Source: Ulva prolifera (lineage: Eukaryota > Chlorophyta > Ulvophyceae > Ulvales > Ulvaceae). Taken from it: a stretch of DNA of 64,000 nucleotides. This document shows positions 1-64,000 of the stretch, one piece after another; within the stretch, counting starts at the first letter, position 1; each line of letters begins with the position of its first letter. The stretch is from NCBI GenBank assembly GCA_023078555.1, contig CM041197.1:1522501-1586500 (forward strand), in the 5' to 3' direction. The notes under the pieces were generated by a model, which saw only the letters and a list, made by a program, of their open reading frames with translations, did not search any database and was not told where the DNA came from. The position numbers and the translations under genes are program-made.

Positions 1-315
1 TCGCATAGTGACAAGGTCAAGCACACATCGCAGCCAGCATTTACACTGGAGACAACAGGCGCACATCGCCTTCAGTTGCAGCCTCGCAGAAAGAGCAGAT
101 CCACATGCATGCATGGCCGCGCACGCCGTTGCCATTGCCGCCCTGTGATGCAGACAAGGGGGCTGGTGCCATTGCACGGAACGGCTGCACGGCCGCGGGG
201 CCACATATCGGAGGTTGCGAGATTACCTGACCAACACAGAAACATGCAGAGCAGCGTCGCAACGGGAAAGCTGTTCAAGACACAGGGCAGTGAGCCCCAA
301 AAAGCGGAGCGGCAC

Positions 316-1983
316 CTGAGAGGTGGACAGGGGGACGCTCAGTTCCCAGGAGGGCCGGGTGGTGGTGGAGTCGAGGTCGTAGATGATATGGTACGCGTAC
401 CCCGCGCCGCCCTTGCGCTTCACGCTGTGTGCTATGATGCCCCGGCACCAGCCCTCTCGCTCCCAGTGCCTCCTGCACAGGGGACGGGCGTTTCGAGGAG
501 GTGGACGCTGCTTTGTGCTAGGCGGCAACTGGCACAACTGGGGCAACATGCCGGAAGGCTGCATCCCATGTGATCGCCCGTGTCCATGGCGCTTGCACCA
601 AATCAGCTTCGGTTTACATCAGTCCTTTTCATTTCAAATATGCGGAACCCAGTACACCGCTGGTGTATATGTGCTGAGTCTCGCCCGGGCCCTCAAGCAT
701 GCTGCACTGTGAAAGAGATGGGGCGCCTGTACAATGCGGAGGGCTGGAAAGGACGCACTCGATGACTAGCCCTTGGAGCTCCACCTCATTGATCTTGTCC
801 CGCAGGTTTGCCGGGCACGCCTGCTCGAGCGCACGCTGCCGTGCAGGCTTCCCCTTCTTGGCGCCCCGGACTCCCCCCCCACCGCTAACCCCGCTCGGCG
901 CTCCCGCCGTCGTGCTCGCCGTGTCCTCGCTCGGCCGCTTCCCATGCGTGCTGCGGCCGGCGCCGGGGCCGCCGGCCGACGCGACCGGCGTGCCGGCGCT
1001 GCCCGGCGTCGCACGGCCGACGCTGTGGCCAGGCGCGGACGCGCGGAACCCTGACGGCGGGGAGGCGCCGTTCGGGGCCATGGAGGGGTGCGCCATGAGG
1101 TGCGGCGGCACCCTGTGGCCGGGCGCATGCATGCGCTGCTGGTGCGGGGACACCGCCGCGCCGTACACCCCCTGGGGCGTTCCCCTGCACCGCAGTTGCT
1201 GATGATCCTGTTGCACTAGCGCTGCGATTGTAATCAACGTCATCTTACCGGCGGATTGGGCAGGTCAAACACAGGGGAGCCGATGCGCACCATGCGCCAT
1301 GCATGCATGTGCGGGCCGGGACAAAAGCGCACACAACACGCACATGCGTGCATGGTGCCTCGTTCATGGCACGTTGCCACTGAGTGCGCAGCTCAATCAC
1401 ATCACCAGCTCCAGCCGTCTGCTGTGTGTGTCGGCCTCGCTGCAGCTGCCTGCTGTGGAGCAGCTGGCGCCCGTGCGCGCAGCATGCAGCGGCACAGGGT
1501 TCACCAGACGCCGGCCGCACTCGGTCACTCAAACAGCGCATCAGATCTGGTGGCGCCTGAACGCAGCCCTCACAAAGGCACGCAGCAGCAACCGCATTGA
1601 CGGCGGTGCCCACGGCGCACCGCTTCCGCCGTGTGTCGGCACCTCCGCCAGGGGCACGGGGGACAGAGTGGGGGGCCGCACGTTTGGATCGGCGCCTGCG
1701 CCGCGGCAGCGGGCACATGCATGCCGGCTGCAGCCGGCTTCATCTGGCGCCGTGCGGCGCCGGCGCCGTGAGCCATGCGCTGCTTCGCAAGCTGCGCGTT
1801 CTGTGCAAGCTGCGGCGAGACGGCGCCGTTGGGGGCGCCGGGCGGAAGGCCCCCCGGGCTCGCTAGGCCCCCCGGGCTGCCAAGCTGCGCCATGAGTGTT
1901 GGAGACTGCAGAGACGGCGGAGGGAGCTGGCCGGAACGCAGGGCGCGGACCTCCGGGTCCCTGGCGACCTCTGCGATCGTCGC
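316..1983 (-). CDS. Unrecognised nuclear protein gene, GC-rich 3' exons (possible Tudor/Agenet-like module)
   Basis: Three exons join in frame on the minus strand: 1983-1682, 1184-759 and 472-316, with donors of the form GTGCGG or GTGCGT and acceptors ending in CAG. The first two encode a Pro/Ala/Gly/Gln-rich, probably disordered stretch. A basic patch (GAKKGKPARQRALEQ) follows. The last exon encodes a compact segment with WCRGIIAHSVKRKGG, then YHIIYDLDST and a Trp-Glu pair. The spacing of the aromatic and YD residues recalls Tudor/Agenet folds of EMSY-like chromatin proteins, but this is a weak inference and I do not recognise the family. The exon at 316 ends in phase 0, so further exons probably lie to the left, perhaps past the window edge. 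The first visible exon starts at an acceptor, so upstream exons exist. The low-GC exons at 2.7-4.0 kb on the same strand may be the 5' end of this gene. Confidence 0.5.
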
Positions 1984-2748
1984 CTGTGGCACAGGCGGCC
2001 GTTATTACTCGTGAATCTGTGTCAGCGCAGTCCCTGCCGATGAAAACCACAAAGCGGCCATGGCTCTAGATGGAGCGGTCTGACTATGGCACACACTTGT
2101 GGAGTGCACAGTGCGCACAGAATGCTGCAGCAGGGCCGCAATCAAGTCGCAAAGAATCACAATCCCCGGCAGATGCGCATCGTTTGCAGCAGTGGATGTT
2201 GCGCATACGGAGCGGCTGGGGTGTGGGTGCATGCTGGAGGGTGGGGTGGTGGCCACGAGTGTCCGGGTCATGCGAACCGTCCTAGAGTCCGGTGCGGTGT
2301 CTGGGGCGTTTCGGCGGTGAACACGCCGCACCGCTGGGGCAGGTGTGCAACGCAGTGCGCGTTCAGGAGGGCTCTCTCAGTTGTTGAGGCCAGAGGGGCG
2401 CAGGGCGAGAGGTGCTGAAACACGATATAGATACGCAGCAGGTTGGCAGGGCGGCGCAAGGGTCCTGGGGCTGTCGTTCGCAGCTGGGTGGCTGTTGCCG
2501 TGAGGTTGTGTGCGCTTCTTGTGGCATGCCAGCACAATGGTTGTGGAGGTGGTGCAGGTCGTCAGGCGAGGGTGCTCGGGGACACTCCATCCGTGTTCAG
2601 CTCACGGATGGAGTGGCAACCAGACAGAACTGATGTGTGTGCGTCCTGTGTGAGGCCAGGCTTCAATGCGCAGTAGCGCTTCACGGGCAGGTGCACACAG
2701 GCGCAGATGAGGCCAGGGACCTGTGCTGTGTGCATTGTGGGGCAGTAC

Positions 2749-4042
2749 CTGGTGCACAGAGTCATCGATATTCAGCAGCTGTCTGGTTTGGGTCAGAAGT
2801 GTTTCCACGCCCTGCACGGTGAAAGGCACTGTCAAGCTGCCGAGCAATGGGCGACCACACCTCAGTACAAACAGAAAACATTCAGCACAGATGGCAATCG
2901 ATATCTCAAATGTTTCGTGGCTGACAGGTTCGCCTGAGTGAGTTTTCAAGCTTTCCTTGACGAGGCTTCCCTGGAGCTGTTCATCAGCTCTGGGTGGGCA
3001 GCACCAGCAGTGCAACATGAGACACCTCCAGCATTGCAAGAGCCCCGCAAGAAAGCGCTGAGACATGAGCAGAGGATAAGGGCGATGTTTACAGTGGGGG
3101 AACGTTCCCATCCTATGTTCTGCAGCTGCAGTGCCTTCACCAGGCTCCGGTACGCGAGATGGGCTTCGCTCTGCAGCCTGTCCATCGGAAGATGTCCACA
3201 GGAAGTACTGGAGGTTTCCTTGAATTGCTCAGCGGGGCTGGCTTTGGCGGGCCAGTGCCGGATCTCTACTGAAAACAAGGTAAGGGAGGCCTTCCGACCG
3301 CATGGCGCAGCGTCAGTCGCACCTTCAGCCCTCGCTCGTGTGCAAGCAGTCGACCTGCGCTGAGGAGGGTTGTGATTGGCCACAGGCAGTACTTTCTGAG
3401 TTTTTCTGAGCTACTCCTGGCCGGTGAAACAGAAGTCGCCATGCATGCGAGCCGATGCGCTGCCGGCCGTGTCCGCGTTTCACGGACATCCAGTTTGCCC
3501 GTTGCTCCGCGACGGGCACCGAACACAGCATGTACGATTCCCCAGAATTCAGAACAAGACTTGCACCCTTGCTGTGCCCGCTCTACGTTCTGTTCCTGAG
3601 GCTCATTCTCAGGTTCTGTGCAGTGTGCGACATAGACCACAGCATCGATCCCAGCTACCAACTTGGTTCACCTAAGTTTCGAGCGTGCGGCAGCCTTGTT
3701 GTTTCAGAAAGCGCTTCATCCTCACAATGATCCAAACCAGGGTTCAGCGGCAGGCCGTGCCGTGCAAGGTGTGTTTCATTGGTGCTTTCGTCACCCATCG
3801 CTTCGTCGCTGATTCTGGGCACATTCGTCCACTTCAGGTACATACAACCCGCTTGCCCAGAAGACTGCAACAGGAAGAAAAGTGTTCTTGATGTGCATGT
3901 ACGCAGTGGTGATCCACTCGTCCAGTTCATTGCTGTGCAAGCAACCAGAAGCATGTATACATGAACGTCCTTGTGGTTCGCCTGAAGCCCCACACACTGC
4001 GAAGCGCACCGTCTGTTACCTTTGCCTGTTTATTATATGCAT
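2749..4042 (-). CDS. Unrecognised gene fragments, low-GC 5' exons
   Basis: Plausible exons run leftward. A short first exon at 4042-4020 starts with ATG and ends at GTAACA. Exon 3932-3846 has acceptor TGCTTGCACAG and donor GTATGT, and encodes NELDEWITTAYMHIK. Exon 3268-3141 has acceptor CTTGTTTTCAG and includes HWPAKASPAEQF. Exon 3057-2749 has donor GTACTG and includes SHETFEISIAICAE. The first two join in phase. A tiny exon near 3.68-3.70 kb would be needed to keep phase into the third. A further open stretch near 2.3-2.5 kb (containing LLRIYIVFQHLS) could continue the gene toward the GC-rich exons at 0.3-2.0 kb. I recognise no domain. Individual splice sites look good, but the whole model is tentative. 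Confidence 0.35.
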
Positions 4043-4051
4043 TGTAGTTAG

Positions 4052-7002
4052 ATGAAGTTGCAGTCACTGCGCCACCTGGTTATTAGCCATCGCCCTGTCC
4101 CAAGGCCAGCTCCGCGACGCATGACACATGACCGGAACAAACGACCCGTGGCACAGTTTGCCCGACAGCTCCTCATAATTTGGTGCTTGCTGCTGTAGGT
4201 CGCGATACGGCAGGCATGCACAAGTCCTGCGCCCTGCAGGCCCTCAATTCGCGGGAACAATGGAATTGCAACCTCTGCTGCCGCTCCCGCAACGATGGTG
4301 CGCATCCTGAATGCGTAAACAGCCAGCTATCTCGAAATGATGAGGCATATATTATGCCGCATTTGGCCCAAGAGATTGCTGTGGCGGTTGTGTATTACAG
4401 AGTTCTGTCATGCAGCCAACCACGGAGTACAAAATGTCAGAGCTCGAGATGTTCCAAGGCTCAAAGCGCCTACAGACGCAAGTGCTGAAAATTGCAGAGG
4501 ATACAGTGGCTATCCGGTCTCTGGACTGGGATAGGGATCGTTTTGACATCGAGTTTGCGTGCGATTCCCTCTCTGTCCTGCAGCTGATCGAGCTTTCCAG
4601 CGACTATCCTAGAGACACGTACAACCTGCATCCCCGGGGCCCTAACGTCCGCCCGTTAGGTCAGCATCCATGAGGTAGCTGCACCCATGATACCCTCGGC
4701 ATTCGCAGGCGTACCCACCCCCCACATCACATGGCTGGTACAGTGGAACCACAATATCGGCATGCCATACACTTGTCCTCTCTGCTCTGCTGGTGAGGCA
4801 GGCTGACCCCCTCCGTCCGCGATGTCTGGTCCTGCGGACGGCCGGTGTGCATGCGTGACGGTACCTCCGGCCACACTAGCTTGCTCTATGTAATACGGCA
4901 GCATGTGCCTGACTAGTCCCGCTTGCCAGGTACTCATCTCCCCGTGGCTATGGCTGCCCGACCATGCGTACACGTATATGCACACCTGGCCTCTTCTCAT
5001 CGTAAATATGCATGCATATGGCTCATGGTGGAACCACACGGAACGCGCACGCACACACTCAGGGGGTCCCGGCAGCTCAGGGCTGGGGATTGGGACTGTT
5101 CTGGATCAGCAGGATGCGCGGCCTCGTGGCCGCGCTTGCGTGCAATGTGCTTGTGCATTGCTGGTTAACATATGTTCCTGCTATGTGCCTTAGCCTTGCC
5201 TGGGGTGGTCCTGGTAGCCACACACGCACACCCTCCCAGGCAGCTGCGCGGAGCAGGCTGCAGGAGGGTAGCGCCACACCTCCCATGCAGCCGCATGCCC
5301 CACCCCCGCATGCATGCAGGCTGGAGAAGGGCACGACGTACAACTCCTACCTCATCTTCGGCGCCGACAAGACGGCGCTCGTCGACGCGTCGCACGAGAA
5401 GTTCGGCGCGCTGTACCTCGACGAGGTGCGCGCGCAGCTCGCGGCCGCCGGCCGCGACCGCATCGACTATATCATCGTTTCTCACACCGAGCCCGACCAC
5501 TCCGGCCTCATCCCCGCCCTCATCGACGAGTTCCCCGACGTCATCGTCACCGGCTCCAAGGTGCGCATGCTGCGCGCTGCGTGCTGCCATGCATGCGCAG
5601 AGGTCACTGGCGACATGGGGCTGGCGCCTCATGCAGGGGATCAGTGCTTTGTGAGCACGTGCTTGGTGCAATGTACCAGCAGAGACAACCCTCCCAACCC
5701 CTCCCCCCCCCCGTTCCGCCACCTGCTCCTTGCATGCATGCCATATGCGGCCACCCACACAAACCGTACTTCCGGCTTAATTATGCTCCAATCCACCAGC
5801 ATCGTGTGTAGCGGGCACTCCTGAGTCAGCAAAACAATTGCTCTCTTCGATCCGCCACTGCCGTTGGTCCCTGAGGGCCAGATGTGCACCGACACTGTCA
5901 GCAGCAGGTTGAGCTCACCCCCCCCACACACACATGCCCCTCGCATGCATGCAGGTGTCCCTCCGCTTCCTCGAGGGCCTCATGCGCAAGGAGTTCACCG
6001 GCGAGGCGGTCAAGGGCGGCGACGTCATTGCGCTCGGCGGCGGCCACGACATCGAGTTCGTGATGGCGCCCAACCTGCACTGGCCGGACTCGATGTTCTC
6101 GCTCGACCGCGCGACCAACATCATGTACACCTGCGATGCCTTCGGCAGCCACTACTGCACCGAGGACCCCTGGGACACGGACGTCCAGGCGATGCTGCCG
6201 CACTACCGCTTCTACTACGACTGCCTCATGAAGCCCAACGCGCGCTCCGTGCTCACCGCGCTGCGCAAGGTGCGTGCTGCGCATGCTGGGGGAGGGGGCT
6301 GTTGCGTCTGTCGTGGCGCGTCCTCGGGGAGGCGCGTCGGCCGCGCGGCATGGGGCTCGGCTGTGCGGAGGGCTGGAGACTGCGTGCTTCGGGCCTGCGT
6401 GCTGCTTGCGTGCATGGGGGTGATCAGAAGCAGGCCAGGAGGTGTCTGGGTGTCCTTGCTGTTGCATGGGCCTGTGTGAGTGCCGGCGTCGGGCGGTGCC
6501 ACTCACCGGTGGGGTGCTGCAGCACCTGTAGTGGTGAGCGATCGTCGGCGATTTTAGCTTTTCGTGTCCAATGCGTCATGCGTTGGAGTGTTGATTCGGG
6601 ACGTCGAGGCGTCAGCCTTTTCATTCCACCATGCGATGGTGCATGTTCAATTTGTGCCTGTCACAGGCATGTAGCGCGGCACGCAGGCATGTTGAACAAA
6701 TCACAGGAGCCCATGCCATTGCATGGCACAGCACAACAGCAGACCGCGAACCGTGTGCATGTGCAGGTGGAGGGGTGGGAGTACGACACGATCTGCAACG
6801 GCCACGGCCCGATGCTGCGCTACAACATGCCGGAGCTCGTCGAGGACTACCGGTCGTGGAGCGCGAGCATCGGCAAGGCCGCCGCGAGCGTCGCCGTGCT
6901 CTACATGGACAACTACGGCTACTGCGACCGCCTCAGCCAGCAGCTCGCCCGCGGCATCGTCAAGGCCAACATCGCGACCGAGATGGTCGACATGGCGCGC
7001 CG

Positions 7003-7044
<42 letters not shown>

Positions 7045-9108
7045 CTGTGCTGCGTGCTGTGCTGCGTGCTGAGTGTCACAATATACCATGCTGCATGGTG
7101 TGCCATGTCCTGCGGCATGGGCTGTGTGCTGTGCTGCGTGCCGCTGTCGGACGCCCACGGTCCGGCATCGGCCTGCCGGGTGTCACGACAACGCGTGATC
7201 CCGGCCCTGACCGCGGCGCGTGCTGTGCAGACGATGATCGACCACGCGGAGCTGCGCGCCATCCTCGGCACGTCGAAGGGCGTGGTGATCATGTGCCCCA
7301 ACAGCGCGAGCGCCGCAGCGCGCGAGACCCTCAACGTCGCCTTCAGCGAGCTCAACCCCAAGAAGCACCGCGTCGCGATCGCGGAGAGCTTCGGCGGCAA
7401 CGACGAGCCCGTGGACAAGCTGACGCGCGACCTCCTCGGCCTCGGCATCGAGCCTGCGTTCGTGCTGCGCATGAAGGCCGACCCCACCGAGCAGGTGCGG
7501 ACGCGCCTCAGTTCGCCGGTCCTAGCAGCATTGCCTGGTAGCGTGATATGGCACTCTGCCATGGCATGGCTTGAGCTCTCACGATTTGTACCGAGCAGGT
7601 GCGCACGCGCCCACCGCGAAACTCCTCCCCCGCCGATCCGCGATGCGTTTGCACTCGAGGGGTGTCCGGCGGGGCCCCGTGAGTCCACTCACAGAGCTCA
7701 CGACGAACACCACACACGTACGCTCTCACCGACGCCGGCACGCCTCACACCCCTGGCAGGCAGACCGTAGCCCTGTTGGCGGCCCGACGGGGTCCACTTG
7801 ACAGCATGCACAGCCTGTGCGTGACCAGGCTAGAGCAGCACAGGCGTTCCACGGTGTCACATCATCGCTGTCTGCTGACCTCAAAGCGCCAACCCCGGAG
7901 GGTCGATCGTGAATTGATGAGGACAGGATGCACACGCAGTCCTGCTGGAGTAGCAGCTACTTCTCATTTGTGTCACTATCTGCGGAGGCGACACGATCCC
8001 AGGCCGCCCCAGCCACTCTGTCAGTGCAATGTGCTGTTACAAGGACAACGCCAGCGAGGTGGGTAGCACCGCAGGCCACAGCTGCGGCACTGTGTCACAG
8101 CTGTGGCCGGGGTGCAGTGCTACCAGGAGTACGAGGAGGCGGGCACCGACCTCGCGCAGGCGCTCGGCAAGAAGGAGGCGATCGCGAAGCTGAAGAAGGC
8201 GATGCCGCCGCACATCTCCAAGGCGCTCGGCAAGCTGAGCAGCGGGCTGTACGTCGTGACGGCCGCCGGCCGCGCCGACGCGCGCTCCGCCATGATCGCC
8301 TCCTGGGTCGCCCAGGCCTCCTTCGAGCCCCTCGGCCTGACCATCGCGATCGCGAAGGACCGCGCGATCGAGTCGCTCATGCAGGTGCGCCGCCGCGTGT
8401 GTGCATGCATGCTGGCCATGCGTGTGGGTGCGAAGTGCGTCACGGCGACGGACGCTCGCGCAGTCAGTGAGATGGCCTGAGCGGTCGGCAGGCGGCGGTG
8501 GGGCGTGGCAGACACCGCAATGCCGGGGAGCTCGATTACGGCCTATCGTGCCCCGCAACAGGTGAAGGCGGTGGGCTGGTGCGCCGAGTTTGCGAGGCTG
8601 CTGTGTGTTTGTGTGTAGGTGGGAGACACGTTTGTGCTCAACGTCCTCGGCGCGAAGGAGGCGACGCCCGTGATGAAGCACTTCCTGAAGCGCTTCCCAC
8701 CCGGCGCGGACCGCTTTGAGGGCGTCGACACGCTGCAGGCCGCCAACGGCAGCCCCATCCTGCAGTCCGCGATCGCTCACCTCGAGTGCCAGGCACGCCC
8801 CCCCTCCTCCCCCTGCCCTGCCCCACGGAATCTACTCAGTCCAAAGACGCCTTGCCAACACATACTTGTACATGCGGGGGGTTGCCAGTGGTGCTCCCCA
8901 CTGAGTGCGGTCGCGCTTCCGTGTGCCCGGGCGCAAGCAGGCCCATGTGCATGTGTGTATACACACGAAGGCGGAGGGGGTGCAGGTGGAGTCGCGCATG
9001 GAGACGGCGGACCACTGGATCACGTACTGCACCGTCGACGTCGGCGCCGTGAAGGATGCCACGAAGAAGACCGAGGTCCACCGCCGCATCGTCGCCAGCT
9101 ACTACTAG
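4052..9108 (+). CDS. FLVB: Flavodiiron protein, B-type (FLVB / Flv3-like), chloroplast
   Basis: Ten exons: 4052-4078, 4199-4314, 4403-4558, 5320-5560, 5955-6269, 6767-6994, 7231-7494, 8118-8384, 8619-8792 and 8986-9108 (636 aa). All phases agree. Flavodiiron proteins of this class reduce O2 to water at the PSI acceptor side, usually as an A/B pair in the stroma. The beta-lactamase-like domain carries HTEPDH (155-160), then H222, D241 and H298. The full diiron ligand set (H155, E157, D159, H222, D241, H298) is therefore present, which points to the B/Flv3 type rather than A/Flv1. A flavodoxin-like domain starts near 327 with YMDNYGYCDRL (FMN site). A flavin-reductase-like domain covers about 480-636. 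The N-terminus (about 60 aa; Ser, Ala, Arg, no early acidics) looks like a transit peptide, but exons 1-2 are less certain. Introns 6 and 9 begin with GC. Intron 6 holds a run of 41 C. Exons 1-3 are much less GC-biased than the rest. Confidence 0.93.
7003..7043 (+). repeat. Run of 41 C inside FLVB intron 6
   Basis: An uninterrupted C homopolymer begins eight bases after the proposed GC 5' splice site at 6995. Read as protein it would insert about 14 prolines into the flavodoxin domain, which no family member has, so it is intronic. Its length may be unreliable in an assembly. Confidence 0.85.
8031..8075 (-). repeat. Dispersed repeat family A copy in FLVB intron 7
   Basis: Reading the minus strand, it shows GGTGCTACCCACCTCGC followed by TTGTCCTTGTAACAG, matching copies at 36-43 kb and 58.6 kb. 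It ends about 40 bases before the intron's 3' splice site. Confidence 0.6.
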
Positions 9109-10497
9109 GCGCCCCCGCAGCAGCTGCTGCCGCCTGCCGTGTAGGCCGCAGCTGTCGCGGCCTTGACTTGTCGTCGCCTGCTGGGTCTACCCGACAGACC
9201 TGCTCGACAGCTTGGCTGCGTGCATCGGCGTGGACGCTGATACCTATCATGCGCATGTGTGTGTGTGTAGATGCACAGCGCGCAGTGCAGCAGGAATGCC
9301 GCCTGTGATTGTGAGCGGCAGTTATGTAAGACAATTAGTTGGGATTGTGGAGAACTGAGGCGGGCTGTGGTACATGCCGGAGGCAGTGGCTTGGGCCCGG
9401 GCGGGTTCTGTACGAGCATAGCAACGGCTTCCAGGGTCGTGGGGAGCGGGAGGAGGTGGATGACCTCGGGGGGCTACGTCCTCAGATCCCCCGGCTTGTG
9501 CAGCTGGGCCGTGTCATGCGAGAACCCGCGGTGCGCGGCTCTGCAACGTTGCCGGACGAGCCAGGGCACCTGCCCTGGCCGGGTCTATGCGGACATTGAC
9601 ATAGTGTGAGCGGCCGACAACAATGGCCGACAACAACAGAGATGTCTGGGGTGCGTGGCCGCAGCTCGCCAATCGATGTGGAACGGCGTGGCCGTGACGC
9701 GGTGTAGTTCAGCAGCGGCGCAGTGTCACAGCTGCACCGTTGCTGGAGACTTTGCATGGCTGCCAGTTCCAGCTAGGAAGCAGTACCCCCGAGTGGCTCA
9801 TCGAGTTTGTGCTGTAACGATGGTTTCACGGGTCTGGAATCGGAGCCACGATCGTGCTCCGATTCTCCGCAGCATACTGATGACATGCTGTGTGGTGGAT
9901 GCACAGTACTGTAATACCAGGGACAGTGCTGTGAGGCCATTGCATTCCTACCTACAAGCTGATCAAGCACATTGCCATATTCCACGTACATATGCCTCAT
10001 TGCGTTCAGAGGCTGGCAGCTGTTAGATTTATTGCCATGCACGTGTTGGAAATTCCCTCCCACCAACGTACTTGTGCACACAGTGGTGTTTCACAGGGGA
10101 CACAGTGGCGCCTTACAGGGAGCACCAAGTCACGTTGACAGCGCTTGCAGCAGACATGCTGTGACAACACTGGACGTGTATCTGTCAGGCATTCTCGCCA
10201 TCCAGACTCTGGCATCAGACTGCGGAATCACCTGTGAAGCAATGCTTCATGCACTGCTGGTCAATACATTTCATGCAATCACGTGTCAAGCTTTGTTTCA
10301 ATTGAATTTTACGTCCACAAGTCAGCATTCCATCGCGAAGCTGCTACTGCTTGCAGGATGACGGAAAAGGCGTCATGGCAGGGTCGCCAAAAATCTAGAC
10401 AGGAAAAAATGATGGCGCCACCCACTCACCAAGCACATGATGCCGAATACCTGTACCGCCTTGTGTCTATGCGCTGCGTTGCATGCCATCAGCTGTA
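9109..10497. other. Intergenic, between convergent FLVB and MDP1
   Basis: Holds the 3' flanks of both genes. The first 500 bases are G-rich on the FLVB sense strand. I see no coding exon or strong repeat. Open frames here have no convincing splice sites or composition. Confidence 0.5.
9325..9329 (+). terminator. Candidate polyadenylation signal of FLVB (TGTAA)
   Basis: TGTAA is the usual green-algal poly(A) signal. This is the first copy after the FLVB stop, about 215 bases downstream. The pentamer is short, so chance is possible. Confidence 0.3.
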
Positions 10498-11866
10498 TCA
10501 GGTCACTCTGAGCGGCTTGCATCGTTGTCGCCTGAAGAATTGTTGAAGATGTCCATCCTGCACAACACATAATGCCTAGGCATCAGCCCAAGTGCAGGCA
10601 ACAGGCTGAACACTGTTGGCAAGAGTACAGTCAGACTGCCCTTTGCGACATCACCGCTCCATTCAGCCGTGCCAGACATGAAGATACGCTCAGACACAAG
10701 CTCTTCGACCGCGTGTGGCAAGTTCTTCATGACACATTGTCCGCTTGATGAGGTCGACAGATCACCCGATGCTGAGAGATGAAAACCGACAGCTACAGCA
10801 TCACAAGCAACAGGCAGTGGCCATAAAGGCTGCTGGTGAACGCACGCAGATCTGAGAGAGTCGACTGTGAGGCCATCTTCCACAAGAACACTGGTGACTC
10901 CCTGCTGTTGAGCCCGCTTGATATTGATGTGCTCATCTGCACCGCATGTCCTCTGGTCAGCCAAGTAGACACGGAACAAGGCCTGACTGTGCAGCCATGC
11001 TGGGCCCCTGCCTGCAAAGTTGGCAGCAAATTATCAAACGCTCGAGTGCAGGGAGGGCAGACAAGAGCGAGCGCCACACCATCAAAGAACACCATGTCAG
11101 CATGTTCGACCCCAGTCGCCTGACTGAGGGCATTCAGGTGTTTGTCCTTCCCTGTATTTGAGGGGTAGACCTCAAAGCCTATGAATCGGTCAAACAGCCC
11201 AAGCTCATGTAGGTAGCGCCGCGCCAAGTGGGGGGTGGGTGACCGTGACGCCACTGCAATTGGAATCGATGCATCCTGGAAAGATTCTAGCACAGGCACG
11301 GCTTCTGGGTACGTCCGGGGGGTTTTCCAGGTGCATTCACTGTAGCATGGCACACGGTGAGCGTTTTGAGCACGTGCCAACCTGAACACCAAGCAATCAC
11401 AGCCTGCTGGCTCATGCGAAGGACTCAATTGATGCGTGTACGGCCTGGCGATAGCGCGAGCCTCATGTGTGAGCTTTTTACAGGCACAAGCAGCACGAGC
11501 GTAGCGGTGACGCTGCAGCCGGAAGCGTGCTGTTTATGGCGACACAATTCGATGCGTCGATGCATGCTGCGCCCCGGGCAGAAGCATCTCTTGCGGCAGC
11601 TTTCAGTGACAAGATGGCACCGAATTGATGCGTGCCGTGTTGCAGTGCTCCTCGCGCACGGCTGCTCACCGCTGGTGGATGATTTTGACGGAAGTGTTCC
11701 GGGAAGGAGCACGTGGGCAATCGAGGGCCCTGAAGTCGCACCAATAGCAGGGCCACAGCGTATAGTCTAGATCAATCACGCAGAGCTTCGGTTTCCTGTC
11801 GGAAGACTCGAAGATACGTTTGCATCGGTCTTGTGCGAACTTGAACGACTGGTTCCCAGCGCTCAT
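10498..11866 (-). CDS. MDP1: Magnesium-dependent phosphatase-1 (MDP1-like), HAD superfamily
   Basis: Four exons on the minus strand: 11866-11742, 11339-11080, 10936-10846 and a short tentative last exon 10531-10498 (about 169 aa). It starts at a true ATG. Exon 1 carries the HAD motif I, VIDLDYTLWP (D32 nucleophile, D34). The join of exons 1 and 2 gives WPCYCEC, close to the plant MDP1 form. Exon 2 has motif II in IAVASRSPTP and ends in the acid motif, with MVFFDDE completed across the next junction. Exon 3 has NIKRAQQQGVTSVLVEDGL, the usual end of the fold. Family members dephosphorylate phosphotyrosine-like and sugar or glycated-amine substrates; the substrate here is unknown. No transit peptide is obvious, so it is probably cytosolic. 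Third-position GC stays low throughout. The last exon is the weak point, and the C-terminus could differ. Confidence 0.88.
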
Positions 11867-12999
11867 GGGTAGGCTGCCGACAGCACGCAGCTAATAATCT
11901 GGGATGAGCTGAATTTTCGTGTTTACCTGCTTCAATCAGGCTGGGACGAGGGGACACAATTGTTCGATATGATGTTGGTACCTGGCCGATCAGGAATTCG
12001 CGGAAGATTTGTCCTGTTTCCTATCAGCACCGTAGTAGCAGCCACTTAGATTGGTGAACTGCTGCTGGCACGAAAGTCGGCATGATCGTGCACGGAATTG
12101 CGGCACCGTGATGGTATTGCTCAGCCTAGTGCAAGACGCGGTGTGACCGAACCCGAGGGTGACATCTGGCGAAGCAGCCCTTCTGAGACGAACACATCCG
12201 GGTGGGCCCTCTTGGATGCAGATTCGATATCTTCCAACACACTGACCACACAGGTTCAAGGACATCGCGGGGCGCCCCGTCGCCACTTCCTTGCACACCC
12301 ATGGACATTCGATCACAAAACGGCATGTACCATAGTTCCATGATGCCGAGAGCCTGTGCTTTCGAAGCAGCATATTTGTAGATGCCCTTGTGTTTTAGTG
12401 CCGCTGAGGCCTGGGTTTGGGGTGTTGGACGTGGCCGGGATCCTTGCATGTGACGATTCCAAGCTGTCCCTGAAGCAGTGCTTGAGATTGCTCCATGGCT
12501 GCTGCATGGCAGCTGCATAGCTATTATATGTGGTGGAACATCACAAGAGCCTTGGCCATGTATGGAACTTCCATGGAGAGCAGGCAAATCCGCTACCAAA
12601 TACAGGAATCAATCAACCTCTCTGGCAGCACTACTGGAGAATACTCGCACACACTCAGGACATGATAGGATATACATTGTGTGCACCATGTGTACGCAAT
12701 GAACCACAATCAAGGATACACGCATACCGAGCCTTGCATGATGTTGGCAATTGCACACAGTGAATGCGTAGCCCGCCTCGATATGGCTCACTCTGCTTGC
12801 CCTCAAACGACCCTCTAGAAGATCAAATGACAGCCGCAAATGAAACTGTGCACTTGCACAGCAGACGTGCGGGAGACAGCAATTGGGCTGCGGCATGAGT
12901 ACATGATCAAAGGCTGATTCGCACGAGGCCAGTTGACTGGACCGAGGTCCAAGCTGCCGCGTGTTGCCAGTGTGTTGGTGATCGCCCCACGCCACTCAC
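11867..12999. other. Upstream of MDP1; no firm gene
   Basis: Contains the MDP1 promoter and 5' flank, and possibly downstream exons of the weak minus-strand gene starting at 13192. I could not build a convincing coding exon here. Confidence 0.4.
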
Positions 13000-13192
13000 G
13001 AATCCACGTGAGCAGGAGTGGCCGCGTCCGCTGAATTGCTTCCCGGCCGCGAGGTGCCTCAAAGAGCATGCTGAGAGCATGCAGGCGCTCTCTTTGTGGT
13101 TCGAGACAACGTTTCATACAGGTACGCTCGGCCGTCATACGGTGCACACACAGCAGCACGCATATACTGTTGGCACGCTTGCCAGTCGACAT
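13000..13192 (-). CDS. Possible first exon of an unrecognised gene, divergent from PGP
   Basis: Starts at ATG (13192) and stays open to a strong GTGAGT donor at 12999, encoding about 64 residues (begins MSTGKRANSICV, rich in Arg, Leu and Cys). No downstream exon was confirmed and no domain is recognised. The open frame continues about 180 bases past the donor, so an unspliced form is also possible. Support is limited to the start, the donor and the open frame. Confidence 0.28.
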
Positions 13193-13281
13193 TCTGAAAC
13201 CTGACTATATGTAGCTTCTCATTTTTTCCTGGTGATTGTTGAACCGATCAAGGCGAGCTCTTTACGACGTTCCTCAATACT
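13193..13281. promoter_or_regulatory. Short space between PGP and a possible divergent gene
   Basis: Only 89 bases separate the PGP start from the ATG of the weak minus-strand exon. If both are real, this is a shared bidirectional promoter region. It is AT-richer than its surroundings, with no clear TATA box. Confidence 0.3.
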
Positions 13282-16056
13282 ATGCAGCGCGTTGCTGCAG
13301 TAACACGTGGACTGGGTCAAAAGTTCGCTTGCGTCAAACAGCAAGCACGTTCCGTCAGAGCCAACGTCGCGGCTATAGCAGCGCCCAACATGCAAACCAA
13401 AGCTACTGACGATGAGAAGCTTGCGTTGATCAATAAGGTGAGCCACTGCGCAACGCCTGTAAAACTCAATTATGCCCGCTATGCCCTCGCATCCGGCACT
13501 GCAGGTGCGGTGTCAGACGAAGAGACTCCATTCGATGTGAGCAATAGCCTCATTTCAGATCTAATCTTTCAAGTGCCTGGTTGAGCTGAATGTTTTACTC
13601 TCAACCGTGGGCTTGATTCCGCGGTTGCACCGACCCCGTCATGCTTGCCCGGATGCAGGCAACAACGCATCTGAATGCAGCATGGGCACGCCCAGAAGTA
13701 CAAAATTTGTATTTGAACCAATGACACGGCATCCCTGTTCTGGGCCGGTTTGATGTGGCAAGATTTCGCGTGTGAACTGTTGCGTGTTGCAGGTTGAAGC
13801 GTTCATCTTCGACTGCGATGGAGTCATCTGGAGGGGGGACACACTCATCCCGGGAGTGCCAGAGACTCTCGATATGCTTCGCAAGGCCGGTAAGAAGTTG
13901 ATTTTTGTTACCAACAACTCTACGAAGTCCAGGAAGGGGTACCAAGGGAAGTTCACCAACCTGGGACTCACTGTTGCGCCAGAAGAGATCTACTCCTCTT
14001 CATTCGCGGCTGCGGCATACCTTGAGGCGACCAACTTCCCCAAGGATAAGAAGGTGTACGTCGTGGGTGAGGTCGGCGTCCAAGAGGAGCTCGACTTACT
14101 AGGCTTCCAGCACTTCGGTGGACCTGAAGATGCAGACAAGGTAGCGCACCACCAATACACGACTCTATGCACTTATCAGTATTGCCAATATCCCTGCACA
14201 TGGTGAGCACATGTCAATGCTAACATTGCTCATAACACAGCCACCATGAGCGCATTCAACACCATGAGTATGCTCAAGCAGATTGCACTTCTCGCTCAGC
14301 ACTTCTGGTGCGGCTGGGTGTCGCTCTCCCTGGCCTCTTAGCTGTTACGTTGTGGCGTGTTGTGAAGGCATGCACACCTGCTCATGGCATTGCCACAGCG
14401 GCACAACCCGGCGCGGGTCGGGTCATGGTATGGCCAGCCTCCAGACAGCCAATGCCGTGGTCCGGCCAGCTCCAGAGCGGCCACGTCCAGCTCCAGGGAC
14501 CGGGCAGGCGCTCCCATGCCACGGCTGTGTCTTGACATTGGAGCTCATGCGGTCGAGCCACCGCTACACCTCAATGCAGCCCCATGTCAGCAAGTGCATT
14601 CCCTCATACCACGCTGTGCAAGCTGCCCTGGGGAAGCTGTGCCGTGCTCGGCCACGCAATCGATCTGCGAGTCTGTGATCTCTTGCGCTCCGGCTGCGCC
14701 CTGCCAGCTCATCTGGGAGTCTGAAGAACTGCCATCGGTTCCCACCGCTTTCGATGCTGCAGTCGTGTTCCGCCATGCAATCGCCCATGCCCACGCCCGT
14801 TGTGTCCACTGCAGTTCATGTGCCACAAATCGCAAGCGTGTGACATGGATATACTGTGCTAAATCAGAAGTTTCGTTTGACGTCTGAGGGCAGCATTCCT
14901 GTGAACAGATTATTCCTGATATTTCGACACCTGAGGCCTGCGTTATACATTACAGCTAGGGCTTTCCACTGCACTGAAGATCTGCATTATGCTTTGCTTG
15001 GTGGCCCTTTCAATTTATTGCGGTAGGTACACATACTGTCTGTAATTTGCTGGGCGGTTCCAATGACAACGGTCCCTGATCATATCCCGCTTTGGCATTT
15101 TACTATTCATCTCTACACAGCACGTAGACACCTCGATAGCAACACGGCAATAACAGCACGGCACTGCTGAGCTGCAGGTGCCGCCGATGACGAAGGGCAG
15201 CAAGCTCGAGACCGACCCGGACGTCGCGGCCGTCATCGTCGGCTTCGACCGCAACATCAACTACTACAAGATCCAGTACGCGACGGTGTGCCTGCGGGAG
15301 CACCCCGGCTGCCAGTTTATCGCGACCAACCTCGACGCTGTGACGCACCTCACCGATGTGCAGGAGTGGGCCGGCAACGGCTCCATGGTGCGCGCCGCGC
15401 CTGGGCCTGAAATTCACCTGCTCGTGACGGCCCAGGTTGCTGCTGCTTTGCCTGTGATGTGTGATGTTGCGGGATGCTGCTGTTGCATGGTCGTCATGTC
15501 GCTGCGAGCCCACGGTGCTGAAGGGGAGGGACGGCCCTGTAGGCGTGTCGACAGGGCAACCCCACTGACCCCGGGTTGGCACATCGTACATTGCTTCATG
15601 TTGGCCGTTCGCACAATGTACACTGTACAAACGCTGTCTTGGCCCAGCGGTAGGCGTGTCCGTGAGGCGGCTGCGGCGGCTGCGACATGCTTCCAGCGCC
15701 AGCAATCCGGCCATGCGGGGCAGTGTTTGGGGTCTGTGCATACATGCGCTGCGTGCATGCAGGTCGGCGCAATCAAGGGCTCAAGCCAGCGCGAGCCGAC
15801 GGTTGTCGGAAAGCCGGCAGACTTCATGCTGAAGGACATCGCGGCGAAGTTCGGGCTCGAGGCGGCGCAGATGTGCATGGTCGGCGACCGGCTGGACACC
15901 GACATGGAGTTTGGCCTGCGGGGGGGCCTCTCAACGGCGCTCGTGCTGTCGGGTGTGACGACGGAGGCAGAGCTTCTCGCAGAGGGCAACACGACGCGGC
16001 CGGAGTGCTACATGGACCAGCTGCCGGACCTCCTCACGATCAAGGACCGCCTGTAG
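13282..16056 (+). CDS. PGP1: Phosphoglycolate phosphatase, chloroplast (PGP/PGLP)
   Basis: Four exons: 13282-13437, 13793-14140, 15178-15387 and 15763-16056, all joined in phase 0 (335 aa). The enzyme hydrolyses 2-phosphoglycolate, the product of Rubisco oxygenation, to glycolate in the stroma, the first step of photorespiration. HAD motif I is FDCDGVIW (D59 nucleophile, D61). Motif II is VTNNSTKSRKG (T92). The cap segment has VGFDRNINYYKIQYAT. Motif III is VVGKP (K255) and motif IV is MVGDRLDTD (D280, D285). The first 40 residues (rich in Arg, Ala and Val, no early acidics) fit a transit peptide. Length and order match plant and Chlamydomonas enzymes. Third-position GC rises from 27 of 52 codons in exon 1 and 79 of 116 in exon 2 to 86 of 97 in exon 4 (hand count). 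Confidence 0.95.
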
Positions 16057-17536
16057 CCGCGCGGCGCGCGGATAGAGGAGCGGCAGTTGAGAGGCCGCGG
16101 TGAATTTGTACGAGCGATCGTGCCTTGTGGCACGTGATGCCGCGGGGGCGTGGGAGAGTTTGAGAGGGGATGCTGTGCACCGGGGCGGCGTGCTGGGTGC
16201 GTGAGCGGAGGCTGCGCTGAGAGCATCGTTGAGTTGGTGTGCCCAGGTGGGCGCTGGAAGGCAGGCGGAAACCGGCAGAGGCAGTGTGAGGCTGCCGCAG
16301 GGCATGCTAATTCCTGAATGAGGTGCGGTTTGGGGGATCATACTGATGCAGCCCTTGGAGTGGCTCGAGTGTGGTGGTGGGGGGGCTCTTGCGACCATGC
16401 CTGGCCGCATACCTACAGGCTAGTGCACAAGTTTGTTGAGGCCCGAGGGTGCCGGAGGCCACATGATATCTGCACGCCACGGCACCTGCAGGGCCCCGGG
16501 ACGAGTCATAGGCACATGTGCTTGTAATAACCATTTCGTGTCTGGGCCACCTGTGGCAGCTGTTCTTGTAGCCACGATGGCTGTCTCTCATGTGCGGTGC
16601 ACAGGCCGCGTGAAACATGAACGATCGCTCCTGGTCTGGGAACCATTTGGTACATGTCCAGCGTGGCGTGCATTCGAAGTTCATAGATGTCTCGATACGA
16701 GCGACGTCCCAGCTCGTCACAGCAGCACAGAATATTCATCACATGACGTGGCACTTTCTGAAACTGGGAGCTTGCAGAAATCATGCCCCCAGTCGCGACA
16801 TACACAAACAGTGCCCCAGCTCGTGGCGGTCAGCATCAGTGCTGGCCACCTGACAGAACAGGTTTACTTTGAGAAATTGGCATTGTTGACTGGACACCAC
16901 TAGTGCACAACCTTCCTAGACCCCACTCTGGGCTGCATTCTCACCTGCGGTCTTCCCACCGAGACCACCTTTGTCTCTCGCCTTTGCCTCAAGCCTTCCC
17001 TCGGGGTCTTGGGCACGCCGCCGTCGTGAACACGCCGCAGCACAACCCGACCCCTCAACCCGTGCCCTCGGGTATCACGATAAGAACCACGGCATCGGCC
17101 GTTCCGCCAACCTTCGGGGAACCCCCCGCTTCACTCGCTAATCGGTGCATCCTCCCTGTCGCATCCGCACCTGGCGCATGCATCTCACGCATGCATACAA
17201 TTTGTGGGACACGTTCATCCGGGGCCCACCGGCCCCGGTCCCAACCAACCCGCTCAGCTAGACGTCTGCCAAATGCACAGGGCCGGGGCGGGGCAAGGCA
17301 TACAGCCACACGGAATCAGCGCAGCCTCCCCACCCTTCTGTCACCTCAGCGCAAGGCAGCACCAGCTGGCTCCGTACCCACTCGCCAGCGGCAGCCCCAC
17401 CCGCCGCATCCGATTATCTGTCCCCGTGGCCTGACCCACCGCACAGGTGTCCGAGCCTCAGCTCCGAGGTGGCCACACATGCCAGGCGCAGCGCGCCGCA
17501 TGCATGATGCGCACACGCGATGCCGCCGCGACCAGC
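16057..17536. other. Convergent 3' flanks of PGP and KEA3; no gene
   Basis: The first 450 bases are G-rich on the plus strand (the PGP sense strand), with a TGTAA at 16523-16527 that could be its poly(A) signal. From about 16.9 kb the plus strand becomes C-rich, so the KEA3 sense strand is G-rich. A long plus-strand open frame at 16.9-17.6 kb is a by-product of this composition, since it runs antisense into the last KEA3 exon. Confidence 0.6.
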
Positions 17537-20500
17537 CTAGTCCTTGGTGCCGGGCCCCTCCGGACCATCGATGGAGTTGTCGAAGGTGCCGGAGCCGGTG
17601 ACGTCGCCGAGCACGGAGCCCGGCCGCTGGCGCGAGTTGTTCTTGACGTCGATGAGCTTCAGCTTGGCCGCGGTGCGCGCCCACGGCCACTGCTTCGGCT
17701 TGTCCCGCTTACGCTGCCGTGACGGCAGCGTGCCCTGCACACCACGCCGCGCCCGTCAGCCACCAAGATTCATGCTGTCATTGGCAAGCACAAAAGGCTG
17801 CGGCAATGCCGAGTTCATTCAACCCTGTGTCACACGTCACGCATGAACATCCGCAGCGCCCAAACATGCCGGCACGACCAACTGCTGCGCCTGTCTGCAC
17901 AGCACACAGCTTTCAGCACGAAGAGGGTAGCGCACGTCGTGCTTCTCGTCTCTCCCTAAGTCCACCGTCGCGTTGACGATCGATTCCGAGGCCGTCTGCG
18001 CGGCGGCCGCCTGCACGAGGTCCTTCGGCGGCGTCTTCGCGGCGCCGTTCGGCTTCGCCGACAGGTCAAGCGTGTCCGTGGCCTTCATGCCCGACAGATC
18101 CTCCTCGTCGCCACTCATGCTCTGGCTCGCGGGATCGTCCGCCGGGGGGAGGGGCGACGAGAAGCCGACGCCCTTCATGACGCCGCCGTTCGTCGACATC
18201 GTGCCGCCGCTCTCTCCGCGGCCCTTTGACGCGACTGCGTCCTTTATCATCAGCTGCATCTCCTGTTCGAGGAAGACGAGGTCGACGTAGGAGGTGTCCA
18301 TGAGGGCGCGCAGGACGGTGTCGCCGAGGGCGACTCCAGCGCTCGCGCGCGTGACCACCTGCACAGCGTGCTGGGCGTGGCCGCGGGTCGTGCATCACTC
18401 TTGCCATGCATCATGGCCATGGTGTGGCAAGATGCCGGCGGGCATGGCTCCGGCGTGCGCCGGCAACGGCTGCGCCAAGAGGCTAATGCCGCCGGGACGC
18501 GGGACGGCGTCCACCCCAGGTTCTAGCCAAAGCTCCTTGCTCACAGCCTTAGCAAATGAGCCGATGTGCATTGTCGTGCGGCAAGCTAGGTCGCTGGTGG
18601 GACGTTAACGGCAACTGCGCTGTCTGAGCGGCGGCTGTACGATGAAAGTGGTGCGCCGGCAGGCCCCATGCTGTGAGAGGCAGACACCGGAGACAGATGT
18701 CGAAAGCAGAGGCTGAGCGCAGTGAGGAAAGGGGGGGGGGGGGGGGGGGGGAGGGCACACCGTGGCTGTCGCCCCGAGGCGCTGCGCCTCGGCCGCGCGC
18801 TCCACGTCGATGCACAGCACAAACACCGGCACCGTCGGCCACGCCTGGCGCACGTTGCGCAGAGCCTGCATCGTCTGGGGGTGCGAGCGCAGCGAGAGCA
18901 CAAAGGCGCGCGGCGACGCGGATGTCGCGGCGCCGAGCACGCTCGACTTGGAGCCGTCGCCGAAGAGCACCGGCAGGCCCTGGCCCCGCGCCTCCCGCAC
19001 CGCCTGGGGGTTGAACGAGAACGCCACCCACTTTGCGGGGTTTCCCGTCAGCGGCGATGACAGCATGTTTGCCACCACCTGCACCCCCCTGCCGCTGCTG
19101 ACGATCGTGGTGTGTAGTGCGCGTGATCGAGCAGCCCTTGTATGGATCGAGTGGGTTTGCTAGCGGAATTCTTGGAACGATGCTCATGCTTGGAGTGCCT
19201 TATAGTCTGTGTTGGAACAGTGAATTGTACCCCGGTTGCGAACTTCGGGGAACCCAGCGAAGCACGGACGAAGTCAGCAGTGAACATGGCATTCATTTTG
19301 GCACATTTATCCGGCCTGCCATGAGTATGACCCCACGCATTTGCAACACACACACTGACTACAGAGGTGTCGGGGGGGCGAGGAGGGCGGGGGGAGAGCA
19401 CAGCGGCACCCTACTCCCAACCCTGAGCCTCCTGATCAACCCTGGGGGACAGTGGCATGAGCATGCATACACCCTGTAGCGATGCACAAAAAAAGAGAAC
19501 ATGCGCAGACTATAACGCATCGTCATGCACGTGCATTGCGCTGGGCGCGGGGGGGGGGGGGGGGAAGGGGGGATGCGCGCCTGGGAGGCTTCGTTGAACC
19601 CGAGGATGACGACCGGTGACGCGGTGGCCGCGAGCGCGTTGCTGCCGGTGCTGCCGCTCTGATCGCGCACCGCCTGCGGCTGCGCAGGGTCCATGAGCTC
19701 GAAGCGCAGGCTCTGGGCCTCCCGCTCGACCTGCGCCTGCGCCTCCCGCGCCTCAAACATGTCGCCCTTGTCCGCGAGGAACGGCGTCAGCGCCATCGAC
19801 GCGACGACAACGCAGATGAGCAGCGCGTTGAGCTCGCTCGGCAGGATCTCGAGCTCCTGTGCGAGTGCCAGCAGCACAAATGCAAACTCGCCGCCCTGCA
19901 CGGAGTGGAGGTCGGACTGGCACACTCGGCCGTGGCTTGCCAACACAGCCTGGGTTGCTGGCGATAGGGGGCATGGGCCATGCCAGGGGCAGTCCGTCGC
20001 GGTCGGGGTTTTACAACATGCAATGAAGGGGGACAGCGGGATGGAGCGCTGCATGCATGCGCGTGCGGCGGCGGCGCACCTGCGCGAGTGTGAGCCCGAC
20101 CTTCACGCTCTCGCCCTCGGAGAGCCCAAACAGGCGCGCCGCGATCGAGGTGATCGCGAACTTGACCGAGATGAGGCCGACGGTGAGCAGAGCGATGGTG
20201 GGGAAGCGCGTGATGAGCACGTGCACGTCGACCGAGGCGCCGGTGCAGAGGAAGAACAGCCCGAGCAGCACGCCCTTGAAGGGCTTGATCTCCGCCTCGA
20301 CCTGCACACGGGCGGTGGGGCGCTTGGCATCGTTTTTTTGGGGCTGCCATCCATAAAATGAACCTACATGTTTGCATTTGTTCTATGTGCTCGAGCTCAA
20401 CGACCCAACACTGCTGCATGTGCGTGCGGTGTCGGAGGTGAGCACGCAGGGCGTTACAACCATGCTCGCGATCCCAGCAGAAGCAACTGCACGCAGCATG

Positions 20501-23249
20501 CAGCTGGCACACGCACGCACAGCCCCTGCAGAGACCGCAGCATGCAGCATAACCGAAGGTACGCCGCATGCCCCGGGTGTCGGAGGGATGTCCGCGGTCC
20601 GCCACACAGCGAAAGCGTGTACGCTGTGCAGACCCAGCACACAGCGTGCCCAGCGTGCGCACCTGCGGCCGAAAGGAGCTCTCGGCGAGCAGCACGCCGG
20701 CGAGGAAGGCGCCGAGCTCCTGGCCGAAGCCGGCCTGGTCGGTCGCGACGGCCGTGCCGCAGACGGTGAGCAGGCACGCGGCGACAAACGCGTCGTGCGA
20801 GCCCGTTGACGCGACCGTCGCAAACACGCGCCGCAGCGCGATGCGGCCGAAGAGAATGATCCCACCGAGCAGGCCGAGCGAGCGCGCCGCCGTCGGGAGG
20901 AACGTCTGCAGGAGGGTCGCGGCGGAGGAGGAGGCATCCTGGGCGGCACGGATGGTGGCCAGAGGCGCGCTCTCGATGAAGTCCGGGGCGTACTGTGGGA
21001 GGAGGGCGACGGCGTCCGCGGCATCGATGGCGCCGGCCGCGGCGTCGGGGCCGGAGCTGTGCGCGATGATTGGCAGCAGCACGAGGAACGGCACCGTCGT
21101 GAGGTCCTGCAGGGCATCGCTTCTCAACCCGCCGCCATGGTCGCGTGCTGATGGTATGACCAATCGCGTTGGTCGCCTCGGTCACGTGCCGATGGGTTCG
21201 AGTGTGTGTATGTTTGACCGTCTCGAGATCGGATGCACTGCGGGTGCATGTCGAGAGAGATGTGCTATGTGTGAGCCCTCACAGGATCCGGAAGACCAGG
21301 GTTCGTGAGACCGATACGTAACCCCGCACAGAAGATGCAGGCCTGCAGTCACGGCGGCGCGGGACGCGCGCTCTGCGGCGATGACGGAGCGAGTGTGCCA
21401 GGACATGACGATGTGAACATGAGGTCACCAGCGGTGAGTCAAAGCTACAGTAAGCCATGTCCTACGAGGGCGTAGGCATATCCACATTCCCGCAACTGCA
21501 TGCCTGAGGTAGACCTGAGAAGGCCCCTGTTGGTGGGCGATCGTGCACACGGAAGTCGCAGGAGGAGCGCCAGCGCGGGCCCGGCGTGATGCCACGGGAG
21601 ATGTGCGTTGGGCTCAAAACGGACCCCACAGTGTCATGCACGTCCGAGTACATCAGTGGATGTGTGCGTCTGTGTAGGCGTGCGGTCGGAGCAGCCCTGA
21701 AGGCGGCAGCGGTGCAACAGGCTGATCGGGTAGTTGTGCGGGTGGCCGACGACTGTGTGGTGAGGGGAGCAGTGGATCAGCTGCAGAACGTCGATGGACT
21801 GGCACACATGCAGATGGGGGAGACACTCCGACGCTTCTGTGTGACAGATGTTCAGTTTCAGGCATAGCCAGGGATATTGCAGGGCCCAGTGAAATCTGTG
21901 GAGTTGCATGTCGATGCAGTGGGTGATACTGTTGATGCCGTACCCGGGAGAGACAGGGCTTCCTGCAATGCATGCGCTGCAAGGCACGGAGATACGAAGA
22001 AGACAGACTTGCATAGAATTCTAGGCTGTCAACCGCAAGGGGTCGGTCTGTTGTCGTCTTCCCGGGACATGAGCGAGTGCACAGCGCAGCAGCGAACACA
22101 TACTTCTCGACTGAGGAGCGCCAAAACGGAGCACGAAGGACGATCAGGTGATGCGGCCACATTGAGGCTCTGTGATGCTACTCTAGGCACCAAAATTGCT
22201 GTATAGTTGGTGTGAGTATAGGCAGGGATGGAGTCATGCGGAGAGGAATTTGGCAGTGGGCAGGGAGCACACCTGAAACAGCAGGATGCCCAGCGTTGCA
22301 GACCCAGACCTTGTCGCCAGTTGACCTCTATCCCCCAGAAGCTGAAGGACGAACGCTGAAGAGGAGAGTGACAGCGCCACCGCTATTACTAGAGCCTCGT
22401 CCCAGGATGTAATGGCTGCAATTTGGGCATCAGCAAACGCAAGGTTTTGCAGAAGCCATGTCCCCACACTGCTTCCGAACGGGATTGCGAAAGCAACAAA
22501 AACTGCGGTAGTCACAAGCACCTGCACCGTCCCAAGGCCGAACGCGTACGTGCGCAGTGCTCTGAGGCGATCCGACGACAGCTCCAACCCCATTTCGAAG
22601 AGCAGGAACAAAACTCCTAATTCTGCCAGCTCCCCTAGCTCTTTAGGAGAGGATATTGCACTGCACACAGTGGAGGCATGAGGCTTGGACGTACACCATG
22701 ATGTGCGAATTACTTGGCCGAGGTTGAGCCAGGACATTGCCAGCACTTGATCGACGCAGGGCACGCTGATCAGCGAAACCGCACACCGGCGCCACAACAG
22801 GCTAAACGGATGCTTGATCAATCATGACAGACATTCACCCACATAGCAGGGTGGGTGATGCAGGGCTCGTACTTGACTTGCCGAAGAAGCAATCCCGCCA
22901 ATAGGAAGCCAAGGATCGGACTAAGATCGAGCCGCTTGAACACGGGTGTGATGACTACAAATGCTGCCAAGAATTTCAGGAAGTCCACACCGAGCGGTTG
23001 CAGCGGCTCGATCAACTCAGCTCCAGCGCGGCACACAGGGCACCTGCGTGCCAGCAGCTGGGGCACAGGCCTGAGATTACATCTATTAGATATGTTTGAG
23101 CGAAGAGTAAAATTCTGCCGTACTGCACGAGTTTCCACACGTGTGGGAACTACCAAGCTTTGCCAGGCGCTGTTGTAAACAAGCCCAGAGGCCACACTTG
23201 GGCAAAACCGCGCAGTTTGAGCTACCATATAGCGGCTCTTCGCCTTCAT
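17537..23249 (-). CDS. KEA3: K+/H+ antiporter, KEA3-like (CPA2) with RCK/TrkA-N domain, plastid
   Basis: Eight exons: 23249-22873, 22660-22273, 21106-20663, 20301-20080, 19895-19581, 19078-18761, 18358-17966 and 17734-17537 (884 aa), all in phase. KEA3 exchanges K+ for H+ at the thylakoid and releases the proton gradient when light falls. The start ATG has an in-frame TGA directly before it. The first 75 residues look like a transit peptide. The transporter domain runs from about 80 to 530, including FKRLDLSPILGFLLAG, LGVLFLLFEMGLELS, GILLFQDLTTVPFLVLLPI and LGAFLAGVLLAES. An RCK domain follows (about 575-690) with VVANMLSSPL and LPVLFGDGSKSSVLG. Its nucleotide-binding turn reads GFNEASQ where GxGxxG is usual, so NAD(P) or nucleotide binding may be altered. 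The C-terminal tail (690-884) is partly disordered. Intron 5 starts with GC, and introns 5 and 6 have C-runs after the donor. KEA1/2 is less likely because the long N-terminal coiled coil is missing. Confidence 0.93.
18731..18751 (-). repeat. 21-base C-run (sense) after the donor of KEA3 intron 6
   Basis: The plus strand shows 21 G. On the coding strand this is a C-run starting about nine bases inside the intron, after GTGTGCCCT. Confidence 0.85.
19549..19564 (-). repeat. 16-base C-run (sense) after the GC donor of KEA3 intron 5
   Basis: On the coding strand the intron begins GCGCGCATCCCCCCTT and then enters the C-run. Confidence 0.85.
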
Positions 23250-24415
23250 TCACTAAATCTAGTTTGCATACGTGCTCTCTCAGTCTCGGCGCTCATCTAC
23301 TCAGATCATCGCCAAACCAGCCACGTTTACGACATATGCACTCGCTGTATCATTGACAAACACAAGGCAGATAGGGCAAGCACAGTGGACGGTGTCGTGG
23401 TCGCTCTGTGACGCCAAGCTCGACGCAATCCGGGGCATGGCGCCAAAGTATCCTGCAGTACTGCTCGTTCAGATTCTTCCGTGTCACTCCGCCACGTGCT
23501 GATGTCTACAGCTCAGCCAGAACAACACCGCGATGCATCGTTGCAGCGACGCTCTCACCATACATCCACCATGGAATTTAGCTTGAAAGTACGTAGAATC
23601 GACTATGCGCCATCGAACTGGGTATGCACGCACCTGACCAAATGTCGGGCGACGGATCAGCTCGAATTTGTGGGAGCGAATTACCTCGGGCGGTTGTGTG
23701 GTATGCGCACCTCCAGCGCCCTCGCTAGAATGCACAGCGCAAGTGAGTAAAACATCTTTCACATGGCCCCATTGCGGTCAGAATGAAGGGGTCAGACGGG
23801 CATGGTGTCGTCAGTGGCTCATCTGCACTTCTACCTAGTTCGGCAAACTCGGTTGATTGCCAGCTTGCTGTTGTTTGCACTGCTGCGTGTGGCTGCGGTC
23901 ACTCCCGCAGTCAACTGGAGCCGGCTGCGCTGTGGCAAGCGAGTGGTTGTGGCTGGTAGGGAAATGATCGAGTGATCGTGTTGTGTGGTGCTTGCGTCCC
24001 CGATGTCGGAGCTCGGGCGAGGCTGTGTCGGACGTCTAGCGGGCAACGGCAAGGCGGATCCAGATACATTTGCCCGGGCTTCACCCCAGTTGTTGGGACC
24101 AGGTCATCGACGCAAAGCACATGTAGTCTGCGCGCACCACGGAACAAAGTCAGCCCGGTCAGTATGGTCACCATTGCGGCCATGTGTTTCTGTGCCACAG
24201 CAGTTTCTGAATCTGAGCCAGTCCTTGTATTGCACACATGCAAGCATCGCCCCGCTTCGGCATACGAAGTCTCAGCCATCCGGAGTTGTCAATGACAAGG
24301 CCAAGTGGATCTAGGCTTTACTTTGATTGCCAGTGTTGCTGCACTGGCCACTGCTCGGAAACCAGAATTCCTATCTGTTCGGATAGTTCCTCCTCTCTGC
24401 TGTGTCAACACCTGA

Positions 24416-24441
24416 CAAAATGCGCTCGCGAGCGCATTTTG
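24416..24441. repeat. 26-bp perfect palindrome without spacer
   Basis: CAAAATGCGCTCG is followed directly by its reverse complement. It could form a cruciform or bind a dimeric protein. No role is evident from context. Confidence 0.8.
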
Positions 24442-24559
24442 CCGCTGTACTGCCAGTGCCAGTCTTGCTACGGAACATCTCTCTACAGAGTGTATAAGCC
24501 AGATCCTAGAGCTAGCTACTTTGGTGGATAGCTCACAACCAAAGCTACAGAAGCAAAGT

Positions 24560-24635
24560 GAGGTAAATTACATCTCGATTTACTTAGCCACATCCTGAAG
24601 AGGCCATCAGCAACTGCGGTGAGTGGGACCACATG
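24560..24635 (-). repeat. Dispersed repeat family C copy
   Basis: Shares GATTTACT, CATCCT and GGGACCACATG in the same order and spacing with the copy at 41349-41420. Confidence 0.5.
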
Positions 24636-25686
24636 AAAAGTGCACAGGTGGATCCCGTGTGCCATATGCCGCCTCCCGCCCCTCCCCAAGCTTCTAGACA
24701 GCTGTCTCTTTCTCTAGATCTCTACAGCATGACACTGCACCGAGCTGTGGCCGGGCGTGCCCGCGGCAGGTGAGCCCCCCCGCCTGCATTGCCCAGCCCT
24801 GATCTCAGCTAGCCCATGTGCACAACGCTCCAAACAGCGCCCAGGCAGTGGAAACTCAGGTGTAACCGGCCGACCGCCACCGAGCTGAGCCGAGACCTGT
24901 CCATGTGTGAGTGTTAGCACACATTTGCATGGCTACAGGCCTGGGTGACACTGCTTAAGCAATTGTACGTCTATCGGGACATCCCCCTCAGCTTGATGCC
25001 CTGCTCAGCTGGCGCTGTCAATGCATGTCCTGTACTACAAGAAAGACAGTGTAAGTCATAGCTAGTGAGATATTTCGCTTTGCTCGAGTTACTCTTGTGC
25101 TGGAATTCCACCTCGTGTCCTTGGTCCATGGACAGTCTGCGATGGGGCTGCTTTGGCCTTTGCAAAAAGGGTCTATCTATGGCACTGATCACACCACTGT
25201 GTAAAGGGGCTGCCGATTTTGTCTGCCGGGGAAGTACCTTTATCACTGCATCCAGCACTGTGTGCGCCACAGTACAGCTGAGGATCATGCGGGACATGGG
25301 CACATGGCAGGTTGCATGTTGCACCCAGTCAGGCGATGCAATCATGCATCCAACACAGCAGCTAGCTGCAGGCTCTAGCTGCCAAGGTGCAGGGCGCATG
25401 CGAAGTGTGCTCAAAAGACCAAGGGCACATGAGAAGCACCCTCTGCTGATCTGTGAATGCAGACATGTGCTTCTTGGTGGAACGTTGCGCTGCTCTCGTG
25501 ATTGCACACTCCGCTTTGCTTCCACGGGGTCTTTCCGTGGGTCAGAACTCGGGAAGTCATGTAGTGCGTACAGGGCCGCCTGCCTTCCTGGGCTTGTCCC
25601 ACCTGCCGAGTCATAGCCGCCTGGGAGGTGGCTGCAGCGGGTGCCAGAGTGTAGGGGTGTGCATGTGTGAGTACTTCCGCAAGTGA

Positions 25687-25706
25687 GGGGGGGGGGGGGG
25701 GGGGGG
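25687..25706. repeat. 20-base G homopolymer
   Basis: A plain run of 20 G with no gene assigned. By analogy with other runs here, it could mark an intron of an unrecognised minus-strand gene. Confidence 0.8.
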
Positions 25707-27562
25707 AGGCTGCCTGCTTCACGGTGCTGTCAATTGGCTGCGACGCCTTGTAGCTGATGGCTCAGTTGTTCTCTGTCCGTGTGCACATCTCGTATTGCTA
25801 CTTGCCTCTCCGGTGTTGCAATGATGTACATATGCATCATTCGTGCATGCACGGTCATCCATCCCAAGCCATCCGTGGCTGCATTTTGAGGTACATCAGT
25901 ACATAATAGCACAGGAAACAAGAAACAAAAAAGGCGCTACACACACAGCCACACGATGCAGCACCACCACCTCCAGCCCCTGCGCCACACGCCATGACGC
26001 CGGCCGCGGTGCCGGCGGGCACGTCCGTCCCGGTGGCAGGCGAGCCACACGCGGAATCAAGGGACGTGGCCGGCGCGGGCGTGGGCGCACGAGCTATCAT
26101 CAGCACACCCAGCACTGCAGCCACCAGCTGTGCATTTCCAGCACAGCTGTCTACATCCCAGCGCCAGGGGCTGTGCAAGCAGCCCGCATGACTGTGGCCA
26201 CAGCAGCCACAATCGGGGCCGCCGCATGAGGCTTGCGCAAGCCCCGCACTCGCAGCAAAACAAGAGCAATTCATTCTGAAAAGACATGCATCATTCAAAT
26301 CGCCCGGGTAGCCACAGCGGAAGCGCATCCAAACGCCGCTCCCCGTCAGCGCGCTACCAATCGAGCCGCTCACATCACCGCCTGCCTCCCTTCACACATG
26401 TATGTACGTATCACATCGGCGTGGACGTGGCGCCACTTCCACACATCCGACACCGCCAACCCTGGCACCTCCTTCTCCCCACACCGACCTCCTCCCCCGG
26501 CCTTCTGCCCCCACCACACACAGAGCGCAACCAGCCGTCGCGGTCGCCTCTGCGGATATGCCGTCCCGGCACGGGAGAGGCCCACATGCCCTGTTCTCCA
26601 CCAAGCACACTCACAGGGCAGTGACAACAGCCCCATGCATGGGGCTGCGTCTGTACATCAGTCGTTGCAGGAAGGGGCCACCGGACCAGGCGTCGGTAGG
26701 CGCCACTCGGTCCCCCTCCTGCGCCTCTTGACCTCTCCGCTTGCCTACACGGCGCCGCATGCTCGGCCCCCACAGATATCGACGCGCAGCCCGCGAACGG
26801 CCTGCCTGTGCTTATTGTGCCACCTCATGAGCCCCCAGCTTGAACCAGCCAGGAGGAGGCGGCAAGCACTCCGCAGCCTGGAGTGCTGCTTCACCTTCAA
26901 GACCCACCGCAGCATTGATGCCTGGCCTCCGCACCAGCCGGCATCTCCTCTCTCCGACGCACCACCATCGCCGCACTCGATCTACACAGCTGCCATGCCG
27001 GCAGTGTGCCACCCGCCTCGCCGGCGATGTGTCCAAATAACACCGCGCGGCTGTTCGCTCATGCTCCACAGCGCTCTCCGCGGCCCTTGCAATTCATCAG
27101 GTAGCGGAACCGCTGCCTCCCTCTGTCTCGTGTCACGTCAGGAAAACAGACGCCGCCGTGGCTGCGGCTGCTTCTTTCACCAAGCGGGGCAGGGCCGAGT
27201 ACAGCAGCTGGGGAGGCGCGGCGGACGTTCTCCGACTGACGCCGCATGCTCCGCATGCATACGCCCTTGCGTACCGCCAGGCCCTGCTAGTGGCCTCCTC
27301 CCCAGCTTCTGCATCTCGCACCCTGCGCCACCTTCACCACCCCCCCGCCCGCCTCCCGCCCTCAGCCATTCACCTCATCTGGTGCGCCTTAGATGCCGCA
27401 TCCACGCAGCAGGTCGCACTCGGCTCTCGTGCGCTGTCCACCCCGGCTCATGCAACACGCCACTGCGCGTTCAGCTCACGCGAGCTGACGCAACGCAGGC
27501 GCTGCAGGCGTTATGCGGGGGGACGTGGACGTGCCGAGACGGGGGGGGGGGGCGGCGGCGGC

Positions 27563-30500
27563 CTAGTTGGCGACGCCGCCGTTGACGAGGCGCTCCAGGC
27601 GGTCGAGCTCGTCGGCTGTGCAGCTGTACTCCCGGATGTTGAGCATCTGCCGGTAGTGCTCCTGCAGGCCCTGCGTAAACAGAACAGACTGTGAGGACAG
27701 AGTAGCAGTTCACGACCTATCGCGACCAACTCTCGGAGTGTTGGTTTGTACGTGATGTAATTCACTTCTACGTTCCCCAAACAGAGTCGCTTCACATGAT
27801 AATGGGATTTCAACCATCGCGCCAGATCGTATGCACAGCACAAACACAGGCAGCATCACCCTGTACGTCCACAGCACTGCAATGACTCACGCGGCAAGGA
27901 CCAGAGCAGTTATGGTGACAGGTGGTGACATCGTGCTTGCGGGTGCCGCACCAGGCTGTCGAACGGGCAGTCGGGCATGCGGCTCGCGGAGTTTCGCATC
28001 GCGGGGCGGTCGTGGCTACCCGGGCCTGGCGCGAGGGAGGCGTGCGGGCGGAAGATGTCGTCGACGTCGAGACCGTCATAGCTCAGCTGCGGCGCCGAGA
28101 TGCCGTGGCCGCCGCCGCCGCCCATGCCGCCGCCGGGCGCCATGTGCATGGCCGCGCTGCCGTCGTACGTCGCGTCAAGAGCCGACATCCAGTCCTCCGG
28201 CATCGTGACCTGCACCCCGGACGAGTGTGTCGGGTGGGCGACACCAAAGACAGGGAACCAATCATGAGGCGTGAATGAGGGTGCGTTGGTCGCATCATCG
28301 AACTGTTACGGCTGAGTCATGCGCACTGCCTCGACCAATGGAGACGCCATGCAGGGTCGCAGAACGAGCACGCTGGCTGCGCAGGTACAACAGCAACAGA
28401 TCGTGCGGCGGACCGAGATGCACAGGGTAGAGGGGGGGCACCTGTGGCATGGAGAGGTGGTGGCCCCGCATCGGCGCGCCCCGCTGCGCCCCGGAGGCCC
28501 CCGGCAGCCCGCCGCACGTCAGCATGCTGTGGTCGCTGTTGTCGTACGGCAGCATGCTGTGGCCGCACATGCCGGACGACGACGACGGGCCGTGGAGCAG
28601 GCCGGTGTCAAAGGGGTTCTGCCCGCCGCCACTACCGCCGCCGTACGGCCCTTGCATGTGGTTTGACGGCACGCCGAGGTGGCCGAGGGAGTGGGAGTGT
28701 ACCATGCCGCCGCGCGGCGCGTGTGGCGCTTCCCGCAGCAGGTCAAAGTCGCTGCCGAAGTCAAGCCCAGGCGCCATCGAGCTGCTCTGGGGGATGCCGT
28801 TGATGGGCAAGCCGTACGCGTCGCACGCCGGCCCGCGCACCGGCGACGCATGCATGCCGTAGCTCCCGCGGCGCGTGCCGAACGTGTCGGTGCCAGAGGG
28901 GGACGTCGCGGCCGTGGTGGTCGTGGTCGTCCCGGGCATGCCGCTGCCGCTCCCGCTCGGCGTGCGGCCGGTGCGCACAGGCGGGAGGTCCTCGCTGATC
29001 ACGTCAAAGAGGGGGTCAGGCATGAAGCGGCGCACGGGGTCGCGGGGCGGCACGTGCCGCGGCGGCGCCGCGCGTGGCGCCGGCGCCGCCTCGGAGGCGG
29101 CCTTGGGCGCGGGCGCGGCCGTCATCGCGGCGCGGAAGGCCGCGGGGCGCTCCCGCACGGCCTTGAAGTGGTGCGTCCAGTCGTGCTTGACACCGGTGGA
29201 CGTCTGCGGCGCGATCGTCGTGCGCTTGAGAGCGTTCTCAGCCTCGCGGCGGGCCAGCAGCTCGGCCACCTCCACCTGCTCCTCTGGCGCTGCACAAGGC
29301 AAGCCATGCTCAGACACGCACAGATGCGCAGTCACACACAGCGAGGAATGATTCGAGCAACCCTCCACAGCCACCACACACACCACCTAGGTACAACCGT
29401 TAATTCGGAGTCGTCAATGTCCAATAGGATACGGCTCAGTAAATTTAGATTTACTTTACTTTACATCCCACACGAACATGCTGCGCTAGCACACAGAGAA
29501 GCACACGGGGGGCTCTGTTGTTACAGTCTTGCGCCCCCACAAAGCACTGGATACAGCACACAACAAAGGTCCCGGGACAACGCTCCGGCAGACGGAGCGC
29601 TGGCAGGAGGGGGGGAGGTGGTGGCAGGAGGGGGCCGCACTCAGCAGCGAGGTGTAGTTGGAGATGTCAAAGTTGGTCTGCGCCTGCAGGCGCTTGGCCT
29701 GCACGGCGGCGCGGTCGTATGCGATCGCGGCGTCGGCCTCGCTCGTGAACAGCCCAAGGTACTTGTACTTCTTCCCCACCACCTGCGCACCGCAGCCGGT
29801 CAGACAGTCATGCACAAGCACGCGCCGCCGTGTGCACTTCAGGCACACGCCCCGACTGAGTTTGACCTGCATGATCGCGGCACACAGCCCCCACACGTGT
29901 GGCCAGTGGCTAAACTGCACGACCACGGGCCACCACGCGGCAGAACACCAACAACGTCGTAGCGTCACAATCAGAGGCGCTCAGCGTTACACACACTCCG
30001 GCTCAGGGCGTCCAGTGCATGCAGTGTGCAGCAGCAGACTGTGGAATTCGAGGGAATGCAAGAACAGGCGCGGGCGGGGGGAGCACCTGGCCGATGCGGG
30101 CCTCCCACTTGCCCTTCTGGTGCTTCGTCACGCCGCGGTACTGCGAGGAGTTCTGGTGGTAGCCCTTGCTCTGCCGCCGCAACGACTGCACCAGCTCCTC
30201 CTTCGTCATCTGCACACACGCCCCCTGTGGTCACAAACACGCAGGCCTGACAGGGCTCGCTCCATGATTGCACCCACGAGGATTCAAGCATACATCAGCG
30301 CCACACCTGCTGGGCACCCAAGAACCCGAAGTCTCTGGTGCACGGGGAGGCCTGTGGTGCCGCGGCAGTGTGCAGCTCATGAACGCCAATGCATGAACAC
30401 GCATGCAGCAGTGCAGACAGGTGGCTTGAGGGTACTTTGGCAGGCGTGCGATGCTCCGGGGCTCTTGCCACAGTGACTACAGAGAGCAGGCTCACGAGTG

Positions 30501-32116
30501 CCCCAGCCTGTCCCCGCAGCAGCGAGACACACAGACACGGAACACGGGCGTACGCACCTCGTCGACGTGCTTGAGCTCCTCGCTGTACTTGTGGATGCTG
30601 AAGTTCGTCTGCGCGTCCTCCCCGCGGCACTTGATCGCCGCGAGGTCGTACGCCAGCGCCGCCTGCTCCTCCGAGTCAAAGCCGCCCAGGTACACCTGCA
30701 CCCACCGGCTGCGTGAGAGTGAGGCAAGCATGTGCGCTGCTGGCACCGTCTGCATGGACATGGCTACGCCAGCACTCCTACACACATGCACGCCGACCAT
30801 CGACCACACGGCGCCGCAGCCTCACCGATTCAGCCGGTGCGTTTCGCTCAGAGGGTGGAACCAGAAGGACGCAACCTACAGGCTTCACGGCCTCTTGGAG
30901 TACGCGGAGGGTGAAGCAACGAGTGCCACGATTTCGCTGGCATGCCTTGCAGAGCCCACAGGGACCGTCTGCTCGGGTTCGATCACGCAATGTAATGCAA
31001 TGTCGGCCGGTGCGATCCCAAATCTCATCCGCAGACAGGGTGAACGACTGGAGGACCCTCCGATCGGGAGTTGGCGGTCCTCAGTTGGAACAAGGGCTTG
31101 CGGGAGGGGAGGGAGGCGAAGCCGGACACGTGATCAACACATGCGTGAGGCACACCTGTTTGCCGCTGTCCCAGATGTGCGCTTCGTAGCGGCCTGTGCG
31201 GCAGTGGTGGGTGACGCCGCGGTACGATGACGTGGAGCGGATGCCGTTCTTTGTGTTGCCCTTGCGCCCCCCTGCGCCACGCCTGCATGCAGCTAGCTGT
31301 TTCATCGACTGACAGACTCACCCGCAGGCCCCAAGCAATGGCCTGTGGTCAGCACACATCAGGACACGCGGGGACGCATCGCCATTGCAGGATGTGACGT
31401 CCGGAACCGCGTGTGGCTGGGCCACATGACGGAATGTTTACTCTCAGGCTCACAGACATGGCACTGCTCATCTGATGATGTGGGCATGGCGGGTGGGCGG
31501 CTCCGGTGCAAGGGTGAATGGGTGAATGTGGCGCGTTGCAATGACGGATGGGTGGGCAATATGCCTGTCCTGTGTCGCCCATGGCAGGAGAGAATTGTAG
31601 GAATGGATGGTGTTGAACACATTCGGACACGCTCAAGGTGACACTTTCCGATTGCTGCAACAGCCAGACAGCTTGGCATTTCTTTTCCTCAAGAGATACA
31701 GGCTGAGTAAGGTTGAAGTTTGGGTCATACTTGGCCTTGGGGGTGGCCTCAGGCGGGGAGTCCTTAGCATAGCCCTTGTAGCTGCGTTTCCGAAGGGTGC
31801 GCCGGTCTTTCTGTACAGGTGTGCCGTCAGCTGCTACGGCTGCCCTCGCTTGAGCAGCGATTGCTTGGTGGGTTACCACCGGAGAGCTTTGCTGTGGCAA
31901 CCTGGTGTCCTCTGCAAACAGCATCGTCTCGCCATTCGCAGAATGCAGAGCTGATGCTCTGGAGACAAGGGAGAAATTGTGCGTGGGCCGGTTCTCACGA
32001 GCGTCCTGGTCCAAGGCATCGCCCGAAATCTCGGGCATTGGTTCTGACTTGACGATGTCCATCTCACTGCGCAGCCCTTGACTGTCATCAGGGTACAGGA
32101 AACGGTCACACATCAT
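27563..32116 (-). CDS. Double-AP2-domain transcription factor (AINTEGUMENTA/AP2-like)
   Basis: Eight exons: 32116-31731, 31282-31156, 30695-30558, 30209-30087, 29782-29641, 29289-28442, 28209-27952 and 27670-27563 (709 aa), all in phase. The start ATG has an in-frame TAA directly before it. The first AP2 domain (about 149-205) begins [20 protein letters not shown] and continues [20 protein letters not shown]. The second (about 241-298) begins [19 protein letters not shown] and continues [20 protein letters not shown]. The linker contains [18 protein letters not shown], close to the linker of plant ANT-type proteins. The two DNA-binding domains are followed by about 400 residues rich in Gly, Pro, Ser and His, probably an activation region. 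A short C-terminal end ([17 protein letters not shown]) looks helical. Both AP2 domains are split by a phase-0 intron at the equivalent position. Exon 1 is low in GC and the rest is high. Confidence 0.93.
29401..29462 (+). repeat. Dispersed repeat family C copy (AP2 intron 5)
   Basis: GTCGTCAATGTCC, then GGATACGGCTCAGTAAAT and AGATTTACTTT, match the copy at 39131-39200 in order and spacing. Confidence 0.6.
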
Positions 32117-33070
32117 TTATCCTGCAGCATTGATCCATTTTGGTTGCAACACTATCACCCTCATTCGCTGTTGCGCTGTGCGAAAATTTCATGGACGCCA
32201 GAAGCAAGCAGATACCAACAACCCCAAGTGCCGTCATCGATAGACACGAGCATACACATACAGCACAATCATGCGAATCATGTCGCTGACCTGGGAGCAC
32301 AGCAACGCTGTTGGCAAGTGAGCTGGTGCCGCAATGCACGCATGTGCTCGCTTGCCGTCCTGTGGTCCGATGAGCACGATACAGCATCACTCCGAGCGAA
32401 AGAATGCCACAGTAACATGCGAAAATGTATTCGCGTCAGCCACCAGAAGTGAGCGCCTGGCAGATGTTGTCAGTCCGCAGACTGTGCAAAAAGAACTGGT
32501 TCAAATTGACAGACGACCGTGGGGCGCATCGCAGCGGTCAAACGCATTGATCTGCAGTGTGATTATGACACGAAATTCTGTTGATAGACGCATCGAGCAG
32601 AGCAGAGGAAGCCATCGTAATATCACGTCGCTGGCGTGAGCCCCATTCCTGAATGCCAGTAGATGGCTCGATACGACAGCCTAGTGCGTCGCCTTCCTCA
32701 TGTACGATCTCACACGGCATCGAAGCGCGAAAGCGACTACGGCAGTCATGTATGCATTGCTTGCATTGCCACATATGCCGTTCAAAGCATGAGCGTGTCG
32801 TGCATCACGGCTGGGACAAGGGATGACGTCTGTGGGCTGATGCACAAGTTACGCCCCGCTGGCACTCTGCGCACGACACGGTCGTCATCAGCCGGACACA
32901 CAGAGAGCTTGCTGCAATCATGAGGGCAAAACAATGAATGAGCGAAAACAGGACGCCAAAATGAGCGCAAGACGCTGTGAAGCGTTCGTCTGCCACTGAG
33001 GACTGACGCACTCCTCCAAACGTCCAGTACGCTACAGATGCGAAAACAGGACGTGACTTTAATCAGCGTG
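32117..33070. other. AP2 upstream region; no firm gene
   Basis: Low-GC sequence containing the AP2 5' flank. A minus-strand open stretch at 32.8-33.2 kb (containing LACFQPFVRDLFVLIG) has no confirmed splice partners. Confidence 0.4.
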
Positions 33071-33541
33071 TCAGTTTTGCACTCCACATGTATCAGTTTG
33101 CTGCCTATCAATACGAAGAGGTCCCGGACGAATGGTTGGAAGCAGGCCAGACCCCGGGTACTGCTGAGATTGGCTACACCCGGCACGGACGCATACGTTG
33201 CGCGAGCCAGAGTAACGAGAGGGATAAGAGCTTATCGTGTTCTGTTTCACTAGTGCCCGCCGAGCGTTTCCTGCGGTGGGAGCATTTCGCTTTGCTGGAC
33301 GGACCGACTCGAGCTGCGACGCGAGCCTGCCGTTGCGCACCTCCAGCACTGCAGCTGTGGACTGCTTCAACAGAAAGAAGCTGCGGTGGACGGCGGAATT
33401 CTCCCGCTGCGCCTGTCTTCCTTTCTTTCCTTGTGACTTGGTAGAAAGGGTTGTTAATGATTCAATTGACTTGGTCAACTGTGACTGTATAATCTGGTGT
33501 TCGGACGTCAGTTCAGACACAAGTGTGGCAAGCAGCACCAT
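33071..33541 (-). CDS. Hypothetical protein, low GC, possibly spliced
   Basis: An ATG at 33541 opens a 156-residue frame to a TGA at 33071. The first 67 residues look like real protein: mixed, helical and without strong bias (begins MVLLATLVSELTSEHQI). A GTGCGC donor follows residue 67 and an acceptor near 33.16 kb would keep the frame, so a shorter spliced form is possible. The remainder is Arg- and Ser-rich and less convincing. An acceptor lies just before the ATG, so the true start could be further upstream. No domain is recognised. Confidence 0.3.
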   Translation of the reverse strand: MVLLATLVSELTSEHQIIQSQLTKSIESLTTLSTKSQGKKGRQAQRENSAVHRSFFLLKQSTAAVLEVRNGRLASQLESVRPAKRNAPTAGNARRALVKQNTISSYPSRYSGSRNVCVRAGCSQSQQYPGSGLLPTIRPGPLRIDRQQTDTCGVQN

Positions 33542-36014
33542 TGGCCTGGCATATGTAGTTCGGCAAGCACCACCAAAAAATATCGTATTGCGTTGGATCG
33601 TCTTGATTCGAGTTCGTGAAAACGAAAGAGTTGAGTAGGCGTCTGCGAAACCCGGCTGTGAGTGTAACGTTGACGGTGTCAACGTAACAACAACACCGCA
33701 CCAATCCCGGACGACACATTTTCGCCGCGAACACACCACAGCGGCGCAATAATAATGCATCGATAAGATGAGCCAAGCAACAGTGCTGAAGTTTCATCGG
33801 CCTTTCAGATTTTACCTGGAGACAAGGCAGGGCGGTGGGCGAGTTACTGCCCACCGTGTCGCGGGAGATATCCGTAACGCAACCTGCAAGATATGAAAAC
33901 GGCGAAAACCGCCCGAGCCCGTAGGGATCAGACATCATACATCTGTTTAAACTCATACAGGAGATATCTCTACCGATGGCGCGCAACGGCAAGCGGGCAC
34001 AACGGGCTGCGCGACTGGCGGAGCACAGGCAGGCTGCGCCACAGGTCTGCCACAAATGTGAAACTCAAGGCACGTTCATCTCCTGATCTGTCGCGTTGGA
34101 GATCGGACGCACGCGACAAAGGTCTGTTTTATGCTCAGCGATGCCACCTGCAGCTATCCGCCTTGACGACTGGCCATGAGCTTGGAGCCGTTGCGAGTAG
34201 CAGAACTAGATCCGCATTGTGCTGCAGACTGTGTTTATGGTCTTATACTAGTGAGGCAATAGCGGAAGGCACAGGCTGCAATCAGCGCGCAAGCAATCTC
34301 TGCAAGAAAGATACCCACAGCATGCGGCAGCAGAGCCAGGCCTGAGGCTTTGTCCTTGTAACACAAACACACAGACATACCAGATTCTGATGTCAAAGCG
34401 GATGCACGCGTGCACATGTGTGCATCGCGTCACTTACCTCACCAGGCGGGAAACTGAAGCCTGGCATGCGCTTGCTTGCAGCTGTTCATGCCAGCTCCCT
34501 GTGAAACGCACCTGTGGCAGAAGCGCCAGATGCTGCTGTCAGCAACTCGCTGATCACTCCTGTCTCCTGACAAGCAGATCCGGTGGCTTGAGCAATTGGA
34601 ATCAGGGTGCGTGCGCTCGATGTTCTGTCCACACCTCCTGTTCCATTCAACACCAAATGTGCCTGCCCATGTACAAGGCCATACGCCACGCAGACAGCAG
34701 AGAGAGCTGCGCCGAACTATCTGCAGAAGCAAGCACCTCCATGGTCCACGACTGCCTTCATTGCCAGTGTTGTTCTGCGCACATCGCACGGGGCTGCTGC
34801 AGCAGCGCCAATGTCATAGATCACCATGATCACAATGCTTCAAGACCAGCACTTCAGTAGGCACAAAGACGGATGCATGGCCCACTTGATCATGCTCAAT
34901 CCACGTGCAGCCTAGCACTCTACAATCACCCATTCTCAATACGCCAGTTGCTGAGGCAGCCACAGCCAAGCTGCACTGAAACCTACTAGTAGGGAGGGGC
35001 GCAGGCCATATCAAATTCCCCTGTGAAACCGGAGGATCCAGTATCCAGAACCAGGGATTCTCTGCCATAGCAACTGAACTGTGTCCATGGACAAACACCT
35101 GATCTACCTGAAACCCCACTGCTGCAAAACTTGGTGCACAGCATGTCCAAGTTTTCTGATGTGCTGGTCTGGCATGATGTGGAGTGGACAGGAGGGTGAA
35201 CAGTGTCCTGCACTCCATTGTGTCTTGGTGCCACACCACTGAATTCGATGGCCACCAGCCACGCACACCAGCCTCATCCCTCACACCGTGTCAAGTCTCA
35301 CTATGACTGCAATGTTTGTTTGAGATGTTTGTTTGTCGGTTCTGGGGTTCGTCGTCACGCCAGTTTGTTTGGTCTGTCATGCCACACACTTGATGCCTTT
35401 ATTGCATACACTGTCAACCATTCAGTACAGCCTCATAGACAGCCTCATAGACACAAGCCACCTCCCATACCCACCATCCTATTCGGTCTGACAGGACCAA
35501 GCACTCCCAGCTGCCCTCAAATCAACCTCAAGCCACAGCATGCAGCATCCAGCACAATGACAACACCTGCCTGAGGCCCAACTGCTCTGACTCTGATGGA
35601 ACTGATGGCAGGCAATTCTAGCAGAGTAGTCACGCACAGCACGGTCCACATGACGATGTAACAAACTCCAGCTTGTTGAGTTTGATCTGTGTTTGTTATG
35701 GTTTGGGTTTCATGACAGGGCTGAGCCAGTTTGTTTGGCTGCACGGAGCAGTTCACTTTGCCTTGGTACAGTGCACTGCACTGCTTGTTGGTCAAGGCAC
35801 TGCTGCGCACAAATTTGTAAAGCATCATTTCACCCTGACTTGACTTCGTTGTTTTGCCTCAGCAGCGTGTGTTTTGTTCTGGGTGGGGCTGTGGCGTCAC
35901 GCCACTGGCGTGGGAGTCTGGGTGCTTATATCGGGTTTCGCGTGCGCTGGATGCAACTGTGGCGTGGGTGCGCTGGACCAGGCAGGTGCTTGTGTGCTTG
36001 CGCTGCTTGCTGGT

Positions 36015-36060
36015 TCGGCGGTGCTGCCCGCCTCATCGTATTCATGCTTGTAACACACAG
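36015..36060 (+). repeat. Family A repeat copy
   Basis: CGGCGGTGCTGCCCGCCTC, then CTTGTAACACACAG. Similarity to the copy at 36414 extends about 70 bases upstream (shared TGGACC, GTGCTTG and TGCTTGCTG blocks). Confidence 0.65.
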
Positions 36061-36413
36061 ATCAACACAGGCAGGAGCGACACCTGGCAGCCAGGTACCA
36101 CACACAGCGACTGTATGTGTTCCAAGGATGGATCAAGGCGGTGAAAGCGGCTGTATGTGTATCTGTGTGCGTGGGTGTGGGTGTGTGGCGCTCTAAAGTC
36201 TATGTCATGATGAGTCATCAAGCACTCAAGTATATATATGAACAGATCCTCGAAGGAAGTAGTACACCTTCGGGTGGGCGCTTTTCCTGACAGTCTATGT
36301 CATTCTTTGGGGGTATTGCCGGTTGTGTGTGCGTTGCGCGGCCGTGCCGGGAGCGATGGCGCGGGTGTGTTGGACCGGGATACTGGGCGTGTGCTTGATC
36401 TGCTTGCTGCTGC

Positions 36414-36458
36414 CGTGGTGCTGCCTGCCTCGCCAACGTTGTCCTTGTAACACACGGC
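36414..36458 (+). repeat. Family A repeat copy
   Basis: GTGGTGCTGCCTGCCTCGCC, then TTGTCCTTGTAACACAC. Lies about 400 bases from the copy at 36015 in the same orientation. Confidence 0.65.
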
Positions 36459-37614
36459 TATTGAAGACCAGGTCACCGTCAAGACCTCTAAACATGACGA
36501 TACCACCATCACCATGTAGTCACGGCAGTGTAACGCAGTTGCAGGTGCGTCAGTGCAGGTGGAGATCGGTACTGATGATAGCCCTGTCAATCGCAGCTGT
36601 TCTAGATGGCGGGGACAGCCCTGTGCTGAACACTCGCTTCTGATCAGCCCGTCCACGGCAGATGCACATCCAGCCGGCCCGTACATTCATCCTGATGTCT
36701 ATTTTAAGTGTCCACCCCGTGGGCCCCACACAAACTAACATATCCCGGTGTTCAGCACCGCTGAAGCGCTGCGCTTCGGCACTGCACGGAGCAAGCGCAG
36801 GCTCTGGGTCATGCATGTATATGTTTTTTTTTCATGGTAGCCGACACTCGGCCACGGACCCATGGGGAGAACCCCCCTGCGGGGTGGGGGTGGGGGTGCG
36901 GACGCGCATGGTAAGGCCGAATTCGGGGAGGCAGGGAGCACCGCCGGGGCAGCGTGCAAGGGTGTTGCAGGGTCTCTCGGCAACTCCGGTGTGCGGCGCA
37001 GGGTCTCTCGGCAACTCGGTGAGCTGTATCAGCACGGAAGCACGGCAGACTCGTTTCACAACTGTGCCGGGGCGATGCTTCAGCTGGACTCCCAACACGG
37101 GCAGGCTCCACAGTCTACAGCGCCTCTAACTGGTGCAGAGCATGGCCAAGCCTGTGCGCCTCTGCGTCACAGACCCCGCAAGGCGGGGCATCTGAGCTCC
37201 TCCTTTCATTCATGTGTATTGCCGCCGGGCACGGGAGTGTGGGGAGCGTGGGGCGCAGTAACGGAGGCCTTGTGATGCAAGGACAGGGCCAGGGAGGCAT
37301 GTATCGGTGCAGGGCACAGTTGGCAATGTCCTCTCAAGGATACGGCTTCGTGGATCTACATTCGCTGTAACAATACTGCGCAGCGTTGTGCGGGCCTGGC
37401 AGTTCTGCAGTTCCCGCAAGGCGCTCAGCACGTGCGGGCATATTGCGGAAACGCCGACGTCGACTCGCGTGCCAGCTGTTGCAGGTTCCGCCGTGGTGCA
37501 GGCAGGAAGGCAACAGCGGTCGCTAGCTTGTAATATCGTGTGATACGACCGCTATGCTGCTGGAGCCTTACACCGTCGCGATGTTCACGGATGCAGTGGT
37601 ACAGCTGCACCTCC

Positions 37615-37686
37615 TTGCTGCAGCTGGATAGTATGGCGGACCTCTGGTGCGGACCTCTGGTGCGCCATACTAGCCAGCTGCAGCAA
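37615..37686. repeat. Inverted repeat, 24-bp arms, 24-base loop
   Basis: The left arm (37615-37638) and right arm (37663-37686) are complementary with a single mismatch. The loop is two copies of a 12-base unit (GGACCTCTGGTG type). A transcript would form a long, near-perfect hairpin, as in a small-RNA precursor. It could also be a tiny foldback element. Confidence 0.8.
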
Positions 37687-38595
37687 AACCCTTGTTGAGA
37701 ATCAGTGTGGAGCCGTTACCCGGGATGTGTCAAGCCCAATGTGTGCCAGAAGGCTATGGCGAGAGGTGAGATTGTGTACACGTGACACACAATCACCTCA
37801 TCGCCAAGGTCTCCTGGGGTTTAGATCAGGGGCCCTGAGGCCAAACTGTCACATGGACATGGGCGATGCACCGCTGGCTGTGGCTGGCTGTGATATACGG
37901 AGATCAAATATACGGAGATCAAAGGTGGGGAGGCGGGCCGCGAAGCCGCGAAACCAGCGAGCGAAGGCAAGCCAGCGGGCACCGCAGGCTGCTTCACCTC
38001 TCAGACTGTGCAGAGCACATAGAGCACGGCCTCGGTGTCTGCTACAGCAGAGCGCCGCACGCCCGGCAGACGGTGCCACCGGAGGTGACAGCAGAAGGCC
38101 CGGGTGCGCGCCTTCAAGTTTAGCCGGCAGAATGGACGCGGGCACAGGTATGGGTGCAGGTATGTGTCACGAGTACAGAGTGCCGGAGCAGCGCACAAGC
38201 ACAACAAGCACAGCGCCACATGCCGTTATGCACCGAACGCATGCATGGCTCCTGTGCACAGCAGGACGGCCACATGCACACGTTGGCGTCTCGGGGATCC
38301 GGAACCGGGACCTTCACACGCGGGGGGGGGGGGGGGGGGTCCGGGACCGGGATCGGTGCGAATGTGGTTGCCTTTGGAGGGGGCATGCTTTGCGGTGCGC
38401 CCCGAAGCCCCCAAACGACGCACATGCCACCTTTGTGACTGCAGTCTCAGGCCCGCACCACCTGTGGCAGTGGCACATGCCATTTGCCATGGTTGTCTGT
38501 GATAGTCTGTGCGTGCATGTGGTTGTGACATGCACACGCGGAATACCCTAGAGGGCACGCAGGCACTCGAGTGTGGCACCGTGGCCCCAAAGCAT

Positions 38596-38660
38596 CAGAG
38601 TTGTCAGTGTCCACTGAAGCACACGGCTGGATAAATCCAGATTTGTTATTCCAGATTACT
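38596..38660 (+). repeat. Family C repeat copy (diverged)
   Basis: GTTGTCAGTGTCC, then CACGGCTGGATAAATCCAGA, in the same order as the copies at 29401 and 39131. Confidence 0.45.
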
Positions 38661-39130
38661 TAACTTTGCAGGGGCTGTGGGCTGGAAGTTACCCCGGTGA
38701 TGTTCCCAGAAGTGGTCTTTGGTGTTCCTTGCACTCCGCGAGACAGATGTGTAAACACATGCATGGCTGCTTATCTCAATTAAGCTCACAATGACCTTCT
38801 TGGCTGTGAGGGGGAGTTGGCCAAGCTTGGAGGGCAGCTGTTATGTTTGTTTTGCAGGTGTCTGGTGTGCTGCAGGATGAGCGTTAGTGTGACAGGCACC
38901 ATGCATGTCTGCCTGTGTCAACTGATGCATGGGAGTGTCTGCGGTGCTGCCTGTATGTGTGCATGGCAACATAGCCATATGTCTGTGCGTGGCCATGATA
39001 GATATCGTGCTAAGATGAGATACCTGTGGAACCCCACCTGCGCACAGGCCTGTGCCTATATAGATTGCAGGCATGCGGGGCAGAGCAGCCGCACGACTGA
39101 CAGACAAATAAATGCATATGCAGGGCGTGA

Positions 39131-39200
39131 TCAATTCAGAGCTGTCAATGTCCTCCTCAGGATACAGCCCAGTAATTTCAGATTTACTTTGATTTACATG
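39131..39200 (+). repeat. Family C repeat copy
   Basis: GCTGTCAATGTCCTC, AGGATACAGCCCAGTAA, then AGATTTACTTTGATTTACA. Closest to the copy in AP2 intron 5. Confidence 0.6.
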
Positions 39201-39970
39201 CAGGGCGCATCTCATCTGTGGCGTGTTCGAGATTGTGACACATTTCTGGGGGCGGAGGGCGAGATTGGCATGAACATGTACATACAACACCCAACCGCAG
39301 TAGCTGAGCCTTTCTGCAAGCCCTACATCACAGTAGATACGATGTTACGATTTGCAAGGTGGATATACTATGGCACCTGTGGGCGTTCGTGCATGTATGT
39401 CCTTGGGCGAGGGCGAGGGCGGGTGCGGAGTGCCTGCTGTATTCGAGTGCCTGCTGTATTCAAGCTGCCAGCGCCGTACCAATGTTTGAGATGCTGTGCC
39501 TGCTTCCACTCGTGGCGGTGGCATTGGTTTTTCTTTCCTCACTCGTGGTTCCACAAAATGTAACACAATGGCAACTATCTACAATTTCCTGATGCATGTG
39601 CGCTTGGCGGGAGCAGCTCTTGCTGTTGCTGCGGCAGCAGATGCCCAAACTGCTGGTTTACCACCAGAGGCAGGGCAAAAGCGGGACAATCAGGCAGCAG
39701 ATGCTATTGAAGATTGACATTGACTTTGAGACCGAGTTCAGAGCAGATGAGGAGAGAGGAAGGGGCCTGTTTGCAGGCGGAGTGGCATCCAGATGCATCA
39801 GCCCGGCGTGCCCACCAGCAGCCCGGCATACACACCAATGGGGTGCATGAGCAGTGTACGTGGGCGGGGTCAGCGGGGCAGCGGGGGCAGCGGGGTCGGT
39901 GTGTTGCTCTGCATGTGCATGGGCGTGTTTGTGTGCGCGTAATTGCGTACTTTCCTTCTGTGTGCTTGTG

Positions 39971-40044
39971 GTTACAAAGAACAGAGGCCGGGCATAGAGC
40001 CGTTTCTCGGAATTCACTTGCAAATCCGCTCACTCATTCACCAG
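39971..40044 (+). repeat. Family B repeat copy (diverged)
   Basis: GTTACAAAGAACAGAGGCCG, then GGAATTCAC, GCAAATCC and CTCA in the same order as the tandem pair at 42.9-43.1 kb. Confidence 0.55.
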
Positions 40045-40120
40045 TTCCGTGCTGTGTGTTTGTGTATGTGTGCTTCCACTGTGTGTTTGTGTGTGTACAT
40101 GATTCTACGTGGATCCTCCC

Positions 40121-40160
40121 GATCTACCTTCCCTGCCGACTTTGTCCTTGTAACACACCA
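40121..40160 (+). repeat. Family A repeat copy
   Basis: CTACCTTCCCTGCC, then TTTGTCCTTGTAACACACC. Confidence 0.6.
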
Positions 40161-41120
40161 GCTGTGGCAATGCAGTAACATGACCAGAGTACCACTGGAC
40201 CCTGGCACCCACTGTCATGCACCCAGGGCAAGGGCGCCAGGCACAGCATTCAAGTCCCCGAACTGCCTCACCAGCACCCCCTGCACAGTGCAGGGACAAC
40301 ACTCCCTGTCTTCTGTCTCTGTGTTTTGATGTAGAGCAGCATCTCACCTACCGGGAGCACGGTGGGTAGCACCTGCCTCAACCGCTCATGCATGGGAGCT
40401 CATGGGGTTTGCACCGTGTGCACCATGCGGCACAACAAACACTGCATGGCCCACCGGTGCCCGCCCACCACAAGGCTGCTCACCCACCTGGCCGTTCTCA
40501 GGCCATGGCGGACCTCACTGTGTTGAGCAGCTGCAACGTAGGCAACATGGCATACATGGCATACTGCGCTTGCTGTGCTACAGCTACCTGAAGCCTGAAG
40601 CCCAAAACCCGGCAGTGAAGCCCGCAGTGCCGTTGATCTTTGTAACATAGTGGATCTTTGTGACACAGTGGAGCCCTGCCTGTCCGCATTTGTCGGGGTA
40701 ACAGAGCACGTGCAGCCACACCATGCCCTGCCAGCCACGCGGCTGCTGCTCACGCAATACACCACAAGGGCACAACACAACGGCGATGCAAGGACCCACT
40801 CAGAGGCCGGGGGCACTGCAGGTGGCTCACAGCGCCACACCTTCACATCAACAGCGCCCCCAGACGTGAAAGAATGTATACCTCACTATGCACTCTACAT
40901 CACCTGTTGACTGCTGGCTGCAGCGGAACGCAAGGCGGCTGCATGAAAGCTAACTACATGCACATATGACTGGACAGGAAACCACATGGACGGCTTACCT
41001 GTAGTAGATGCAGTAGATGTGCACAACAAGAGTGATAGCATCAACACTGCAGTGGAGCAGCCGGAACTGGTGGTGGAAGTATTGGTGGAAGTATTGGTGG
41101 CGATGTACAGAGGCAGCGTA

Positions 41121-41160
41121 TGTGTGTTACAAGGACGAATGCGGCGAGGCGGTGCATGCA
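41121..41160 (-). repeat. Family A repeat copy
   Basis: Minus strand: CACCGCCTCGCCGCATTC, then GTCCTTGTAACACACA. Confidence 0.6.
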
Positions 41161-41348
41161 GCAGCAGGAGGCACTGCGCTCAGGTATCTCTGAGACATGA
41201 TTTCTAATTCGTTTTCTGGATCTGCGGTGGTATGCTGCTGCTGATGCAGCTCACACCGGCACTCCTCCAGCACTGCTGCCCAGGGCTTGCGTGGAAGGCA
41301 TGCAGCACATCACTGGGACTGGACAGAGAGTGCAGCATGAAAGTAGAG

Positions 41349-41420
41349 CACGTCTGGATTTACTGGGCGATATCCTCACCGACGACTCAATGACAAGTCC
41401 GGGTGACAGGGACCACATGT
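41349..41420 (-). repeat. Family C repeat copy
   Basis: Aligns over about 75 bases with 24560-24635, including GGGACCACATG at the end. Confidence 0.5.
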
Positions 41421-41589
41421 TAAACGGTGGTGTTTCTGGTTGAATGAGCCCTGACCATGCAGGCGTCGTGTAGACCTGTGGTGGTCAACACCCGTTACGC
41501 ACTCTGCGGCCTAGCAACTTCTAAGAATCAGCCATTGCACACACACATCGAGGACGTGTTGCTGATTGCGCGGGTGTGCGGTTCCCCTG

Positions 41590-41634
41590 GTGCTACCTCT
41601 ACCTGCCTTGCTTGCTTTGACCTTGTAACACATC
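41590..41634 (+). repeat. Family A repeat copy
   Basis: GGTGCTACCTCTACCTGCC, then TTTGACCTTGTAACACA. Confidence 0.6.
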
Positions 41635-41910
41635 GACGACGTGCTGCTCCTGGGTCAAGTCACACCTGACTAGTACTCATGTGAAAAGTTCTTGTGTGCG
41701 CTGTCTCAGCTGCTGTCATGAATCATGTATGGAACAGACTGCATGCCTGTGGATGTGGAGCCACGTGTGAGAATGTTATGAGAATAAAGGCCACAAGGAC
41801 CAAGGCGTGTGATGTATGCAAGCATGGCCCAGCCTGCTGTGGCATGGAAGCGTACAGACGCTCGTGACATTCAGACCGCAGGCAGCTGTTGACTGACGGA
41901 CTGCGCAGGC

Positions 41911-41955
41911 CAATGTGTTACAAGGACAAAGGCAGCAAGGCGGGCAGCACCGCGA
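41911..41955 (-). repeat. Family A repeat copy
   Basis: Minus strand: CGGTGCTGCCCGCCTTGC, then TTTGTCCTTGTAACACA. Degenerate copies follow at about 42108-42155 and 42178-42216, separated by a short tandem of AGAGCAATGTGTGTTGC. Confidence 0.65.
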
Positions 41956-42650
41956 AAGAAGCAAGCAGACGACGCAGAAGCAAAGAAGAAACAGACACAG
42001 GCCAATGTGTGGTAGGCTTTGCACACGGGCACCCCGCCTTGCGTTGCCATCGAGCCGGTCCACTCTTCTGGAGCACGGCGACCAGACATCTGCAGAGCAA
42101 TGTGTGTTGCAGAGCAATGTGTGTTGCAAGGATAAGGCGCCATGGCAGCACTGTGAGACCAGCACTGTGAGACCAGAGCAATGTGTGTGTACCAAGAACA
42201 AAGTTGGAGTGGCCAGAGCAATGTGTGTGGAAGCAGGCACTCGAGACATGGTAGTGACCTCATACGTGCACCACATGAGCACCACTCATCGGCTGGAGCG
42301 AGGGCTGGCAGGTGCTCCTCGCACGGATACCAGAGCCTGTTTGGTGTTGGTTGTTTCGAGCATGTACTCTGCCAAACAATGGCCTGAGATCGTGTGATTC
42401 AACACATGAACACCACAGAGAGGTGAGCTCTGGAGACTCAGCTTGTGACTTCACTACTGTGTCCATTTATCTCTTAGAGATACTTGTGTAGAGCGTGCGT
42501 TGAGCACACAGGTGCAGGCTCCCACACTTCGGGGGCCAAGTGGCGCTTCATGAAGCGACTGTCATGCATGTGCATGACGTGGCACGCCACTGATGTACGT
42601 ATCTTTGTAAGTTACACACTGATGTATGTATGTAGTTACAAAGGTATGTA

Positions 42651-42730
42651 GTTACAGAGGACCGCGGGCCGCGGGCCGGCGTACAACCGATTCTCAGAAT
42701 CGACTCGCTAACCCACTCACTCTTGGCACC
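42651..42730 (+). repeat. Family B repeat copy (diverged)
   Basis: GTTACAGAGGACCG, a GCCG-rich stretch, then CTCGCTAACCCACTCACTC and GGCACCAGGCCG, parallel to the tandem pair downstream. Confidence 0.5.
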
Positions 42731-42908
42731 AGGCCGCGCATGAGTGCGTACCACAGCCCTGCCGGTGATTCCAGCCAAATATTGAAGCCCCGCACGGAGC
42801 ACGTACAAATTCCCGTTGCACAACACCACACTCAACCGGAGCAAAGCCTGCGTCACAAACACACCATGGTCCCCCACACCACACCGAGACGCAGCCTCCG
42901 CCAATGTG

Positions 42909-43071
42909 GTTACCAAGGACAGAAGCCGGGCAGCGAGCCGTTGCCAGGAATTCACACGCAAATCCACTCACGCAGTCATGGCACGTATGTATGTAGTTAC
43001 CAAGGACAGAGGCCGGGCAGCGAGCCGTTGCCAGGAATTCACACGCAAATCCACTCACGCAGTCATGGCAC
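42909..43071 (+). repeat. Family B tandem pair, 76-bp units
   Basis: Units 42909-42984 and 42996-43071 differ at one base (AGAAGCC versus AGAGGCC). The spacer is 11 bases of GTATGTATGTA. Each begins GTTACCAAGGACAG and ends CGCAGTCATGGCAC. Such high identity implies a recent duplication. Confidence 0.9.
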
Positions 43072-43143
43072 CAGGCCGGGTACGAGCACGTTCCACAGCC
43101 CGGCCGGTGATGCCGCCGCCGCCAATGCATGTGTGCATGCATG

Positions 43144-43185
43144 ATGTGCTGCAAGGGCACAGCCGGAGAGGCCGGTAGCGCCGCG
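43144..43185 (-). repeat. Family A repeat copy (degenerate)
   Basis: Minus strand: GCGGCGCTACCGGCCTC, then GTGCCCTTGCAGCACATC. Confidence 0.45.
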
Positions 43186-45382
43186 GGGCACCAACACACA
43201 CCGGTGCAGCCACCAGCATGCAACACTAGTGCGTGTGAAAGCTAGATTCGACTACTACATGCCCGTCTAGAACAGTCCAACAAATCACAGCAGCTCGGCA
43301 TATTTCGTGACAGAGCACCAAAGCATACAACAGAATCCGTTCCCTGTTACAGAACCCCCAACATGCATTTGTTATGCCAGCTTTTCTCCAGCCATTGGTG
43401 CACAAACATGTAGCTCGTGTAGTGCCTGAGCAGTCTGAGTGTTATGCGAGGCTAAGAATTCCATAGCGAGCTGTGAGATCGTGTGCTAGGCGTGCTGGTG
43501 TACAATTGCTGTGCACGATGCCAGTATCCCAGCACGCCCAGCACAAATATATAGCTGCAGTTGAAAGGCCAGATTCAAGCACATGGGCAGAATATTTTGA
43601 ATAGTTCTGACGGAAACACGGGACTAGAAGAGCGGTCACGTCTTCACGATTCATAACTTATGTGACAAGTTCTGTGACATCATACGGGTGCCAAGAATGT
43701 GGGCCGGCCCGAGTGCTCGGACCTGGAAACATATAAATGCTGGTCACCAGTACTCCCGTCGGCCGCAGACCAGCACTGGCTTAGGAGAAGCATATGTGGC
43801 ATGTAAGCGTCCTTATTGTGCTGGCTTCGCAGCATGTGCAGTCGAGTGTTGTTCGCGCCTGTATGCACGGACACGGGCCTCGCGGTACAATACAGCATGC
43901 CCCCGGACACTGGACAGCGGAAACTTTGAATCTATAGAAGCAATTGTGCCGTGATCCACTCTCGTCTACGTGTCTGCTGTAACTGTGGTCATCCACTGGA
44001 CCATTCTCTGGGCATCACCGCGCACGTAGATTTGCGGGCGCAAGAACGCACACGCCGTGCGGCATAATGATTTTCGAGAGTGACACGAACTATGTGTGTA
44101 CGGAGGGTGAGCAGAAAAGATATCGGCAAATATCAGGCGTAACGCTGGGTTTCTTCCGCAAGAACCCCGGTCGCAGCAGTCGCCACGTTCTCAGCTGTGA
44201 CGCACCGTCCGCGTGGCACTTGTACTTTGAACGTCGCTCTGGAAGTGAGATGACATTTGGTGCCGCTGCGCTGAGACGTAGCGTCCACCTGATGCCGCTT
44301 GTCCGCTGGGCGCGATGAGGCGAAGCGATGGGTGGCCCAGATGGCCCAGACGCACACGCGACTCCACACGCTTCCTGCAGCGGGATCCGCGGGATTGACC
44401 TCCGAGAGAACACAGCGGCAGAGGGCCGAAACAAAGACACACGGAGCAGCAAGAAAGCAGGAAGAGCGCAGCACCGCTGAGAGTCCTCGCTTCCGCCATG
44501 GCCATGTCTCCATCGCTAACAGCACCAGCACGTTCGATCTTCCTCCCTCCGGAGGGATCCGTTGCAGGGGTGTCATGGCCTGCGCACAGAATCTATCTTG
44601 AAGACTGATCATCTCGGCATTGTGACGAATATGGCGGTGCAACAAGATATTCACGTCGGTATAGGGCCGCGTGATACCGGGCCGTGGGTTAAATGCGTTA
44701 CATGCAGCGGCTGTCCGAGCATGTATCTCGTGCTATCTGGAGGGATATTACTTCCCCCGTTATGTCGGGGGGTCACGCTCAAACCATGGCCTGATACTGC
44801 AGATGTTGGTTATCCCTCAGGGAAGCCAGCGTATCGACAGATCGTTTTCGGAACAGCAACAAGCACCGTTAGCTGGAAAATGTCGCTGGACTGTAGTTTG
44901 GCATCCCCGCACGTTCAGGTTTGTCTCTTGCTTTCTTCGACAGCAAGGTTTTGTGATCTGGGTCGTCCGAACCGTTGGTCCACCTTGTTGACATTGTGAC
45001 AGTCTGTGCTGCTGCGTGCCAGCTGCTGCGTGACCAACCCAGCGGACACTATCGATATTTGCATACGGCAATCTGTTCTGAGCAAAGTATCTCTCTTGAG
45101 ATTGGTAACGTTATCGGAGACGCGCTGCAATATTGATTAATCAGCAATTTGTAATGTCCGACGAAACGCCTGTTAACGCAGCCTTCCCGACATCTGACAC
45201 GGAAACGCCATTTCCTCTTATCACGCGTTTCCGTGAAGTGCTCTCCGACATCTGCGACACGGATGTGCCGGCAGACGCCGAGCACACAGCGAGTGGTGTG
45301 AGGGGCTGTTTGATTGGAATTATCGCGATTTTCAGGCTTCACCGCAACAGGTGGCGATTGCGGGCTTTGAGTGAAACCGGGC

Positions 45383-45773
45383 ATGGCTGCCTGTGTCGCG
45401 ATGGCAGAGCATCGACACTTTCGGCGCCTCATGTATTACCACATCAGCAAGGTAGGGTGGGTCGGACATCACGTAGCGAACATGCGTCTGCGTTACACGC
45501 CGTTTGCAGTTAATACAGGCCAGCCTTGACCAACATGTCAGGCAGCTTTATCGACCGGCGCATAGCCGCGCATGGCCGAGGAAAAGTTTCCTACGGTCAA
45601 TGGCTGACGCAGAGGCAGCCGTGCAGGCCGCTACCAGCTTGAGAGTGCTGTCGTTCGATCGCGAAGTTTGCCAGATATTCGCAACGTTGACGTCTATCTC
45701 CGTCTGTCTGATTGTGTTAGCGAAACTTATATATACGGCGGATATTATCTTCTGGATGCTAGCAAGCACGTAG
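45383..45773 (+). CDS. Hypothetical small protein with C-terminal membrane segment
   Basis: Two candidate exons, 45383-45451 and 45510-45773, join in phase 0 across a 58-base GT-AG intron and give 110 residues. The N-terminus includes MAEHRHFRRLMYYHISK and the middle is basic. The last 35 residues contain a hydrophobic stretch (IFATLTSISVCLIVLAKLIY) ending nine residues before the stop, as in a tail-anchored protein. Low-GC composition fits 5' exons elsewhere in this window. It may be the end of a gene whose earlier exons lie at 44-45.3 kb. No family is recognised, and chance is not excluded. Confidence 0.28.
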
Positions 45774-47238
45774 GTCTTCGCACATATCGACATATCCTGG
45801 TATGTGTCTGATAGGTGAATGTCTGATGCGGGACCGTTCAGGGAGCTCTCGAGTCAGACATCGCAACAAGACCCGGTGAAGCGCTCCGAAGCGCTCTGAG
45901 TCACTCCGTGCACATCGATATCCCCGGTCAGCAGCGGTGGAACATAGCTCGGCCATCAACTACATCACAGTCGGGCGAGCTACATACTATACATACCATG
46001 ATCTGTGTGGCTCATCGCGCTCGACTCCTCAGCCAGATGGGAAAACGCGCGCTAGCTGGTGTCCCAAACGTGTGCAGAGCTCTCGCGATGTGACCAGCCA
46101 GTGCAGCGGCGCGCCAATCAATCACTCGATCACACATGCATTTTTTCAGTCACACGGGTGTTCGAAAACCGTTGATTTTGTATCTGCATGAATACCTGTC
46201 GGGCCCTATTGTGCATCCAGAGCATTGCTTGCCTGACATCAGCTTTGACAGAGCAACCAGCTGACAGCGTACATGCACCAGCATCCCATCACCCCACCAC
46301 ACAGATACACGCAAGGCCATCTTCATGCGATTTGTATTGAGACTCTGTCAAATCAACACTTCCAGACGTGCCTCTGGTGGCAATGCCATGCATCTGCTGG
46401 ACCACGCACAGGCCAGGCGGCTGTGCGCACTGAACAGTTTAAGGGTGGTATGTCCACGATGAGAATCGGGCATCTTCCCAATTCGTGTCTTGCCTGCGCA
46501 TGTGTCTGTGCCGTATTCAGACACGCCCCTGAAGCTGGGATGCGTGCAACCACAAGAGTTGTTGCGGGCAACTCGTTGCGGGCAACTCGTCAGCGCACTT
46601 CATATTTGCGGTGATTATGGCAGGTGATTAAAAAGTACAGAAATCATACAGCACAACCGTATTCTACCGTAATCTTTGCCCATGCTCTTTGCTGCCTGTG
46701 ATACCATGCCCCAGCAGAGCTCTGCACTGGGTAAACCGATCACCATGCATGCGCCACAAGTTCTCTGCGCGGCCACAAGCGCCAGGCTGACGTCAACAAA
46801 CATGGAATCGTGCACAGCAGTTGCAGGAGGCCAGACAATTATACGGCAATATCGCGTTTTTCTGTTCGCGTCTGCAGCCCAGCTCCGAACGCGTTTGAGT
46901 GCCCAGCAAACTTTCCAATCCCCTGCCCCAGCAGCAAATGGTGGACACTGAGTCTTGGCATGCACATGCATGCAGCCCCCGTTCCGCCCTTGCCGGTGTC
47001 GCCCCCATCCCTGGAGCGCCTCCGCCGGCGCACCTGACAAGCCCCGTCCCACAGCGCAACACGCCATGCCACGGCCATGCAACGGGCTCTTGTATACCGT
47101 AGACATGGTATAGCAGAGAGACGTTTTCAGCCACGCTGCTTCATGCCGCTTGTGTTTTCTGTACAACACTGCCCCCCCCCCCCGGTGGCATGTGGCGGAT
47201 GTTACTGTAGTGCGAAATGCCGGCGCGAGGTTCCTGGG
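45774..47238. other. No firm gene; includes the 3' flank of the SnoaL/membrane gene
   Basis: 45.9-46.6 kb is of moderate GC with a tandem of TTGCGGGCAACTCG near 46560. A 12-base C-run lies at 47172-47183. I found no supportable exon. Confidence 0.4.
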
Positions 47239-50154
47239 TTATGCATCCTTCGGTCGCCCGGCCAGCAGCCACACGCCGAGGCCGAAGAACGGCACCGCGC
47301 AGAACTTCCGCGGCGCCCCCGCGCTGTCCATCATCCACGCCTGCCAGAACCCATACAACCCAGCGTCAACCACAAACGCGTAGAACACGCGCTGATTCGC
47401 CATCGCGTCCTGGAAGTACGCGACTCGCGCGCCCACGTCGCCGTACTCTGGCCGCGCCACCGCCCACCACACCGCCGACACCGTCCCGATAAACAGTCCG
47501 ACTCCGCCGATGACGCGGTGCCATGCGGGCGTCTCCACATCGGGGACCTTTGAGCCTGCGGCGGTGGCCGCACCGGCCGGGACGATGTCGGCGGCGGCGG
47601 CAGGGTCGAGGGAGGCGCGGGTGCGGTCCGCAGGCTCGAGGCCGGACGGGTGCGGGTCCGGCGCAAAACGCTGCGCGAGGAAGGGGATGAAAAAGATGTT
47701 TGTGAGGAACATGATGCCGGTCCACTGCGCGAGCTTGCGCGGCACCTTGCGGCTGCGCGCCTCGGTGAGGATGACGGGCAGGAACATCATGCCCCAGGCG
47801 TTGACGAAATTGAAGACGGCCTCGGAGACGGGGTGCTCCGGCACAGAGGGGATCGGCGTGAGGTTCGCGGCCGCGAGCGCGATGTTCACGTAGAAGAAGT
47901 TGAGGCTCTCGTGCAGGAGCTCGAGGAGGGTGGCCTGGCTCGTGTACAGCAGCCCGACGCCGGGGGCGTCCGTGCTGAGCAGCATCCACCACATATACCC
48001 TGCATGCCAGCGCTCACCTTTTACACACCCGCGACGGCAGCTCTGTGGCCGTGGCGGCCCGGAACGAACGAGGTACACGTAGCTCATTCTCTGGGCACAG
48101 TTTCAAGGCGACAGCTCTCAAGAAGAGTGCTGTGCCACCTCATGCTGCATGCAGCGTCCGTTCGAGCTTTTTCAAACATGGCAGTCTAGATCACAGGTGG
48201 AGGCCGTGCAACACAGGACGTGTCAATGCATGGGCACGTGTGGATACGAAAACGCACTCGTTGTTTGTCGAGGCTTTCATGCCCCACCTTGTGCGTATTT
48301 CCCCCCGTATTGCACATGCCGCCCGGCACCGAATTCGGAAGTTGCACGAGATTACAAATAGCGATGCTGTCTGAGTGACGGTGCTGTTTCCATCGCTGCT
48401 GTGGTACGTTCTGATGCGACCGGTCAAAACATTGCGTATGCACACGCGCTGCGCTCCTGCGAGGTGAGCTAGCCTCCCCAGGGCATGCTGTGTGCCCTGC
48501 TCCCCGTGCTTTGTGCTGCGATCCAGCCGCGTCGTGACTTCACTCGAACAGGCACGCCGACCATGCCACCTATGCGACACGCCGAACACGCCAGCAGCAT
48601 CCAGGGGCCACGCTCGCACCCCCGTGCAGCGCTGTGGCAGCTGAAGAGGCACCCCACGGCCAGGCCAGCCCCCGGCCTCCGCGTGTCCGTACGGCACGTC
48701 GTGCATCAGAAGCATGCATGCGCAGCACACATGGACTCGCACGTCAGCATCGCCCCACGTTCAATCCACAGCACGGCATAGAAATTGCGGACCTGCGTAG
48801 AAGGCCCACATGGCGGCGGACTGCAGGGGCAGCTTGGAGAGGTTGGCGGGGTCGGCGCGCGCGAGGCCGACGCCGCGCAGCACGGGCGCCAGCACGCCCA
48901 GTGCGGCGATGGTCGAGTCCCCCGGCTTCGGCGGCGCCGACTCGACGCAGTCGCGGCCCCAGGTGATCTTGCCAGAGTCGTCAACGACGTAGAAGCTACA
49001 GCCCCGCGAGAAGGGGAAGAGCGCGCCGTCGAGCTCGGTGTGCCTGCACCGCAGGGGGCTTTGGCGCCGCGCAAAGTACCGTGAAGTCAAGTAGCTATGG
49101 TGCCGCGTAATGGACAAGTACACTAGATCTGGATTCACCTTGCCGGAAGTCTATGAGCACGTTGTAACCTCCGGATAAACGGGACCTTATTCCGGGGCCA
49201 CATGCCATGTAGGCGGCGTGTAGGGGCGTTAGGCACGATCACATAAAATAAGCGTACGAATGTACAGGTCTGATATCTAGATGGCCACCGTGAACATGCT
49301 GCCAGGCGGCCCAGCACTGTTGTGGTGCTGTGGGGGGGGAGGGGGGGGGGCTGCGAGAGGGGGTTCACGATGCCTCATGATGCAGGAACCCATGGCGTTG
49401 CAAGACGCGTCGGCCTCACGGTGGAGGAAGGGGGTCGGTGTGTGTGAATGTATGGGTGAGTGGATGGATTGTCAGTGAAGCCCGGGCGAGAGTGCTCTCA
49501 ATCAGGCACACAACAGACGATGGGGTGCAGTGGTTTGATGGCTGTGCGTGCCCGCTGGACCTGCAGGCGCTGCGCCACTGTCCCGCGGACAGGGCGCCAC
49601 GCGGACAGGGTGCCCGCGGACAGGGCGCATTCTTCTCTATCTCCCAATACAGGTGCGCGCATGTGGCAGGCACGTATGTATGCACGGGACACATGCGAGG
49701 CTCACCAGGCCACTCCACACTGATTGCCACTGCCAGTGATGTCCGAGATGACGAACTTGAGCTCGGTCATGGACGAGCTGCTGTCCTTGAACTTGGCGAA
49801 GTATGCCGCGATGGCATCTCTGCCAAAGAACGGCTCCAGGTAGATCGCATCATGGTACACCGCGTCCTGCGAAAATCGGTCGGCCATCGTCCCCAGTTCT
49901 CCACGATTGTATGCGGCGTAGAACTCCCGTATAGCGGTTACTGCTATGCCCTCTACTGCCTCGTCTTGAGACACTGTGGCTGCTGGAGCAGTGGCCGGAG
50001 GCGGGTCTTCCTTTTGAGGAGAGGCGTCCTCAGGTGGAGCTTCTGGCTCGGTGGGGGCCGATGCTGCGGCAGCCGCAGGTGCAGCCGGCCAGGATGCCGC
50101 TTTGTCATCTGAGGCTTTGATTGCAGGTACGAGCACCTGATCCACAGCAGCCAT
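47239..50154 (-). CDS. SnoaL/NTF2-like domain fused to a multi-span membrane domain, probably plastid
   Basis: Three exons: 50154-49706, 49043-48793 and 47999-47239 (at least 486 aa), all in phase. The joins fall inside conserved-looking segments and read smoothly, which supports a single gene. Residues about 66-190 resemble the SnoaL-like/NTF2 fold (IREFYAAYNRGELGTMADRF, FFGRDAIAAYF, FPFSRGCSFYVVDDSGKI). The rest is membrane protein, with hydrophobic segments around AAMWAFYAGYMWWMLLS, SLNFFYVNIALAAANL, WGMMFLPVILTEA, GIMFLTNIFFIPFLAQRF, VIGGVGLFIGTVSAVWWAV and FFGLGVWLLAGRP. Similar plant and algal proteins of unknown function are, as I recall, plastid-targeted. An Ala/Pro-rich linker precedes the SnoaL part. 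The frame stays open upstream of this ATG to an acceptor at 50.2 kb (segment ARAISRCASNAQSLT), so a transit-peptide exon may lie further right. Substrate and role are unknown. Confidence 0.82.
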
Positions 50155-51140
50155 GGTCAGTGATTGCGCATTCGATGCACACCGACTGATGGCCCGTGCC
50201 TGGGTAAGTGAGCACCACAATGTGAGTCACCTCCCGTTGTCAATATGTGATGCTACTCTGTAATATGCCTGCGAAGTTGCAGCATCGCCACAGATCACTG
50301 GAGCTTGCGATGCATCGCCACATCAAGGCCACAGCCACGCATCCGGGCATGAAGGCTGGTTGCAAAGTTACCCCGCATGGCTCTGAGGGAACGATGAAGT
50401 CACGAAGAATCGAATATGTGCACGCGTAAAGATCGAGCGTTGCCGTGTACAGCCAGCATGTGCTGAAGACGTGCACAATGGTATTTCGGTGATCTGCATT
50501 AGAGCTGGCACAAGAGTCGCAGAGGGCGTACTCTTTCACCTCCTCGCCCTCGATGGTATCTCATGGATACATTGCTGCACCTGACGCCATGCGTCCACGC
50601 GCAATCGGCGACACGCTGCATTGTGGGAGGACGCGAGGACTGAAGGAAGACACGGCCTGGGGCAAACAGAACAACAGGACGCAAACTGACGACACATACG
50701 ACAGGAGCAAACACTAGCACGACACCGGTGCGTGTATGTCTTTTGAACAATATCCTTGTGCTGATGATGCATATCCTGTTTTGGCATTGCCTGTGCTGTG
50801 CACCACAACGCCGCTGGTAGCCATCGATGACGCGCTTGCTGTATTTCTGGACGGGCTTGTTTAAGCTGGGCGGCCAAGACCAGATTCTGATACCCCTCAG
50901 CTAGAACAGCGCTGCATTCTGCAATATAATAAGCTTTCGTGTAGGTCGATGTTATCGTTACTGGTCTATTTTTCGATTCCTGGTGAACACTGAGCGTCGA
51001 CCACGCACTGCAACTGCACTTTCATTGGTGTACATGTAATAGTCCGTCACATTCCGCTTCATCGGCAGACGTATAGGGCAGGTTGGTCCAAGACGGCAGG
51101 CTGCCGACAATAGATTGGCTGCCTCTTCAGCAGGCGTCAC
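50155..51140. other. Intergenic between divergent genes
   Basis: Probably contains the missing 5' end of the SnoaL/membrane gene (to about 50.2 kb and possibly beyond) and the RRM gene promoter. No other coding support. Confidence 0.4.
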
Positions 51141-52422
51141 ATGGAGACGACGGTAGTCGCAGTCCAAGGAAAGGGATCTAATCCAAAGACTGTATTATAT
51201 GTGGGTGGACTTGAAGAATCAGTGACAGAACTCAGCCTCAAATCGACTTTCATACCTTTCGGTCCTGTCAAAGAAGTCAACATTCCGCTAGATCACGAAA
51301 CAGGATTGCACAGAGGATTCGGGTTTGTCGAATTTGAAGACCGGGAAGATGCGGCGGATGCGATCGATAACATGCACAACGGGGAACTATTTGGTAGGTG
51401 TGCTCACGCTGGCAAACGATCGCGCGCCGTTCAGGTCGCCGCCAGGCCCCAGCTTTCCATGAAGCATTCTGAAGGCATAGCTGGTTGTTCAAGCGCGTTT
51501 CTACATCGTTTGATTTTTCTTCAAGGTGGCTGTGAAACCTGAACGGAATGCGCCAGCGCAGCCCTGCCACGACCATGTTACTTGGGGAACGGAGTGTCGG
51601 CGTACACAGCATTGTGGGCAAACAACCTGCATCAGTGCCATCGTCTGTCACACTTCATACATCATCCACCGCGTAGCAGGTCGACATGCAAGCAGGCCTT
51701 GTGCCTGCTTGCATGCTTGCTCGAGTCAGGCCAGCACGGCTGCCCCGGCAGTCAGCTCCTCCACCTGGCTCGAGCTCCACTGTACCTGCGAAATCATGGC
51801 GCTGTTCCAGGTTTCTCCATTCATGAGATGATGGTGAGAAGTATAACCGGCCGCACATGCACAGCAATCTGTGCAGAAACAATCACAGCACAAAGGGCAC
51901 CATAGTTGCCACGTAGATCGCAGCAACATCACATACACAACTGCTATGTTCCGCCTGTGCAGGGGATGATCCTACTGGTATGCAGGTCATTCCAATCCCT
52001 GCCATTTCCACGGTGTGCGAGTTCTTTGCAAAGCAACAGCATTCAATGCGTGCTTCAACCTGGCCCTCTTTCAGCAACAAGCATGTGATGGCTACGCCAG
52101 GCCCCACAGGCCCACCATCCCACCCACAGTCCATGCCACCACTCCGTCTCTCGACCGTATGCTTGCGTGCAGGGTGCTGCGGGTGAACTATGCTCAGCCA
52201 ATGAAGATCAAGGGTGGCGAGAAGGGCTTCAGCCACCAGGCGGTGTGGGCGGACGCTGACCGGTACCTCGAGGAGCGGCTCGCGGAGGCCGAGCTGGACG
52301 CGCATGAGCGAGAGGTCGCCAAGGCGAAGGAGCGGGAGGCAGCGGCCCTCGCAGAGGCTGAGGGGGACGCCCGGGGCAGCCCAGAGCCACCCGCGGCTGC
52401 TGAGCCGGCGGTGGTTGAGTGA
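51141..52422 (+). CDS. RRM protein related to the PPIE/CYP33 RRM, no cyclophilin domain (plant ATE1-like)
   Basis: Two exons, 51141-51397 and 52173-52422 (168 aa). The join completes ELFGRVLRVNYA. The RRM (about 17-95) has RNP2 LYVGGL and RNP1 RGFGFVEF. It most resembles the N-terminal RRM of cyclophilin E, including FIPFGPVKEVNIPLD and AIDNMHNGELFGR. The isomerase domain is absent. After MKIKGGEKGF and AVWADADRYLEE, the protein ends in an acidic, Ala/Glu-rich helix. This layout matches a small plant RRM protein known as ATE1 (comparison from memory). It is likely a nuclear, spliceosome-associated RNA binder, by family. Third-position GC is 37 of 85 codons in exon 1 and 67 of 82 in exon 2 (hand count). 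The 775-base intron begins GTGTGC. Confidence 0.9.
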
Positions 52423-55400
52423 GGGCAGGCCCCCCGGCTCAGATCGGCTCTGACACTGGCGGCATGTTTCTGCGTACACCGCCTTATATGCAGCATGTTG
52501 GTGCTTGTGGTGGCAGGCCGCTGCGCAGCAGGGGATGCCGGGAACAGTGCGAGTGCTTGCTGAATGTGCTACATCTGGGGATCTGCTGCTGCCACGTTTC
52601 TTCACACCAGGCCGCTTCGCTTCTTTGCCAGAGCATTGAAGCCTGCGAGGAGGCAGGGAGCGTGTGGCTGCCGGCCGATGCAGCGACTGTGGACCGCGTG
52701 CCTGGGTGGTTTACGTGGCCGTCTGGAGCGACAGTTGCTACTGGCATGAGTTGCGGCTTGTCGATGGGCCGGCGTGTGCCGTCAGGCCTCAGCAAGGGGC
52801 TTTGGGAAGCCTGGCTGAGTTGACGCAGCCCCAGCGCGAAAAATGCTGCTGCATGAGCAAGTCGTGCTGAGATGGTGTGTCCGAGGGGCACCATGGCTGC
52901 TGGCTTGACCGCAGACCGATGCGGTATGCAGCAGGTCTGGGCTGAATTCTGCTTCGAAGGGATCTAGTGAAGTCGCCTGACCGCTTGCTCCGGTGTAGTT
53001 TGAGACTTTGTGTACAGAAACGTTTGCTCTGTGGTAGATATCTAAGCTGGTTGCTAGCAGGAGACAGCTCGCAGGCAGCCGTTGGCGCCTCGAGCGGCAG
53101 CAAGCCAAGAGGCTACGGCATGATGTAATATTTGCGTCCGTGAGACAGTCTGTGTGCACTGGCACTTTTTCTTCTTCAGGGACAGTATGCAAATTCAGGG
53201 AGGCTTTACAGCATGGCAGCTCTGATCACATGCGCCTGCCCCACATGATTGGGTGATCTTGACTACGACCTACCTACCCAGAAGCGTTGACAAGTGAAAG
53301 CGGGAAACAAAAGAATTTTGTCAAGTTATGTTGCCTGACAGCGTAGTCTGCGTGGTGAAGACTTCCGTGCAGGTATACATTTGCCGGTGTTTGCCCGTAA
53401 ACTTACGGAGCTGCTCGAGTATCCTATGAGGCATGGCATTACATATCATCAAGAATCCAGTATTGGCGTGGACGCGTGTAATGCACAGGCTGCCACAGCG
53501 AACTTTGGAGGGGGTGGGGCGTGGTAATGCAGGTGTCCCGGCTTGATGCATCTACGTCTGAGCAATTTCGACGTCGCCGCACCAAATTTTGACGAGCCTG
53601 ACACCTGCAGGCGCTGAAACTTGATAAAGTGTGGTGTTGGTTCAGTGAATTCACCTATAGTGCCATGCTGCAAGGATTTTCAGCTCTGTGTCATTTCTGC
53701 CTCACTCTTGCGTCATGACTTGACGCGGGATATATGCGCCTCACTAGCAGCATTGACAAATGTGGCGCTGTCGGTGGCGGTGGTGGTGGTGGGTGGTGGG
53801 TATGTGCATGTGGGTGGTACACCAGTCGTGCTGCGTACCACCCTCGGACACCCCCCCGTGCAATGTTTCCACACAGACAACGCAGTCGGCGGTGCCTCGA
53901 CACATCCCGGTCACGCGGGCATGTGGCAGAACGAACTCATAGCATACTGATCCATTTGCTCTGCAATAGCAATGTATTGATAGATAAGATAGTAAGACGG
54001 TGAATGCATAAGTTTCGTCTTCAGCGGTCGCGTGTGCGGCGAGATAGGTGCAGTCGCGTTCCGGGTTCTCACCACGCTGCCACATGCCATCACCACACTG
54101 GCCACCCTTGCCACTGGCCTCGTCGACGTTACTAACTCCGTCATCACATATGCATGTGCCCTTGCGAAGTCCGAGCTGATCATTGCAGCTGGATCATCTC
54201 GAGGCCTAATGCAGGCCTTGTGCAGCTGAATGCGTCAAAGGCACCAGGCAACAAACGTGACTGCACACCATGTGTGACAGAAGGGGCATGCCACAGCACA
54301 GTGGAGCACATGCAAGGTCGGGGTTGCACACAGCAGTGCCCTGCCAGCATCACAGGAGTGGTGTTTGCAATCAGGTCTCAGAACGCATCCCAGTGCAGCA
54401 TGTCTACAAAGGTAATGCTGAATGGTTTCGTGATAGAGCTGCCAAGGCAACACATACGCCCGTTTACGCCTCTATGAGGCACCTCAGCAGTAGCTTGGTG
54501 CTGTACAGTAAGGCAGCAAGGCTGCTTCGCAAGACAGTTCTACTGTGCAAGTGACTTATTGTTAAATGGACTGAGCCGACGCATCACACTGTCCACGGGT
54601 TCCTCACAAGTGTACATAGGTAAGATAAATTCAGTGACCTTGTATAAAGACACAACATCATAGAGGTGGCACAAGGCTTCGTTAACGTATTGTGGCATAA
54701 TGAGGAATCAGCCACAGCATCTGCCTCATCAGTCGCAAGAGGACACAATCGCAGTGCAAGAGAAAAGGCCATCGAAAACAGCAACAGAGATTGGGTGGTT
54801 GCATGCGTTGTGGTGGATGGCCTGAGTTTCTGGGCCAGCACCTGAGTTCAGCTGACCAGCCAGCTCGCGATCGTAGACCAAGGCATGCGCCTCGGAAGAC
54901 GTCAACAACGAGAAATATATCAGTGCTATCTCACAGAGCTGATGAAACGACTCGCCGTGCAGTGTATAGACCTGCCTTCAACGCAGTTTGGTTGCGCAGA
55001 TCTGACACTGAACGCTCGGCCAGCCCCACGTTGGCGCTTGTAGCGGATAAAGCTGACAAACAACAGCATCATTACAGTTCAATCATTTGCTGCAGTGTGA
55101 AGCTGTATGCAGCTGTGCATGCCCACGCGAAAAGCTGCCGCAAGGAGGGATCAAGTTCGCGACGTTTCAACGGAACCTATGGTAAAAAAAATATGTACGC
55201 CGTTGGTGCTCTCTCTTGTATCACATACTCTGCTTACATGATCAACGCTTCACTTGGGCGAGGCCGTGTAACATTCCTGCAGCTGTGTGCCGGCGTTCCG
55301 CAAAACTAATCGCCACAATGTGGCAATCATCATGCATGCTTGGCTGGTTAACATACGTGACGCGGGGCTGACGCGCGAAGCGGTGTCAACCTGGCGGACA

Positions 55401-56481
55401 GCCAACGCCTCCAGGACAGCGAGTCAATGTCAATGGGACAATATATTCAGCCTAGTATCTATTGCTGCTGACATCAAATAGTTCCGGTCGTCAGTGCTCT
55501 CACTTGCGCACGATTGCACTGCGATAAGTTGCCTGGGGTGATGGAGGGTGGCCCAGTGGTCGTGGACGGTGGCCTTGACTCCAGAGCATGCATAGCGCAG
55601 TGCGTGGCACAGCCAAGTTTGGGCGTGAGATGTCTCACATGACGCTATCGCCGCGTCCGTGGTTCCATGTCATGGCAATGCGTCGTGTGACGCTACAACA
55701 CCCGGGTCGGGGAAATACATCTGTCGCTCGTACACAAATCAGAAGAAGGTCCGGCTAGCGGCAAAACAATAAGAGTAGCTCTTCTAATCTCTGTACATAG
55801 TTGCTTCGGCGAACCGCGCTTCCGTGGAAGTCGCCACCCTGCTACAACCCTCCACCACCACAGCCACTGACAGCGCCACATTTGTCAATGCTACTAGTGC
55901 CTGCTGTCCTGTGATTCTGGTGTTATTTGATTCTGGTGTTATTTGACACGGACTCGGTCAGTCCGGCCTCGAACATCCAGATACTGTTCAGTAGCCCTCG
56001 CATTTGACTACCTTCTTCGTGTTTCACCGGGACCTTTTACTCAGCACCTGGGATCAGCGTATCTTGGAGCCCCGCTTAACTCATTCTCACGCATATTCGT
56101 CGCAAGCAGCAAAACAACGCACTCACTATCATTGTTTATGGTGAATACTTGATGCGTGTATCCATGGCCCCCGATCGCCCTGGCACCAGCCTGCTCTTCT
56201 GTCGTACACTTGTTAGCATGGTCGCGTCTGGTCCCGGAATGACTGTAAGACGAAGAAGCTTATCAGGCTTACAAAGGATACAACGGCGAATACTTCGGCA
56301 ATAAGGCTCGTGATAGCTCCAACGACGTTGCCGCAAACGAGCAGTTTCACGCTCGGATACTGTGAGATTGTCTCTAGCCTCGCCTCAGCCCAAGCTTCCG
56401 TTTCAATCTTTTACGTTGTCTTCTTGCTGCTCCAAGTGCATACTGAGCAGTTCAGGGGAACGACGTTCAACTCAGTGAATC
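52423..56481. other. No firm gene between the RRM and SANT-like genes
   Basis: The first 300 bases are G-rich RRM 3' flank. Beyond that the sequence is low in GC, with scattered open frames (longest about 170 codons near 54.8-55.3 kb) that lack splice or domain support. A small direct repeat (TTCTGGTGTTATTTGA twice) lies at about 55915-55946. Upstream exons of the 56.5-58.2 kb gene could lie here. Confidence 0.4.
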
Positions 56482-58213
56482 ATGCTGCCGGTGCGAGTCA
56501 TTCCTGAGCATGCCGAGTCTGTGTATGCCACACCTGTACGGAATTTCAACAAGCTCGTAGCTCGCTGGATTCATCCCAGGAATAGTGCTCCCGGCCAAAG
56601 AAATATTTGCACATGCGCGGATCTAGGCATTTTTGCAGTGCGAGTATGCGGCACCTGTTCTAACAGGCGTCTACACTTGCGCAGATCTCTCGTAGGCGTC
56701 CTTTTTCTTCGCTGCTACTGCCATCTCGGGCCGGGCGGGCGAAAGTGCTTCCCTCTGCGCCGGGCACTCCACGTGCGACATTCGAGCCCAGCTCGGCGCC
56801 CCCACGAGACAGCAGCATCGACGAATCTCATTCAGATGTAGAAGCTGCAAGTCACAGTCAGTATCCGAGCAGCCGCGCGGTAAGCGATGACTTCGGCACT
56901 CGGGATTGTGCATCCCCCGCACCGACGCACCAGCCACTGCCGTCCTCGCACAGAGCAGCAAGTACGGAATCGCCCTCACCAGCGCACGGCGACAGTCACC
57001 CACCGTCGCCGTTCGCTTCAGGTGGACTCGTCAACTTCGCGAATGACAAGCCGACCATGCTCCGGACGCCTGCTACCAAACCTGTTCGCGATGCCGACGA
57101 CGTGCCAGGCGACTGCACACATGGCGCGCAGATCGAAAAGTGCGCCTGCGTCAAAGCCGACTCGGCCGTCGCCACTAACACCAGCACCACGACCAACAGC
57201 AAGATTCTGTCTGCTGCCACGTCCCGGCCCCGGGTGAAGGACGAGCTCCCGCCGCACGAGGCCAGAGCATTCCCGCAGCTGTCCAAGCACCCCACCCCCC
57301 GCCGGAGCGCCACGCGGTGTGCGGCGCAGCCGCAGCGCAAACGTCCCAAGATCTGCATCAAGCTCGGCGACTGCTCATCGGCCCCTGCCGCACCCGGGCA
57401 CCCAGCATCCTCCACCAGCACGCCCGCCGCTCCCGCGGCCTCCCCGCTGGTGCAGCGTCCCGCAGCCGGGACCATGTATACCCTAGCCAGCACACACAGC
57501 AGGACACAGGTCGCACAGACCGTCTCCCTCACCTCCCTCATACACCACCCCCTCACTGTCAATGGGCGGGAGGCGGCCACTGCAGGGTCCGCCCGCGCCC
57601 ACGGCATATACGTCGCGCCCATGTCACGGCTTCCCGCGGTGGCCCATCGCAGCACGCCCCCGGCGAGCGCCGGCGCTGGAGGAAGCGCGGCGCTGGCGCG
57701 CAAGCCCACCGCGGCGTTTGTTCCGCCGGAGAATGCAGAGGCGGTCCCCGAGATCGTGCGGATTGACCGTGCGGTGATCAACACCATGCATGTCGGCCGC
57801 CGCACGTCCAGCCGGTGCGCTGCCCCCGGACCCCGAAACCGGGTGCACTTTGCCGCACAGGCCCCGTGAGTCAAGCATCAGCATCATCCATGACAATGTT
57901 TGTGCTTCCGATGACCGAGGGCGTGGCGTGCAGGTGGAGCGAGTTTGCGCGGGACGGCGCACCGTGGGCCCCGGAGGAGGAGGCGTGGCTGCTGCGGCAG
58001 CACCGCGGCGGATGCCCGCCGCAGTGGCTCTCGTCGCAGCTCTCACGCACAAAGTCGGCCGTCAAGGCGCGCCTCAAGCGCCACCACACCGCCGCCGCCC
58101 GGCACCGTGCCGCCGCCACCGCTGTGGCTACGCCGCCGCCACCAGTCGTGGCGGCTGCTGTCGAGGGCCGCCTTGACAATTGCCCAGCAGTTTCTGGGGA
58201 CGGTGGGCGGTGA
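56482..58213 (+). CDS. Disordered protein with C-terminal SANT/Myb-like segment
   Basis: Proposed exons are 56482-56556 (tentative start), 56685-57865 and 57934-58213 (511 aa), all in phase. The long middle exon encodes a Ser/Pro/Ala/Thr-rich, probably disordered chain with a basic patch (PQRKRPKICIK). The last junction creates APWSEFARDG, followed by APWAPEEEAWLLRQHRGG, then WLSSQLSRTKSAVKARLKRH. The Trp-EEE-Trp-LL start, the second Trp and the RTxxAVKxRL third helix look like one Myb/SANT repeat, so DNA or histone binding is likely. Exact family unknown. The middle exon starts at acceptor CTTGCGCAG. The upstream exon and start are uncertain. GC rises toward the 3' end, and the 3' flank is G-rich. 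Confidence 0.65.
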
Positions 58214-58631
58214 GAGGAGACAACAGCGAGATGCGTATGCATGCGAGCCTCGTGTCTGGAGGCGAAGCAGGGAATGGGGGCCCATGGGTGGCACTGAGGA
58301 GGGAGTGGGGGGCGGCAGCGCGGCTGAGGCTAAGGGCCGTGCGTGTGTCTGGGTGGCGATTTTTAAGTTGTGGGCGGGACTTGCGCGTGCTTCTGCGCGG
58401 CGAGGGCATGAGGTCGTGGTAGGCGTGGTAGATGTGTGAGTCTGTGCTGCAACAGGGTTCGGCATGCATGGATCTGTTCTGTGCCGGCCATGCCCTGTGC
58501 TGGCCACGGCCAGTGCTGTGACACAGGCAGGCCTTGGGGCACCGCGCGAAGGGGAGTGTCGCTGGCTCTCCAGGGTCCGAGGGCTCTCACGATCTTGCAC
58601 ACTACAAGCACCCAGACGCCTCGTTGGAGGG

Positions 58632-58674
58632 TGCATGTGTTACAAGGACAAAGGAAGCAAGGCAGGTAGCGAGC
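58632..58674 (-). repeat. Family A repeat copy
   Basis: Minus strand: CGCTACCTGCCTTGCTTCC, then TTTGTCCTTGTAACACA. Far from the main cluster. Confidence 0.65.
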
Positions 58675-59636
58675 AACAACCAGAGGAACGGCATACCCAC
58701 GCAACCGGAGCCACACGCAGCCAGAGGGTGCATGTGTGCCGTGTATGCACTGTGCAACTTGCACTGTGCAAGTCAGGGTCATTGTGATGCCGTGTGCGCC
58801 GGTGCTGTTCAGTCGCAGCTGATCACTGTTCTGCCTGCCGTATGCTAGCCCAGACTCAGCAAGGCGTGCCTGGTGCTCTCGTGCCCTTCGGCATACAGGC
58901 GACATGCATGGATCATCCCTGGCACGATGACACCATGCTGATGTGATCAGCAGGCCGCGGGCCCCGCATACATGTGTAAGTGCGACCAAGTGTGCAACAC
59001 TGCCGCAGTGGCCGCATGCCAGCTGCGGAAGTTGCACGAGTTAGCCTTGTGTAATTGCCCTCATCCTCGGGTTACACTGCATCGCGGTACGCGAATTCGC
59101 TTGCCCCCGACAGGATTGAGGCACATAATTAAGGTGACATAAAGTACGTGTTGACAGGAGCAAGATACTTGTATGTGTGGCCACCACTGGGCATCAGCAC
59201 GAGCACAACTGGTGGACGTCAGGGCATGGCACTACGTGCATCCTGCATCTTCAGTCACAGGATGGGGGGGTGGGCGGGTTCATGAATGGTGCAAACCAGA
59301 ATAGGTGCCTTCATCGGATGAACGGTTGTTGTTTCGAGGTTGGTGTGTTCTGGTGCATATGCAGGAATGGTGCAAGATCATGATCCATATGTAGTGCACT
59401 GGTACACGTCAACATGAACGTCAACTCCCACAACTGTTGCCGGACGGACTGGCTGCTCGAATTCATGCGGCCGGGGGCAGCTGATATCAATGATCACCAG
59501 GTGCATGTGATAACTCTTGCATCCATGTTTTGCCTAGCTGCACCGCTGTCATGACATGCCAGCGCCGCTGGACACCGAGCAAATGCATAACCATGTGCCG
59601 TCAAAGTACTCAATAGCTCTAATGTACACACAGGCT

Positions 59637-59670
<34 letters not shown>
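59637..59670. repeat. 34-base G homopolymer
   Basis: The second longest homopolymer here. No gene is assigned around it. Confidence 0.85.
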
Positions 59671-59671
<1 letters not shown>

Positions 59672-60685
59672 GGCAGTGCCATGAACATGGCAAAAGACGA
59701 CATGACCGCACCACCCAACCCCTACAGGTCGCTCGGAAAACATGTCAAATTGCAGAGACCTTCGGATGTCCCCCCGTGCACATAGCGGCCGTATGCATGG
59801 CGGCTTGCAACACCGTGTCGGGACTTCATGCCGCGACAACTGGAACTTGGTACTGAAGGGCAAGCAGCCTGTAAGCCCATGCTCGGGCGGAGAAAACCCT
59901 CCGCCCCCCCCACCCCCCCGCCCAGTCAACAAAATAAAATCCACCCCACACACCACCAACAGACATCATTCTGTCATTGCCGGCGGTGTGACGTCAATGC
60001 TTGCAGCGCCCCCCTCCTCCCTTCCTCCCGCCTCCCAATGTAACTCCTCCCGCCTCACACGCTCACAGCGCACCAACTAAGAATGTTTCAATATCAATTC
60101 AACGCTGTCTACCCTACAGCTACCTTGTGCCGACCGCCGCGCATCATAGCTGTCGCGGAGCACTGCGGAGCCCAAGTCCGGGGTTGTGCGGCTCCGGTGG
60201 GAGTGCACGAACCACTTCCGGAGTGCTTGCGCCACCGCGCATGTGCTGACAAGCAAGACACACGGAATCACACAGAGGAACCATTCTCACTGGCAGAGCG
60301 CGCTGGCCGTGTGGTGGACTGGCCCCATGGCGATCAAACAACCTTGCGCCGATAGGCTTGCACCGAATCACAGCGCTAAAACGGCCGCCGCTGCTCTCAC
60401 CACAAATCATTGCATCCATTGCCTCGTGAATCCCAATCCCGTACAACCTCGCATCGCATACGTACCATGGGAGTGCCCTGCCGATGATACACACATGCAG
60501 TGACCCCTGAGCGTCGCCTGGCCGAGAGACCACGCTGCGAGAGCGGTGCACGCTGTGAATGAGGCGGCATGCCGCAGGCACACCTCGAACACAGCCAAAT
60601 TCCTCAAATTCCTTCCAAAATTCAGCGATCCCAGTCAGAGCATGCACGCGTTAAAGCGCACTCCAGGGCCCATTGACCGCCCACT

Positions 60686-63600
60686 TCACACCAGGGCGGC
60701 GACGATCGGCAGGGTCAGGAGGGCGAGGCCTGCGGTCGCATGCATGCAGATTTGCATAGCGTGGCTACAGGCAGCCCTGCGGATCGTCGAGGCCGGGGCC
60801 CACAGCGCGAGCAGCAGCCGTAGAGGTGGCAGGCCGACATAGAGCGAGAGTGGCAGCGCGAGAGGCTGCCAGGGGCTGTCCTGGAGGAGCTGCGGCAGGT
60901 CGCCGGCACGCGCGATGTTCGAGGTGCCGAGGGCGGCGGCCACCAGCGCAAGCATGAGCTGCGTGGCCGCAGTGCCGGTCGTCACGGCTGCCTGCACCCC
61001 GCAGCGCACATCACAACCGAGGTTACTTCATAGACGGTGCGGCAGGTAAGACACTTGCAGGGCGTGAGAGATCAGAGCCGGGGACGGGAGTGTATGGTGC
61101 AGGGTGACCGCAATGCAGCGCAATTCACTGCAGCAAATTGCACTCTTGCATTTGCGGGGTTTTGCTGCGCAAGTGTTACATGCCTACAGTACTTACAACT
61201 ACAGGAAAACTCTTCTGGGCAAAATGGGAGGTACGCCACAAGGTTCACCGGTAGACGTCCTACCTCAGAGAGCACACGCGCTGGGGGGGGGGGGGGGGGG
61301 GGGTTGGGAAGCGGGGGCACACACCTTCCACAACGGAACCTTGTCTTCTAGCGTATCACCGCCCGAGTCTGAGCTCGACGCAACATCCGCCGCCAGCGCC
61401 AGCGATGCAGGCGCGGTGCCATCGGGGACGTGATCCATCGCTGCGGACAGTCGCACCGGCCCCAGCGCATGCTGCGATGCCCGCGCCGCACCCTCGGTGA
61501 TCCAAACCCGGTCCTCCCAGTCCGCCTCGTGCGCTGCATGCGCGTCGCCACCCGCCGCCTCGTGCGCCTGCCACTGCGCCTCCAGCTCCATGAGCGCCGC
61601 GGTCGAATTCGACGGCAGGACGCCCTCATACGAGCGCCGGAAGTGGAGCCCATGACCGGTTTCCGGATCGCCGTCATGTGAATGCGCAGAGGTCGCGCCA
61701 TACGATGCCGCGCGGTGGCCTCGAGCAAGTTTGTGCGGAACAGCTGCAGCGCCGGTGCCATTCGGGAGCGTGCCGCCGTGCGCATGCATGCTCCCGTGCG
61801 CGTCCGCAGCCTGGCTGTGGCTGGCCGCCGGGCCCAGGGCGACGCCCTCGGGCGCACGAACCCCGGCCAACGTGCCGGAGCGGCCGTGGTGCCCGTCCGG
61901 GAACCCTGGTGGCGGCGCCTGCCATGCTGATGACGCAGCGCTGTGGTCAGAGGTGGAACCGCGCAGTGGGGGGTCGTCCGGGCTGGCCTGGGAGCGCGTT
62001 TGTGCGCGGGGGTGCGCTTGTCCGAGCGCCGGCTGCATGCTCACCCCCTGCGGCGCGCCGGTATCCGCGGCTGCCGCCTGTGCTGCCTCTCCAGCTGTGC
62101 GCACCTGTGGACTTGACAGGTGAGAGGAGGCGTGGGGTCCCGGCGGTGACCTCTGGCCACTGCCCAGCGGCCCGAACTGCTGTGACGTCGCCTGCGCAGA
62201 TGCAGCGATGTGGCGCGCATGCATGGCCGCACCTTCGGCAGGCAGAATGGGGTCCATACGGCCGGTCTGCAGCGCCTGGCTGCCATGCATGGATGCCATG
62301 GACGTAAGGACGGTCAGGTGTGGCTTGTGCGGCAACGCAAGCGATTCCGGGTCCTCAAGCGGCTGGCGGGACTGGTCCGGTGAGGCGATGTCCCCCGGCC
62401 CCAACCGCGACGGAGGCTCTGGCCGGCTGTCAGATGAGTGGACCGCCGCATGGCCTGGATGTGTGCCTGACGGCGGCGCTGACTCAGCATGGTGCAGGCT
62501 GGTGCCGGTGAAGTGGGCCCCGTCCGACGCCCATTTTCTGTGGCCGCTGGCATCAGAGGCTGAGCGCCGTCCGTGAGTATTCGTGTCCGCCGTGGGCCGC
62601 GGCCGCCGTTCGATGGCGCTCTCCGAGCGGGCGGAAGGTGCAGGGAAGCTGGGCGTCGAGGGGCCGTCGGAGTGAATGGACATCGTGGGGAATGACGGCG
62701 GGGAGGCGGGGCGGGGGGCCCCCTGCGGCGGCGCATGCTGACCGACAGCCGCGAGGGCACCCCCGCCGGAGGGGTCCCCGGAGGAGGACGCGGAGGCAAA
62801 GGAGGCTGCCGCGGCGGTGCCGAGTGACGCAAAGGAGATTGACGGCGACGCGCGGATATGGCCCTTTGACTCCAGGGCAGGGTTGGAGAGGGGCGGTCTG
62901 CCGCGCGGCGCGGGCGCGATGGGGTCGGTGGAGGGGGATGGAGAGGAGGAGACGCTGGCGACAGCAGGGTGGCCATAGGCGGCACGGAACGGCCGAGCAC
63001 CGAGCGTCGCTGGAGGGCCGCCCTGTGCACGCCGCAGGGTCGTCAGACGTGTGGACGTGGTGCTCTGATGTGGCTGATGTGTGGAACAGGTGAGGGGCTG
63101 AACGTGTTGTGCAGGTGTTGAGTGTTTCACTTACCTGGTTGCGCCTCCTCTAGCCACGTTCTTACTATGTAGCAGTGGGAATGTATCAGAAGCCTGTAAA
63201 TGTATCAAATGCCTCTGTCCACAAGCCCCAAACTGAACAGAGTTACCTGCTCTGTAGGCTGCGTTTAGTGGAGGACCATGGTATGCCCGGGAGGCACGAA
63301 TGGAAGCAAGTGCGAGCGGCTGTGTCAGCTTAATCGATGTCAAAAGGAAACAGGCGCAGGTCGGTCCTGCACAGGAGGAGAGACAGAACAGCAGGGGGCA
63401 GCGCACCCACGGCATGAACAACGGAGGCGGGGGCAGCACGATGGAGCCCGCGTCAAGAGGGCTCCGGTCCGAGCTGCCGTCATACGTCGCCGTCGGCCCG
63501 GCGGCCATGCCGTCCGAGCTGCTATATGTGTCCCCCCCCAGCCGCGACGCAGCCAGCGGTGCTGCCTGTAACAGCGCAGCCGAGGCTGCAGCCTTGGCGC

Positions 63601-64000
63601 CCGGCGGCCCGCGCGGCGCGGGGAACGTGAGTGGTGGCTGCGCCGCCGCCGCGTGTGTGCCGATGCGGGCGCCGGGTGTCTTTGTCGGGGAGGTTGAGGC
63701 GCTTGAGGTGGGGCGCGAGTACTGGGAGTGCTGGGAGTGCTGCGAATGCTGTGAGAGGGATCCACTGGGGTACCACTGCACCTCCGGCGGCGGCATCGGC
63801 AGCTGTGCGTCGTCGCTGCTGCTCACCCGGCTCTCCTGCGGCGACAACTCGTCATGCAGGCTCGCCGTGCGGGTCACGGCCGGCGGCTGCAAAACGACTG
63901 ACTCTTGCGACGTTGAAGCCGGGCCTGCAGGCCGCAGATGCAGGGGCCGCCGCAGGGACTGCTGCAAGTCCGTGGCGGCGGCGTGTGGCTGGATGGGGTG
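60686..64000 (-). CDS. Large disordered protein with hydrophobic C-terminus, 5' partial
   Basis: Three exons read from the right edge: 64000-63407 (continues outside), 63022-61325 and 60991-60686, joined in phase 0. The visible part is about 865 residues. Most of it is Ser, Ala, Pro, Gly and His-rich with no recognisable domain, and it includes an SQHSQHSQHSQYS repeat. The last exon (101 aa) is hydrophobic, with QLMLALVAAALGTS, LALPLSLYVGLPPLRLLLAL and ATAGLALLTLPIVAALV, so three membrane passes near the C-terminus are likely. The second exon ends LEDKVPLWK, followed by AAVTTGTAATQ. The family cannot be named; the N-terminus, which might reveal it, is missing. The intron at 61324 has a 21-base C-run soon after its donor. 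Confidence 0.7.
61283..61303 (-). repeat. 21-base C-run (sense) after a donor
   Basis: On the coding strand the intron begins GTGTGTGCCCCCGCTTCCC and enters the C-run about 21 bases in. Confidence 0.85.

Follow-up and report, generated by a model that had tools for sequence, protein, structure and literature searches.

In vertebrates, exons, introns and flanks share a regional GC content within isochores of hundreds of kb, GC3 being more variable than intron GC, and CpG islands mark gene starts. In grasses and other plants, 5'-to-3' GC gradients along genes are ascribed to GC-biased gene conversion (PMC4684703, PMC5460877). For the green alga Chlamydomonas reinhardtii, one report describes recombination hotspots with a mean length of 3.4 kb, a correlation of recombination with GC at the 2-kb scale, more recombination in coding sequence than in introns, recombination peaks just outside genes (both upstream and downstream) and a gene conversion bias cited as weak (PMC7186780).

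The genes of Ulva prolifera described here, from a window of 64,000 nucleotides and more widely from 334 kb on three contigs, resemble the plant genes in that composition changes within the gene in step with the direction of transcription and the structure of the gene, and in their strong-weak synonymous bias; they differ in that the first exon is GC-rich in GC-rich plant species, whereas it is poor in U. prolifera. GC3 does not peak in the first exon and then fall, as in the grass type, but averages 0.701, 0.828 and 0.810 in first, internal and last exons (34 genes), and internal exons exceed the first in 25 of the 34, which bears out the original prediction of a polarity opposite to that of grasses. 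C. reinhardtii is likewise a green alga, and recombination there is associated with GC at a fine scale, but its recombination peaks flank genes, and the GC peak of U. prolifera lies over gene bodies. As in vertebrate isochores, exons, introns and flanks share their regional GC and GC3 varies more than intron GC; unlike isochores and CpG islands, the GC-rich islands of U. prolifera measure about 2 kb and favour stops over starts, and the underlying shift is not CpG-specific. Among the open-licence literature matches listed (titles and starts of abstracts), none evidently describes GC climbing from 5' to 3' along algal genes, which is a weak absence.

Sequences, Gene Models and Counting Rules

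The survey of GC3 steps, fifths of the coding sequence (CDS), introns and flanks covers 334 kb on three contigs, and the two-state island segmentation with the placement of starts and stops covers 264 kb, from one assembly of a genome of 88.9 Mb. Gene models are those of a self-trained gene finder with GC classes. Incomplete models were left out before counting, as were models below 150 codons in the CDS fifths, models below 120 codons in the step test and exons below 20 or 25 codons in the exon tests. The step test fits a single GC3 step per gene by permutation (200 shuffles, giving a floor of p = 0.005), and the low and high exon classes of the fourfold context comparison are exons ranked by their own GC3. 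The KEA3-like gene was cut in two by the finder in every setting printed (the PGP gene in one setting); it was joined by hand for the domain search, the step test and the island overlap with start/stop placement, stands as two separate models in the CDS-fifth, intron, flank, skew, context and by-strand counts, and is excluded from the set of 17 up-step positions. The split also produced an 18-codon piece at 21353-21406, which was set aside.

GC3 Steps in the Genes of the Window

A rise of GC3 is confirmed in six genes of the window, which lie on both strands: the FLVB, PGP, KEA3, AP2, SnoaL_2 and RRM genes. GC3 passes from 0.44-0.68 in the first exon(s) to 0.81-1.00 in later exons, and each gene has one significant up-step (permutation p = 0.005).

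4410..4618, plus strand: FLVB-type flavodiiron gene, first modelled exon; GC3 44/69 (low)
5320..9108, plus strand: FLVB exons 2-8 (7 exons); GC3 0.91-1.00 (high)
13282..14140, plus strand: phosphoglycolate-phosphatase-like (PGP) gene, exons 1-2; GC3 44/85 and 79/116 (low); Hydrolase_6 match at residues 89-191
15178..16056, plus strand: PGP exons 3-4; GC3 67/70 and 87/98 (high); Hydrolase_like match at residues 286-360
17537..21106, minus strand: KEA3-like antiporter, 3' exons; GC3 0.90-0.96 (high); TrkA_N
22234..23249, minus strand: KEA3-like antiporter, 5' exons; GC3 0.59, 0.63 and 0.57 (low)
27563..31271, minus strand: AP2-domain gene, exons 2-8; GC3 0.87-1.00 (high)
31621..32113, minus strand: AP2-domain gene, exon 1; GC3 101/164 (low; 0.62)
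47239..49043, minus strand: SnoaL_2-domain gene, exons 2-3; GC3 0.94 and 0.89 (high)
49706..50154, minus strand: SnoaL_2-domain gene, exon 1; GC3 90/149 (low; 0.60)
51141..51397, plus strand: RRM gene, exon 1; GC3 37/85 (low); RRM_1 match at residues 19-86
52173..52422, plus strand: RRM gene, last exon; GC3 68/84 (high)

The FLVB-type protein carries ODP and Flavin_Reduct domains (Pfam), and since the high part of its gene consists of seven exons, introns are kept there. In the joined KEA3-like protein, Na_H_Exchanger is matched in two stretches, the best of which (residues 285-473) lies inside the high part; the SnoaL_2 match (residues 75-177) begins in exon 1 and extends into exon 2. The SnoaL_2 gene, with the same up-step, was absent from the genes named in the original prediction. 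No significant step is found in the model across the left edge of the window (-1657 to 1096, minus strand; GC3 0.87-0.93) or in that at 60686-61591 (minus strand; GC3 0.76 and 0.83).

The earlier hand counts agree exactly for RRM exon 1 and PGP exon 2 and nearly so for the last RRM exon (67/82 by hand), PGP exon 4 (86/97) and a high FLVB exon (78/81 against 77/80); for PGP exon 1 (27/52) and the low FLVB exon (31/51) the counts differ, because the exon starts are modelled differently. The steps seen by eye on the minus strand in KEA3 and AP2 are likewise recovered.

A Tendency Across 334 kb

Over the three contigs, the GC3 rise is a tendency, not a rule. A significant step occurs in 20 of 47 models (18 up, 2 down) and none is detected by permutation in the other 27. 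Mean GC3 by CDS fifth is 0.733, 0.798, 0.831, 0.834 and 0.819 (45 models), and the last fifth exceeds the first in 30 of 45 models and in 17 of 21 of the Pfam-supported subset. The original description of very GC-rich 3' exons is correct in that later exons are richer but overstated, as average GC3 climbs over the first 0.5-1.5 kb and is level afterwards. Genes on the plus (15/23) and minus (15/22) strands rise alike, so that the rise follows transcription and not map position, as had been proposed. Up-steps begin 0.15-1.8 kb past the predicted start in 15 of the 17 examined, and the low-GC3 stretch may extend to hundreds of codons (407 in a KDM5-type gene).

Among five DEAD-box loci chosen by homology, two rise, two are low throughout (one of these has a GC-rich neighbour upstream) and one falls; in the two that rise, GC goes up at the first modelled exons or immediately ahead of them, and the coding exons are all high. 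A kinesin-like gene has low GC3 nearly throughout.

GC-Rich Islands, Introns and Flanks

The landscape is a mosaic of kilobase-scale islands on a background to which the bulk of the intergenic DNA and many starts of genes belong. The 264 kb contain 41 islands (GC 0.66 vs. 0.54 in the background) with a median length of 1950 bp, far from homogeneous domains of hundreds of kb as in isochores. Islands of the window include the following.

5201..9750, no strand: FLVB body and 3' flank
15151..21750, no strand: convergent 3' parts of PGP (plus) and KEA3 (minus)
25951..31500, no strand: AP2 exons 2-8 and 3' flank
46951..50100, no strand: SnoaL gene
52101..52800, no strand: RRM last exon and 3' flank

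Islands contain 32 of 50 stops and 16 of 50 starts; gene by gene, 14 have both inside, 16 neither, 18 the stop only and 2 the start only. When islands were rotated around the 264 kb, 0.85% of 2000 trials reached as large a surplus of stops relative to starts as the real arrangement; starts as such show no significant depletion in islands (12 vs. 15.3, p = 0.135).

Noncoding DNA takes part in the change. Intron GC is 0.569 in the first half of genes and 0.604 in the last half (higher in 28 of 41 genes, p = 0.007), and flank GC is 0.564 on the 5' side and 0.595 on the 3' side (3' higher in 38 of 51 genes, p = 0.001), so that the claim that high GC continues past the gene end holds on average; the GC-rich stretch of the average profile spans the gene body and about 500 bp beyond the stop. 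Intron GC correlates with flanking GC3 (Spearman 0.60, 215 introns), moving from 0.51 to 0.62 while flanking GC3 passes from <0.6 to >0.95.

The change had been placed at an intron. In CDS coordinates this holds for 9 of the 17 up-steps examined (2.7 expected if evenly placed), but with genomic distance matched, GC3 correlates no less across introns than inside exons from 100 bp upwards, and is lower only in the bin of 50-100 bp, which has just 670 pairs. As introns make up about half of gene length and the correlation is unbroken at >=100 bp, they need not be special; their role as step points is apparent in CDS coordinates and was rejected.

Causes of the GC-Rich Islands

We infer, at roughly even chances, that the islands are caused by a local process in which G:C alleles are favoured over A:T ones, GC-biased gene conversion being the likeliest. 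It fits best because the weak-to-strong shift appears in exons, introns and the 3' flank, is nearly strand-symmetric and affects CpG and non-CpG sites alike. Fourfold sites shift by about 2.2 logit units from low- to high-GC3 exons, almost independently of CpG context and strand, and noncoding DNA moves with synonymous sites, both as expected of gene conversion; the intron amplitude is much smaller, and under a uniform conversion bias introns should move as far as exons, yet they reach only 0.62. Conversion at recombination or repair tracts that lie past the promoter, along the transcribed body and the 3' end, would raise kilobase islands of about 66% GC, which favour these parts of genes over starts, from a background of about 54%, a polarity that would be opposite to the promoter-centred recombination invoked for grass genes. 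As the shift is far larger in exons than in introns, either selection among synonymous codons or intron-sequence turnover would have to contribute on top. Of the three causes originally put forward, 3'-focused biased gene conversion thus survives best, without a strict 3' focus, given that islands cover gene bodies. It is possible, if on balance doubtful, that meiotic or repair recombination is steered off promoters onto transcribed bodies and 3' ends, e.g., via elongation-linked histone marks or terminator chromatin, its GC bias writing the reversed gradient in exons, introns and 3' flanks.

A strand-symmetric difference in mutation or repair tied to elongation chromatin, with bodies past the first kilobase (an H3K36-methylation-like domain) repaired better or differently and thereby reaching a higher equilibrium GC, needs no recombination and would account for the onset of the up-steps, the extent of the average profile and the near strand symmetry. 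We regard it as unlikely, as a shift of about 2.2 logit would require a roughly nine-fold change in mutation bias and some genes, among them the two low DEAD-box genes and the kinesin-like gene, are low almost from end to end though presumably transcribed. The strand-asymmetric form of transcription-linked mutation, another of the original candidates, finds no support in the intron skews of the lowest and highest GC class (T-A 0.117 and 0.114; G-C 0.030 and -0.023) or in the fourfold sites, at which C is close to G and A to T in low and high exons alike, and was rejected. The third candidate, replacement of 3' halves by reverse transcripts, has 3' polarity alone in its favour; introns persist in the high-GC 3' parts, being as dense in the late as in the early CDS (2.34, 3.83, 2.84, 3.26 and 2.91 per coding kb by CDS fifth, with no 3' loss) and hardly sparser in high-GC3 exons (2.78, against 3.26 in mid and 3.15 in low exons), and are themselves GC-enriched, so that it was likewise rejected as highly improbable. 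Differential cytosine methylation, by which methylated starts and intergenic DNA decay by CpG deamination and the islands are unmethylated CpG islands, agrees with the lower CpG observed/expected ratio of low-GC DNA (0.65 vs. 0.84 in introns, 0.71 vs. 1.16 in coding sequence) and with the CpA/TpG excess in all GC classes. It is improbable, and CpG-only decay was rejected as the main cause, since fourfold GC moves from 0.87 to 3.10 logit in the context that precludes CpG and from 0.08 to 2.09, 0.04 to 2.24 and -0.78 to 1.78 in those that permit it, i.e., by 2.2 and by 2.0-2.6, with a CpG-specific portion of about 0.4.

Selection on synonymous codons that is stronger away from the start (owing to a slow ramp at the 5' end or to RNA structure around the start), with introns following weakly for other reasons, seems a rather poor prospect. 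Low codon bias near starts is known from many organisms, the shift of fourfold coding sites is about five times that of introns in logit terms, and some codon or context preference is at work, codon families differing in ending: in high exons Gly and Arg gain mainly C-ending codons (GGC 0.70, CGC 0.58), and Ala, Pro and Thr mainly G-ending ones. But GCG, CCG and ACG as the commonest of their families, with CTC equal to CTG, are unlike the preferred set of green algae; introns and 3' flanks also rise; amino-acid content shifts from low to high non-first exons (GARP 0.272 to 0.373, GC1 0.611 to 0.709); and low stretches such as that of the KDM5-type gene exceed any ramp. The Pfam-matched pieces of rbcS, a highly expressed gene, have GC3 0.53 at the N-terminus (38 codons) and 0.90 at the C-terminus (59 codons), a low-then-high pattern unforeseen by pure translational selection. 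A gene-finding artefact or chance choice of window, also improbable, would explain why the gradient is lost with a finder without GC classes (18/40 up, p = 0.62), why a homology-anchored flank test outside the window, a weak one, finds downstream richer in only 15 of 23 (p = 0.23) and why 6 of 10 low-GC 5' exons lack a Pfam match. The effect size does depend on the gene finder. On the other hand, conserved domains lie in low-GC 5' exons of PGP, RRM, SnoaL and rbcS, the other 4 of the 10 exons matched Pfam (JmjN, ARID, PHD, cobW), and at 500-2000 bp, 20 of all 28 homology-anchored genes have more GC downstream than upstream (p = 0.008). As several low-GC exons hold conserved domains, we read the lost gradient as that finder's missing low-GC 5' exons. 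Local 200-bp shuffling as a null yielded just 3 gene models, none usable, and carries no weight on the direction of the gradient.

Implications

If the islands are recombination tracts, base composition alone would be the record from which to ask what positions recombination in organisms that lack promoter hotspots, and a reversed gradient would offer a natural test, from the opposite side, of the promoter-hotspot explanation for grass genes. A gene finder with a single codon model misses low-GC 5' parts, and N-termini might therefore be lacking from annotated proteins; with the finder without GC classes, GC3 of the first CDS fifth was 0.82 instead of 0.73.

GC STEPS WITHIN GENES OF THE WINDOW

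The original prediction of a 5'-to-3' rise in GC within genes on both strands is borne out in the window by six multi-exon genes (FLVB, the phosphoglycolate-phosphatase-like PGP, KEA3, AP2, SnoaL_2, and RRM), in which GC3, the share of G/C-ending codons, steps up along the coding sequence; two other multi-exon models in or across the window lack the step. Where exon bounds agree, the codon counts first made by hand are off by no more than two codons. PGP and KEA3 are convergent, and a single GC-rich segment, or island (15151-21750), spans the 3' parts of both, their low-GC parts forming the outer sides, a layout that a transcription-tied effect predicts.

SAMPLE AND GENE MODELS

The assembly comprises 88.9 Mb in 44 contigs, with the window at G000:C2:1522501-1586500. 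The sample consisted of the window, 100 kb on each side, 40 kb of contig C1 and 30 kb of contig C4 (334 kb in all), to which five 4-kb DEAD-box loci and one rbcS locus were added. Genes typical of a green alga are present (FLVB, KEA3, rbcS, and LHC families). Genes were modelled with a hidden Markov finder that distinguishes four classes of local GC and was self-trained on the sampled sequence. It gave 52 models in the 334 kb (22% of bases coding) and, given the reverse complement, returned every one of its coding bases with strand unchanged. The splice signals on which it converged are sharp, CAG|GTG[C/T]G at donors and TGCAG|G at acceptors, which supports the models. Over the whole sample the acceptor is unusually sharp (T 0.91, G 0.93, C 0.90), as is the donor, GTG[C/T]G; roughly 7% of donors are GC.

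Pfam domains are carried by all six window genes discussed. Outside the window, where 44 models lie, 16 of 40 longest exons queried had a match, two of these matches (IFT57 and DDRGK) falling below Pfam's own cut-off; the queries left out four outside models and the window model 60686-61591. The finder split KEA3 and, in one setting, PGP, and some 5' exons are surely absent from its models.

EXTENT BEYOND THE WINDOW

Outside the window the rise is a tendency and does not occur in every gene. Among the 45 models with 150 codons or more, mean GC3 by successive fifths of the coding sequence was 0.733, 0.798, 0.831, 0.834, and 0.819, the last exceeding the first in 30 (p = 3e-4); without the six window genes it rose from 0.754 to 0.812 between first and fifth (23/38 models up, p = 0.006), and 11 of 15 Pfam-supported models outside the window increased (p = 0.055). 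A single-step test was significant in 20 of 47 models (18 up, 2 down), upward steps lying at a median of 471 bp past the predicted start (17 examined, KEA3 excluded). Mean GC3 was 0.73 at 0–250 bp from the start, 0.80 at 500–1000 bp and 0.82–0.85 at 1–4 kb; farther than 4 kb, where only 8 and 4 genes contribute, it was 0.80 and 0.78. The profile is a climb to a plateau and not an effect of the 3' half. Two long genes of contig C2 are the following:

C2:1465364-1475770, minus strand, KDM5-type gene (L006-L007), 2256 codons, with JmjN, ARID, PHD, and PLU-1 (Pfam)
C2:1490812-1499300, long kinesin-like gene (L008-L009), named from a reading of its translation; one exon queried, no Pfam match

The KDM5-type gene steps at codon 407 and GC3 drops again in its final two exons. 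In the kinesin-like gene GC3 is low nearly throughout, with a middle exon at 0.87 and two high exons at the end.

Homology-anchored loci served as a check. Two rbcS-type loci were found through Pfam on other contigs:

C1:4935867-4936682, rbcS-type locus, source of the GC3 figures
C9:5500952-5501414, rbcS-type locus

GC3 was 0.53 in the N-terminal Pfam-matched piece of rbcS vs. 0.90 in the C-terminal one. In two of the five DEAD-box loci GC rises no later than the first modelled exons, at them or slightly upstream, which leaves every coding exon high; two genes are low throughout (one adjoining a GC-rich neighbor) and one falls. Real domains were found in 4 of 10 low-GC 5' exons queried (JmjN with ARID, PHD, and two cobW matches, of which the second is in an exon with a GC3 of 0.70). 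In 29 genes with strand set by a Pfam match (two below the cut-off) and exons of the finder's models as anchors, GC at 500–2000 bp was higher downstream than upstream in 20 of 28 (0.600 vs. 0.560, p = 0.008); three other spans gave 19/29, 21/29, and 18/26 (p = 0.02–0.04), and anchors outside the window, at 0–1500 bp, 15/23 (p = 0.23).

THE ISLAND LANDSCAPE

The GC landscape is a mosaic of islands. Two-state segmentation placed 41 in 264 kb of C2, where they take up 43% of the length; their median size is 1950 bp (quartiles 900 and 4200) and their GC 0.663 vs. 0.541 elsewhere. Ten of them contain under 100 modelled coding bases each. Islands contain 32 of 50 gene stops vs. 16 of 50 starts; the stop alone lies inside in 18 genes and the start alone in 2. 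By circular shifts over the 264 kb, islands hold more stops than expected (21 vs. 15.3, p = 0.0085) and the depletion of starts is not significant (12 vs. 15.3, p = 0.135). Gene-proximal intergenic GC was 0.595 in convergent pairs (n = 10) and 0.545 in divergent pairs (n = 8; p = 0.056 for this contrast), with tandem pairs at 0.587 (n = 31). The window's island stretches 25951-27500, 36851-38400, and 56751-58600 have no gene model in the main setting, a looser one placing a short model at 57621-58213 within the last; such stretches are either overlooked genes or extragenic islands.

CANDIDATE CAUSES

Intron and flank GC shift together with GC3, hence selection on coding sequence alone is insufficient, and amino-acid content shifts as well as synonymous sites. 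The shift at fourfold sites is similar without CpG (about 2.2 logit) and with it (2.0–2.6 logit), which leaves CpG decay a minor part. Of the causes originally suggested, transcription-linked mutation in its strand-asymmetric form is not supported, because C vs. G and A vs. T stay near balance overall even though individual codon families lean to C or to G; nor is replacement of 3' halves by reverse transcripts, because intron density is no lower at 3' ends. The proposed mechanism is GC-biased gene conversion; its main rival is that a symmetric effect of elongation chromatin on repair or mutation sets the rise. Introns reach just 0.62 GC where adjoining GC3 exceeds 0.95, which counts against any uniform process, and some coding-specific contribution on top is needed.

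Passages of PMC5460877 and PMC4684703 describe first exons that are GC-richer in some plants, most of all in grasses, and link this to conversion gradients from promoter recombination, whereas the polarity in Ulva prolifera is reversed. Nor does it match Chlamydomonas, for which a portion of PMC7186780 places recombination peaks just outside genes and cites conversion bias as weak.

In noncoding DNA of the whole sample, CpG is mildly depleted, CpA/TpG stands at about 1.5 times and GpC at about 1.25 times expectation in all GC classes, a pattern resembling that of genome-wide cytosine methylation.
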